The position numbers and the translations under genes are program-made. A DNA stretch of 64,000 nt, taken from the NCBI GenBank assembly GCA_903813345.2, contig CAIIXF020000003.1, positions 4,182,109 through 4,246,108 of the forward strand, read 5' to 3'. This DNA comes from Owenia fusiformis (Eukaryota; Annelida; Polychaeta; Sabellida; Oweniidae). This document shows, one piece after another, positions 1 through 64,000 of this stretch. Numbering within the stretch: position 1 is the stretch's first letter; each line of letters begins with the position of its first letter. Under the pieces are notes generated by a model, which was not told the DNA's origin, did no database searches, and saw only the letters and a program-made list of their open reading frames with translations.

Positions 1-289
1 TCATTTACCAGTCCTTATCTGGTAAAAAAGATTTATTTATATTTATTTACATTCCTGTAGCCTTGCTACCATTGTTTGACAAAGCTACTATTTCTGACAA
101 AGAGAATGGGGTTCCGTTTCTCCGACTCTGCCTCTGGCTACGAACCTGCAACCCCATCATGCTATAAATCATTCTGTTTATGTTCAGTGAGGAAAGTAAT
201 ATTAACTGAGGATCATTAGAAAATTTCACAGATTGATGCATGTGTTTTTGAAACTATCTATAGACATATTTATAATTCTTCTTTTTCAG

Positions 290-1518
290 ATTCAACTTTC
301 CTTCCTCTATGTAGGCCATACCCACGAAGATATCGATCAACTATTCAGTAAAATAGCAGACAAACTTGTCAAAACAGAGTGTCAAACGTATGAGGATTTT
401 ATGTCACTTTTACCCAAATCCCGGCACATAAAAGACATGCTTCTCTTTAGAGAATGGCTCAGCCCATATTTAATTACCATCAAGAAACATAGCAAAACTG
501 GCATGTTCAGGTTCAGGCTAGACGATACCAACAGTGAAGTTGTAAACGTGTATTATAGAAAAAACAGTAACCAGCGTTTTAGATTATTAGAAAATGGAAT
601 GTTTAAGCGGAACGAACATGGCAATCCAGTAAGACCAACCAATAAACCAGAAATTATGATTCCAAATTATGATGAACTCAAATTACATGATAAATTGAAA
701 TATTTAGAAGATTGGAAACTTTATTTTGATGACTTCTTGGAGGACACTGAATATATATTATGGAAACGTTTAATTAAGAGGTATATGTCCCCAGCAGCAA
801 CAACAGCCACTGTACAACCATTAGTATGTTTTGATCACGTGGATAAATACCGAATGGATGATTTACTGCTGAACAGAGATCTTGTTGAGCCTGGTGACGA
901 GTTGTTAGATGAAATGCTACAACGGGAGCTTGAAAACCCAGCAGTAAGTAAAACAACCTTTTTGTTTAAACCTCGTGACGCCAGTACCATTAAATGCATC
1001 TTTTGAAATCGTTGGATAAAAGTGAGACGAATGTGTGTTTATAAATAAGGCTGACCTCATGAGTTCATGAGGTCAATATACCACAAGTTGACGAGAGGCA
1101 TCTAAGATCGAGGTTTGCTTCTATTTCAAGCTCATGGGGAAAAGTTAATTGCCCCTGATCTTTATAACGGTAGTAATGATGGATATTACCCCAAAAATAA
1201 ATGTAATACTAAATTGTATCTTATAATCAAATAATACAATTTATTCTGATTTGGGCAGATATAAGTTATAATATATGTAGTTATAATATGTTATGAATAT
1301 AATATATATATGTATAATATGTTATGAATTTCCAGATTGAAGTCAGTGCAACAAAAAGACGAAACAATCCAACTAAAACCAAAGCAAACCCAAACTACCA
1401 GAAACAACAACAAAAGCAGTCGAACCAAAAGAAAACAATAAATATGTCAAAGAAGAGAAATAATCCTAAAAATACAAATACAGTTGGAAAAGCGACAACT
1501 AAAACGAAAGGAAAATAG
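290..1518 (+). CDS. DUF7869-type protein, last two exons (partial)
   Basis: Two exons read as the 3' end of a longer gene. Exon 290-943 follows a TTTTTCAG acceptor, stays open for 218 codons and ends at a GTAAGT donor. Exon 1336-1518 follows TTTCCAG and ends in TAG. Both junctions are in phase 0. The first exon begins with the motif VGHTHEDIDQLF, which I recognise from DUF7869 proteins, a widespread invertebrate family often considered transposon-derived. The second exon is a short tail of Lys, Asn, Gln and Thr, likely disordered and nucleic-acid binding or nuclear. Upstream exons must lie before the window. Because the FOG gene also lacks its 5' exons, this gene may sit inside a FOG intron. 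Biochemical function is unknown; the transposase link is inference. Confidence 0.7.
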
Positions 1519-1631
1519 AACTTTTATCACCCACACACTCCAACTCGTTTTTTATGTTTTTATGTTTATTGTTGTTATGTAAAAAAATCATCAAACATAA
1601 AAATTGGCATGAGTCTGAATTAGCATGTATT

Positions 1632-1801
1632 CGCGAATGCAACTACATTGTAACGCCTGTTTGCTACCGGATCAACCTACCTTTTATGACCAACTCATTA
1701 AGATATGAATGGAATAGTGGCAGGTACTTTTCATATTTAAACGAGTTGCCCGTAGAATAGTAGGTTAATCCGTTAGCCGGCAAACATTAGTTACATTCGC
1801 G
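1632..1801. mobile_element. Foldback MITE, copy 1
   Basis: The two ends are imperfect reverse complements of each other: the left starts CGCGAATG and the right ends CATTCGCG, with arms of about 55 bp. A second copy, with the same arm motif (GGATTAACCTACT), lies at 52733-52876. There is no coding capacity. Confidence 0.7.
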
Positions 1802-2617
1802 TGCGAGTGCCATACTCGGAATACTGTGAACTGTTGACCCAAGGAAATCATGATTTCATTCATCTAACTACCGACCGCATAATGCGTGCGAGGCATAGAC
1901 CAATAATATGCATTTTAGACAGTGTCACATTTTAGAGTGTCTTGAAGTTTTACATTATTGATTTAAACATATGTCGTTAATAACAAATAAAAAAGATGTA
2001 GTTTACATGTACAGTACAGGGTGTTTCATATGTATGCACCCCCCTCTAAACTCATACATGTAGCATTGCCACCCTATCGTGTTATATATCATTTTGTTCC
2101 TTATGTTACATACGATTCCAGGGGTGTCACTGACAAAATATATTTCTAGCTATTGTTACCATGGCTCAGAGCTCAGTCTACATGGCTTTGCCTAGTCATA
2201 TAAATCCGACCTCCGTATGCTGTTATTTGTTGTTATTTTTTCTTATTTGGATGTTTATAATTCTTATTTTTTGCATACTGGGTTCGTAAACATTAGCCGC
2301 ATCTTTATTGAGGGAAACGCTTTATTGGTCTGTCTCCCCAACCAAATGCTATATACTGGTATATGTAATTTTTAAATAAATTAATGTCCATAGACGCATG
2401 TAAACATAACAAGACTGCATTAAAACCGCCCGCAGATAAGATTTGTACATTGATATTTGTACATTGATATATTGATAACTTTTGGAGTACACGGTCACTT
2501 CTTATTTGTGTAAAAACCAATCAAGTATAACCTGAAAAAACGTGTTAAATGTTAAATGTCTCTACCTTGTATATATTATTCTATGAACTATGTAGCTAGT
2601 ATTAAACAAGCCTGAGG
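1802..2617. other. Intergenic or intronic stretch, nothing recognised
   Basis: AT-rich DNA with no convincing exon, RNA gene or terminal repeats. A short direct repeat of TTGTACATTGATAT occurs near 2443-2470. Confidence 0.5.
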
Positions 2618-3147
2618 GTGTCCATAGACACCTTTCCAAGCAACAATTCTTGTTTCATGTGTTTTCACAGTGTCTATAGACACTAGCCTGTTTTTTAGGA
2701 ATGCATTTGTGTAGATTTAAAATGTTTATATATTGGACTTGCAGAGTGTCTATAGACACTTTGGGACTTTTGTGTATAGGGAATCTTGGAGGTGATATTA
2801 ATGGATATATATCAATGCGGGTGTCCATAGACACCTTCAACTTCTCATTATTGGGAACTGTATTTTCCAATTTATTTGGTGACTCAAATATTTAAATTTC
2901 CTATTGGGTGTCCATAGACACTTTGCTCGCAAGCATTTTGTCAAGTGTTATCGTGGTGTCCATAGACATTTTTGATTTTCAATAAATCAACTAGGTAAGT
3001 GTCCATAGACACTTTTATTCTATAGACATGGAAACATTTTTATATTTGTTAGAGGGGTGTCCATAGACACCCCTCTTGTAAATATGATGACGTTTTGGGA
3101 TGATTAGGAAATTGGTGCATTAACGCGTGAGTGGTGTCCATAGACAC
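2618..3147. repeat. Dispersed 14-bp palindrome array, nine copies
   Basis: Nine copies of GTGTCYATAGACAC start at 2618, 2670, 2746, 2821, 2908, 2956, 2999, 3057 and 3134. Spacing is 43-87 bp and the spacers appear unrelated. The copies at 2670 and 2746 (GTGTCTATAGACAC) are perfect palindromes. The others are CCATAG-centred with one central mismatch, and the 2956 copy ends in T. The base pair just outside the core is complementary in seven of nine copies. The copy at 3057 extends to a 26-bp near-perfect palindrome (3051-3076). Confidence 0.85.
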
Positions 3148-3338
3148 CTCATATATAGTAAAACATAAAGTGAATAATACTGTATCTGAATTATATTTTC
3201 AAAATTCAAACCATCACCATTTCTGTTATTCCATCACCACAACTTGTTTTTTAGAAAATAAGTACACAGATATTTGGAAATAAATATATGGTTTTAAAAG
3301 AGAAACCTGCATTTTCTCTTTTAGTTTTGCACCCTGTT

Positions 3339-4900
3339 ATTTATAATTGTGTCAGATATTAGATTGATAACGTCACCTTGAATGCTTTTTTACAACCATA
3401 TAAAGGTGCCCTGTTAAAATTATAACATATTTTATTTGTTAACGTTTATTTTTATAATATTTCTCAATCATAAATTACTGCTTAACTCCTAGATTTTCCA
3501 GGTAGATCATAACCTTAATTATCCCATCGAACGAAGTTCGGAGGGATATAGGGAACGCCTCCGTCCGTCCGTCCGTACGTACGTACGTCTGTACGTACGT
3601 CCGTCCGTCCGTCTGTCCGTCCGTCCGTCCGTCCGGGCAATAACTCAAAAACGGTTGGCCAGATTTTGTTCATATTTTGTACACATATACCCTATGGGGT
3701 TAGAAGTTCTGCTCTAAAGCCGATTTTCAAAATGACCGCTCATTTCAAAATGGCGGCCATTTTAATGACGATTTTACAGTAATTTAGGTGCAATATGTAA
3801 ACTGTAATAGCAATATGTTTTAAATGTAAAAAAATTATAAAGGACGTTAATAATGCTACAAATGTAGATATTAAAGAAGCACATGGCAGCCATCTTGAAA
3901 AATGGCGGCCTTTACTCGTCATTTTACGATTTTTGCTGTAACTCAAAAAGTAGTGGAGCGATTTTGTTCATATTTGGTATGTGGATACTATAAGCATTGC
4001 ACACGTTCTAAAGACACTTTTGGTAGAAGGTGGCCATTTTTCAAAATGGCCGCCATTTTAACGTATTTTACTATAACTCGAAAAGTAGTGGAGCGATTTT
4101 GTTCATATTTGGTATGTGAATACTATAAGCATGGCACACTGTCCTATGACACTTTGGTAGAAGGCGGCCATTTTGAAAACAATTTTGAAAAATGGCCGCC
4201 ATTTTAACGTATTTTACTATAACTCGAAAAGTAGTGGAGCGATTTTGTTCATAATTGATATGTGAATACTTTAAGCGTGGCACATTGTCTAATAAAACTT
4301 TAGGGAGTAGTCGGCCATTTTGAAAAATGGCCACCATTTTTATGTGTGTTATTTTACAAGCATGTGTGCGATTTTTCAAAAATTTTAGAGGTGGCTACTT
4401 AAAAGCATATTATTTCTTCTGATGACAACTTGGCTAGTGAGCAACCATTTTGAAAATGGTGGCCTTTCTGGTGTGTTGTTTTATGATATTTGCGCTTCGT
4501 TTGTAAAAATGCCAGCCATTTCTGTTCGATGGGATTCGCTACGCTTTGGCGTTGCCGTTGTTCTGGTTCATAATTGTGTCAGATTAAAAGATAATACATT
4601 TAATGTAATCTTGTTTTAATTCATGTTATATTTATCTAATATGCTTTTTTACAACCATATAAAGGTATCCTGTTGAAATTATAAAATATTTTATTTTATT
4701 TGTTTACGTTTATTTTTTTAATATTTCTCAGTCATACTAGTATATTCCTGCTAGTACTAGATTTTCCTGGTAGATCATAACCTTAATTCATAATTGTGTC
4801 AGATTAAAAGATAATACATTTAATGTAATCTTGTTTCAATTCATATCATATTCATCTAATATTCTTTTTTTCACAACCATATGAAGGTACCCTGTTAAAA
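3339..4900. repeat. Tandem unit of about 220 bp, interrupted by an insertion
   Basis: Units starting near 3339, 4568 and 4790 share ATAATTGTGTCAGAT and the segment TTTACAACCATATAAAGGT. The first unit is separated from the second by the 3521-4567 element. The second and third units are directly adjacent, so the uninterrupted junction is visible near 4776-4800. Confidence 0.65.
3521..4567 (+). mobile_element. Repeat element with palindromic end and 'GGCGGCCAT' sub-repeats
   Basis: It begins with the palindrome-rich motif TCCCATCGAACGAAGTTCGG followed by a GTCC/GTAC microsatellite (3555-3635). It then carries about three tandem units of roughly 150 bp, each with AGTAGTGGAGCGATTTTG and an AAAATGGCGGCCATTTT-type motif. 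Related sequence lies at 13885-14425 (reverse). Related left ends lie at about 30529 and, reversed, at about 37757. There is no coding capacity; the short ORFs here are repeat artefacts. Confidence 0.65.
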
Positions 4901-5018
4901 GGTTAGATATATTAATTACTACTGAAAAAAAGATAGCAAAATTAATGATGTATTTGCATTTGAATGCCTTTAATTGAGTATGGTCATCAAAACTAACAAT
5001 TTTCTTGTTTGTTTTCAG

Positions 5019-5148
5019 TTCCCAGGCAACACCACTGGTAACCATAGTAACATCTCCCTAGTAACAGAAGAGGATCAAGGAAGCTGGTTAAAGTTTATGA
5101 AACGGTCCCCTGATCCTGATGAATGTAACGCTATCGTCACCCTTCAAG
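5019..5148 (+). CDS. ZFPM: FOG exon: first part of PR-like domain
   Basis: Acceptor TTTTCAG, donor CAAG|GTAATT. Starts FPGN, comparable to the FPG in vertebrate FOG PR domains, and contains WLKFMKR and NAIVTLQ. It leaves one base that joins exon 21529 to make an Asp codon. Confidence 0.85.
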
Positions 5149-8100
5149 GTAATTGCCTTTGCATTATGTCGCCAACACATTGTTATAGTCTCCAACTTTT
5201 TCTGGCCAGCGTTCGGTGGTCGATGTTTGGCGTCTGTAACACGTTCAGCGGTTTGAGTCTGTAACAAATGGCAGGTGGTGATATTTTGCATGTTAATGCT
5301 TTGTACTGTATTGTTGTGGCTCATCCAAGAATTGTTAATATATTCAATCCATCACATTTTTTTCACCAGCATCTGGTATCTGTGACATATGGTTACAATG
5401 TAGGGTGGAAAAGAGTGTAATTAGCAAGGAATAATGAGCCATGTTCTCAATACATTTTAAATTGTATAGAAATGTAAGAAATTCAAGACTTATTCAAATT
5501 TTTGCCCCCATGACTGATTAAATAAATTCGATAGTCATCTGTAAAATACTTTTTTAATACATTGATTGGCATTAGAATCCTGAACATTATTAAACCGTCA
5601 ATTTATTCAATTTGAACAAATTGGGGTTTTATTTGAATAAACTGTTTGACTGTTTAAATAGACATGATGGTCCACAAAACATATCACCTAGAGTTCCTAA
5701 AAAACTGAAATTTCTTGATTAGCAGATTGGTGATGCGTCATATTTTTTACCGATTATGATATTTTGTGATTATTTGTGATAAATCCCAAGGAAGTGTTTT
5801 TGAAATGAGTCATTTATGAGCACTTTTTCTGGTAACGTGTTATCAGATTGTCTAAGTAACTAAACAACGATTTGCTGATATATTTTTTTCTGAGGATTGA
5901 CGATTATAAATTAGTTCAACATATCTTTACTTGTATGATCCAAATCAGACATATGTCAAGTAGTTCCAAGAAAATGCTCCCGTCTTAGTATATTTTGCGC
6001 TATTTCTCTTTACAATTTGAATGAAGTGTGTGAATTTTGAGTATTTCTCAACAATTTAGAGTGTTGACCTCATGTGTGTTTACTTTTTTTCTTGGAATTT
6101 CCATTATTTTGTCCGATTTTTTTATTTTAAAACGTGGCTGTTGGGTGTTTTTGGGACTGGTAAAAGGAGCATCCTTTAAATTACTTGTATTTTTAATCTA
6201 CACCACTTGGAAACCTACTTAAAGATTAGAATATGTTTTTGATAGTAGAATTGTGATCCTCTAACGTCAATTTTAAGATTCATCACTGATCCGTCTAAGA
6301 TTTAGTTTTCTCCCCTCGATCAAATTATCTCTGTTTCTTCAAATTTCGCTATATTTCTCTGTAGAAATTGAATGAAATGTCTGTTTTTCTTGCATTTCTA
6401 AATAATTTAGAGTGTTGACCACATGTCTGTGTACTTTATTCCTTGTTGATTTCACTCCTTTTCAATTAAATATGCATTTAACAACATGACCACCCAAATG
6501 TTTTTTGTGTTCTCAAGTAGATTGGTAGAATTATTGTGAAATTGGATGGTTTTGTTGAATTCCTGTCGAGGCTTAAATATGTCAAAACTTTTTCACAATC
6601 TATGGAGATTTTTTTCTGTAAATGATGTTTTAAAATATCTAAAATACTTTTCTTGGTCTCAATCAGTGTTGATCGAGGAATTTTCATGAAATATTTTTGT
6701 AAAATTGACTACGACCAAGTTAATTTTTTTTTTTTAAAGTGCAGCGCTATTTTTTGGGAATAAATTTTATTTGTTACATTAATAATTTGCATAATCAGTT
6801 ATTCCAGGGTAATTTCTGCCTGTTTTCTATATTGGTTTTATTTATCAAGTTAAGTTAATACATTTTTCCTAATATCACTGATGCAATCATAATTATGTTA
6901 ACATGGAAAAAACAAAGATGTTTAATGTAAACTCAGATAACAAATGCGAACAAATAGAGATTATTTGTCTTATGGAGAAAATGGGTGAATAAGACATGGT
7001 CAGACGGCAATTGGTGCATTATGGGATGTAACATTTGTACTGGTAACCTCCATGATGATGTAAGCCCTCGCCTCTTAGTCTCACATCAAAGTGATACCAT
7101 GTTTTCCTAAGACCTCCGTTAGCAAATTTCGATAAAACATATCACGTCTAAAGAACCGTTATCATACAAAGCTAGCTCCTTATCTTTAGTTTAGTAGCTT
7201 CCCAAGTTAAGATCGCATCAAATTCGTAGTGTAATACTCTTCTGATAGTGATTTCATGCACACCTGCATAAGTTCTGAAGTCCGTCTGCTTCAGAGTGAA
7301 ATCAGGCGATCAAACTTAATTCCCCAAATTTCTCATAAAAATTTGACTGAATTGTATTATATTTTTGGATTTTTATGTAATCTAAAGTGTTGGCTTCACA
7401 TGTATTTATTTGATTTTTTGATTCTATCTTTATTTTGTTCATGATTTTGGCATTTTATTATGTGACCAATTGGATTTTTTTCATGGGTGAAAAGATTACA
7501 ATGAAAGAGTTATCTTCTATAAAAACGTAGCTATAAGAATCAGATAGGGGACTCCAACATTTGGAACTTATTTATAGCCAAATCTGTGGAGTTTTCTGAT
7601 AAATGAAATCATATCATTATCGATCATATTCACATATTCTATCTAAAATCCAAGTGAAGTTCGAGCTATTTTATGATTTCTAAACAATTTAAAGTATCAC
7701 TATTATATATACCAGCTTCATTTCTTTTTAGTTTTTAATTAATCACTTGTTTTATACATTTTTAATACATTACCATTTTGGTATTTTCCGGTTGGGTTAT
7801 CAACGGACTGTTTTAAGAAGGGTTGCATTGAGCCCTCCTTGATTAGATATCAACTTGAAAGACCGTGCCCTGGAGAGGGAACTATTTTTTGTGGTGATAG
7901 CACCCGCTGTGTGATAGGGCCAGTGATTAGAGACGGAGTTGGGTAATATCTTTACAAATACCTTGTATTAGGATAAATATGCCAATCTCTCATGTGTGTG
8001 TTACATTTCTTTTACAAAATAAATGTTTATCTGGAAGGGAACGTCTCAAAATATCAGTTATCACTCTACAAACACAAAATTTAGTTTAGCTAGCCTTGGT

Positions 8101-11100
8101 GAAGTCAGTGGTTTTGCCCGACATTATCATTTTTCCAGTACTTCGGAATAATATATAAGTGGCATAATTTTTACCTCATTAAAAGTACTCTGTCACATAC
8201 GTGTATACTTATATAAATAGAAAAATAAAAACATTTTCTGAAATGAATTCAAGAATATTGAAAAATTTAATTAATAATTCATATTTTTGCTAAATGAAGT
8301 AGAAATTTATCAAATGTAACTATACTAGTAAAAAGTTTCTTAATCAATGTAAATATTGATACTTGATAGGGCCCCTTAGTATTTTCAGAAATGTTCTGTT
8401 ATTTATGATTTATTGAAACATTTTGTAGTTCATATTATAATATGTCAAAACAAAGTGTAATTCAACAAAATGTAATAAATTATGAATATTTTACATAATT
8501 TCTTGGGATTTCCTCTCTACACTTTACATTTCATTCTTAAAGAATTTTTGTTCAATAAAAAAGGAAGCCAGTTAAACAGAGAATAGTTCATTATCAATTT
8601 TGGCAGAAAGTCCTAGAAAGAAAATAAATAGATTTTTCAGCCAAAGGATCCGGTTAAGATCAATGACAGTTAGAAAGAGAATGGTTAAGTATTTATAAAT
8701 GGTGACATGTACAAAGAATGGAGCCTTGTGATAACACAAGCCAGCTGCAAAAAGTTATAACGGTCATGGTTTTAAACATGAAATTTCTTGAAATTTAGAG
8801 AAGTTATTCAAAATCTGAACCCATTAATATGAAGCCAAAACTCTAATTTGTATAAAAATGCAAAAAAATTTGGATGTTCATTCAAATTTTACGGAGAAAT
8901 CTTAAGAATTATTGTCTAGCAGACGGACTTTTGAGTGCGGAGAGTTGATTATCGCATTGATGCTTCTTTATTAATTGCCTCCATGACATGAAAAATTGCT
9001 CCTATTTATTACATCTCCCTAAGAGTGAATCTGAATGTTTGTGTCTAACAGACCACGACTGATAGAAACTCGTGTTCTTTTTTGACTGTTGAGAACATCA
9101 TCAGATTAGTTTTTCAGCAATCGGAAAGAGTAATGAGCGTCACTTGGAAATGAAGATAAAATATTAAACATTTGGGGTCCTTTTAGGGGAGGAAAGGGGT
9201 AGATATACTAAATAAACCTAACTGCCCATTAAATCACTTTATGTTTGTTTCTTTGGTTTTTGAATTTGAATTTTTATAACTGTTTGTTGTATTTTTGCCA
9301 CGTAAACATTTAAAATTTCATTTTGATGTTTATCAAATAGAATGATTCATACTTTAGAAGTATTTATTACAAATTGCATGACTACATGATTGAATAGTTC
9401 AAACTGAATTGTACATATATTCTCTGATAAAAGATTTTTTCTGTATAGTGAAAAGGAAAGGAATCGCCATGAAATCGTGCCAACTCTTAAATTAGTTTTT
9501 AAAATCACTTAATTGATTCATCTATCTTTGACTTTTGAGAGATAAAACTTAAAATAAATAAAGCCAGATATTGTTTTTTCTTTGGGAGATTTCTCAAAGG
9601 GTCTGGTTTTTCCAATTAGCTATCTTTTAGAAAAGTCTGCGAGAACATATTTATCAAATGCCATTTTTCAGTTTTCATCAGCTTTCCTTTTGTTCTCGGA
9701 TCACCATTTATAGGTATATTATTAAAAGGATGTCTAAAGTTAATTAAGCCATATTTCCCCCTTGCAATTTATTTCCCCTTTGCATTGATGAAAAATAATT
9801 GTTTGAATTTTATAATTCTAAGAGCAGGGCAGTTTCTATTATGTTTTTAGAAAAAGTATTTTGAATGCAATCTTAACTTCTGTTTTGTGTTTTAAGAATT
9901 CATGAAAACATTTTTGTCGAAAACAAGTGTAGTGAAGACTTTTGTGTTATCTGGGTCATAAATTTTTCCAGAATTCTCAGATTTGCATTTCTCTGTCTCG
10001 GACCATTCACGTGTAAAATCAAGTATTATTCCAAATTTATTGCTATCTCGATATTAAGCAAAAAATTCAGCAACAGTGACCTCATGACAATAGAACCGTA
10101 CCAAAGAAATGATTATTACGTTTTTCGATGATAATTATATTGCATTTAGAGTGAATAACTAATGGTGTAATTGGGTAAGGATGAATTTTTGTTCCGATAA
10201 CGGGAAATTAAGGCTCCGGGTTATGATTTAGATCATACTTTTGGCCATATATCGTAAGTTTATGACAAGGCTTTTCCGTTGATGTACCGTTTGGAGTAGT
10301 TTATAGGAAAAGATACTGGCTCAATGTTAAAATTATTCATAAGTATCTGAGCATGTTAAAATGAAGATAAATAATATCTTTTGATTTCTTAATTCAGATT
10401 TAATGGCTTGGAATATTATATGACGTACGGGGCGGTGTAATTCAAGCACTGATTAGAAAGTTGTACGGGTGTCTGCAATTCAAATTATAATTTGGAAATT
10501 ATTGACTTAGGTGTCTGTCACAAATTTTCAAACTAATTCCACTTGCTGCTGTTAGTTTTTTCAATTTGAATTGTTGGTTGGATATTGTTTATTTATTCAT
10601 TTTATTTATTTTATTTATTCATTCATGTTTTATTTTATCAAGTTTAAAATATTTTTTGATAATCTTATTTACTTCAATTTACTCATTGACTTTTGGCAGT
10701 CGGAATAAACTTATAATTTGATTCATAGCTCATTCTCAGTTTTTCAAAAAAGTCCTGTGATTACTTTTAAGAAAAATTATTCACATAATTCACTGTTGAC
10801 TCTTTCGTTATTCTGATCATTATATTATTTGGATTTTTGAAAATTAAAACAGATCATTATATTATCATATCTCATTAAAGATGTCAGTTTAAACTTTATT
10901 TTTCACGTAAATACCTTTCTAGTGATTCGTTTATGCTGTATGAGTAACACAGAAAACAAAGTTGAACCAACAACGTACTTTAAATAGAAAAAATATGTCC
11001 CGTTTTGCTGTTATTTCGAAGCACGTGTTTTGAGTAGGTGAAATTCTCACTTTGTTGTTACACGTGACCACGTGACGTATGCAAAGGCGGGACTCGAATT

Positions 11101-14100
11101 GTTATTGGGCAAGTTAAAAACGTTCACTTACCCTCCAAAAACTACCACTAAACAAAACCATTTCGCATTAAAACAAGTTGAAATCGTTTAAACTTTGACT
11201 ATTTACATTTCAATTTTATTTAGATTGCGATTTGCAACCGTAAATTTGATTCAAACATCCAGAATTAGAAAATATTCATACCCGGAAGTGATTTTTCCTA
11301 TGTCAAGATGCGAATAAAATCTCAATTATTTCTAAAGTATAAAGTCTTCTCAACGTATATTTTGTCTCAATAATAATATTATCATGATCATCTACCAAAA
11401 CTTTGCATTATTGAGTGTATTATAAGAAAATATTGTAGAACAATGCAATTTTGCCCTTACCAGTTACTAAATTCTGGCCATCATGGGAAATAATTCGTCC
11501 AGTTCAAGTAGCTCAGAATCTGAAGTAAATTCAGACTTCGAATCACTGTCTGAAAGAACCAAGCTTGAAGATGAACTATACAGCTCGGGAAACACCGTCA
11601 GCATGTGTCAATTCGAGCCAGAAGCTGGAACTGCCCAGAAAATTACTGAGAAAAAAAGTAAGAAAAATCAACTGGAGACCGAGGGCCAAAATTCCACAAC
11701 TAGATCTAGGCCTAGTGACCGGTATGATCCCCCCGGTGATCCATCTGATCTAGAATCCTGGTGCTCGTGTGGCAACTGCCAACCAATGGACATAGCTGAT
11801 GAGAACATTTGCTGCAAACACATTCCCCAGATGTCCAAACTGAACATGGAGTCTGTAAATATTGGGGAGTGCTCTACCCTTCCAGGATGCATAACAGAAA
11901 ATCCTAATTTTCATGGACTCTGCATCAATAGGTGGACTTTGGAAAGTGCCTGGAAAACCTACCGTAAGCAGTACAACCAGCCATTCAACGGAGAACTGTC
12001 CAGGCGCTTGCGTCACATTGGTTACAGACAACTTGCCTCAGCTGGATGGGGTGTTCTTGGTCCGCAAGTCAGGGTCCCCCTTCCATCATGTGCAGTGTGT
12101 TGCATCAGAGCTCACCATCCACCTCCAGAACAATTTGAGGAGCTATATGAGTTCGTAGGATTCAGGGATGCCTAAACAGACATGCAGAGACAACTGCCTA
12201 AATCAACACAGTCTTTTTCAAGACTGGCAGAGACAACTGCCTTAAAAAACATCACAGTCTTTTTCAAGACTGGCAGAGAGAACTGCCTCAAAAAACACTA
12301 TTACTTACAAAAGAGAATCAGATTTATGAATTTTTTCTTTATACCTGAAATGTATTGATACAGAATAATTGAATTATTGGTAAGAAATTTTCTATCAGCT
12401 GATTATGCTAATTATAAGCAAAAGCTCACCACCAAAATAACACTAGCATCATTACCAAGGCCAAACAACATCCTATTCCCCTATTCTAGGGGACTATAAA
12501 ATATAATAACTAGGTCAATAATAATGACAGCACAACCATTTCCTAGATATTCAATATTGTCTTCTCTTTATTAATTTTTTACTTAATTAGTTCAGTAACA
12601 CAATATTGCTACTATATTTCGCGCTTCTTGAGCTTTGGGAGAATTTTAATTTTAATTAATACAATTGTGAGAAGTCACAAATCTGTGAAAATTAAATGCT
12701 GTGAAATTAAAAAAAAAGCTCAAAAATGTCAAAATATAGTAGCAAGCGAACATTACCAGAAGTACAGTAGAACACACACTGAAGATGGTTCCCTCCAAAT
12801 CAATCTTTTATATCCATTAACATGAATGAAGAACGACAATTGAATTTGTCAGGCTTGTTACAAATGCTGAATCCTGAAAGGTGGGTTCAGAATACCTTTT
12901 AGGGAGATTATAACACACAAATGAAAATGCAGGTGAGAAAAGTCGGGATGATCAATCATACATTTTAAATGTATATCATATGATTTTTACCACTTCATGC
13001 ATGGTCACCAAGACACAACTATTCAGATTTGTTCAAGGAATGACAATACCATTTTTTACACGACTTACTACATTAACAGTCATTTATTGGAATTGAAGAA
13101 TGATAGTTAAAATATAAAGATGATCTTTAGAGAAGAATTGATTGTTTGTATGTAACATTCCATTCCCTTACATTCCTTTCCCTTAGAATTGATTGTTTGT
13201 ATAAACTCAACTAGCAAATGACACCAATGAAAATCCATTATTAAAAATGGTAACTGTGAACTATATGATGGAATGATCCCACAAAAAATCTGTTGGTTTA
13301 AGTTAGAATATCTGAGAATATCAACTTGTGTTTGTTGATGAAATGGCATATTACTACCTTTTTACTCCATTCTGTCAAATGTAACATTCCATTCCCTTAC
13401 AAAACGAGTCTGAAATGTTGTAAAATCATTCATTCAATCAAGTCCTGAACAATCACCACTGTTAACACTTGTGTACAATGTTGTGTACAGTCTAATGTTC
13501 ATTGTCCTTCTGGGTCTTCCACATTTCCAAACCTTGCCCGTGGCTGTCGCAGGTCAAACACTTCCTGTTTGTCATGGAATGGTTCCTCCAGTGATAGTGG
13601 TCGGGGGCCATTAAAGGAGTTCACTATTAGTCTGGCCTCTTCCCGATGCATAAGCAGGTATGCTAGCTCAGCCATGAGATCTTCATAATAGTCTGAAATA
13701 AAAAGTGTGTAGTTATCAATTTATTTTGTTCCACTAAGGCCTATTCATTGTTTTAAATATCTTCAAAACAAACACGAAGATACACATTTCAAAATATTGT
13801 TATTCACAACAATGTGTCCAGTAAAGGATCTTCTTAGTACCAAAAGGTGGCATGATTAACTGGATAGATGAAATTAGGCTGGAAAATAGACAAGAGCAAC
13901 GCCAAAGTGTAGCAAATTCCATCGAACAGCCATGGCTGGCATATTTACAAACAAAGTTAATAGCAAAAATGGCAGCCATTTTTCAAAATGGCCACCTTCT
14001 ACCAAAAGTTTCATTAGACAGTGTGCCATGCTTATAGTAGTCACGAACCAAATATGAACAAAATCAATCCACTACTTTTTGAGTTATAGTAAAATATGTT

Positions 14101-17100
14101 AAAATGGCAGCCATTTTTCGAAATGGCCACCTTCTACCAAAAGTTTCATTTGACAGTATGCTAGCTTCTAGTATTCACATACCAAATATAAACAAAATCG
14201 CTCCACTACTTTTTGAGTTATAGTAGAATATGTTAAAATGGCGGCCATTTTGAAAAATGGGCGCCTTCTACCAAAAGTGTCATTAGACAGTGTGCTATGC
14301 TTATAGTATTCAATACTAAATATGACCAAAAACACTTTACTATTTTTCCAGTTACAGCAAAAATCTTAAAATAACGAGTTAAGGCCGCCATTTTTCAAGA
14401 TCGCCAAATTAAAGCGGGCGCCAAATTAACCCAATCTAGAGTAACTTTGCGAGGGCATTTCAGAGTGCTACCTACTGAATGTCATTCTTGATCTGACTTC
14501 TCTCACAGTGGCCTCGTGAACCTTGTTCCTTGGGTAGAACAAATTAAGTTTGATAGTACCATCTTTCTTCCTTCCATATGCTCTACCCGCATTCTCATTG
14601 TAGTGAATTGCAGCAAGTTGAAGTCTGAAAAAGTCATAATGCATTAACCAATGATTAGTATTTAAATAATTATACAACATTTGCAGACTCGTAGCAGTTT
14701 TTCAAACATTATGAGCAATTGTCATGTCATTTAGGGCAAAACTTGTCCAAAATCAACTCCCTCTAGAATTTGTGGAAAAGTTAAACAACCTTGGGCAAAT
14801 CTGGCTATTGTATTGATACATATAACTTTAACATTCCAAAATATTTGGACTTTTACACTGTTAAAGATATTGAATTCCACCGCTCACCTTTGTGAAAGTA
14901 CTTAGACCAGGGTATGAGTTTCAAAACAATACAGCAAGAAAGGAGATATCAAATTTTCAAATTCATTTTAATGAGAGTTTACCCTTAAACAGTTAGAGAA
15001 TAACGATTAAGGGGGGGGGCAGATCTTTGCCCCTAACCATTTAAGGGTTAACAACATAGTTTAATGAAATTTCTTTTCTCTGCCAAACTGTATACACTTG
15101 AGAAACATTGTTAGGCCTACCTGCTTTTCATCCCTTCATAGCCAAAGTGGTACATTTTTGGGGCGAAGTGGCATACCAAAGCATGGTACCCCTCCAAAGA
15201 TGCTGTTTGGCCACATGGAGACACTCTCGAAATATCCTTCACAAGCTTCCTATTCATAAGCAAAGATGTTAGGTCTTCATATACTTCAGTACCTAAAAAA
15301 ATTGAAAATACTGAGACTGCTTCAAATCAAACATCTTGATAATGCGCTGATCTTTTGATTTCATGAAACTATGAATATTTAGATGGATAATCAATTGCAT
15401 CATAAAGTATTATGCCTCCTAACATATATATATCTAAGCACAAGTGCCAAAGGGAAAGGAGCAAAAGTTGCAATGGAACTCAACAAGAAAAAAGAAACGC
15501 TAAGTGCATGCCAGATGAGAAAAACAAACCCCATATATCTCAAAACCATGATCTAACATGAAAAGAAACAATATCTAATACCCCCTTTCCCCCACCGTTC
15601 AAGAACCAATATCACAATCCAAGACCAGAACGCCAATTTAAAGGTGCAACATAGACTGTGGATGGAAATGGAAAAGATTTTTACTGATTACCTGGTGTAA
15701 AGTAATCCTTGGTCCTAGCATAGTTTAATGGGTGGTCACATTCTTTAAAATGGACATGTCCCCTGTGCTTGTGGACATCTATTAGATGGTTGGTGATGGC
15801 AACCCATTTTTCCTTGGCCAATTCTTTATCCCCTGAAATAGATAGAAAATAAATGTTCATGTGTGATAGGAATTGAAGAAATATATAAATAAATAAAAAA
15901 AGGAATTGAAGCCAATTACTCAGATGCGAGTAGGTAGTTTCGCCACCAGGTGGCTGAGTTGGGGGAAATAACATGGTGGGGTATTACAAAATTCCCTAAA
16001 CTTGAATATTCATCAGTTTTAGTTGCTCACTTTTCATATTACCCTTTTGTATCTGATATTTATACAAATTAAAATATGCCCAGTAAAAGAAAATATTATC
16101 TGCCCAACACAAGAAAAGATATTTCACTTTTTGTGATTTTACAACATGGGCTCTATGGGGAATCTCCCCGACCTAGAAGTCACATTTTCAAAGAAAATTA
16201 AATTTTCAAAGTTGATAAATTCTTTTCAAAACCACATTTCTAGATGTAATTCTACATGTAGATTCCAAATATGACATCAGTTTGACTGAATTTTTGATGA
16301 CGTAAATCAAGATTATTTCTACTCGCATCTAGTCTATTGAAATATGCAACTGTTAAAAAAAGTGAACAGTTTTATTATTCCCATTACAAAACTTTTAGGG
16401 GATATCTAAATAATCTAAATGTACATAGTTGGTTCATAAAAGTGAGGCAATGTTCAAAAGTTACTTGATCCGTTGTATATACACCTACCATTGGATGTTG
16501 CCCCCACGTAATAGACGTGGGAGATTATGCTTCTCAGCCAAATTCCTACTAGCGTACCATTTGCCCTCTTGGCCAATTTCATAAGTTTTTTCTTCAGGGA
16601 CTTGCAGACATGCCATATGTCAAAGTAATGTTTGACACCCTTCCAGCACTCCCTAACCCACTTATTCACCATCATGTGCCGGTCCGTTATAAATGCCTTC
16701 ACCTTAGACATTCCCAGGGAAGTTTTGCACCGTTTCAGGCCTTCAAGTTCCATGTGGTTGGAGGATGCTACTTCATTTTTCTGAAAATCATCAGGTAAAG
16801 AAATATGAACAGGGAGAAACTTCCATGAATCAATGATTATGAGGATTAAGTTCAATTCCAAAAATTGAACTACCTCAGATTATAAAGGGATGTATGGGAG
16901 ACTATTTATTAGTGTTGTCAATTAACTGCTTGAGCATTAACCAGTTAACTGGGTGTCTTTACCGGTGAAGTCGGTTAACCGGGGGAAATATAACATGATG
17001 ATTTCAAATGAGATCTTGAATGTTGAAAAAAATCTTTTAGAAGAAATGTTATATTGGCGTTCATTTTTTACATTCCTCAAGTTTTACGTAAAAAAAACTT

Positions 17101-20100
17101 ACTTGAAAAACAAACAGATTACTATGCAATGTAAGCGCAGGAATTTATAGGGATTAAAATTTTACACGGTGGTTAACCAGTTAACCGATTGAAACCTGAC
17201 ACCACTACTATTTAGCATTTTTAAGTGTTATTGCTGGTGATGAACAAAATATTCCACACCTCTAATTTGTTTCAAGAAGATCCTCTGCAGTGGCACTTAG
17301 CTGAAAATTAAACATAGTAAAATGACTGAAAAATTAGACATAGGAAACAAATGTGTATACTATCTTGGAATTCAAAGGGGGAGCTCGATGGTGATGTCCC
17401 TTTACTTTTCTGAAAATGAAAATATTATTTTAGCTGAACAGTAAATGAAGCAAGCTAGACACAAACTGCATATCCTCTGCAGTGGCACTTAACTGAAAAT
17501 TAAACATAGTAAAATGACTGAAAAATTAGACATAGGAAACAAATGTGTATACTATCTTGGAATTCAAAAGGGGAGCTCGATGGTGATGTCCCTTCACTTT
17601 TCTGAAAATGAAAATATTATTTTAGCTGAACAGTAAACGAAGCAAGCTAAACACAAACTGCATATCAACAGATTCACCAGCTTTTTCATTGTACCTGTAC
17701 AAGTTCTAGAGCTACAATTTTATTCCGGACCATGTCGATGAGCGAGTATGAGCCATACTTGGCACAGTGGCCCATACTGTCACATCTTCCATCTCCCCCT
17801 ACGATCATGCCTGATTTTGCAGCTGTTTCCAACAAGACTTCCTGTTGCTTTTTCCATAGTCTACGGATTGCACCTGAATTTTGAATTTCACATTTTCCCT
17901 AATTAAAGTTTCCAAACATTCAATCATGCAGTAAACTAGATCAGATGCTTCAAAAAAGAGAATTAAAAACCTCAGTGAGTTTCAAATACCATCTATCTAT
18001 GGGTAGTTTTTTACCATCAAATTAGAGAATCTGGCCCTATCAAAACAAATTAAAACAAGTTTGGCCACATCATTCATTTTTTTATTGAATACACAGGTGT
18101 TATATATTAATTTAAAGATATTAATGCTCACCATGTAGGTAATTCTTCTGATGGTAGAAAAATGTTGAACGGCTGTACGCCTGAACCCCCCAACACTTTA
18201 GCTGCCTTAGGGTCTTTGTTGGAGTTGAACCTTTAATTACAGATAATCAGTTGTTAATGTCATAATTGATATGTGAATGTGTTAGTAAACATTTCTCTGT
18301 AGTGAAATCTATCAACAGTAAATGCTTTTGTTCTCCTACACATAGTGTACTTCAATCAATCAAAATCAAATCCATAAATAATGTAAGGCTACAAGAGATA
18401 TTTAAATGATCTGTAGAATTCCTTGTAGAGTAATACAGCAAGAACCCTCTAAATGAGAACTTCAGTTATCAAAGTTCAACACTCAGATACCAGATTTGGG
18501 AAAAATCTCCCATAAAAAGTACCACAATTTTTTTTTAAATCTCCCACTAATTTTTCATTTGAGGTTGGCAGGTCTGGATACTATAAAATACCTTAACATA
18601 TTGTATGTATGTACCTGTGAATAGGATACTGGCAGAGAGGAAGATATTTCCCCTAGCAATACCATGGAAGAGAGTCTGGGAACTCCATAGAAATGACTTC
18701 CCACAGGTGTTGCAAAGCTGTCTCAGGCCAAGCATGGTACCCTGAACTCCATCAACAATGACTGACGTTTCCCTGCTTTTGCAGTGGAAACACAAAGTGA
18801 ACAGGGTCATTAACTGTGACAGCTGGACAATGAACATAGAAGTGTCATCAAACTGTTGCCTGAAATGAGAATTTACTTCAATCATCATATTATCAAACTT
18901 CTGTACTTCTATTTAATTTGGGCTTTGTATAAAAAACCTCCTACCTCATACCCACCTAAGTGGGACATGATACAGTCATTGGAGGGTTCAATTTTAAAGA
19001 TTTTTAAATCTCAAAATATTTGAAATGAGAAAAATTAATCCTTGGCAATCCCACACTTTTTTCTTTCATAATACGATAATGGGTGTCCATTTTTAAAAAC
19101 ACTAGTTGCCTGCTGCTAATGAAAGCTCTGCATTGCAAGGCATTAAAACTAAATGAAAGGGGGTATTTATCATTGTGCTCAAAATCGAATTTACCTTTTT
19201 ATTGTATGATCCTCTTCAAAGTCTTCATCCTCTGTCATAGAGTCTTCATCATCGTCATAATCATCAGGTTTGGGTTCCCAGTCTGGATCCATTGCATCGT
19301 CCTCCATTGGCTCATCGTCTGATTCCTCATCTGATGACTCGTCTATTGTATTTGTCTGGGTACTGATGGACATAGTTGAAGGTTTGGCCTCAGGTAAAGT
19401 TTGGACACCTGAAAATGTGTGCTCATGTATATTATTATCACATACTGTACTTGAAATATCTGGGGATCCACTTTTCCTATTTAAAGGTGCAACAATTAGT
19501 GCAGAGAGTTTACGCATGTTTTATTTTTATTACTATGGTAACTCTCCACTAGGTCGAAAAATGTTGACTTGAGTTATTTTGTAAAAATGTAATGACAATT
19601 ACCTGCGTTCCTGAGATTAACTTTGGTTGTCTGGACTTGCTTCACACGTGTTAAGTGAAGTTGGACTTGTGTGACTTGTGTGTTGGCACATTTTGTGGTA
19701 ACCTGTGCTTGTGATGCAGCTTCTTTGGTTGGACAGTCAGGGATATAATGACAGGGAGACGGAGTAGTTGTTCTCTGGATCTTGGCCTTGACAGCGACAG
19801 GGCTCCAGGGGGTCATATCAAGGGCATTCTTGAGAGCATCTTGATGAGCCTAAAACATTGTGTAAATTCTTAAAATATTTGGATTGTAACCCATGAATTC
19901 CTAGCCCTAAAATATCCATATTTTACTGATGGGTCAATCCGGCAAGTTAAATAGTAGAAAAATTTTCAAAATTTGCCCAATCCTCTGAATCAAATACAGT
20001 CTGAGCAATAAATAAATGAGCAGTGGATTAGCTGAAGTGAGGATTTTCTTACATAAGTGAATTTACAAGAGGCCACACATCAGTGGATGACAGTATACAA

Positions 20101-23100
20101 AATGTAAAATATACAAATTTTAAGGGATATGTATCTAGACAATATTTGAAACTATGGGCTTTCAAACCACCATTGTTTGGAAATGGTGATAAATAATCTA
20201 TTTACAGGGTAAAGGAAGCTTTCCTTTATTACTTACTCTTTTCAAAAAAGCACCTCTCTTTGGAGTACATGTATTACTAGGAGACGCACATGGGGTTGGA
20301 GATGCACATGGGGTTGGAGACGCACATGGGGCTGGAGCCGCACATGAGGTTGGCGACTTTGGAGTGTCAGTCTTGATTGTGGGCACTGCATCATTTTTCA
20401 ATGTCCGAGGCCTACAAATATAAGATTGGCAAACAACATGTCATGTTCTGTAAAATTAACAAAATAATAGAAACAGGTTTGAACCATTTTGTGCACAAAA
20501 TTGGACAAGAGTTCTACAAACCCCCTGGTACCAACCCATTGGCAGATCTGGGGGGGGGGTCAGAAAAAAAATTGGGCCCAAAAAGCACTCGGGGCCCAAA
20601 TAAGTGGGCCTTTTTGGCATAATTGGGCCTTGCCCCCCCCCTGTTGATTCCCAGATCCACCCCTGCAACCAATCATACCAGTGGATCGGTACATGTGACC
20701 ATTTGATGAGCCTCTATGGTGAAAGGAATTCGGAAAACATGGGAAATAAATATTAAAAAACGAAAAATATTTTTTATTTCCTGGTTCAAATTTGCAGATT
20801 CCCGAGGTGATATTCACACTAAATAATCACACAAACTCTGTCAAATACTGCTTATAGATCTTACTTACATGGGTTTCTGTCCCATCGATAAGAGTATGGC
20901 ATTTTTCGTCTCATTTACATCGAAACAATCTGGGTTGAAATGAGCAGAGCAAACTCTGCTTTTCTCACTGGGAGTGAAATCCCGCCTCGTATTTTTCACA
21001 AAGTTACACCACAATCGGGACATCTTGGGGTCTTTTGGCCATCTAAACAACGAAATCCCCTCTCGGGGCACGTTGCTACAGCTCCCCACCACACACCTAT
21101 TCGGCATTTAGTACTACTAAGGCTCGTTTTGTCTTCAGTTTTGAAAAAAGTTTTTTGTTCAATGGCGAACTCAAGCAATTCCAAAACGAGGCTGAACCCC
21201 CCTCCCTCTGATGATGTATTTGGATTTCAGAGGTCAACAGGTACAATAAATGAAGCAAATATCGGCAATTTTCTATTATGCTTTACTTAATAACAGAACA
21301 TGTTTTTTTTTGTTTTTTATTTATTTATGTGATATGTTTATAGTATAAGGATTTTATTAAGATAGGACACCCATGTAATTTGATAAACGTTTGAACTACA
21401 TCTTTAACTTATGTTTGAGGTATCAATTGTACTAGATATGACTTGGCCCGAGTAATTAATTATATATTATTAAACAATTAAATAACATATATTTTAATAA
21501 TTTATTCCTTATTTATCTATACTTTCAGATTCCAATATCATATGGTGTGAAATTACACAAGACATTGCAGAAAATGAAGTATTACTCGCATGTTTTGCAA
21601 ATGAGGGGGTTTCGGCGGATACCCCTGAGAGAGCAGTCACCCTAAAGGACGGGGCCCCAATTAAAGAAAGTCTGGATACAATGGATGTCATATCTAGTCA
21701 AACAAATCATATCAAAGTCGAAGTCGATTCTAGTCATGATGATCAATCTAAGGGGTCTTCAAGCTTGTCCAAGGGGTCTTTAGAGTCAGAGTCCGCTATT
21801 GAGAGAGATACCCTAAAGATGGAGCCAAAGTCACCCGTTTCATCAACGTCTGAATTAACTGAAGATTCAGAACCAGTCGTTAAACCAAAGCTAACACATT
21901 GTAAGTATTCCATTAAATTCTTTGAATGTCATGCTAGTAGGCATCAAACTGGCACTGTCTGTTACATTATATTTGGTTTAAAAATTAAATGACATTCCAG
22001 TATTGATGCCCTTGTTTATGGCTAGTTTAAGTTTCATTAATTCATTAATTATCAATTTGGGTAATCTCTCTAAAATGAATTGATATAAAACTAAAATCAT
22101 AACTACAGTATTAATATTTTATGCCCCCTATCATTTGAACCATCATATATTTGACATGTGATAAATTTTCATCTTGAAAAATATCAGTTGAAGAATTGAA
22201 GAATTGAAATCCATAAAAGGATTATTAGCCTTGGTCATCTTGCTAATATATCCACAGTGCTTCACTGAACCTGATTAGAGATTGGGTTATAATTGATGGT
22301 TAAAGCTTTTAGATTTTTCAAATTATCGAGGCAGGGAAGAGGTGCCAATAACCTCGATAATTCTCATTATTTATCGGACTATTCACTTCTTAACACTTCA
22401 GATTTGCGAGTCATTATTTGAGATATTATGATAGGAAAAAATCGCTTCGAAGCTAATCCCATATCTCTATCACCATTAATCTAAAACTAAATAAAAATGT
22501 AAATTCTTGTATTTATTTCACACTTCGTCAGATATTACGAGCACATGTTCTACGCGAAAAGTGCCGTCTGCTAAATTTTTCTCTACGCCGTTTTTTTCTT
22601 TAAAATTTGAATAAAGTATCCGATTTTCTTGTATTTTCATACAATTTAGAGTACTGGTTATGTGTCTTTATATTTTATTTTTGGTTTATTTGGCTCGTTT
22701 TCACTTTATTTCTCATTTTAAGGCATGGCCTTCATGGCATTTGATGGAGTGGATATCTGCTCCCAATTCTATCTATTTAGGGATATGTGATTAGCCAAAT
22801 CAGTGACCATATAGTTCTAACATCTACATTATTTCATCCCTTACAATACATAGATTTTTGTCACAAAAATTCAGCACATTTTTATCCTGAAATTTTCTTG
22901 AAATTCAGCACATGTTTTTCATGACCCAACAATGTGCTTTTTGTTGTTTTACATGATTGAGGAATCGTGTAATCATTAAATGATTACAATATTTTTTGAT
23001 AGGGATGAGCATAATCATTTTCACTAATCCAATTGAACACTTCTATCATCACAAGCAATATTTTATAGAAGTTATATTAGGTTCTCATTTTTTCAAACCC

Positions 23101-26100
23101 CAAAATGCTCAATTTTCTGAACCCAATCTAAATTATCAGAAGATAAGAGACCCATGGTGATTTTTCACGACTGATCGCTGGCATACCGGCAGATTTGCTT
23201 TTCTCACATGGAAGCACAATCGGGTAATTTTTCACAGAAAATTAATGATCTTTTCTAGAGAAATATATCCAAAGACATAGGCTTATCTGATAACGCAATA
23301 ACACAAGACGAATGAGATATTAGCCTATATTCACCTCGAAACCGACCTTTCTGAAATGAGTTTTATCATATGGCATCAAATGGGATTCTATAAATGTTTA
23401 AAACATGTTAGATCACCCAGAGTCTCCGTTATCGCATTCAAACTGATGACTTTTTACACTTCTTACCCAAAATGAAAGTTTAAATACTAGTATTTGGCAT
23501 ATCTATTTCACTGAAGCCTATAAATCGTGGCTAATGGCAAAGATAGGCGAAATTTGTGTGATTCTGATCATTCTGATAAAGGTGCTTACCAGCGACTGAA
23601 AACAAACGGCACTTATTTTCATACTCATAATAGAACAAAACCGAAAGAAAACTCAAGGAATTAAACTAATAGGCATTAAGTCAATACTCTGAATTTTATA
23701 AAAATGCTAAAAAATCAGGTTGTTTATTCAAATTTTTGAGAGAAATAGTGCAAAGTATGACAAGCAGACGGCATAAGTAATGAGGGTAGTGGCTTAGAGT
23801 AGCATGAAGATATTGCTAAATGGGAGAGCTATCATCATATAATTCCACCTCTCAGTTAAAATAATTGTTCGGTCTTGTTAATTTCTCGCCTTTCCTCTCT
23901 CTGGCAGATTTTGATAATCCATGGATCATAATTCTGTCATTTTGAAAATTAAGAATATTTACTCAGATATAAAGAGTTAGTGTTCTCATTTAAAGGCGTT
24001 CACAAAGAGAGCTTCTTATAGTGCCATTTTGGAATATTCCAAAAATAAACTCTAAAGCTGTTCATCCAAATTTTAATTCTTAATTTCATACTTGTTGTAA
24101 GTTTTATTAAATAGATCTTTTCTTCATTAATTTTACGAAGATGTCAGCATGTTTATAGAAAACCTTATAATTTCAAATGAACATGAATTATATTTCAAGG
24201 TACACTCCCTTTATTATCTAAAGCGACAATGCATAAAATCAAATGAAAATAGAAAAATGTGAAATATCACTAAATTGAAATATTAGTTCAATCGAACATT
24301 GAGAAAAATAGTAGAATATTCATAATTAGAGGTTATCCTCTTAAAAACATTTTGTTTTTATAAAAGATGGGAGTGTGGAGGTTTTATATCAATATAGAAT
24401 TTTTTCATTTGATTTTCAAGAAAGACTCAAAATGGCTTTCTGCAAAATTGATAGCTGGTAATGAATTCAATACTTTGATTAAATAAATCCATAAAGATGT
24501 AAGGTATTTGTCAATATGAATATGTTTTTAGTCCCAAATCTGTCCCCTCTCCCATTTATTTACCTGTTTATAAAAATGTGAACACTTTCTAATTCAAACA
24601 CTTTTGCCCTAGATACATTCGAATTAGACAGGTTTTACTGTATTTTATGATGTTTAGGTAATTGAAGGTCTAAAACAGCAACATTTATACACAAATCAAT
24701 GAGACAGGGCTTATGAACGACCCACCACGAACAATTAGTGAATTTAACGCCATTAGAGTCCTTATAGCAATCTATTGAAAAGAAAACTTAAAATTTATAT
24801 TTTATTGTTTCAGCTCTGAGGTTTTGCTGCATGAACTGCGGTGTCAAGTTCAGTAATCCAAGCACGTTAGAAGCACACGCCACGTTCTACTGCACAAAGC
24901 GCCATCTAGTGGCTCCATCTATTGAACGCAACAGTATCAGCCCTGAATCTGGTATGTCAGAATCCAAAAGTGAAGGTGAGTGTGCGTGATATTTTGGGAA
25001 GTTGCATGCCTGTTAAATCGATTTTCCAGTAAAACTTTGAACATGGAAAGGCTGTTCCAAAAGTTTTATGCATTACAAATATATCTCAAGGTTCAGCTGG
25101 TAAGTAACATTTTGGTAAAAAATTGCTATACATGTTATTTCTGGTCCAAAATTTAGTATGAAGGCATTTGTATATTTCCCTGTTTTTTCAGGAAAGTATC
25201 ATGACATTGTCTACTTTTAGTAAAGCTGGAAACATGTCTTCATACTTTATAGTGTACCAGAAAATAACATGTGCAGGTATAGCAATTTTTTACCAAAATC
25301 TTATTTTCCAGCTATACCTTAAAATACTAAACACATGTGCATATGTATTTCTTGTAAAAGTTCAATGCCTGATCAAACTCTGGTGCATACATACAAGTTG
25401 TCCTAGAAGTAACAGGTCTTGTCCTGGTATCTTGTTAATTCAGGACACCCTGTATATAATATACTATCAAGTTTATCGCACGAAGATGCAAATACATGTA
25501 TGATCAATTGAGTTTTCCTTATGGATTTTTTTATTTTTTATTTTTCAGATGGTTTGAACTATCCAACCAAAGCTATTTCACCCTCCTTAAATCAGGACTC
25601 AGTTGACCAATCAGACAACAGTATTCGAGAGAATGGCGATCAAGAGTTTGATGACGCTAAATCGATCAAAGCCTTCAAGTGTAATGAATGTACATATTCG
25701 GCAGATAAAAGAACAAGTCTGAATCGACATATGAGAATTCATGGGGCAAACGATGATAAATCGGAACCAAAAGCGAAGCCCTTAAGCAAAGATGAGCTTG
25801 CCGAAATGCGCTGTAACAATTGCAATATTCAATTCACATCGAAGAAAACATTTTGGGGGCATAAGGAATATTATTGTCAGTTAAGACATCGAAAGCCTGA
25901 TCATTTGTCGCCTACCCAAGCCAAAACGCCATCTAGCGAGAGCTCTATTTCTCCGCCACCAACAGCTTCAAACCACCTCCAGCAGATGGCAGCAGTGATG
26001 TCTTCCCATAATGCACCTGGTTATCCAAATGTAACAGCTCTGTCTGCATCGCAGGTCGTCACACCAGAGCAAATCGCATCTATCCAATCACAGTCTTCCC

Positions 26101-28208
26101 AGATGACAGTTGTCGTGGCAACCCCAGTTGTTTCACCAGATGGCAGCACTAGCATTGTAAACGTCCCAACGGTCATTATGCAACCTGTTATTGCTCCCTT
26201 GCCTAATATGGTCAAAGCGCATCAAAAAGAATCAGCTTCGTCATCCAAATGTCCCGCTGAACAACCACTAGATTTAAGTGTTAAGAAGGAACCACAAAGT
26301 CCCCCTCAGGAACGTATCAGTGTGAAAAGTCCTAGTATAAATAGTCCAAGGAAACCAGTTCCTGGTTATGAACAGCCACATGATTTAAGCACCAAATCAG
26401 GACCTTCATCCCCGAGAAGTTTGAGTACTCCAGGAAGTGCTCCCGTGACACCAGTATCGCCATCTGCTGGGCATAACTGGCCTACACCAGGGGTGGGGTT
26501 AAAGGAGAAGACTACCCAAAGGCCTAGTTCCCATAGTGTGGCATCTATGTTATCCCCGGGGTCAGGGGGGAGTCTTTCACCCCCCTCAACGCCCGGCAGC
26601 CAAGCTCCCATACAGGGCATCAGCAAGTGTATGGATTGTAATATTGTGTTCTACAAACACGAGAATTACGTGATTCACAAAGAACATTATTGTTCGGGCA
26701 GGCGTGTAAGACGTCCCGTTATTCAGCAACAAATGATTTATGATCAGAACGATGTTGAACCAAAACGTATCAAACTAGATCACCCACCACCAGATGACAG
26801 CACTAGCAGAGAAAAACCCATATCGCCAAAAGAAAATTCCCCATTGCAAGCAGTCCCACCAAAGTTTTTACAATTTTACTGTGTACCATGCAAGATCAAA
26901 TTCAGCTCCCCCGACACTTTGAAGGCGCATCAACAGTATTATTGTCCATATGCAGGGATTCCCGCAGAGATCCCCACTGCACAGGAAGTCAAGGCAAACA
27001 TGCGAGAGGATTCTCCTGATGAACCAGGCCCGGAGTATGGTTGTATGCAATGTGGCAACATTTACCCTTCTAGTCGATTGCTGAAAGCCCATCATTGCGC
27101 GATACTTGATGTTCAGCTAGTCGCATGTCCCCATTGTGATTATGTCGCCCAATCAGATCAGAGATTAATCGAACATTTAAAGGCACATTCCCCATCTAAA
27201 GCCTATAAGTGTACAATATGTGGTTACCGTGGAAACACTGTGCGTGGAATGCGCATGCACGGGAAAATGCATATTGACGCAGGAGAACAATTCACTGATG
27301 AAAATATGATAGAATTTGAGGAGCCGCCATTAATCCCAAAGCTCCTACGCCACCGCCCTAGCCAACCAATCACAAACGGCGCTCAGATGGAGGCGGAATT
27401 GATCCGGATTAAGAATGAACCATACAAGAGAAGACGATCTCGTAAAAGTTACGAGAAAGCAGAGCATATCCCTGGAAGCAATATCCCTTTAAGGAGACAC
27501 GCCCCTCATATGTGCGTGACGTGTAACCAAGTGTTTTCTGATACGACAAAGTTGCGGGCACATATGAGAATCCATGAAGAGGAATCTTTGCAGTTTGCAT
27601 GTAAACAATGTGATTATATCGTCAACAGCAAAGCAAACTTAGTAAGACATGTTAAGGTAGTTCATGAGCTATATAGTCGACCATGGGTAAACGAGGGACA
27701 AAATGATTCAGACAAAGAGGCAAACCAACAGGATGATGATAACCCGAAAGAAAACACAATTCCTAGAACACATAATAGCCCATCTGAGCCAATCAGAGAC
27801 AATCATAGGGAGAGGACGCCATCTGGTGAACCATTACATAAACACATCAAAGTAGAAAATAACAATCTTGTTGATAATGGAGATGAACGAACAAATCAGG
27901 ACATGTTTAAAACAGAAAAAGTTAATGGTGCAATTTTAAGCCGACCTGCCTCAAGGTCATCGGCCCCGAGAAGCCCTGTTGTCAAAGTGGAAACCCCACA
28001 GCCAGTCAAAGCAAATGGCTCTCATTTAACCCAAGAAGAGATCCTCCAAAGAAAAAATGATAAAAGTAGTGCAATGTACTGTCAAAAATGTGATATAACT
28101 TTCATGTATTATTCCTCTTTCATTGCGCATAAGAAGTATTATTGTATGTCCCATAATGAAGAAAATATTGCCCAACAGGGGGAGCCACTATCTGAGGCAG
28201 TAGCATAG
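5019..28208 (+). CDS. ZFPM: Friend-of-GATA zinc-finger cofactor (partial at 5' end)
   Basis: This is a nuclear cofactor that in known members binds GATA-factor N-fingers and recruits CtBP. Exons 5019-5148, 21529-21900, 24814-24975 and 25549-28208 join in consistent phases (0, then 1, 1, 1), giving 1107 codons plus TAG. The first two exons encode a PR-like domain (GSWLKFMKR...NAIVTLQ, then IIWCEITQDIAENEVLLACF). Exon three has a CCHC finger. The last exon has ten more, mixed C2H2 and CCHC, ending in YCQKCDITF...HKKYYC as in vertebrate FOG C-termini. PLDLS and a second PHDLS match the CtBP-binding motif. AATAAA lies at 28260, 52 bp after the stop. The 5' exons are missing. The 16.4-kb intron 5149-21528 hosts two other genes. 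The family call is firm; ZFPM1 versus ZFPM2 does not apply to an invertebrate. Confidence 0.93.
5150..5325 (-). mobile_element. Short non-autonomous element abutting the FOG splice donor
   Basis: The reverse complement resembles 34800-34980: both have GCATTA-CATG-AAAAT-TCACCACC, CCATTTGTTACAGAC and a GGAGAC-ATAACAAT segment. Its edge lies within about 15 bp of the FOG exon donor at 5149. The same terminal motifs recur near 30796, 33190, 46820 and 47370. Confidence 0.55.
5326..11020. other. FOG intron, repeat-derived AT-rich DNA
   Basis: No exon is recognised. Several diverged copies of one interspersed sequence occur, marked by AATTTAGAGTGTTGACC, at about 5990-6075 and 6340-6425. A weaker copy lies at about 7270-7410 and a reverse copy at about 8800-8940 (with CAGACGGAC). 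Further relatives are in the next intron near 22555-22690 and 23690-23775. They look like an old MITE or SINE family. Confidence 0.45.
11021..11079. promoter_or_regulatory. Three CACGTG E-boxes with a TGACGTA site
   Basis: CACGTG occurs at 11022, 11061 and 11069, and TGACGTA overlaps the last. This lies about 400 bp upstream of the ATG of the ballast-domain gene, in a stretch with more CpG than its surroundings. A promoter role is inference from position and motif clustering. Confidence 0.35.
11483..12175 (+). CDS. Free-standing P2X7-type ballast-domain protein
   Basis: A 230-aa single-exon ORF starting in the context ATCATGG. Residues 1-90 are Ser-rich then charged, with no membrane segment. 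From residue 90 it matches the cysteine pattern of the P2X7 receptor cytoplasmic ballast domain: WCSCGNCQP, then CC (110-111), PGCIT (135-139), LRHIGYRQ, RVPLPSCAV (197-205) and a C-terminal FVGF. In P2X7 this region binds zinc and guanine nucleotide. No P2X channel sequence is attached. Such ballast-only proteins are known in invertebrates and often carry other N-terminal domains. It lies inside the FOG intron on the same strand and converges with the THAP gene, whose stop codon is 1.3 kb away. Its role is unknown. Confidence 0.85.
   Translation: MGNNSSSSSSSESEVNSDFESLSERTKLEDELYSSGNTVSMCQFEPEAGTAQKITEKKSKKNQLETEGQNSTTRSRPSDRYDPPGDPSDLESWCSCGNCQPMDIADENICCKHIPQMSKLNMESVNIGECSTLPGCITENPNFHGLCINRWTLESAWKTYRKQYNQPFNGELSRRLRHIGYRQLASAGWGVLGPQVRVPLPSCAVCCIRAHHPPPEQFEELYEFVGFRDA
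12184..12300. repeat. Short tandem repeat after the ballast ORF stop
   Basis: About 2.5 copies of a unit near 46 bp containing CAGTCTTTTTCAAGACTGGC. That motif is itself a hairpin (CAGTCTT...AAGACTG). It lies in the probable 3' untranslated region. Confidence 0.6.
12301..13498. other. Space between convergent ballast and THAP genes
   Basis: No coding sequence recognised. GAATTGATTGTTTGTAT and TAACATTCCATTCCCTTAC are each repeated between 13130 and 13400. Poly(A) sites of both genes would be expected here. Confidence 0.5.
13499..21107 (-). CDS. THAP-domain protein with DDE transposase-like core, 12 exons
   Basis: Exons (high to low): 21107-20869, 20411-20237, 19849-19603, 19408-19195, 18859-18615, 18230-18132, 17873-17695, 16780-16489, 15832-15692, 15292-15121, 14624-14476, 13692-13499. 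All junctions are GT/AG and all phases agree, giving an uninterrupted 781 aa. Residues 1-80 are a THAP zinc finger (C-x4-C ... CSAH). Then come a Pro/Cys repeat, an acidic stretch (DEESDDEPMEDD...), a CxxC...CxxC zinc ribbon (exon 5) and an RNase H-like core with GGDGRCDS (D434), ITDRH (D499) and HYFDIWH. This layout resembles invertebrate THAP/DDE proteins related to Kolobok-type transposases (inference). No terminal inverted repeats were found around it, and its introns hold other transposons. That favours a long-resident, possibly domesticated gene. It lies antisense inside the FOG intron. Confidence 0.85.
13885..14425 (-). mobile_element. Reverse copy of the 'GGCGGCCAT' repeat element
   Basis: Three tandem units with AATGGCAGCCATTTTT and ACCAAAAGTTTCATTAGACA, antisense to 3.9-4.5 kb. 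The outer edge (AACGCCAAAG, CCATCGAACAG) matches the right end of the 3521-4567 element. It occupies intron 11 of the THAP gene. Confidence 0.65.
16910..17207. mobile_element. hAT-like MITE with near-perfect target duplication
   Basis: Inverted ends TAGTGTTGTCA and TGACACCACTA are flanked by CTATTTAT (16902-16909) and CTATTTAG (17208-17215). This is an 8-bp target duplication with one mismatch. Subterminal ACCAGTTAAC/GGTTAACC motifs occur at both ends. There is no ORF. It sits in intron 7 of the THAP gene. Confidence 0.75.
17281..17664. repeat. 192-bp direct tandem duplication
   Basis: 17281-17472 and 17473-17664 are almost identical. This is a recent duplication inside intron 7 of the THAP gene. 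Confidence 0.85.
18921..19020. mobile_element. Fragment of the GGCTTTGTATAAAAAACC TIR element
   Basis: About 100 bp nearly identical to the left end of the complete element at 33518-33911. No matching right end is seen. It lies in intron 4 of the THAP gene. Confidence 0.6.
20275..20350 (-). repeat. 18-bp coding minisatellite in THAP exon 2
   Basis: About four 18-bp units encode a repeating Ala/Ser-Pro-Thr/Ala-Pro-Cys-Ala hexapeptide between the THAP finger and the acidic region. The unit length keeps the reading frame, so copy number may vary without breaking the protein. Confidence 0.7.
20540..20666. mobile_element. Small MITE with G/C-tract ends
   Basis: Ends GGCAGATCTGGGGGG and CCCAGATCCACCCCTG are inverted relatives. 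The centre holds GGGCCCAA palindromes. It lies in intron 1 of the THAP gene. Confidence 0.55.
20869..21107 (-). CDS. THAP zinc-finger exon (start of the nested gene)
   Basis: Begins MPNRCVVGSC. Shows the THAP C2CH layout: Cys5 and Cys10, LFRWPKDP, a Trp in RLWCNFV, then VCSAHF. THAP domains bind DNA in a sequence-specific way. It ends at a GTAAGT donor, leaving two bases that make an ATG codon with exon 2. Confidence 0.9.
21529..21900 (+). CDS. ZFPM: FOG exon: rest of PR-like domain and acidic linker
   Basis: Acceptor ACTTTCAG, donor ACATT|GTAAGT. It opens with SNIIWCEITQDIAENEVLL, which corresponds to the LWCTTTKAISEGEE segment of vertebrate FOG. It continues into a Ser/Glu/Lys-rich linker containing IKVEVD and LKMEPKSP, which look like sumoylation-type motifs (psi-K-x-E); that reading is inference. 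Confidence 0.85.
21901..24813. other. FOG intron, no gene seen
   Basis: AT-rich intron with two diverged copies of the old interspersed family (about 22555-22690 and, reversed, 23690-23775). No exon-like stretch recognised. Confidence 0.5.
24814..24975 (+). CDS. ZFPM: FOG exon: first CCHC zinc finger
   Basis: Acceptor TTGTTTCAG, donor GAAG|GTGAGT. The finger is CCMNCGVKFSNPSTLEAHAT followed by FYC, the CCHC type that FOG proteins use to contact GATA factors. A Ser-rich linker follows (ISPESGMSESKSE). Confidence 0.9.
25549..28208 (+). CDS. ZFPM: FOG terminal exon: ten zinc fingers and CtBP motifs
   Basis: A single 2660-bp exon. The fingers in order begin FKCNEC, MRCNNC (CCHC), SKCMDC (CCHC), FYCVPC (CCHC), YGCMQC (short), VACPHC, YKCTIC, HMCVTC, FACKQC and MYCQKC (CCHC, near the C-terminus). 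Long Ser/Pro-rich linkers separate them. QPLDLSVKKEP (about 26260) and QPHDLSTK (about 26375) are PxDLS-type. A basic KRRRSRKS stretch (about 27425) could be a nuclear localisation signal. The antisense ORFs over this exon are shadows. Confidence 0.95.
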
Positions 28209-28699
28209 TGACATCTATATATGAAATTAATTATTGCCTCATATACACATATAGCGCAAAATAAATACAATGGATGTAGCTAGTTATTGAGACAGACAGG
28301 GCAAATCCAATATTTTATTGAATAATATAAGATTTCACCAAAACTTTGTCCTATAGTAACATACACTCTTCTTTTAGCCTCTTCTGTATAAATTTGCATT
28401 TATCTTTTGTTGTTCCTGACTGTGACATTGTTTGACTGTATTATCGATATTTTATTTAAAATGAACAAATAATTCTCAGACATAAGAATAGGGTGCCATC
28501 TATTTAAAAGTATTAAAATCATATTTTGCCTGCAATACTGTATTTGTACCTTTCACCTAGTTTTATTTTTTGAAAATTGACAAAACTATTGCCAAACCCC
28601 CAGGTATAAAGGTTTTTGGCAGAAATACATTAAGTTTATTAATATAACTGATTACCTGTATTTGTTAGCAAATATTGGAAATGTGTTCTTTTTCTCAGT
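28209..28699 (+). other. ZFPM: FOG 3' untranslated region, probable
   Basis: AATAAA at 28260 is the first candidate poly(A) signal after the stop. Another AATAAA-type signal lies near 30454. Nothing else recognised. Confidence 0.4.
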
Positions 28700-28701
28700 T
28701 A

Positions 28702-29038
28702 CACTCCCCTCCATAAGTTTGGCAATCGGAACATTTTGTTGGATTGCATATCAAAGCCTTGCATTATTTGAAGTTTGTTCCTTAATTACAACTTTGATGA
28801 ATTCTGTCAAATCGACAAATACAAACAAGCTTTGATAAGGCTAATGGGAACCTCTGGTAGCCAAACTTGTTTGTTTTTTTTAGTGTTCATTGGAGGGAGT
28901 TTAATTATCATATTGACTTCTGTAAAATACTCTTACATATATATTTTACACATTCACTCCAATTCACACACATCCGTCCTCATTCATTCCATATCTTATT
29001 GTCATTTTCCAAACTTGCCAAACTTATGAAGGGGGGTG
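28702..29038. mobile_element. Mariner-like MITE
   Basis: Inverted ends CACTCCCCTCCATAAGTTTG and its near reverse complement (AAACTTATGAAGGGGGGTG) are flanked by TA on both sides. The element is 337 bp and non-coding. Confidence 0.7.
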
Positions 29039-29904
29039 TAGTAGAGAGAAAAATGATATTGAATGAAAGATCAGGGAAGCATTACATTTGTGTTCAGTTG
29101 TACTAAAATCTGGCAAAATAACCAGTTACTAATATTTTTAAAATGACCAAGATCAGTGCGAATAGTGCCAGATTAATTGTAAAAACAGTAAATGTGAGGA
29201 ATATCTCGACTTGAATGAATAGCAATAAGTGGGTGAAAAACTAGTCGACTATGGATGTTCTATGGGTACATACACACAGGGAAGCATTTCATTGTTCCAA
29301 GGTTATGAGCTTTGAAACCTTTAGATAAACTCACTATTCGATTTCTGAGACATTCTTATAATGTAAGCAGCATTTCCCAAAATGGGAGACCTTGTGCCGT
29401 TACTTATTGTACAAAATTTACATTACATTCAAAAATAAGAAATCCTCATCAGCCTACAAGAATATGGCGAGTGCTCTGTGTATATTGTAGCATAATGTAG
29501 ATAGAGTAAATGTCTTGTGCTGTTGTATAATTTTATACAATTACATTAATTAAATTACAATTAATTACATTAATTAAATTGAATGTAAATTATAAGTACA
29601 TGTATGTGTGACATTTGATGTTGTACTTTATTGTAGCAGTCCATTGGACATGAATCCCAAGGAAATATGGCCATTTAGAACATTGTAAATTGATCATATT
29701 GTAAATTGGCAAGTGATCATATTGTAGGTATAAGAACAATGATTGTAAGTAGATCCCTGGAAAAATAAGTTATGGGGACAGTAATGTCTGATGCACATGT
29801 TCAAGTTCCCAGAGAAAATGTAACTTAATCTCCCAATTGCTGCTTAAAAACTTCTCAGAACAATTATTTAACCTTGACTGATTTGGATAAAACATCATGA
29901 ATTG

Positions 29905-30085
29905 AAATCAATGATAACGATAATATCAATACTATCAATGATAACAGTAGTATCAATGATAACAATAATATCAATGATAACCGTAGTATCAATGATAACA
30001 ATAATATCAATGATAACAATGGTATCAATGATAACAATAATATCAACGATAATAACAATAATATCGATGATAACAACAATCTGAT
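29905..30085. repeat. ATCAATGATAAC minisatellite
   Basis: About ten copies of a 15-18-bp unit such as AATATCAATGATAAC. It produces meaningless repetitive ORFs on both strands. Confidence 0.8.
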
Positions 30086-30528
30086 ATTTTGAATGTATTT
30101 GAAGTCAATCAACATTTTGAAACTTCTAGTCAAATGAATATTGTGTGATAATGTGATTTTAGATTTTCTTGTGCAATATAATCGAATGAACACTATGTTT
30201 AAATTAGTGAAAAAATTGGAATGTATGAATGTGTTGATAAATGCTCTGGCAAGTGTTCCTTCATACTGTATATTATATTCTTAAGGGAAATGTATGCCAA
30301 AAAATTCTAAAAATACTATTCCTTTAATAATTTATCTTGAGCGTGTTAACAGACTTATAACACTCCTTGTTATAAGTATGGAAATTAGTCTTGTTATACT
30401 GATTATAAATTGGTGTACAATATGGAAAAACTGGAATTCTATGAAGTATACAGAATAAAGCATATGTAAACGACAGTATATATTGGATTTGTCTTACAGT
30501 CTACAGTTTGTTTGCATATTTGTTTATT

Positions 30529-33225
30529 ATCCCACCAAACAAAGTTTGAGGGGGATATAGGAAAGTCATAATAACTCAAATACCGATTGACGGATTTGAT
30601 TCAAATTTTATAGGCTTATGCCTTATGGTTGTAGGACCTCTGCTTGAGAAGGAATTTTCAATATGGCTGCTCAATTCAAAATGGCCACCATTTTTTGTTA
30701 AAATGTAATCTATGATAACTCAATTACTAGTGGACAGATTTGGTTCCAATTTTATATGCTTATGCCTAGGAACAATGGAGCTTTTGACAAGGCATTAACA
30801 TGACAAAATGTCACCACCTAGTTGCTCACAATATTATGAGTTCAAACTCTAGTCAGATTTGAATTTCTGAAAACTTGTAAAGTCAAATTTGAACTTCTGA
30901 AAAGATGTAGATGATTTTGAAAAAAAAATTTGGTCAATTTGAAGCAAGTTGAAAACAGACCTTTTTGACCTTTTTTGACCTTGAGAAGGTCATTAAAGGT
31001 CAAATGTCAAATCTAAAGTCAGATTTGAATTTCTGAGAACATGTAGATGATTTTGAAAAAAAAATTAGTCAATTTGAAGCAAGTTGAAAAAAGACCTTTT
31101 TGAACTTTTTTGACATTGAGAAGGTCATTGAAGGTCAAATGTCAAATCTAGAGTCAGATTTGAATTTCTGAGAACACGTAGATGATTTTGAAAAAAAATT
31201 TAGTCAATTTGAAGCAAGTTGAAAAAAGACCTTTTTTGACCTTCTTTGACTTTGAGAAGGTCATTGAAGGTCAAATGTCAAATCTAGAGTCAGATTTGAA
31301 TTTCTGAGAACACGTAGATGATTTTGAAAAAAAATTTAGTCAATTTGAAGCAAGTTGAAAAAAGACCTTTTTGACCTTCTTTGACTTTGAGAAGGTTATT
31401 GCAGGTCAAATGTCATTGAAGGTCAAATGTCAAATCAAAAGTCAAATCTAAAGTCATATTTGAATTTCTCAGAACATGTAGATGATTATGAAAAAAAATT
31501 TAGTCAATTTGAAGCAAGATGAAAAAATACCTTTTTGACCTTTTTTGACATTAAGAAGGTCATTGAAGGTCAAATGTCAAATCTAGAGTCAGATTTGAAT
31601 TTCTGAGAACACGTAGATGATTTTGAAAAAAAATTTAGTCAATTTGAAGCAAGTTGAAAAAAGACCTTTTTGACCTTCTTTGACTTTAAGAAGGTTATTG
31701 CAGGTCAAATGTCAAATCTCAAGTCAAATCTAAAGTCAGATTTGAATTTCTGAGAACACGTAGATGATTTTGAAAATTTTTTTTAGTCAATTCGAAGCAA
31801 GTTGAAAACAGACCTTTTTGACCTTTTTTGACCTTGAGAAGGTCATTAAAGGTCAAATGTCAAATCTAAAGTCAGATTTGAATTTCTGAGAACATGTAGA
31901 TGATTTTGAAAAAAAAAATAAGTCAATTTGAAGCAAGTTGAAAAAAGACCTTTTTGACCTTTTTTGACCTTGAGAAGGTCATTGAAGGTCAAATGTCAAA
32001 TCTAAAGTCATATTTGAATTTCTGAGAACATGTAGATGATTTTGAAAAAAAATTTAGTCAATTTGAAGCAAGATGAAAAAATACCTTTTTGACCTTTTTT
32101 GACCTTGAGAAGGTCATTGAACGTCAAATGTCAAATCTAAAGTCAGATTTGAATTTCTGAGAACATGTAGATGATTTTGAAAAAAAAATTTAGTCAATTT
32201 GAAGCAAGTTGAAAAAAGACCTTTTTGACCTTTTTTGACATTGAGAAGGTCATTGAAGGTCAAATGTCAAATCTTAAGTCAAATCTAAAGTCAGATTTGA
32301 ATTTCTGAGAACAAGTAGATGATTTTGAAAAAAAAATTTAGTCAATTTGAAGCAAGTTGAAAACAGACCTTTTTGACCTTTTTTGACCTTGAGAAGGTCA
32401 TTGAAGGTCAAATGTCAAATCTTAAGTCAGATTTGAATTTCTGAGAACACGTAGATGATTTTGAAAAAAAAATTTAGTCAATTTGAAGCAAGTTGAAAAC
32501 AGACCTTTTTGACCTTTTTTGACCTTGAGAAGGTCATTGAAGGTCAAATGTCAAATCTAAAGTCAGATTTGAATTTCTGAGAACATGTAGATGATTTTGA
32601 AAAAAAAATTTAGTCAATTTGAAGCAAGTTAAAAAAAGACCTTTTTGACCTTTTTTGACTTTGAGAAGGTCACTGAAGGTCAAATGTCAAATCTTAAGTC
32701 AAATCTAAAGTCAGATTTGAATTTCTGAGAACACGTAGATGATTTTGAAAAAAAAATTTAGTCAATTTGAAGCAAGTTGAAAACAGACCTTTTTTACCTT
32801 TTTTGACCTTGAGAAGGTCATTGAAGGTCAAATGTCAAATCTAAAGTCAGATTTGAAGGTCAAATGTCAAATCTAAAGTCAGATTTGAATTTCTGAGAAC
32901 ATGTAGATGATTTTGAAAAAAAATTTAGTCAATGTGAAGCAAGTTGAAAAAAAAGACCTTTTTGACCTTGAGAAGGTCATTGAAGGTCAAATGTCAAATC
33001 TAAAGTCAGATTTGAACTTCTGAGAACATGTAGATGATTTAGAAAAAAATTGAAGTCAGTCTAAACAGTATTTGTTAAGTTATAGGAAGTTGTAAGAAAT
33101 TGTTACAGACGCCGGACGCCAACCGCCGGACGCCAACCGCCAACCACCAACCCCCGGACGCCGTCGCAAAAAAACGGAGACCATAACAATATGTCACCAC
33201 TTTTGGTGGTGACATAATAAAAATG
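30529..33225 (+). mobile_element. Composite repeat element containing a 16-copy satellite
   Basis: The left end (TATCCCACCAAACAAAGTTT and GGGGGATATAGG) matches the palindromic end at 3521. The right end carries a perfect hairpin, GTCACCAC...GTGGTGAC, at about 33194-33215, after a GC-rich CGCCGGACGCCAACCG stretch. The inside is mostly the AGGTCA-bearing tandem array. No protein-coding capacity. Confidence 0.6.
30855..33060. repeat. 16-copy satellite rich in AGGTCA half-sites
   Basis: Units are mostly 133-148 bp (about 165 bp where extra sequence intervenes). Landmark GAATTTCTGAGAACA occurs at about 31027, 31162, 31298 and onward to 32887. Most units contain two TGACCT and two AGGTCA hexamers as TGACCT-N4-TGACCT, then AGGTCA-TTGA-AGGTCA. 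Some half-sites are mutated, for example TGACTT. Confidence 0.85.
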
Positions 33226-33359
33226 AAATCCATTTTTTGAAAAAAGAATCAATTTTTTCTCAGTCTCTAGTAAAACAGACTCCAATTCTTCCAGAATCAC
33301 AAGGACCACTCCCAATAATTTTGCCCCCTGAGGTAACCACTTTTTGCTAATAGTCAAGT

Positions 33360-33517
33360 TTCCTCATTCTATAAGTCACCATGGTAATAATCTTTCAGCA
33401 TATTCAGATAACTTGTATTGGTTTCTTCATTTGTTTGATAAGTTACCATGGTATTAAATTTCCAGCATAAACATATGAAGTTGCATTTGTTTCTTTATTC
33501 AATCCCTCCATAACTTT
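33360..33517 (-). pseudogene. Displaced copies of the dehydrogenase last-exon tail
   Basis: Two degenerate copies of the segment that encodes the C-terminus and stop of the dehydrogenase gene. Landmark on the plus strand: TACCATGGTATTAA-TTTCCA then TTGCATTTGTTTCTT. The second copy runs into sequence matching 36479-36527 and is cut by the element at 33518. Confidence 0.65.
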
Positions 33518-33911
33518 CGGCTTTGTATAAAAAACCTCCTACCTCATACCCACCTAAGTGGGACATGATACAGTCATTGAAGGGTTCAATTTTTAAGATT
33601 TTTAAATCTCAAAATAGCTCTAATTATTAACATTTCTACAATTCCGGCTTTATTTTATGACTTGACGGATGACAAATCCATAAATAAAGGCATATGGGTG
33701 CATTGTAATGTGTAATGACCCGAGGGCGCCCCAGTGGAATAACTAATTAACGACTGCAAGCATAGGTCCAACAAGCCAGATAAAGAAATTGAAAGAAAGT
33801 GTGCTAAATTCAATGCCCAAAGTGGGAATAGAACCCAGGTGGGATGTAGTAGCAACTCGCTCAAAGCCCGGGTAGGTGGGTATGAGGTAAAAAGTTCTTT
33901 ATACAAAGCCG
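33518..33911. mobile_element. Non-autonomous TIR element, about 394 bp
   Basis: Ends CGGCTTTGTATAAAAAACC and its inverse (TTTATACAAAGCCG) continue as inverted repeats for about 40 bp (CCTCATACCCACCT / AGGTGGGTATGAGG). Related fragments lie at 18921-19020 and about 43915-43960. It contains a tRNA-B-box-like GGTTCTATTCCC on the minus strand, so part may be SINE-derived. Confidence 0.75.
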
Positions 33912-34799
33912 TCTTATTTCATTGATACTTTTGTTTATGGATTTTATATCATCCTTAGTGGCCATAGTTTGTTCCATAGATAGTATCATATCATGGATGT
34001 CATTTAGGGTTGCATTTTTAGAGCTAGATGCTGAACTTGAGCGTGTGCTGCTTGCCATTGTGTCTTTAGCATGTAGTACAAAGAAAGTGTTTATCCTACC
34101 AAGTTTTTGCTGTCCAATATCTGGGCAGTTATTGTTGCTTCATTTGTTTATAAATATCCAAATGTATCCTAGTATTATATGTGTGTCATATTATATCCTT
34201 ATTTATGTTACTAAATGTATTGGATAGATAATAATTTCATATACTGTTAAAAAGCTAAGCATAAAATTGAGATAAAATATTCATGTTTTGATTGTGATTA
34301 TCATTTGTATTTTACTACACGAAGGCTCCATAACATTCAATGCATACATTATAATATACTAATTCTCATGATCTATTAGCTTGTGTATATCAAAAATTCG
34401 AACATGACTATCAACGCCTTCTATAAATTGTGAACAAAGTTACCCGGTGTATATTTGTCGACACACCACCTGGTAATATGAGTAATGTGTGACGTCATAA
34501 CGGCGGGACATCGTAATGGTGGGCCACCATGAATATTCGAAAATTGTTAGTGAGTTTCCATGTTCGAATCGTAATATATACCTCAGAGCAGGTGTTATAT
34601 TGACCAGATACCTCAGGGCAAGGTACAAAGCCTTTTGAACCCCTCACTCCCTTCGGTCGTTTGGGTTACAGAAAATGTTTGAATATTTGAATATCTTTTG
34701 TACAATTGTCTATTATGCACAATTATCAATAGTCAAAAACGTGGGAATTCAAATGGTATCAGTATAAGATATTTATTACATACAGTAATTGTACATCTT
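33912..34799. other. Intergenic stretch, nothing firm
   Basis: No gene recognised. Scattered short ORFs lack family resemblance or splice context. Confidence 0.45.
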
Positions 34800-34980
34800 T
34801 GTACAATAACAAATCAACAACAAGGCATTAGCATGCAAAATGTCACCACCTGCCATTTGTTACAGACGCTGACTGCAGAACACCAAACGCCAAACATCAA
34901 CCGCCACAGACCGTCCACAAAAAAGTTGTTGGAGACAATAACAATATATCATCACTTATGTGACAAAAAAATACAGTTTG
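34800..34980 (+). mobile_element. Short non-autonomous element, sister of 5150-5325
   Basis: GCATTAGCATGCAAAATGTC at the left, CCATTTGTTACAGACGC in the middle and GGAGACAATAACAATAT at the right match the reversed copy beside the FOG donor. Confidence 0.55.
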
Positions 34981-35264
34981 ATGTCCAATTTTTACAAGGT
35001 GAGCCAAAAAACATAACCGAACAAATGTTAACTAACTTAGTCATCCTGCATGGTTTTATGGTAATATTTCTCACAATTAAATCTTGTTAAATGTTCTTTC
35101 ATTCTACCACCGTTTCATTTGTCTACTTGAAGCAGTTAAATCAATACTAATTGTAGTGCACGGGTAGTTTACAACAATTGATCATTATGTTTTAGCATGC
35201 TTGTTTTCTTACCCTGGTTTCAATTTTCAGCATAATCATCAATGTAGCAGTGTTCTCCGCAGGA

Positions 35265-35880
35265 TTTTTTCTCAAGTGGGTGCAAAATTCATATTTTTTA
35301 CAATGTAGACCTTTGATCAAAAGGTGACCTTTTCATGATTTTTCTCATTTTCAAGTGGGTGTAAATAGATTCTCAAGTGGGTGAAAATAGATTCTCAGGT
35401 GGGTGTAAACCAGCAGGGCAATAGCCAGGGGGGATAGATTGGTTCCCCCCTGGCCAAAAATTCTTTCAAAACATGCAGTTTTTCACCATTCTGAGCAGTT
35501 TTTAAGTGATTTTGGCCATTTTTGGACCAATATTGTCAATAGTGAACCCCCTAGAATTTTTCAAAAAGTGAACACCCCTTGGCAAATCCTGGCTCTGGCC
35601 TGACCAGTTATTAATATCTCAGTTGGGTGGAGTGCCCATTTGCTGTAATGATGGGGAGATCACTGCTATAGTTTTGTGCATCAAACATTTGGAACAACCA
35701 TACAATATGAGCGTGGAATTTTTTGAGATTTTTTATCAAATAAAAATAAAACTGTAAAAATCAAATGTTTAAATATATCTCAGTAAGCCTAAATGCCTCA
35801 TTTAATTCTTGCCTCATTTAATTCTTGCCTCATTTAATTCTTGCCTAAACTCATTCTTGCCTCAACCAATTTTGCCTCAC
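35265..35880. repeat. Short tandem repeats and a small dispersed repeat
   Basis: CAAGTGGGTGTAAATAGATT-type units occur at 35350-35410. A dispersed element at about 35405-35600 (GCAGTTTTTCACCATTCTGA, AAGTGATTTTGGCCATTTTT) is shared with 39560-39690. Units of 16 bp, CTCATTTAATTCTTGC, occur at about 35800-35870. Confidence 0.55.
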
Positions 35881-36136
35881 ACAATCTGAAAGTAATTTCT
35901 TTAATTGTCCAGCAATTGTATAATTAATGGGCATCTCACTAGAACATTTGCTATAAAGGATTACCAGGCATAAATACTTCAGCACAATCATACAAGATCC
36001 TAGCACCGGGCTACAACTTTTAAGCACAATCATATCTTTGTCAGATTGTGTGCGAAATTCTCAGCTTAGTAAAAATATGCATTATAAGCATGGAATATCA
36101 CATTTGAATCAAAGTCATGACTATCCTCATTTAGGT

Positions 36137-36443
36137 TACCATGGTATCAATTTTCCAGCATAATCATAGAAACTTGCATTTGTTTCTTCATTCTATGAGT
36201 TACCATGGTAATAATCTTCCAGCATATTCAGAGAAACTTGCATTTGTTTCTTAATTCTATAAGTTACCATGGTATTAACTTTCCAGCATAAGTTACCATG
36301 GTATAAACTTTCCAGCATAATTATATAAACTTGCATTTGTTTCTTAATTCTATAAGTTACCATGGTATTAACTTTCCAGCATAAGTTACCATGGTATAAA
36401 CTTTCCAGCATAATTATATAAAGTTGCATTTGTTTCTTCATTC
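36137..36443 (-). repeat. Tandem copies of the dehydrogenase 3' coding end
   Basis: Immediately downstream of the stop codon are about six full or partial copies (30-62 bp) of the last about 50 coding bases. Each carries the plus-strand landmark TTACCATGGTA (stop region) and most carry TTTCCAGCATAA. Higher-order pairing of a 31-bp short and a 62-bp long unit is visible. Confidence 0.85.
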
Positions 36444-39400
36444 TTACCATGGTATTAACTTTCCAGCATAATCATAGAAACTTGCATTTGTTTCTTCATT
36501 CAAGCCTTGCATAACTTTCAGCATTCCCGATATGGATTCACTCGATTCGATTAGGGCATTTTTCGTTCCGATATCGGTGAGCACCCATCCAGGATGCACC
36601 ACTGTTGCTAGGATACCATCCTTAAACAAATCACGTGCCAGGGATACGGTGCAAACATTTAAGGCTGCCTGAAATGCATAAATAAAAAGGCATCATAAAA
36701 CATGGAATTGTTCTAGTACACTGGACCAACAGGAGGAGAAATGCCATACAGTTGGACTCAAAATATCCACCATCTAGTTTCTGAATAAAACACGCTGTTG
36801 TAATGTTGTAATTTATGCAAACATATATGTACTCCTTACATCTCATTGTATGTTGTATTTCTTGTTAAGATATATATTTCCCGTTTGATATACAATAAAC
36901 CCTGTATCCAAAACCTCCTATAACATTATAACCCTAATATTTTGACATGATATAAATGTAATAACAAGCTATAACTAGATAATGGCAACTCCGCGGAGTA
37001 GCAAATCCCAACGAACAAAATATCAATTACCGAATTCCAATCAATTATACTCATTACTTTGGTTAAAATTGAAAAATTTAGATTTTAGAATTGCGAATTC
37101 CTGCAAAGCAGCCATTTTGAATTTTCTGAGGTACAAATCTGAAAAATAATACCATAATTGTGATCTACTCCAAAATTCCTTCAATTTGAGTATTATATAG
37201 CCATACGTTGAAGGGATCGAAAAATTATTGCGAAATCGTACATTAGACGGCCATTTTGAATTTTACGAGGCTCAAATCAGAAAAAGATACAATATTTGCA
37301 ATCTACTCTTAATTGCCTTTCATTTGAGTACAATAAACCTATACTTCAGAAAGATCTACAAATTAGCGAAAATTTCTGTTTTCCTGACCCCCCATACACG
37401 GCCCCTGGGGGTCAGGATGAAAAACACAGAATATATGTGAAATAGATAGATGTTGCGAATATACTACCAAAATTTCAAACAATAATATTAATTACTTTGG
37501 TTTAGAATGAAAAATTTATGATTTTTGCGAAAAAGTCCCGTCATTTTTTAAGCAGCGGCCATCTTGAAAAAAAATTTTTTGCGTAAAACTTTTCATCAAT
37601 ATACATCTTTCCACCGAATATGAAGAAAATCTGTCTACTAATATTTGAGTTATCTTCCGGACGGACGGACGGACGGACGGACTGACGGACTGACAGACTG
37701 ACGGACTGACGGACGGAGGGCTTCACTATATCCCTACCGAACTTCGTTCGTTGGGATAATTATTACATAAGCCAGAATTACTTCAAATTAACATTTTACT
37801 ACTACTTTAAGCTTTTTACAAAATGAGGTGTGTCAGTCATAGACCAATAAGAAGGGGTGCATCTTTTAAATGAAGCTGGATTCTTTGAATTATGGGGTAA
37901 CCACTCCCCCCCACACCCCCCTATTGTCCAGGGGTTGTATGTAATGGAAAATTTACTGATTTTCACAAATTAAGATTAAAATGTAAATGTACACTGATGA
38001 TAAAACAAAATGAACAATAATCTACTAATTATGAAAACTCATTATTTTTTACAGGCCGAGGGTAACAAAGGCCCAGGTATGGTATGACAAATGATTTTAG
38101 ACAGCCACATCTAATTTTACCATAACTACAACATATCTTATCAAAAAATGTTTCCCTCGTTGTAAGGTCCCCAAAATAATGTGAGTAATACATTGACGAA
38201 ATATTATAAGGGCAGGTTTAGTAATGACTAAGGTAATGTTGTTCAGTTTCAAATTGGTTAAGTATAGCAAATACGGTATGTTTTCAACACCATACCTACT
38301 GATGCAAAAAAAGTACAAATCACCGGCAAATTGTTAACAGCAATTTTAAACACAGGAAGTCACATGAACATGTACCTTGCTTGCTCTGTAAGCATACAAT
38401 CCTCCTCTTTTGTTGTCATCGCATGAACCAACCTTTGATGACACATTGACAATCGCTGCCCTTGCCCAGCCCAGTGGGGCGTCTTTCTGAGCATCCGCTG
38501 CACGCTTCAGTAAGGGAAGAAATGCCTGAAAGAGGAAAACAATATGCATTCATCTTTGATGACACATTGACAATCGCTGCCCTTGCCCACCCCAGTGGGG
38601 CGTCTTTCTGAGCATCCGCTGCACGCTTCAGTAAGGGAAGAAATGCCTGAAAGAGGAAAACAATATGCATTCATCTTTGATGAGACATGGATAATTGCTA
38701 CCCTTGCCCAGCCTAGTGGGGCGTCTTTCTGAGCATCCGCTGCACGCTTCAGTAAGGGAAGAAATGCCTGAAAGAGGAAAACAATATGCATTCATCTTTG
38801 ATGAGACATGGATAATTGCTACCCTTGCCCAGCCTAGTGGGGCGTCTTTCTGAGAATCCGCTGCACGCTTCAGTAAGGGAAGAAATGCCTGAAAGAGGAA
38901 AACAATATGCATTCATCTTTGATGACACATGGATAATTGCTACCCTTGCCCAGCCTAGTGGGGCGTCTTTCTGAGCATCCGCTGCACGCTTCAGTAAGGG
39001 AAGAAATGCCTGAAAGAGGAAAACAATATGCATTCATCTTTGATGAGACATGGATAATTGCTACCCTTGCCCAGCCTAGTGGGGCGTCTTTCTGAGCATC
39101 CGCTGCACGCTTCAGTAAGGGAAGAAATGCCTGAAAGAGGAAAACAATATGCATTCATCTTTGATGACACATTGACAATCGCTGCCCTTGCCCACCCCAG
39201 TGGGGCGTCTTTCTGAGAATCCGCTGCACGCTTCAGTAAGGGAAGAAATGCCTGAAAGAGGAAGACAATATGCATTCATCTTTGATGACACATTGACAAT
39301 CGCTGCCCTTGCCCACCCCAGTGGGGCGTCTTTCTGAGAATCAGCTGCACGCTTCAGTAAGGGAAGAAATGCCTGAAAGAGGAAAACAATATGCATTCAT

Positions 39401-42400
39401 CTTTGATGAGACATGGATAATTGCTACCCTTGCCCAGCCTAGTGGGGCGTCTTTCTGAGAATCCGCTGCACGCTTCAGTAAGGGAAGAAATGCCTGAAAG
39501 AGGAAGACAATATGCATTCATCTAAGAGCAAAGGTGGTGGTGTTTGAGGGGGTGGTTTGAACCCCACCCTAGCCAAAAATTGTTTCAAAATCTTGCAGTT
39601 TTTACCATTCTCAGCATTTCTCAAGTGATTTTGGCCATTTTTAGGCCAAAGTTGTCAAAAACGAACTCCCTTGGAATTTTTCAAAACAAAAACATTGAAA
39701 AATGCTTGCTATACAGGCCTACATCCAGTTGAAGGAAATCAAAGATTAAATACAATTTCTATGCACCTCATCCTCAAGTGGGTGCGGATTTTTCATTTGC
39801 ACAATTTGCACCAAATTTGCATGGTGCTTCTTACATGTGGCTATCAGAAAGAGGCAAACACCTCTTCTAACCTCTTCTGCCTCTCAATAAAAGCTAAATA
39901 AACTTAGCTCCACTCCAGAGAAGATTCAAATGTCTAGATCTTACAAAAATGTTGAGATTTCAAATAATAAACAGAATTTTTGACTTTGATCAAGCCAAAT
40001 ATCGTCTTCAGTCTATGGTTCATTTCAAGTGAAATGAACCATAAACCATACACATGCTTTACCTGAGAAATCAAGATAGGTGCGATAGAATTGACATCAA
40101 ATGTTTTCTTCATAACTTCAGCAGTAACATCAGGAAGGTTTGTCCTTATTAGAATACCAGCATTGTTGATTAGAAGATTGAGCCCATTTTCTTCAACTAT
40201 GGCTCCAACCTCTTCTGCAAGACTGGCATATCTTGATTCATCTGTGACTTCTGTAACATAGGGTTACATATTTTAAGCAATGGTAACAAATTTTGCAAAT
40301 TTGCCAGTTCAGATGTTCTCAGGCGAAATATTAGTTTCATATAAATTTCAAACTGAGAACTATAATCATGGGCTTTCAATGGGAGTCAGGATGTGTATAG
40401 ATGGCAGTTAACTACTACATGTGGGTTGTTCTTCACATCTGGCCCATTGGTTTGAGTGTAAATATTGCTGCTTCAAAACTTCAAATTCACTACACATATC
40501 AAATAAATATCATATTTTCCTTCATAGTATTTACAAACATGTTTTAAGATTCAAAATCAAAGGGTTTTGGATATTTTCAATCACATTTATTTTGGGGAGA
40601 TTTTTGGAGCAATTTTGACATGTTAAAGTATGCTATTAAACCCACTGAATTTTTCACCATCTATTGACAGTCCTGAAGGCCATTAGAAAGTTGAAAGCCC
40701 ATGCTATAATGGATATATAGAGGTGGGGGGGGGGTTAGTGGGTGGATGTGAAATACACACATACAATGGCAAAGTTTGTAATTTCAATTTAGAGAATAAA
40801 TACAATTGTATTTTTAAACAAAAAAACTCATACTGACCTAACTGAAGTATGTGGAGGTTACTATGACCAGCTTGAAGTGCTTGAAGGTCCTACAAATAAA
40901 ACAGCAACATGTATAAGCATTTTTATAAGCATTTTTATAAGCATTTGTATATCTATATCTCAATATGCACTGTGTTACCATATATGTGGGGTGACCACTG
41001 CAATGTCACACCGGAATAACCTGACAACTGTAAAGTCAGATATCCTTGTCACAAATGGTGGACATTACCGTTGCTTCAATTAGATTTTCATGAACTGTAT
41101 GTTTAATAGAGCGACTTGATTAAATTCTTTTGGTACAGCAATCACTCAAACTGTTTTTCTACTGATCATATAGTTAAAAAATAGAAATATGACACAGGAC
41201 AACGCATACTGTAGTGTACAGGTAGTGAAAACAGTAATATTTGACAACGGTGTATGTAAAGACAACGGTAAAGTGTCTATTTACTGTTGTCATGTTCCAA
41301 TGCAACACATCCACCATAGTCCGTTGTCACATCTTACCATATGCCGTTGTATTTGTAAATTATTTCAAATTCAGATTCCGTTGTCATAGACCATATCGAG
41401 GATCCTATGTTGTGGTAATTCACGACTCCATTTGATAGAAGTTGGGATTTCATATAGTACATCATCACAGGAGCTTAACAACATATGCACAGGCTATTCA
41501 AGTGTTATATTGCAGTGGTCACCCCACATTATAGTAACACAGTGCATATTGTGATATAAAAAACACTTAGCAACATATACAACCATTACAACCATTGCCA
41601 TAGCCTTACTTCCTGCGAAAGCTATGTGGATTTTGATCTATAGCTTTCCCAGGGCGCACTTGGGCAGCTCAATAATAGTGACCTTTAAAATATGAATAAA
41701 GATTTCAGCGGCTTACTTTTGGTCTCTAACTGTGTCTTACATCAGTATCATTAATCCGTGCAAGTATTGGAGCGCTGAAATACTTCTTTTTCGATCAAGA
41801 CTTGTAAATTGTTCATCGAGTGAATGTTTTATCGACCCATTTCAAATATGGCGGTTTGCTAGGAGTGAGATACACAACGATTGAAATGAATTTTGAGAAT
41901 GATTTAGGTTCGGACAACCTCCGGAGATTCACGGAAATGTCCGAGCAGAAAACGCCATATTGGAATTTGGCAGTAAAAACATTCACTCAACTAACAATTA
42001 CAAGTCTTTGTCGAAAAGGAAGTAATTCAGCGCACCAATACTTGCACGGAAGGATGATAATGATGTATTACATAGTTAGAGAACAAAAGTAAGCCGCAGA
42101 TCGACTTAATTCGATTTCAAAGGTCACTATTAATCAGCTGTCCACTTCCCCATTTGAGAGCCATAAGTTTCAAAATCTAACATGGCTCTCGAAGTGAGTA
42201 ACCATAGCCATATAAGGCTTTAACATTACCACGGTCATGACAGGACTTGCAATATAATAAAGCATTGTCACGGTCATATCAGGCTTTAACATTACCATGG
42301 TCATGACAGGCCATGCAATATAATATACATTCAGTCACAGTACAGTGGGGGACAAAAATAAAACGCAACATTCACAAGTTGTCACAATGAGCTAATTTCC

Positions 42401-43156
42401 AAGTTTCGTGTCTCAAACTCTCCCAAGCGGTAGAAAAATAATTCCCATTCACTAAAGTAGCACAATAAATGAATACAAAACTTCATACCTGCAAATAATG
42501 GATAAATCCCTACCAAATCGAATGAATGTTTTCATGAATCGCCATGTTTGTTATCCAAGGAAGGTTGACTCCCAGAATGCAACATCAGTTACCGTATTTA
42601 CTCATGACAGGTTTCAAAATGGCGGAACAGCATTTTGAAAGCTGGCACGTGTCATGTTGCATTCTGGGAGCCAATCCTCCGTTCCGGCGCAATCGGGCGA
42701 CAAAATCACCTCAACATTTGAAGAGGCGGCATAACATGTGAATATCCACTTCAACTTTTGAAGTTCTTATTTGTCATTAGGGACACAAATTCCACTATAT
42801 TTGGACTTACTCAGACGGAGAAAATAGAGCACTGAATACACTGAGGTAAGAATTTATTACATGTGCGACAGCATGTAATTTTCATAGCTTTTGCAATTCT
42901 TTATGATCCCCACTGTACATGTATGTAGCAATGCTAGCATTGTCACGGTTATACCGGACTTTCACGATAACAATAGATAGCATGTGGGCGCCTGTGCTTT
43001 GATGTCATCCCCACTGACACTTACCGCAGCTTCGGCAGGGTTTCGGCAGGTAGCAAACAAGTGTTTAGGCGGTTGTTTCATCGATAAGAACTGTTTTACA
43101 AACTCCAAACCGATTCCCCTATTGCACCCTGTAATTAACACGGACCTTGGCGACAT
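36444..43156 (-). CDS. Short-chain dehydrogenase/reductase (C-factor/sniffer type), 5 exons
   Basis: Exons: 43156-43025, 40889-40838, 40250-40063, 38525-38376, 36668-36444 (stop TAA). All are GT/AG and phases agree, giving 248 aa, the usual length for this cytosolic NAD(P)-dependent SDR group. Visible motifs are TGCNRGIG (cofactor loop, residue 9 on), NNAG (90-93), VSS (catalytic Ser near 154), YRASK (Tyr170, Lys174) and HPGWVLTD, with an ending (YAGKLIPW) typical of C-factor-like proteins. An in-frame ATG at 43222 could add 22 residues; 43156 was chosen because MSPRSVLITG is the family start. The substrate cannot be inferred. Exon 4's acceptor edge and exon 5's tail have both been amplified into tandem arrays. 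Confidence 0.93.
37090..37757 (-). mobile_element. Reverse copy of the palindromic-end element, with microsatellite
   Basis: Ends at about 37757 with ACCGAACTTCGTTCGTTGGG, the reverse of the end at 3521. GGAC/TGAC tetranucleotide runs lie at 37659-37716. GGCCATTTTGAATTTT-type motifs occur inside. Located in intron 4 of the dehydrogenase gene. Confidence 0.6.
37758..38375. other. Dehydrogenase intron 4, remainder
   Basis: AT-rich; no exon, RNA gene or terminal repeats recognised. Confidence 0.5.
38526..39520 (-). repeat. 121-bp array of dehydrogenase exon-4 acceptor edges
   Basis: Eight further copies lie beyond the intact exon, with acceptor landmarks (plus strand CCTGAAAGAGG) at 121-bp steps: 38526, 38647, 38768, 38889, 39010, 39131, 39252, 39373, 39494. 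Each unit holds the pyrimidine tract, the AG and about 90 bp of exon 4 up to VSSK, but no donor. Two sequence types alternate irregularly: ATTGTCAATGTGTC (as in the real exon) and ATTATCCATGTCTC. Confidence 0.93.
39521..40062. other. Dehydrogenase intron 3, remainder
   Basis: A dispersed repeat (about 39560-39690) shared with 35405-35600, followed by unremarkable AT-rich DNA. No exon recognised. Confidence 0.5.
40251..40837. other. Dehydrogenase intron 2
   Basis: No feature recognised beyond a G tract near 40725-40735. Confidence 0.5.
40951..41559. mobile_element. TIR element with arms of about 55 bp
   Basis: Left arm CTCAATATGCACTGTGTTAC ... GGGGTGACCACTGCAAT is mirrored on the right (ATTGCAGTGGTCACCCC ... 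GTAACACAGTGCATATTG). The centre has repeated CCGTTGTC/GACAACGG motifs. Non-coding; in intron 1 of the dehydrogenase gene. Confidence 0.7.
41665..42140. mobile_element. Foldback element with arms near 200 bp
   Basis: The left half (CAATAATAGTGACCTTT, GCGGCTTACTTTTGGTCTC, CAAGTATTGGAGCGCTGAA, GAGTGAATGTTTT, ATATGGCG) is repeated in reverse order and complement in the right half, ending AGGTCACTATTAATCAGCTG. The central loop is about 80 bp. The ORF here is a by-product. Confidence 0.8.
42341..42917. mobile_element. Possible TIR element (TACAGTGGGG ends)
   Basis: TACAGTGGGG at 42341 and CCCCACTGTA at 42908-42917 face each other. An internal inverted pair (CTCCCAGAATGCAACAT / ATGTTGCATTCTGGGAG) lies at about 42568-42671. 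Similarity further into the ends is weak. Confidence 0.45.
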
Positions 43157-44834
43157 GACAATGGGTAAACGACTTGCTAATTCGAAATAACGAAGGAATT
43201 CTAATGTTTTGATTACTTTCAAGATTCAACCGGTGCGTAATACGTCATCAAATATTGCGTACAGAAGAGATGACGAAGTACACATCTGAAGTTTGGAAAG
43301 TTCTAAAAATATTTTAATAAAGTCGATTTTTAGCAGATTATGCATATAAATCTAGTCTCAAGCGGAAGATTCCCAGAAAGGTTAGTTTTATATAGATTTT
43401 GTTGCAAACGTTAACTTAGAAGTCACTACCTGTGTAGGATTCATAGTCAGACTCTAACACCTTTCAGACAAAATTTCATCAGAATCAGATTTGAGGTTGG
43501 GGGAACACTGTAACATGTGTTTTCTCATACAAATGATCCGTCATGCAGGGAGGGGGGGGGCACAACCAAATGCTATAACATGTGTTTTCTCATACAAATG
43601 ATCAGTCGTGCAGTGAGGGGGGCACAACCAAATGCTATAACATGTGTTTTGTCTATGTCAATAATCTGCAAAAGGCTAGAGTAGATTTCATGGCCTGACT
43701 GTGTTGGTAGGAAGTCCCTTAATGTTGAAATACCCTGGGGCGACTGTCAGGCTACCGCGTTGACATCATACAAATGATCCGTCATGCCTCTCAGAGAGGC
43801 AGGAAGGGTCAGGAATTGACATGCTTCCAACTGTACTATAAAAATAAATTACAGTAAAACTTGTCTAAGTTGAACACCTTTGGTAGTATGTATCCAACAG
43901 AGGGAATATAATATAGAAGGTGGGTATGAGGTAGGAGGTTTATTATACAACGCCTCAGGAATTGACATTGTAATGACCCGAGGGCGCCCTAGTATGTATC
44001 CAACAGACTGACTAGAAGTCAGTCTGTTATGATGTACTACTTTCCTGTGGAAATTGCAGTGAAATTTTTTGCACAAAATTATCAATTAGGGGAACCATTT
44101 CTTCAATAAAATAAGCATTACAAAATTTCAATGAATTAGTAAGGTACAATTAAATGCGATAAAAAGAAACACAGCATATTGTCAAGTGGAAATAAAGCTA
44201 GTTGAAGTAACAAATGTGCAAATTAATTTTACCCAATCGGCCATTTTGAATAGCACTTCCTATGTAAACAAATATTTGAAATTACCAAACTTTAACATAG
44301 GTGCCTTATAGTCTGAATATAATTCAGACTAAATAGGATATAGTCTAGAGGGCGCCCCAGAGGAATGACTAACTAGGGTCATTACGACATGCTTCCAGGA
44401 ACTACTGCGTACTATGAAAATTAATTACAGTTAAACCTGTCTAAGTTGGACACTTTTGGTCTGTTGGTACCTCTGAAGTGTGTTTGTGTAGTAACATTTG
44501 CTCAGATTCATCAGATGGCGCCTGGGCAATGGAGTATTTTGTTTAAAACTGAATACACAATTTGAACAAAAAAAATACTCAATCGGCCAGGCGCCGGCTG
44601 ATGAATCAGAGCAATTGTAACCCGGGCATTAAGAGGTGTTCTACTCAATTTTTTAATATACTGTCAGTCAGTTGGTCTTAGGACACTGGAAAGTATTCCA
44701 CTTTCAGAGGTCTTCCATTTCTGCATGTGTTCCACTTTACAGGTTTCACTGTATAGTCGGAGGTAAATGAATACTATCTTATTGATGCAATACGCTTTTG
44801 TTTCAGATTCAAGGTTAGAGCTGAATCATTCCTG
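43157..44834. other. Intergenic region between dehydrogenase and DNLZ
   Basis: The genes are divergent, so both promoters should lie here, but no core motif is clear. It contains about 2.5 tandem copies of a unit of roughly 63 bp at 43511-43655 (ACAACCAAATGCTATAACATG) and fragments of the GGGTATGAGGTAGGAGG element near 43920. GTAATGACCCGAGGGCGCC occurs near 43972 (also at 33713). Confidence 0.5.
44490..44622. mobile_element. Foldback MITE (CGGCCAGGCGCC family), copy 1
   Basis: Outer arms GTAACATTTGCTCAGATTC / ATCAGAGCAATTGTAAC and inner arms GAGTATTTTGTTTAAA / GAACAAAAAAAATACTC are inverted relatives. A second copy is at 51098-51233. Confidence 0.65.
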
Positions 44835-44905
44835 GCAGGTATTGTGTGACGCAGGTATTGTGTGACGCAGGTATTGTCTGACGCAGGTATTTTCTGACGC
44901 AGGTA
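44807..44905 (+). other. Possible DNLZ 5' leader exon with repeated splice donors
   Basis: TTGTTTCAG ends at 44806, and five 16-bp repeats of GCAGGTATTGTGTGAC (one base varies) begin near 44835. Each repeat offers a CAG|GTATT donor. It lies 340 bp upstream of the DNLZ ATG. Whether this is transcribed is inference. Confidence 0.35.
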
Positions 44906-45241
44906 CTGTTTAATGTAACTCAAGTGTCAGATTGTGACATTGAGAGAATATTTTGACAACATTTAGAGGACATTGTATCTAAGAGTACAACTGGATTTAA
45001 CTACAACTGAACTAGGCCAGTAAAGCAGCATTTATCAAGTAACAAAAGAACTGAACAACAGAACACAATATAATTTATCCAATGACATTAGAAGCTTAGA
45101 GCATATCCAGTTACAATTACAACTGAATTCAGATCCAAAACGTACATACATATGTAAAGATGTATGCTTCATTATAAATTCAGAATTTGTTATCAGGTAA
45201 GGATACTAATTCATATTGCTTGCCAGTGAAATATTTTAAAA

Positions 45242-45811
45242 ATGGCGCTTCAAGTGAATTGTGGGAAAAAAATCTTGCGACTTGTATTGCAGCATGAACA
45301 CCTGTCAAAGAATAGGATACAACTATTGCATAGAATTCAAGCACACGGATCAACTTACCCAGCAAAAAACTTAAATTGTACTGCAAAAACTTTAAACAAT
45401 CCTGCAAAAGCATTCCAATGTATTACAGGACTACAGTGCCACAATACCAAAATTATTTGTTCAAGAAACTTTTCTACAACTACTCAAAAATATAACAGTG
45501 ATCAAAACGTTGATAATGATGCTAAACATGAATTAGGAAAGATGGAGCAGAAGCTAGCAATTGTATACACGTGCAAAGTGTGTCAAACAAGGTCGTCAAA
45601 AACTTTTGATAAATTATCATATGAAAAAGGAGTTGTTATAGTAACATGTCCTGGTTGTAATAGCCATCATTTAATAGCAGACAACCTCGGTTGGTTCAAA
45701 GATGTTAAAGGAAAAAACATTGAGGAAGTCCTTGCTGAAAAGGGTGAAAAGGTACAAAGGATAACTAATGATGGAACTTTGGAGGTAAATCTGAGTAAAA
45801 ACAATGAATGA
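45242..45811 (+). CDS. DNLZ: DNL-type zinc finger protein, mitochondrial HSP70 partner
   Basis: A 189-aa single-exon ORF. Residues 1-80 are rich in Lys, Asn and Gln, poor in acidic residues and end near FSTTTQ, as expected of a mitochondrial targeting leader. Residues 107-152 form the DNL zinc ribbon: CKVC (111-114), CPGC (136-139), then [11 protein letters not shown] with the D-N-L signature. Known members (Hep1/Zim17/Tim15/DNLZ) keep mitochondrial HSP70 soluble and support protein import and Fe-S biogenesis. The start at 45242 (AAAATGGCG) is the first ATG of the frame. The final coding bases and stop are copied in tandem just downstream. Confidence 0.95.
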
Positions 45812-46022
45812 TATTGTACCAGTTGAAATAATTGATTATAAAATATGAAAAAGGTAAAAAGGATAACAAATGATGGGAGTTTGGAGGTAAATCTGAGTAA
45901 AAACAATGAATGAAATTATACCAGTTGAAATAATTGATTATAAAATATGAAAAGGTAAAAGGATAACAAATGATTGGACTTTGGAGGTAAATCTGAGTAA
46001 AAACAATGAATAATATTATACT
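45749..46022 (+). repeat. Three tandem copies of the DNLZ 3' end
   Basis: The last about 60 coding bases plus stop and about 45 bases beyond occur at the gene end and twice more after it. Landmark is GGAGGTAAATCTGAGTAAAA at about 45781, 45883 and 45981. The downstream copies are non-coding unless reading skips the stop. Confidence 0.88.
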
Positions 46023-46819
46023 AGTCGAATAGATACTTGATATAGATTGCATCGCAGGTTTATCCAATAACTTCATACTCTTTTTATACATCTAATAGTC
46101 AGGGCACGCCTTAAGCGTCGGACAGCTGGTCATTATCTGGTTACTTTTGATACTGACCAGTTGATTTTTTCACTAGGTATAGGAAAATAACATTGCAACT
46201 GGTCAGTAATGCCTTTTTGACCAGCAGCTCTGGAATCCTTAGGGCATACACTGCTAATAGTCTATAAGGCATCCCCAAATATGATCAGCTTTAAACATTT
46301 TTCAACATTAGTTTACTAGAACTAGAATACTTCATTTTATAAATGCACTTTTAAATTAAAGAATTGTCTCATTAAAACAAAACTGATCAGTTAAAGCATA
46401 TGTCAAAACTTGTGGTACTCGATCATGAATTCTTACTTTATCAATGGATTTAAGGCTGTGTTCTCACTGAAATAAAAGTCAATAATTTTATACATACCAG
46501 TACATGATAGTTTTGTTAAATTTATGTTAAAGGCTGTTAAGCCCTTGGCTCAAAAGGTGTGGGTGATAAAAAGCATGAATGGTTTGTATAAGATTATAAA
46601 TAAGGATGCCAGCATTGGTTCAAAGGCTAGCATACTGAATTGTTCTGAATATTATAATAAGTGCATCAACTCAGAAGATAATGGTGGAATGTAAATGTAA
46701 ATTACAATACATATTTTTTGATTTCATTGAATACTACACGCACATTTCCACGGATGCAAGAGTATGGGAACAATTTATCATGTTAGTTTGTTTGTCTTAC
46801 AAACTTGGTATGGGCAAAA
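46023..46819. other. Intergenic, nothing recognised
   Basis: AT-rich DNA after DNLZ; a possible poly(A) signal (AATAAA) near 46470. Confidence 0.45.
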
Positions 46820-47410
46820 AGTGGTGACATTTTTTATGGTCTCTGTTTTTGTATGATGGTTGGCGATCAGCGTCTCTAACAAATTCTTACAACTTCCAAT
46901 AACTGCTGTTCAGACTGACTTCAATTTTTTTTCAAAATCATCTACATGTTTTCAGAAGTTCATATCTGACTTTAGATTTGACCGTTAATGACCCTTTCAA
47001 GGTCAAAAAAGGTCTTTTTTCATCTTGCTCCAAATTGACCACTTTTTCAAATCATCTACAAAATCTCAGAAGTTCACATCTAACTTCAGATTTGAGCCTC
47101 AATGACCTTATGAAGGTAAAAAATTGTTGTAAAGATACCTTTATTGACACTGAGCACGTCATTGAAAGTGAAATCTCAAATTAAAGTCAGATTTGAACTT
47201 CTGATCATGAAAAAAAGATTGGTCAATTTGAAGCAAGTTGAAAAAAAAACCTTTTTGACCTTGAGAAGGTCATTGAAGGTCCAATCTCAAATTTAAAGTC
47301 AGATTTGAACTTCAATTTTTAAGTTAACCGGATTATTATTGTTCAAATCTGACTAAGATTTAACTCCGATGGTGACATTTTGTCATGTTGATGCCCCGGG
47401 GTTGATGCCT
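46820..47410. mobile_element. Foldback version of the AGGTCA repeat element
   Basis: The left part is antisense to the right end of 30529-33225 (GTGGTGACATTTTTTATGG, GCGTCTCTAACAAATTCTTA). The right part is sense-like (TTGACCTTGAGAAGGTCATT) and ends with GGTGACATTTTGTCATGTTG. One or two satellite units remain on each side. Confidence 0.65.
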
Positions 47411-47551
47411 TGTTTGATAAATAAATAATTATTTGTATTATGTTTATTTGTAAATTCAACTTTATTCTGAATGATGCTATAACTTATTAATTACTTACAT
47501 GTACATCTTACGTCAAATGATCGACCTGACATCTTTATTGAATATACCATG

Positions 47552-48632
47552 CAATGGCGTAGCCAGGAGGGGGTTCGAATATTTTCGGCAAAACTTTTTT
47601 TCAGCCACCTAACGGTGATTTTGGTAAAAACCTTTTTAAATTTACTTAATAGCTGCCTTTTTTGCTTAAATTTTGCCAAATTTGCCGAATTTGGGTTAAT
47701 TTTATTACTTTTTGCCAGCTTGCCGGAATTTAGTTTTAAATTGCATGAGCAAAATCATAAGACAAGTGAAATATCCCAACTTTTGACCAATTTCGTTTAT
47801 TTGGAACATTTATAGGCAAAAATCTAGAACATTTTTCAACAAAGGTCTGTTAAAATTCCAAATTATGTTTTACCACTTTGTGGATAAGTAAGAAAAATAA
47901 GTCCAAAATAAATAGCTCAGGACATTATCAGACATAGACTCCTCCTCCAAATTAATCAAGCATATGTTATGTAATTCAATTGTCTTTTTTCCATCACTTT
48001 CTCAATGTGCTCATCGAATAAATAAGAGGGAAAAAATTGCAAAGATATAAGTTCCAATGAAAGAAAACAATTTTGAAAGTTACTCCTGACCAAAAATAGA
48101 ATTTTCTAGCTTTCAGGACTTTGGTGCCACGTGCCACGTACCACGTGCATTGCATCACTGAACTTTCAAATGTTCAAAATTCTCTGCTTTATATCATAAA
48201 TTAGGGACCATTTTGACCTTATATCCCAATCAGACAGTTTATACTCAGTAAGTATGTTTTATTTGTACAATTGAATTCCTTTTGATGGTATCAGAACAGT
48301 ATTTCAGGCCCAAAATGCAAAGTGCAAACCTATCATCGCCCATCTCAAAATAGATCGTTTTTCTTTATTCTCAGTCATTTAACTCATTGATGAGATAAAG
48401 TTGTACTTCTCACTTGCTTCCATCTTTGCATATACCTCGAATATCTATCGGTATATACCTCGGTAATCAAAAACGATAAATTAGTGAAATACTGCAAAAC
48501 ATTAACTGAAAATTTGGGGGTTCGCACAATTCCCGGAAAAGGTGGGTTCGGATTTTTTAGTCAGGATTTTTTTTTGGGGGGGGGGGGTTCGCACGCATCC
48601 TCCGAACCCCCTCTCCCTACGGCCCTGCCATG
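47552..48632. mobile_element. Non-autonomous element with GTAGCCAGG-type ends
   Basis: Ends TGGCGTAGCCAGGAGGGGGT and the inverse ACCCCCTCTCCCTACGG...GCCA suggest a hAT-like internally deleted element. The interior is AT-rich with no intact ORF. A TCCGAACCCCC/GGGGTTCG pair repeats near the right end. Confidence 0.5.
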
Positions 48633-50645
48633 GGCTTTCAATTAGAGTTGAAAGCCCATGAATATACATGTACATCAGTGATTTCCGTCATTCACAATCG
48701 AGTAATTAGGAAATTTTGATTCATGTTGTTCCACTTCTGTCTTTGGTTGGAGCTCGCTACCATACTGTAGAAATCCTGGATTCTACTCAAAGGCCGGTGA
48801 ATGGTTGGATCTTCGCGATTCAGACCGCTTGTCCTTCGTGAAAATAGGGAGGTGAAGCTACACGTTTTTAAGAGAACCTGTGTACGTGAGCCCGGGGTGC
48901 ATGAGTGTGTAATATTTCGACCTCCGGGGATTACTTTCCCGCTCTCAATTTCTTTTGCCAGACTAATTACAATTATTTTCCGTATTCCTTTATACTCAAT
49001 CGGCCAGCAAGTAAACACTACAAATGGCAGAACTAATCCATAGACCATAATTCGACACTTTCACATATGAGATTTTTAAAAAAAACATGTATCTTCCTTC
49101 CTTAATGATCAACAAATCCGTACCTGGTGCTCGAACGCGGGATTTCCCTATCCCCCATACGCTCGGCCAAAGCCTTGCCTCCTAGACTACGATGCTTAGG
49201 TGTCAATACTGTTTGGAAATGTAATAGTTGTTTTAATATTCTGCTTGGATGAACAAGAAATTGCTTTCGATATTTTGGATTTCAATAACTTATGCCCGAG
49301 TCATTTTTGGTTAAACACTCTCGATTGTCTACGAGACACCCCGATTTGTTGTAGCCGTCAATGTGCATCGACCAAGGGAAAGATCAATACCCGGTGATTT
49401 CAGCGGGAAGTGGCGTTTCGTTCAGTGGATGAGCTGCGCGCGCACGCATAAATGTGATTATCCAATATAATTAGGGGAGGGCTATTTGAAACAGTTTTTG
49501 GTCTCAGGCGCGACCCAGGGCTGTTGTCTTAAGGAAATTTCGTTGAAAATGAGCCATTCGGCTGATAATTGGTAAGAGTTTGCGATCTTATAATGTATAA
49601 CTGTTACTCAGACACATATTTTGACTCGATTCTGTTGGAAATAAGCTTTGGACCGAGAGATATTCACGATTGATATGTACATTTTTGATTGTGCCATTGC
49701 TTTTCCATTGCACAATCCATGTATTGATATAAGAAACATTAATAATGCAGATTGGTTTACCTTCAATACATGACAGACACTACATATCGGTCTATTAATA
49801 CCAGTTTGTGCCTTAAATAGTTTTATATTTCCATCCACGGCCTGGAGCCTGGGTGTGTTTGTCTCTTATGTGTATGCTTGTGCATGGACTTCTAATCACT
49901 AGCAGAATTTAACATGATGCAAACTCGACATTATAACTCATGTTGTAACATTTTGACTTCGCTGGAAAACAATAGGAATTATTTTTCTTGCCAATCAATC
50001 ATGAATCACAATCAAAATTTCAGAATGATCAATCAGGCAATGGTCCAAATCAAGTTATAACATTATATGATATCCAGCAAGAAGTCCGGTAGAAATACAG
50101 AATATTTAAACATCAAAGCTGAAAGTTAAAAGCTAATCTGTCAATTTTCTGTCTGCAAAAGAGCGTTTACATTTGACACAATAACAGACTGAGGCTTTGA
50201 AATCTAGGATTCCCCAGGAAAATATGACGTCATACTAATTAGCATAAGGATTTCCCTATTGGCCTGGGTCGCGCCTTGTTCGAAAACACAATCCATAAAT
50301 ACATGCTAATTTCTAAGGAGATAGGAAGTGTATAACGTGTTTATCGATTTTGTTTAAAGATTTAATCAATTATCAAATTGTTTAAGTGGATAAAGTGGTC
50401 ACACTTGCTTCAATTCATAGCGAAATCGACGGATAGAAACTGACCGAATTCCCGATATCCTACCCCGTATTACTGTAGGCTATAAGCACAGTGACCTACA
50501 GAGGGCGCTATCACAAACAAGTACTGCACGAACCGATAAATTCCCGGGTATTGTAACGCCCTTGCATCGACGTTGCAAATGCACCAAATCAATGGTTGGA
50601 TTCTTGTTTGCGATTCGCGAAAACTTTGCGATTGAAAAGCATTAC
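48633..50645. other. Intergenic region, few signals
   Basis: A tRNA-like stretch lies at 49125-49199. A pair GGCGCGACCCAGG (49508) / CCTGGGTCGCGCC (about 50262) are inverted and may bound a further element. No exon recognised. Confidence 0.4.
49125..49199 (-). ncRNA. tRNA-like or SINE head
   Basis: On the minus strand there is an A-box-like TAGTCTAGGAGG and, 40 bases on, GCGTTCGAGCACC resembling a Pol III B-box. I could not fold a complete cloverleaf with confidence, so a tRNA-derived repeat or tRNA pseudogene is more likely than a working tRNA. Confidence 0.3.
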
Positions 50646-50751
50646 CTCGATGCATTTCCTCGATGACGGCCTTCTGTACCTTAGGGTCAACAATTGTCCA
50701 AGCTTTGTTGTGCTTTGGGTCGAACTCTGTAATGACGCGCGTTTCGTTAGT
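50646..50751 (-). CDS. Orphan exon-like ORF
   Basis: Acceptor AAATTAG, 35 open codons (TNETRVITEFDPKHNKAW... to EEMHR), donor CGAG|GTAATG. It reads open when entered in phase 0. The preceding CAP-gene exon leaves one base, which would force TAC TAA here. It therefore either belongs to another minus-strand transcript or only contributes a stop. No family recognised. Confidence 0.35.
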
Positions 50752-51097
50752 CTAATTTAAAATAAATATTCAACAATCGATCACCATTATGAATTGCTTT
50801 ATTATCTTTTTATTGACTTCATCTTGATCAAGAATGCCAATTCCATTATACTATATCTGCAAATATCCCGAATCATCTAAGCAATTCTCTCAAGGGTTTC
50901 CATTACTCTGAAATCATAGATATATGATTGACAGATATTTACTTCGATTTCAATGAGAACTATGAAAACATTTATTGCAAAACGCTAATTATAGTATTTA
51001 AAATGCTAGGAATTGTCGCAGGCGTTTATCTTGTGACCGGATACTTATGACCGGATGCTTATTTCAATTTCACAGTTGGTTATTTCTGTAAATAATG

Positions 51098-51233
51098 CCC
51101 GGGTCACATTTGCTCCGATCCATTGGCCGGCGCCCGCCCTATTGAGTGTTCTGTTCAATATTGTATACAATTTTGAACAAAATACTCAATCGGCCGGGCG
51201 CCGTAGTGAAAATCGGCTCAAATGTGACCAAGG
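51098..51233. mobile_element. Foldback MITE (CGGCCGGGCGCC family), copy 2
   Basis: GGTCACATTTGCTCCGAT and its inverse (ATCGGCTCAAATGTGACC) bound the inner pair ATTGAGTGTTCTGTTCAA / TTGAACAAAATACTCAAT. Related to 44490-44622. Confidence 0.7.
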
Positions 51234-51252
51234 CATCAGCGATATGACGAGT

Positions 51253-54200
51253 CTAAATGAAACTTATCTTACATGTATTGTTACAGTTTTCATCACAAGT
51301 TGAAATACATAGGTTTCTAAACCACGAATTGCCGCATCTGTGTACACTATCGGCCTCATCGTGGTTATAGCAGGGCCATTCATTGGTGGCGGCTCCAGCA
51401 CTACAGTCAACTGCAGAATATACAAAAATAACAAGAATTACAGCACGAAAAATCGTCAATATCACGACTGCTTTTGGGTTTCATAATCTACTTCGTGAAA
51501 GGTGTTACCACATGGGATTATATCGTGAGGGGTGTTACCATATGAGATTATATTGTAAAGGGTGTTACCACATGTGATTATATTGTGAAGGGTGTTACCA
51601 TATGAGATTATATTGTGAGGGATGTTACCATATGAGATTATATTGTAAAGGGTGTTACCATATGGGATTATATTGTGAAGGATGTTACCACATGGGATTA
51701 TATTGTGAAAGGTGTTACCATATGATATTAAATTGTGAAGGGGGTTACCATATGAGATTGTATTGTGAAAGGTGTTACCACATGAGATTATATAGTGAAG
51801 GGTGTTTCCATATAAGATTATATTGTGAAAGGTGTTACCAAATGGGATTATATTGTGAAGGGTGTTACCATATGCGATTATATTGTGAAAGGTGTTACCA
51901 CATGGGACTATATTGTGAAGAGTGTTACCATATGCGATTACATTGTGAAAGGTGTTACCACATGAGATTATATAGTGAAGGGTGTTTCCATATGAGATTA
52001 TATTGTGAAAGGTGTTACCAAATGGGATTATATTGTGAAGGGTGTTACCATATGCGATTATATTGTGAAAGGTGTTACCACATGGGACTATATTGTGAAG
52101 AGTGTTACCATATGCGATTACATTGTGAAAGGTATTACCACATGGGATTATATTGTGAAGGGTGTTACCATATGAGATTATATTGTGAAGGGTGTTACCA
52201 TATGAGATTACATTGTGAAAGGTGTTACCATATGAAGATGATTATGATTTAGATTTAATAACAGTACAAATATACCCCCAAAATCAACATTAATTTAAGT
52301 TTTTCTCTCACCTGTCTCGCATAAGTCACCTGCATAGCCCGTCACACAGTCACATGCGCAGTTGGTAATGTTAAACGTTCCACCATTCTCACATCGCAAT
52401 ATGCCCGATAGGTTGGGACAATCTTTCAGATACATCTCTAGAATCAAATTAATCAACCTTGTTATATGTCGATTAGAAAAGCTGACGATAAATAATGATT
52501 ATAGTAACAGAAAGATGAGGACCATGATATGACGATTTGAAAAGCTGACGATACATACGAGAACTAATGGTTTTAGTAACAGTTAGATCAGGACCATGGA
52601 CAACTGGATGTTAGCTCTTTTAATGTTCAAAAACGTTGGTCAAAAGTATACTATATCCTACCCATTAATGAACTGAAAAATGTATTTGATCCATTATAAT
52701 TCATCTATCCTTTAACTTACCTTGTATTCAACTGCTGGCTGACGGATTAACCTACTATTTTATGACTAACTCATTCTAATATGAATCATGCATGTCACTA
52801 TTCCATTCATGTTTAATTTAGTCTGCTATAAAAAGTTGGTTTATCCGTTAGCCGACAGCCGAAAGTTACATTCGCGAAAACAAACTTACTCATGCACTTT
52901 GGAAAACAGGTTGCACTGCATTGGTTTCTGAACCATCCATTCGGGCACGAGTATGCGAATTCTGTCTCGCTCACAGAACCACACGGCCAAGCAGCCGGAT
53001 CACCAACAGTACAATTAGCAGAACAATCCTTGCCGCCCCATATTCCTGAACAATCGCACGTGCAACTAGCTGAGTTCCAAACTCCCCCATTTGTACACTC
53101 AAATGGATTACATACTATAATAAGTAAAAATGTAATACCTATATTTGAATATGTGTTTGATTGGTTTAGAGGGGTTATCAGCGATCTCAAGGTAAAATAA
53201 TCTGTATTATTGACGTATTATTGAATTGAATTGTCAGTTTGTTGATCAGTTATTTTATTGCTACAATTTGTTACACCTTGAACAAGTCTAATAAGCACAA
53301 CTTTTATCACAATGTGAGGATGACACTATCTTGAAAAAAAGATTCGCCTGTACATATTGTATTGAATTGTATTATTTTGCATCATATTGTATTGTATTGT
53401 ATTGCAGCGGCGTGCATTTATAATTCATCACATATACCTCTGACGCTATTCACATTCCCCCGACCCCATTATTTAATTAATATCAGAATATCATAAACCT
53501 ACCGTCGCATGCGCTTCCTTCCCAGGAGTTTTCACAAACACAGTCGCAAACGTTCGGAGATGTATCGAAGCTGCCGTGAACACATTCACCGTTATCAACG
53601 CAATCTAAATGTATTGTGAACTAATGTTAAAAAGGAAGGCGTTTTTGGTACAAGTATCAAAATGTGTTGTGAACTAATTTTAAAAAGGAAGGCGTTTCGG
53701 TACAGCTATCTAAATGTATTGTGAACTAATGTTAATAAAAAGGAAGGCGTTTTTGGTACAATTATCAAAATGTGTTGTGAACTAATGTTAAAAAGTTAAG
53801 GCGTTTCGGTACAGCTATCTAAATGTATTGTGAACTAATATGTTAGAAAGGAAGGCGTTTTTGGTACAATTATCAAAATGTGTTGTGAACTAATGTTAAA
53901 AAGGAAGGCGTTTCGGTACAGCTATCTAAATGTATTGTGAACTAATGTTAGAAAGGAAGGCGTTTTGGTACAACTATCTAAATGTATTGTGAACTAATGT
54001 TAAAAAATAAGGCGTTTTGGTACAAGTATCTAGATGTATTGTGATCTAATGTTAAAAAGGAAGGCGATTTTGGTACAAGTGTCTAAATGAATTGTAAACG
54101 AGTGTAAAAAAGTAGGGCGTTTTTGGTACAAGTATCTACTGTATTGTGAACTGAATGTTAATAAAGGCGTTTGGGTATAACTATCTAAATGTATTGTGAA

Positions 54201-57200
54201 CTAATGTTAAAAAGGAGGGCGTTTTTGGAACAACTAAAATGTAAACATGTAAAATATCATAATCAGATCTCGAGCTAATAGTATATTAACGTATTCAAAG
54301 GTGCTATCTGCACTGTGTTTTGACTTGGCTGAATATGACTTACCGCATTGCCCACATGCCCCCGGGCATTTCGTTCTTGCAATCACTGGATCGTTACAGT
54401 CAACAGTTTTGCAGTTTCCAAAATTCCTACAGCTTCCTGCAGATTTTATAATAGTAATAAATCATCATTTAAGTTGATATATTTGGAAAACTTGCGTAAT
54501 AATTAGAGGTTATGTCACTATCGTGGCATATATGCCCGAGGTCTCAGTGATATATGGCCCGACCTTGGGAGGGACATTGATCTCTGAGAACCGAGGGCAT
54601 ATGTGCCACCATAGTGACATAAACGATTTATAACATACCTATGATGATGTAGACTGGTCAGAGAGTACCGTTTTCTTACAGAATTGACTAACAAATTTGT
54701 TTGAAAATGATTGAAATGAGTTTAGAAAAATTGCTCGCGCAGTTTTATCTTCGATTGATTGGTTATGACGTCAGCGCCTTGACCAATCAGAAAGTTGGCG
54801 GGCGCGGGCTTTTCAAAACTTATATTGGCCCGCTGTCTTGTGTACACTTTGCACTATACATCATCATAGGTATGTTATAATACAGTTTATGTACCCCTTA
54901 TATTCCGGCTTATTTCAAGACATATGACCTATCAAATAACGTAAAACGTATTGTACATTATTTTTTACCGATGTTTTTAATTTATGAAACAAATTAAGGT
55001 TTACCCAGTGTTATGTTGTAATAAATTTTCAAGCACTCCCAACTGTTAGATTAATAATTTTAAATGTGATCAATTATGTACCAGTATGCAGTTGTCACAG
55101 CTACAAATATGTACAAATGTTAATATGTTTTAATGAAATGAATTTAGAAAAAATAAAAAAATAACCTATTTTGGTCTGGACTGGCATTTACATGAATAAC
55201 TAGGACTTTATATTGATCTTTGCTCTAGTTAAGTTACTCACTGTCACATTTCAGTCCGACGTTGTTGCGGTCACATTCGCATTGACAGGTATCTGGATTT
55301 AGATTTCCCTCATTGCACCGGTCAACCAAGGCACATTCTGAAACAGCAACAATGATTTATAGAGTATAGAGTATAATGAAGAACTGTGTGTTTGATACAT
55401 TCACATTGACAGGTGTCTGGATTTAGATTCCCTCATTACAACGGTCCACCAAGGCACATTCTCAAACAGGAACAATGATTTATAGAGTATAATGAAGAAC
55501 TGTGTGTTTGATACATTCTCATTGACAGGTGTCCGGATTTAGATTTTCCTTATTGCACCGGTCCACCAAGGCACATTCTGAAACAGCAACAATGATTAAT
55601 AGAGTATAATGAAGAACTGTGCTTTTGACACATTATCATTGACCAGTGTCCCGGTTTAGATTCCCTTATTGCACCGGTCAACCAAGGCACATTCTGAAAC
55701 AGCAACAATGATTTATAGAGTATAGAGTATAATGAAGAACTGTGTGTTTGATACATTTACATTGACAGGTGTCCGGGTTAAGGTTTCCCTCATTACAACG
55801 GTCCACCAAGGCACATTCTGAAACAGCAACAATGATTTATAGAGTATAGAGTATAATGAAGAACTGTGTGTTTGATACATTCACATTGACAGGTGTCTGG
55901 ATTTAGATTCCCTCATTACAACGGTCCACCAAGGCACATTCTCAAACAGGAACAATGATTTATAGAGTATATAGTATAATGAAGAACTGTGCTTTTGATA
56001 CATTCTCATTGACAGGTGTCCGGATTTAGATTTCCCTCATTACAACGGTCTACCAATGCACAATCTGTAACAGCAATAAAAGTATTTAGATTATATATTG
56101 TGAATCTAATTACATGCATACGATAATGGAAAAAATCTTTCAATGAACGAGTTTAAAAGAAGAAAACAAACTATGTTTCAAAATCTACTACTGGAAAAGA
56201 GGCCTCGCTGTGCTTTGGCCACAAATGTGGAAGAAGGAAAAACAATTTTCATTTAAGACTCTCCCTACTTTTCTCAAATGAAGACAATTAGATAGTTATA
56301 AGTTAAACAATTTAGGTTATACTGATGTAGTAAACGTATAACTTCACCAACATTATCGAATTTATTTTATATAAAAAAAGTATACATGATACAATAATGA
56401 CACAGTACAATAATGATACAGTACAATAATGATACCGTACAATAATGATACCGTACAATAATGATAGAGTACAATAATAAGGAAAGCCAAAAAACCAATA
56501 AAGGTGAAATTCAAATAATGCGAATGGTTGATGAACTGATGATTCAGAATTACCCATTCTCTAATATAAGGGTTTTGAATAAACATTGTAGATAAAACCA
56601 TGTTAAAATGAAGAAGTTATTTTTAATGTAGAATAGAAATAGTAAAATCGTTTGTGCACCATGGTGAAAAAATTAATTCGAGTTTAAAATTATCATCCAT
56701 AATGGTAGTTAAGAAAAGTTCGTTAAATGAAAATAATCTTTCATTGCCTTCTCTATACATCTAGCAATACGTCTGATTTCCCTTTAATAGCCTCTTTAAT
56801 ACACACATCTAGCAATACGTCTGATTTCCCTTTAATAGCCTCTTTAATACACACATCTAGCAATACGTCTGATTTCCCTTTAATAGCCTCTTTAATACAC
56901 ACATCTAGCAATACGTCTGAGTTCCCTTTAATAGCCTCTTTAATACACACATCTAGCAATACGTCTGGTTTCCCTTTAATAGCCTCTTTAATACACACAT
57001 CTAGTAATACGTCTGATTTCCCTTTAATAGCCTCTTTAATACACACATCTAGCAATGCGTCTGATTTCCCTTAAATAGCCTCTTTAATACACACATCTAA
57101 CAATACGTCTGATTTCCCTTTAATAGCCTCTTTAATACACACATCTAGCAATACGTCTGATTTCCCTTTAATAGCCTCTTTAATACACACATCTAGCAAT

Positions 57201-60200
57201 ACGTCTGATTTCCCTTTAATAGCCTCTTTAATACACACATCTAGCAATACGTCTGAGTTCCCTTTAATAGCCTCTTTAATACACACATCTAGCAATACGT
57301 CTGGTTTCCCTTTAATAGCCTCTTTAATACACACATCTAGCAATCTGATTTCCCTTTAATAGCCTCTTTAATACACACATCTAGCAATACGTCTGATTTC
57401 CCTTTAATAGCCTCTTTAATACACACATCTAGCAATACGTCTGATTTCCCTTTAATAGCCTCTTTAATACACACATCTAGCAATGCGTCTGATAATGGCC
57501 TCTTTATACCCTCTTTATACACATCTCTAGCAATACGTCTGATTATGCACTGATATAAATATACGTAGTCATGTTTTGTAATCACGTTTGTATTGAAGAG
57601 TTTACTTACTGCATTCTCCAGACTCTTTAGTTCCTGGTGGACACTCCTCGACTGAAATGCAATTAGATTTTCTTGATAATGAACTGACTCTTGGTATTCC
57701 ATGTCATTACCAAGTTAAAGAATCTCATATACAATATATACGTATGCTACGTAATTTTACAATCAATGGCAATATCGAGCATTACCAAGTTAAAGAATCT
57801 CATATACAATATATACGTATGCTACGTAATTTTACAATCAATGGCAATATCGAACACATATATACGTATGCTACGTAATTGTACAATCAATGGCAATATC
57901 GAACACATGTGTTACTCATTCCATTATGCATCCAATTTTATCTTACCGCACAATTTCTTGTAACACCAACCGTTGCCATAGCGACAATTTGTACAGGGTT
58001 CTCCGACTTCATATAAACGAGAGGTACCGTTGGAAAGCTGATATACTTTCTTTACATAGTCACCAAGATCCGTAAAGCTAAGAATTAAGAAATGAATGTA
58101 TCAATTTTATTTTCCCAAATCTATGTTAACAAAGTCTAGAAAAATTGAACAGGTGAACAATTGAAAATGAATATATGCCTACATAGTCCATAAATGTGAC
58201 AGATATTAAATCAAAAAATTCAATATGAAATCTATATTCGTATTTAAACTGATTCTCATTTTGTAAGTGGAATTGATAACATAATGAAGCTCCACGTATT
58301 TACGATACTTCAGATTCGGACAATATATGCACCAAGAATAAAAACACCAGTCATTTATTACGTGAATTGAGTAATCATCAATTTTAGACACGAGGTCGTC
58401 AACTTCAAACGCAACTACTAAATTCTTTATCGTAGGGTGTCTTATTAAAACTGTCAAATGGGGTAACGATTTTGGCGGGGATTTTGGACTCCAATCGCAG
58501 ATGGCCGAGGATCTTAACTTATTAGAATCCTTTACGCAATTTGATTGGATCCTTGAAGCATCTTCGTTCATCTTCGTGATATAAACATCTTCGGCCATCT
58601 TCGTGATATAAACATCTTCGGCCATCTTCGTGATATAAACATCTTCGGCCATCTTTGTGATATAAACATCTTCGGCCATCTTCGTGATATAAACATCTTC
58701 GGCCATCTTCGTGATATAAACATCTTCGGCCATCATCGCGATATAAACATCTTCGGCCATCTTAGTGATATAAACATCTTCGGCCATCTTCGTGATATAA
58801 ACATCTTCGGCCATCTTCGTGATATTAACATCTTCGGCCATCTTCGTGATATAAACATCTTCGGCCATCTTCGTGATATAAACATCTTCGGCCATCTTCG
58901 TGATATAAACATCTTCGGCCATCTTCGTGATATAAACATCTTCGTTCATCTTCGTGATATAAACATCTTCGGCCATCTTCGTGATATAAACATTTTTGGT
59001 TGCTGTACATTGATGATTACTCTTTGAAATGTTCCTTAGGTAAACTTACGTTGAGCGATACTTGCAGACCAAATTACTTGGCTTTTGCTGTGAGGAACAA
59101 TCAAATAAACCACAACCAACTTCAGTAACTCTAGCCCCGTCTTGCTGCAACAAAAAATAATTAAATACTACATACTAGTACGTCCATGTTATCAATAAAT
59201 ATTGGGGGCAAGTGTGTAAGTGTTTATTTAATTTGATATTTTGAGAGATTATGAATCTTTGGTTCTCACACCAACGTCAACCAATACTATCTAAATTGAT
59301 TAGTAATCACATACGTATACTCCCTCCGGCGCGTTGACGCACCGCAATAATTTCTCAAAATTCTATATGTTGATGGCCAATCAGATAATTTTCAATGGTT
59401 GAAAATCAGTGGTTGAGAAAATCAAGGTTGAATAAATATTGACTGTGTGCTAAACCAACATTGCTGTGTATGTATGCGTTTAAATCTTAGTTTCGTTCTT
59501 TCATCACAACAATACTTCTCTTATTTTCAATGGTTGAAAATCAATGGTTGAGTAAATCAAGGTTGAATAAATGTTGACTGTGTGTTAAACCAACATTGCT
59601 GTGTATGTATGTGTTTAAATCTTAGTTTTGTTCTTTCATCACAACAATACTTCTCTTATTTTCAATGGTTGAAAATCAATGGTTGAGTAAATCAAGGTTG
59701 AATAAATGTTGACTGTGTGTTAAACCAACATTGCTGTGTATGTATGCGTTTAAATCTTAGTTTCGTTCTTTCATCACAACAATACTTCTCTTATTTTCAA
59801 TGGTTGAGAAAATCAAGGTTGAATAAATGTTGACTGTGTGTTAAACCAACATTGCTGTGTATGTATGCGTTTAAATCTTAGTTTCGTTCTTTCATCACAA
59901 CAATACTTCTCTTATTTTCAATGGTTGAGAAAATCAAGGTTGAATAAATGTTGACTGTGTGTTAAACCAACATTGCTGTGTATGTATGCGTTTAAATCTT
60001 AGTTTCGTTCTTTCATCACAACAATACTTCTCTTATTTTCAATGGTTGAGAAAATCATGGTTGAATTAATGTTGACTGGCGACAACCGTGACCCACTTAA
60101 CTACAGAGCAATCAGCCTAATCTCAGTGCCATGTAAAATATACTGTGATATTCTTAACAAGCGCCTTACAAATTCCTTGAGAGCAATAACTTATTGGTTG

Positions 60201-63200
60201 ATGAACAAAATGGATTTCGTGAAAAGCGCAGCTGTTTAGATCATGCCCACAGCCTCCACTCAATAGTTAATAATCGTAAGTTGGCTAAACTCGAGACATT
60301 TGTTTGTTATATCGACGCAACGAAAGCTTTTAGTGGTCTAAACCGTGATTGTATGTGGCTAAAATTAAACCGCATTGGAGTCAAGGGCAAAATATTCAAT
60401 GCAATTAAATCATTATATCAGGATGTATCTGGAGCCATTCGTGTCAATGGATATTTAACACCCTGGTTTACCATCAGCAAGGGTTCGAAGGAAGGCTGTC
60501 TGTTATCTCCGACAATATTTGCGATCTATGTGAATGACCTAGCCGCAGAAGTAAAACAATTGAACTGTGGGATCAATATAGACAACACTAATGTCTCGAT
60601 ACTTTTATATGCTGACGATATAGCCCTCATAGCCAGCTCTGCAGAAGACCTTCAGAGAATGATTGACACTGGAAATACATGGTGCAGGAAGTGGAGAATG
60701 AAAATCAATCAGAGAAAGTCCAAAATTGTACATTATCGCCCACCTTCAAAACCCCGTAGTAATTATCAATTCAACTGTGGCAACATGGAATTATCATATG
60801 CCAGCACCTATAAATACCTTGGTATATGGCTAGATGAACATATCAATTTCAATAAAACTGCAAAAGAAATAGCCAAGTCAGCAAATCGTGCCCTTGGAGT
60901 TATAATCTCTAAGTATAAACAGTTAGGTGGCATGGATCTCTCAGTGTATAACAAATTGTATGACACCATGGTTCAGCCTATTATTAACTATGGATGCTCA
61001 ATTGTTGGACTGTCAGAACATAGCTGTATTAACAAAGTGCAAAATAGAGCTGGAAAGTTTTTCCTGGGCGTTGGAGCAAAGACCAGCAATGAAGCAGTAA
61101 GAGGGGATTTAGGTTGGGCACAAGCAAAGGACAAACAGAAAATTGAATGTGTACGCCACCCTATTAGACTCAGAAACATGAACCCCAACAGATTGAACCA
61201 TAAGATCTACAAATGGTCTCTAAAAAGACGCTCAAGCTGGGATTCCAGAACACAGCACATAATACAACTAGCAGGCCTTGAACAACATTTAGGGACACAA
61301 ACTCCATGTAAACCCTTCATGAAAAAATGAGTGATTATTTTCAACAAACTGATCCATTTCTATTTGGAATGATCAACATAACCTAGTCAATGGTAATAAA
61401 CTGAGGACATATAGACAGTTCAAGTACGGAGTAGTAACTGAACATTATAATAACATTTACATGCCAAGACATCATAGGAAAACTCTAGCTAGCTTTAGAA
61501 CTGGGTCCCTTCAACTTAATGTTGAGACACAAAGGTATAATAACACACCTTTATTGGAAAGGAAGTGTAAACTGTGTGACTCAAATGAAGTTGAAGATGA
61601 ATTACATTTTCTTGTTAAATGTTCACATTATACAGAATTAAGAGACATGTTGTATCAGGAAGCCAAAGTTAAAGTACCTTATTTAAATACTACAAGTGCC
61701 AATCCAACCTTAATTATGATCACATTACTACATGCAAAGAACATTCAAAGCTGCCTTGCTGCTACTCTTTACAAAATGTTCTCAAAACGTTTATTTAACC
61801 TGGAACGTTTGTGAAATTAAATATGTGCAATATTATCAACCAAAGTCATAATTACTGTATTCTCATTTATTGCATTTTGAAATCACATGTTTATATTGTA
61901 TGTTATTTAAATCTAGTCATATTGTCTGTGAATTGTTCACACTCTGCAAACTTACTTTACATCCTCTGTGATATTATTCGACATACCAATGCTATATTTT
62001 TCTATTGACTATCTTTGTATATTTATATGGTGTCTCGTAAGCCGATGTCGGCTGTTGGGTTTTTTAACACATGTATTTTACTTGTAATATTTTAGTAAAC
62101 CTGTGACACAGAAATAAACTATTATTAAACTAATTAAACCGTGTGTTGAGCCAACATTGTTGTGTAAGATTCAAGATTTTATTGTGTTTCAAACCAAACA
62201 CTTGGTTTCCTCACAAAATCAATTACAAGACATTTACATATAATTATACAGTTAAAAAAACAACATGCATTGTTTCACAAATACTATCATACAATCTAAT
62301 TTTTTCCTTTTTCAAATAGCTCCCGACGCTGATTAAAAGGTTTATTTATAAAATGTATCAATTCGTTAACAATTTCAAAATCATCAGAAGTCATTAAAAA
62401 GTTATATTTTTCTTCATCCGACATATTATCAAATGTGTCAATAAAACTTAGTTTATTAAGAATTCAAATCTACATTTTTTATAGTTTCAATGGTTGAAAA
62501 TCAATGGTTGAGTAAATCAAGGTTGAATAATTGTTGACTGTGTGTTAAACCAACATTGCTGTGTATGTATGCGTTTAAATCTTAGTTTCGTTCTTTCATC
62601 ACAACAATAGCTCTCTGAGTTTCAATGGTTGAAAATCAATGGTTGAGAAAATCAAGGTTGAATAAATGTTGACTGTGTGTTAAACCAACATTGCTGTGTA
62701 TGTATGCGTTTAAATCTTAGTTTCGTTCTTTCATCACAACAATAGCTCTCTGAGTTTCAATGGTTGAAAATCAATGGTTGAGAAAATCAAGGTTGAATAA
62801 ATGTTGACTGTGTGTTAAACCAACATTGCTGTGTATGTATACGTTTAAATCTTAGTTTTGGTTTTTCATCACAGCAATTGTTTGAGAATCTCTTACTTTG
62901 AGATGAAGGATAAAAAGGTTTTGATAAGTGAAAAGGGGGAACTTGAGATTGCCATACGTGTATAGTATATTTTATCACATTGCTTACATTTGTGTAGTGC
63001 CCCGTTGATGCCCACTGCCCGTCGACTGCCTGCGCAATGTACCAGTTATACCCAGGGTTATTTATCTCATTCCACCAGCCATTCACCCTATACCTATGAC
63101 GTAACAATCGTATATACATATGTATTACATACCTAGCGAAGCATTTGTATGGAAGTCAATGGGAAAGTTAGCGAGCTATATCCACCGATATTGCCCGATT

Positions 63201-63960
63201 ACCCCGATATAGCCCGCTTACCTCGTTTTGATATTAGATTTCTTTAATAACCATGATAATATCATGACGTCACGTCATTGATACAAAGTAACCATGGGAA
63301 CATCAGTTATGTCACTATGACGTGAAATATGCCTTCGTTCTTGCCCAAATATAGAGCCTCCCAAGGTCGGCCTATATTGGGAGAACTCAGGCATATTTCA
63401 CGTCATAGTGACATAACCTCTAAATACAAAATATTATTGATTTATTGACCCTTAACTTAAAGCAAAAATATTTACTATAAATGTGTTTATACCACTTTGT
63501 TAGCCAGCATTTCACATATTTTTCACAACAGTTTGGCGTTTATAGTATCATCACCATATGCAGACTTCGCTAATGAAAGTGAATCGATATGGACGCAAAA
63601 GCTGGACCGGCACGGAATAACGGTTATATATTTGAATTTAAAACAGCCATGTGTCAAATTTGAAATCTATGATGCCCCCGAATAATTTAGAGTATCACAA
63701 ATTCATCGTGTACACATAGGCACTGGGGTGATATTGATCTGACATCATGATGCAGAGAAATCGTAATTTTACTGAGAGGCTATACAAAAATAGAATCATT
63801 ATAAGCCACCTTAAAGTACTTACTCTAACTTTTCTTTTGTTATAGGCCAGTTGATCCCAAACATGTTTTCAGAAGCCATCACGCACTCAAAACCATCATG
63901 TGCATTCGGGCATGTCACAGCGTGCTTCATTGAACATACTTCTAAAGTATCACTCCATTT
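51253..63960 (-). CDS. CAP/SCP-domain secreted protein with EGF and ShKT-like modules
   Basis: Exons read: 63960-63824, 63093-62988, 59144-59050, 58077-57947, 57651-57610, 55337-55242, 54436-54344, 53604-53503, 53114-52890, 52438-52312, 51410-51253 (stop TAG if the T|GTAAGA donor at 51272 is not used). Phases agree throughout. The first four exons give a CAP domain: KWSDTLEVCSMKHAVTC, WWNEINNPGYNW...TGHYTN, VTEVGCGLFDCSS...LVCKY, then EVGEPCTNCRYGNGWC. Then follow EGF-like modules and ShKT-like six-Cys modules (K...CPGACGQC; WPC...CPNGWFRNQC...C...C; WPC...CGNSWFRNLC...C...C). Such proteins are normally extracellular; the signal peptide is outside the window. Exon 52438-52312 shows a frame break, so the gene may be a pseudogene or the assembly may have an error there. 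Confidence 0.82.
51495..52236. repeat. 30-bp minisatellite, about 25 copies
   Basis: Unit GGTGTTACCATATGAGATTA plus TATTGTGAAG. Neighbours pair into 60-bp and larger blocks; 51781-51960 is nearly repeated at 51961-52140. The unit is a multiple of three and lacks stops in one frame, so it yields a 216-codon ORF of a 10-aa repeat that is probably not a gene. It lies in the last intron of the CAP gene. Confidence 0.92.
52312..52438 (-). pseudogene. CAP-gene EGF exon with a one-base frame break
   Basis: Entering in the phase left by the previous exon gives KDCPNLSGILRCENGG and then a TAA. The rest of the EGF module (TFNITNCACDCVTGYAGDLC) is in the next frame, and the exon leaves in the phase expected for the gene. 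The slip falls at the GGTGGGAACG run (plus strand about 52378-52385), consistent with a single extra G:C base. A polymorphism, an assembly error or genuine decay are all possible. Confidence 0.6.
52733..52876. mobile_element. Foldback MITE, copy 2
   Basis: Ends and arms match 1632-1801 (GGATTAACCTACT, TTATCCGTTAGCC, AGTTACATTCGCG). It stops only about 14 bp from the donor of CAP exon 53114-52890. Confidence 0.7.
53605..54235. repeat. Array of about 11 units repeating a CAP-exon acceptor
   Basis: Units of about 50-58 bp (ATCTAAATGTATTGTGAACT, GGAAGGCGTTTTTGGTACAA) begin exactly at the splice acceptor of exon 53604-53503. Read on the minus strand, most units contain a pyrimidine stretch and an ATTTAG-like or ATTTTG-like version of that acceptor. 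Two subtypes alternate for the first several units (TTTTTGGTACAA-TATCAAAATG and TTTCGGTACAGCTATCTAAATG), giving a dimer near 107 bp. Confidence 0.85.
54505..54622. mobile_element. Palindromic MITE (TTATGTCACTAT family), copy 1
   Basis: GGTTATGTCACTATCGTGGC and CCACCATAGTGACATAA are inverted, as are the inner GGCATATATGCCCGAGG and CCGAGGGCATATGTGCC. A second copy is at 63307-63420. Confidence 0.75.
54623..55241. other. CAP intron between exons 55337-55242 and 54436-54344, remainder
   Basis: Contains GACGTCAGCGCC near 54769 and a GC-richer patch (GGCGGGCGCGGGC). No exon recognised. Confidence 0.45.
55338..56085 (-). repeat. Six truncated copies of a CAP-gene EGF exon edge
   Basis: Beyond the intact exon 55337-55242, six units of about 116-124 bp repeat its pyrimidine tract, AG acceptor and first about 58 coding bases. 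Landmark GCACATTCT occurs near 55454, 55571, 55687, 55811 and 55934, with GCACAATCT at 56058. Each copy then runs into TGATACATT...CACAGTTC intron sequence in place of the rest of the exon and its donor. Confidence 0.9.
56385..56475. repeat. 16-bp tandem repeat GTACAATAATGATACC
   Basis: About five and a half copies; non-coding, inside a CAP-gene intron. Confidence 0.8.
56756..57530. repeat. 48-bp minisatellite, about 16 copies
   Basis: Unit contains ATCTAGCAATACGTCTGATT and CCTTTAATAGCCTCTTTAAT. Open on both strands (16-aa repeats) because 48 is a multiple of three. A block of units with the same rare variants (TCTGAGTTCC then TCTGGTTTCC, at 56910-56970) recurs at 57250-57310, so larger segments were duplicated. 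Confidence 0.92.
57705..57905. repeat. Tandem repeat of about 76 bp, 2.5 copies
   Basis: ATTACCAAGTTAAAGAATCT to ACAATCAATGGCAATATCGA is present twice in full and once in part. In the intron before CAP exon 58077-57947 in plus order. Confidence 0.85.
58206..58560 (-). other. Open reading stretch of unknown nature
   Basis: On the minus strand about 118 codons are open after the 27-bp array, including a stretch with VVAFEVDDLVSKIDDYSIHV. Composition is protein-like, but it is not needed to join the flanking CAP exons, which already match in phase. No family recognised. It could be an alternative exon, a fragment of another gene, or chance. Confidence 0.3.
58560..58993. repeat. 27-bp minisatellite, about 16 copies
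   Basis: Unit ATCTTCGTGATATAAACATC plus TTCGGCC. On the minus strand all three frames are open over much of the array (for example the repeat MAEDVYITK). Located between CAP exons 59144-59050 and 58077-57947. Confidence 0.93.
59380..60077. repeat. 120-135-bp minisatellite, left part
   Basis: Units with CAATGGTTGAGAAAATCAAG, TTAAACCAACATTGCTGTG and CGTTCTTTCATCACAACAAT. Full-unit starts are about 59521, 59656, 59791, 59912 and 60032, preceded by a partial unit. Two length forms differ by an internal GAAAATCAATGGTTG duplication. It is broken by the LINE and resumes at about 62483. Confidence 0.9.
60078..62140 (+). mobile_element. 5'-truncated LINE with broken reverse transcriptase
   Basis: The element starts inside the reverse-transcriptase domain (DPLNYRAISLIS) right after minisatellite sequence. 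Two frame breaks split the ORF, near 60190 and between 61310 and 61350. RT motifs are visible: YIDATKAF, EGCLLSPTIFAIYVNDL and YADD at about 60608-60619. The C-terminal part (61340-61814) holds the LRTYRQFK region and a C-x2-C...H-x4-C knuckle (CKLCDSN...HFLVKC) typical of Crack/L2/Daphne-type non-LTR elements. Clade is a guess. The 3' end is AT-rich with AATAAACTATTATTAAAC. Not functional. Confidence 0.85.
60194..61330 (+). pseudogene. LINE reverse transcriptase fragment
   Basis: The longest open segment of the LINE (about 378 codons) carries RT motifs with the catalytic YADD intact. The usual Asp after 'KAF' is Ser (KAFSGLNRD), although the upstream motif-A Asp remains. It is separated from its N-terminal part (60042-60190) and C-terminal part (about 61345-61814) by frame breaks. 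Confidence 0.85.
62166..62470 (-). mobile_element. Second LINE, 3' tail only, antisense
   Basis: On the minus strand 62462-62296 reads FDNMSDEEKYNFLMTS ... FEKGKN and a stop. This is the typical end of a LINE polyprotein (an 'M-EEK--FLM--D' tail). It is followed by about 130 bp of 3' untranslated sequence with AATAAAATCTTGAATC. It is therefore a separate, heavily 5'-truncated insertion beside the first LINE. Confidence 0.6.
62480..62875. repeat. 120-135-bp minisatellite, right part
   Basis: Three further units (starts about 62483, 62618, 62753; period 135) of the array at 59380-60077, with TAGCTCTCTGAG in place of TACTTCTCTTAT at the unit boundary. Confidence 0.9.
63094..63823. other. CAP-gene intron between first two visible exons
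   Basis: Contains the palindromic MITE at 63307-63420. The rest shows no exon; a 62-codon plus-strand ORF near 63497 has no support. Confidence 0.5.
63307..63420. mobile_element. Palindromic MITE (TTATGTCACTAT family), copy 2
   Basis: TTATGTCACTATGACGTGAA and TTCACGTCATAGTGACATAA are exact inverted arms, extended by AATATGCCT/AGGCATATT and a central CCAAGGTCGGCC region. CAAGGTCGGCCTATAT parallels the CGACCTTGGGAGG of copy 1. Confidence 0.8.
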
Positions 63961-64000
63961 CTATAACATGACTCAAATAAGTTAAACATTGAATTCACCA

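Follow-up and report, generated by a model that had tools for sequence, protein, structure and literature searches.

Tandem arrays at exon edges in an annelid genome are probably ordinary locus-specific minisatellites

How do pieces of true exons from unrelated genes come to be amplified into tandem arrays side by side, and does the exon edge itself play a part? Both questions arise from the window, the whole stretch of 64,000 nucleotides analysed here, in which the first-pass annotation had described five arrays built from exon parts. All five are present according to TRF and direct reading. Exons were modelled computationally (n = 16 in 36.0–60.1 kb), and their internal edges carry canonical splice sites. 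The SDR and the DNL zinc finger are clearly backed by Pfam, while the CAP match lies barely over its cut-off (21.6 vs 21.1 bits). The arrays and exons are listed below, with arrays given without strand.

36135..36501: array, SDR coding end and stop codon into the 3' flank (TRF, reading)
36444..36668, minus strand: SDR exon 5, coding end at 36444 (exon model)
38376..38525, minus strand: SDR exon 4, working copy (exon model)
38433..39523: 121 bp x 9 array, acceptor and 93 bp of exon 4, outward into the intron (TRF)
40063..40250, minus strand: SDR exon 3 (exon model)
40838..40889, minus strand: SDR exon 2 (exon model)
43025..43156, minus strand: SDR exon 1 (exon model)
43511..43650: array off exon edges, 65 bp x 2.2 in the window (TRF)
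45242..45811, plus strand: DNLZ-like gene, single exon (PF05180)
45745..46029: 102 bp x 2.8 array, DNLZ coding end and stop codon (TRF)
51495..52235: off-edge intronic array, 30 bp x 24.7, for comparison (TRF)
53503..53604, minus strand: CAP/EGF exon, acceptor inside the adjoining 53603 array (exon model, reading)
53603..54236: 52 bp x 12 acceptor array (TRF)
55242..55337, minus strand: CAP/EGF exon, working copy (exon model, reading)
55273..56076: array of about 123 bp x 6.6, acceptor and 65 bp of the CAP/EGF exon (TRF)
56757..57544: off-edge intronic array, 48 bp x 16.5, for comparison (TRF)
57705..57908: off-edge intronic array, for comparison (TRF)
58559..58993: off-edge intronic array, 27 bp x 16.1, for comparison (TRF)
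59388..60078: off-edge array, for comparison (TRF)

The five arrays hold different parts of their genes. The unit at SDR exon 4 joins 28 bp of intron end, including the AG, to 93 bp of exon and is followed by eight outward copies; the array at 55273–56076 includes 65 bp of exon 55242–55337 and has six. In these two cases, an exon-intron boundary lies inside the tandem unit. The SDR exon 5 array (last 58 coding bases plus stop codon, three outward copies, period 93 bp) and the DNLZ array (last 67 coding bases plus stop codon) instead hold a coding end and not an exon-intron boundary. The array at 53603–54236 contains the acceptor with only two exon bases inside the TRF interval. As had been annotated, the working copy sits at one end and the other copies run outward in 5/5 window arrays, although an intact exon leaves no other arrangement, since copies running inward would disrupt the coding sequence.

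These arrays are probably locus-specific minisatellites that form by ordinary short-homology tandem duplication and then expand and homogenise, selection preserving the exon copy. A piece of about 30–150 bp would first be duplicated in tandem with little or no junction homology, as seen in a few low-copy cases. Length change and homogenisation by unequal exchange or gene conversion would follow; here the length differences and unit trees are observed, and the exchange or conversion process is inferred from them. If an exon edge falls inside the duplicated piece, one of the copies would have to stay the working edge, and the array could therefore grow outward only. Selection would preserve the coding part of that copy, and the other copies would drift. 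The genome appears to form such arrays readily, and any over-representation of edges would come either from more frequent starts there or from exon-pinned arrays being harder to lose.

The junctions agree in part with the short-homology slippage proposed earlier. In 6/9 low-copy arrays the junction overlap is −2 to +3 bp, the same at edge and non-edge arrays, while the remaining three (−12, −18 and +43) do not fit. A shared mechanism specific to exons had also been suggested; it is not supported, because the unit sizes and junctions of edge arrays look like those of intronic arrays.

Copy number and unit type differ between related loci. The SDR locus exists in two near-identical copies, whose exon 4 arrays have 9 and 14 units. 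The second copy, at C3:4341206-4353314, has runs of N on either side and could be either a haplotype or a duplicate. The 43511 array reads 65 bp x 2.2 in the window and 62 bp x 31.3 where the region occurs a second time. That the exon copy is held by selection agrees with the SDR unit, which is of type A next to the exon in both copies, with outward units mostly of type B. The same claim is qualified by one CAP paralogue, where homogenisation extends to the exon copy and its own outward units, so that this copy does not stand outside exchange.

The CAP/EGF array at 55273 also occurs in the paralogues Q1 and Q2 with an identical breakpoint in all three, and it predates two gene duplications. 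In the unit tree, the Q2 units form one clade (support 99), and the window and Q1 units intermix, indicating incomplete homogenisation there. The 53603 acceptor array has about seven copies in Q1 and a single one in Q2, and the array at 51495..52235 has a related array in Q1.

The class itself is not confined to the window. As the annotation's mention of unrelated genes implied, exon-edge arrays recur in unrelated housekeeping genes (chaperonin and proteasome), on both the acceptor and the donor side. In the array at C3:18451134-18453618, at a proteasome gene, the working exon lies at the array's 3' end, and 27/28 complete upstream copies have an open frame running from the acceptor up to a stop codon at the unit junction. 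The reading that each of these units is a complete last exon was rejected.

Whether edges are over-represented depends on the null. When whole arrays are shifted, 5/11 window arrays touch an exon edge against a mean of 4.67 (P = 0.55), which is no excess. We judged this null too generous because the real edge sits in one unit per array. Each array was therefore collapsed to one unit, with at least 5 bp required on each side of the edge, a rule under which the 53603 array drops out of the count. The window then gives 4/11 against 1.49 expected (P = 0.046, post hoc), or 1.85 (P = 0.087) when the unit is taken from TRF's top-scoring row. The excess over shifted intervals that would have been expected from the first-pass annotation is absent for whole arrays and appears, post hoc, for single units.

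The one-unit null was fixed when the arrays of the window and of the chaperonin genes were already known and the proteasome stretches had been retrieved, though ahead of any analysis of the latter. Its first version took the unit from the best-scoring TRF row and used the initial chaperonin exon set. The later version took the smallest well-scoring period and 15 further chaperonin exons found with a local profile, from which array copies and weak candidates were dropped by judgement. Across chaperonin, proteasome and aldehyde dehydrogenase genes, 11/40 arrays include an edge against 5.34 expected (P = 0.0075), 10/36 against 5.29 with the best-row unit (P = 0.02), and 8/23 against 3.46 when counted by loci (P = 0.0025). 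The excess is steady across thresholds (11 vs 4.67 to 4.92). CCT2 carries much of it; without this gene the counts are 8/32 vs 4.82 (P = 0.076) and, in the alternative count, 6/21 vs 3.61 (P = 0.11). Proteasome genes alone are not significant (3/14 vs 1.22, P = 0.12; best-row unit 1.78, P = 0.25), and aldehyde dehydrogenase genes have 0/4 edge arrays against 0.49 expected. Overall, exon edges appear somewhat over-represented, about twofold; this excess varies with the null chosen, and a single gene accounts for part of it.

Among the explanations for this excess, the one we rate highest, though at somewhat below even odds, is that arrays arise anywhere, with exon-pinned ones persisting and expanding and intronic ones being lost. 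The excess is stronger among arrays of more than 3.2 copies (7/19 at edges vs 2.29, P = 0.002). Among the CAP paralogues, edge arrays recur in 3/4 cases and other arrays in 1/10 (one-sided Fisher 0.041), a comparison with small numbers, confined to a single gene family and based on the author's scoring of BLAST and TRF lists. Against this, the difference between low- and high-copy classes is not significant, and the 53603 array in Q2 suggests that a pinned array can collapse to one copy, unless the single copy is the original state.

Pure chance, by which some arrays in an array-rich genome must include edges and exons matter only through selection against damage, seems less likely. It accounts for the whole-array result, the proteasome and aldehyde dehydrogenase counts, and the counts without CCT2. 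It sits poorly with the pooled one-unit counts and their steadiness over thresholds. Nor does base composition account for the excess, since off-edge arrays (GC 0.34) match introns (0.335; exons 0.425).

A similarly doubtful reading is that duplications begin more often at exon edges, through a step in base composition or through chromatin or transcription at boundaries. Arrays of at most 3.2 copies lean to edges (4/10 vs 1.95, P = 0.08), but looser calling gives 4/27 vs 2.34 (P = 0.17). Likewise, 5/7 off-edge arrays in the window have an edge no more than 80 bp away (null 0.85), but outside it only 3/18 do (null 1.6, P = 0.21). Finally, the suggested reinsertion of rolling-circle or eccDNA copies at or near their source accounts for the tandem form only and is very improbable, because array-DNA searches, in which only the best candidates were scored, found units only at the source locus and its duplicates, bar a single 58 bp match on contig C464.

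It is conceivable, though we lean slightly against it, that exon boundaries genome-wide are a favoured start or anchor of minisatellites, as has been described for single genes in lancelets, and that the arrays at exon edges are long-lived stores of putative spare splice sites, a source of new ends for exons and introns. If the excess is real, a second phylum would show a link between minisatellite turnover and the structure of genes. Next to its working acceptor or donor, a gene could then have dozens of spare ones ready for use, which would offer a way, open to testing, for introns to be gained and splice sites to shift. Such genomes may also lead gene predictors and short-read mappers to put exon ends in the wrong place.

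The host carries annelid genes. PF16915, the annelid haemoglobin linker, scores above the cut-off in three places inside a 15 kb stretch of C6; two of the matches reach 41.5 and 32.9 bits on rescan (cut-off 27), and the best solved chains for these loci are haemoglobin linkers (E 0.0016 to 0.082). To our knowledge, and as its Pfam name indicates, the family is confined to annelids. A search for COX1 gave no match; one for GFP was empty too, but so was its control, which makes that result uninformative.

Among annelids, the metallothionein genes of earthworms have intragenic minisatellites that vary between duplicates (PMC12783039); the passages on those arrays put them inside the first intron and mention no exon boundary as part of the unit. 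In human segmental-duplication genes, internal tandem repeats at exon-intron boundaries are likewise variable and are tied to altered introns and exons in transcripts (PMC2812944); the arrays here are described at the DNA level. The closest relatives are the lancelet "mirages", minisatellites spanning exon boundaries, described for PGBD5 with Adh3 and troponin C also cited (PMC3902484). Regular splicing despite spare splice sites is reported for them, as is somatic instability for Adh3, and intron gain or shifted splice sites from such arrays have been proposed for lancelet globins (PMC3087553). Keyword searches of the open-licence literature brought no conspicuous account of mirages in animals other than lancelets. 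Compared with the mirages as those accounts portray them, the present arrays differ in their host, in also occurring at two coding ends with a stop codon, in reaching up to 49 units and in having their edge excess tested against a null. Copy number differs between haplotypes in mirages and, here, between two SDR copies that are haplotypes or duplicates. Both share an exon boundary in the unit, use of acceptor and donor sides, locus-specific and partly homogenised units of similar size, and many copies that keep AG or GT. The exon-boundary arrays described here belong to the known mirage kind, now in an annelid.

The window, C3:4182109-4246108, lies in an assembly that comprises 498.3 Mb in 525 contigs, and 68 TRF rows fall within it. 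Three genes of the window bear tandem arrays whose unit includes an exon edge (an acceptor, or a coding end with its stop):

SDR gene (the dehydrogenase): minus strand, five modelled exons, clear Pfam support
DNLZ-like gene: plus strand, a single modelled exon, DNL zinc finger clearly supported by Pfam
CAP/EGF gene: 50.6-59.2 kb, minus strand, ten modelled exons, CAP Pfam score barely over the cut-off

An additional CAP exon was placed roughly, near 63.0 kb. All five exon-derived arrays claimed by the first-pass annotation were confirmed by TRF and by the anatomy of their units. The SDR exon 4 unit consists of 28 bp of intron end, including the acceptor, and 93 bp of exon, while that of CAP/EGF exon 55242 consists of 65 bp of exon and 58 bp of intron. 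The 8 and 6 extra copies attributed to these arrays were found as units running outward from the working exon, and the AG is retained in 8/8 and 6/6 of them. The array at CAP/EGF exon 53503 has scarcely more than the acceptor in common with its exon and retains the AG in 8/11 copies. The units of the DNLZ array and of the SDR exon 5 array each comprise the coding end with its stop and flanking DNA. In arrays of other genes, the splice signal is retained in every copy walked, the exceptions being 2/4 copies in the chaperonin gene CCTe and 10/16 in one array of the chaperonin gene CCT2.

At 33371-33499, 3 kb past the gene, lie two units similar to the coding end of SDR exon 5, perhaps a relic of a second gene copy. 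The tandem units at 4036-4326, 13966-14372 and 30878-33049 are members of dispersed families, with counterparts of the first two among the arrays of the proteasome stretches and of the third among those of both the chaperonin and proteasome stretches. Judged by eye, open frames at 60003-61814 resemble LINE reverse transcriptase, and an 898 aa open frame at 25512-28208 contains several zinc-finger-like motifs. Annelid haemoglobin-linker domains occur at three places close to one another in this genome, which is therefore most probably that of an annelid.

The proposal that arrays coincide with exon edges beyond chance was assessed against shuffled positions, and its outcome within the window depends on the null. 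Shifting whole arrays over 36.0-60.1 kb, which permits any copy in an array to land on an edge, gave no excess (5/11 touching an edge, 4.67 expected, P 0.55). Collapsing each array to one unit, with at least 5 bp required on either side of the edge, gave 4/11 against 1.49 expected (P 0.046), or against 1.85 when the unit was taken from the best-scoring TRF row (P 0.087). The test is post hoc, and the window had been chosen beforehand for its exon-edge arrays.

Independent genes were selected by family, with repeats playing no part in the choice. These included chaperonins (PF00118; 56/60 matches used at ten loci, the four omitted lying at three other places), proteasome genes (PF00227; 29/29 matches, 13 loci), and aldehyde dehydrogenases (PF00171; 16/16 listed matches in ten short stretches, with 12 of 214 candidates scored). 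Exon ends were placed by splice-site score, and a few, such as last-exon ends, are wrong. Under the one-unit null, edge arrays amounted to 8/22 in chaperonins (3.63 expected, P 0.009), 3/14 in proteasome genes (1.22, P 0.12), 11/36 in both together (4.85, P 0.003), 0/4 in aldehyde dehydrogenases (0.49), and 11/40 in the three families pooled (5.34, P 0.0075). With the best-row unit, prior to added exons, the corresponding values were 7/22 for chaperonins (3.51, P 0.03), 3/14 for proteasome genes (1.78, P 0.25), and 10/36 for the two combined (5.29, P 0.02). Counting per locus gave 8/23 (3.46, P 0.0025), looser array calling 11 edge arrays against 4.67 to 4.92 expected, and the addition of one missed last exon 12/40 (5.44, P 0.003), with P 0.009 once the doubtful CCTe array was also dropped. 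CCT2 by itself (C11:119800-143000) accounts for four edge arrays, the largest spanning 5.2 kb, and one of them has 49 units of 105 bp that include a donor. Leaving CCT2 out yielded 8/32 (4.82, P 0.076), and restricting this further to locus-specific arrays with CCTe uncounted yielded 6/21 (3.61, P 0.11). The exon-edge excess is about twofold and not secure. In the proteasome gene at C3:18451134-18453618, 30 units of 83 bp correspond to the start of its last exon, and 27/28 complete copies ahead of the working one are open to a stop.

Among off-edge arrays, 8/25 have an edge no more than 80 bp away (2.44 expected, P 0.003). This signal stems from the window (5/7); outside it the count is 3/18 (1.6 expected, P 0.21). 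Base composition offers no simple cause, because the GC content of off-edge arrays (0.34) resembles that of introns (0.335; exons 0.425).

As to origin, the arrays would have arisen by local tandem duplication with unequal exchange afterwards, which fits best. Junction overlaps range from -2 to +3 bp in 6/9 low-copy arrays (three edge, three non-edge) and are -12, -18 and +43 in the other three. Among the best candidates scored in searches with array DNA, units occurred at the source locus and its duplicates alone, contig C464 providing the one exception, a match of 58 bp. Split by length, arrays with more than 3.2 copies lie at edges in 7/19 cases (2.29 expected, P 0.002) and those of fewer copies in 4/10 (1.95, P 0.08), or 4/27 under looser calling (2.34, P 0.17); any excess of edge arrays may stem from their birth or from their survival.

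Copy number differs in a 12.1 kb piece flanked by N runs (C3:4341206-4353314), which matches window positions 38342-44665 colinearly with 93.0 to 98.7% identity over five aligned pieces, SDR array excluded, and may be the other (unmerged) haplotype or a recent duplicate. It holds 14 exon 4 units versus 9 in the window, and 31.3 versus 2.2 units of the array matching 43511-43650; exon 5 was sought there and not found, and may fall in an N run. The exon-attached unit is of type A in both copies, one base apart. Type B units, with six differences in common, make up 13/13 outward units in the second copy. Of the 8 outward units in the window, 5 are type B, among them one carrying a single A-like base, and 3 are A-like. 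The B consensus is identical in both copies despite 85 differences across 1907 aligned bases of adjoining intron, which hints at exchange between SDR copies or alleles.

The array of CAP exon 55242 is also present in two paralogues of the CAP/EGF locus, Q1 (C3:1.89 Mb) and Q2 (C4:10.86 Mb), with an identical exon breakpoint in all three. In the unit tree, where many inner nodes are weak, window and Q1 units are intermixed, and the array therefore predates the window/Q1 split. The Q2 units form one clade (support 99) with the Q2 exon copy inside, indicating that the exon copy participates in homogenisation. Q1 also carries the 53603 array; in Q2 its unit occurs once. Edge arrays were recovered in paralogues in 3/4 comparisons versus 1/10 for the other five CAP arrays (one-sided Fisher 0.041), a Q2 array in the intron of 51495 whose motif bears a loose resemblance being scored as not shared because BLAST gave no match. 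The Q1 intron corresponding to 56757-57544 carries a different array, with units of about 16 bp where the window has units of 48 bp.

Keyword searches of open-licence papers brought out no earlier report of such "mirages" beyond lancelets, where the term denotes tandem repeats across exon-intron boundaries (PMC3087553, PMC3902484). A neighbouring case is that of duplicated human genes with repeats at their exon-intron boundaries (PMC2812944).
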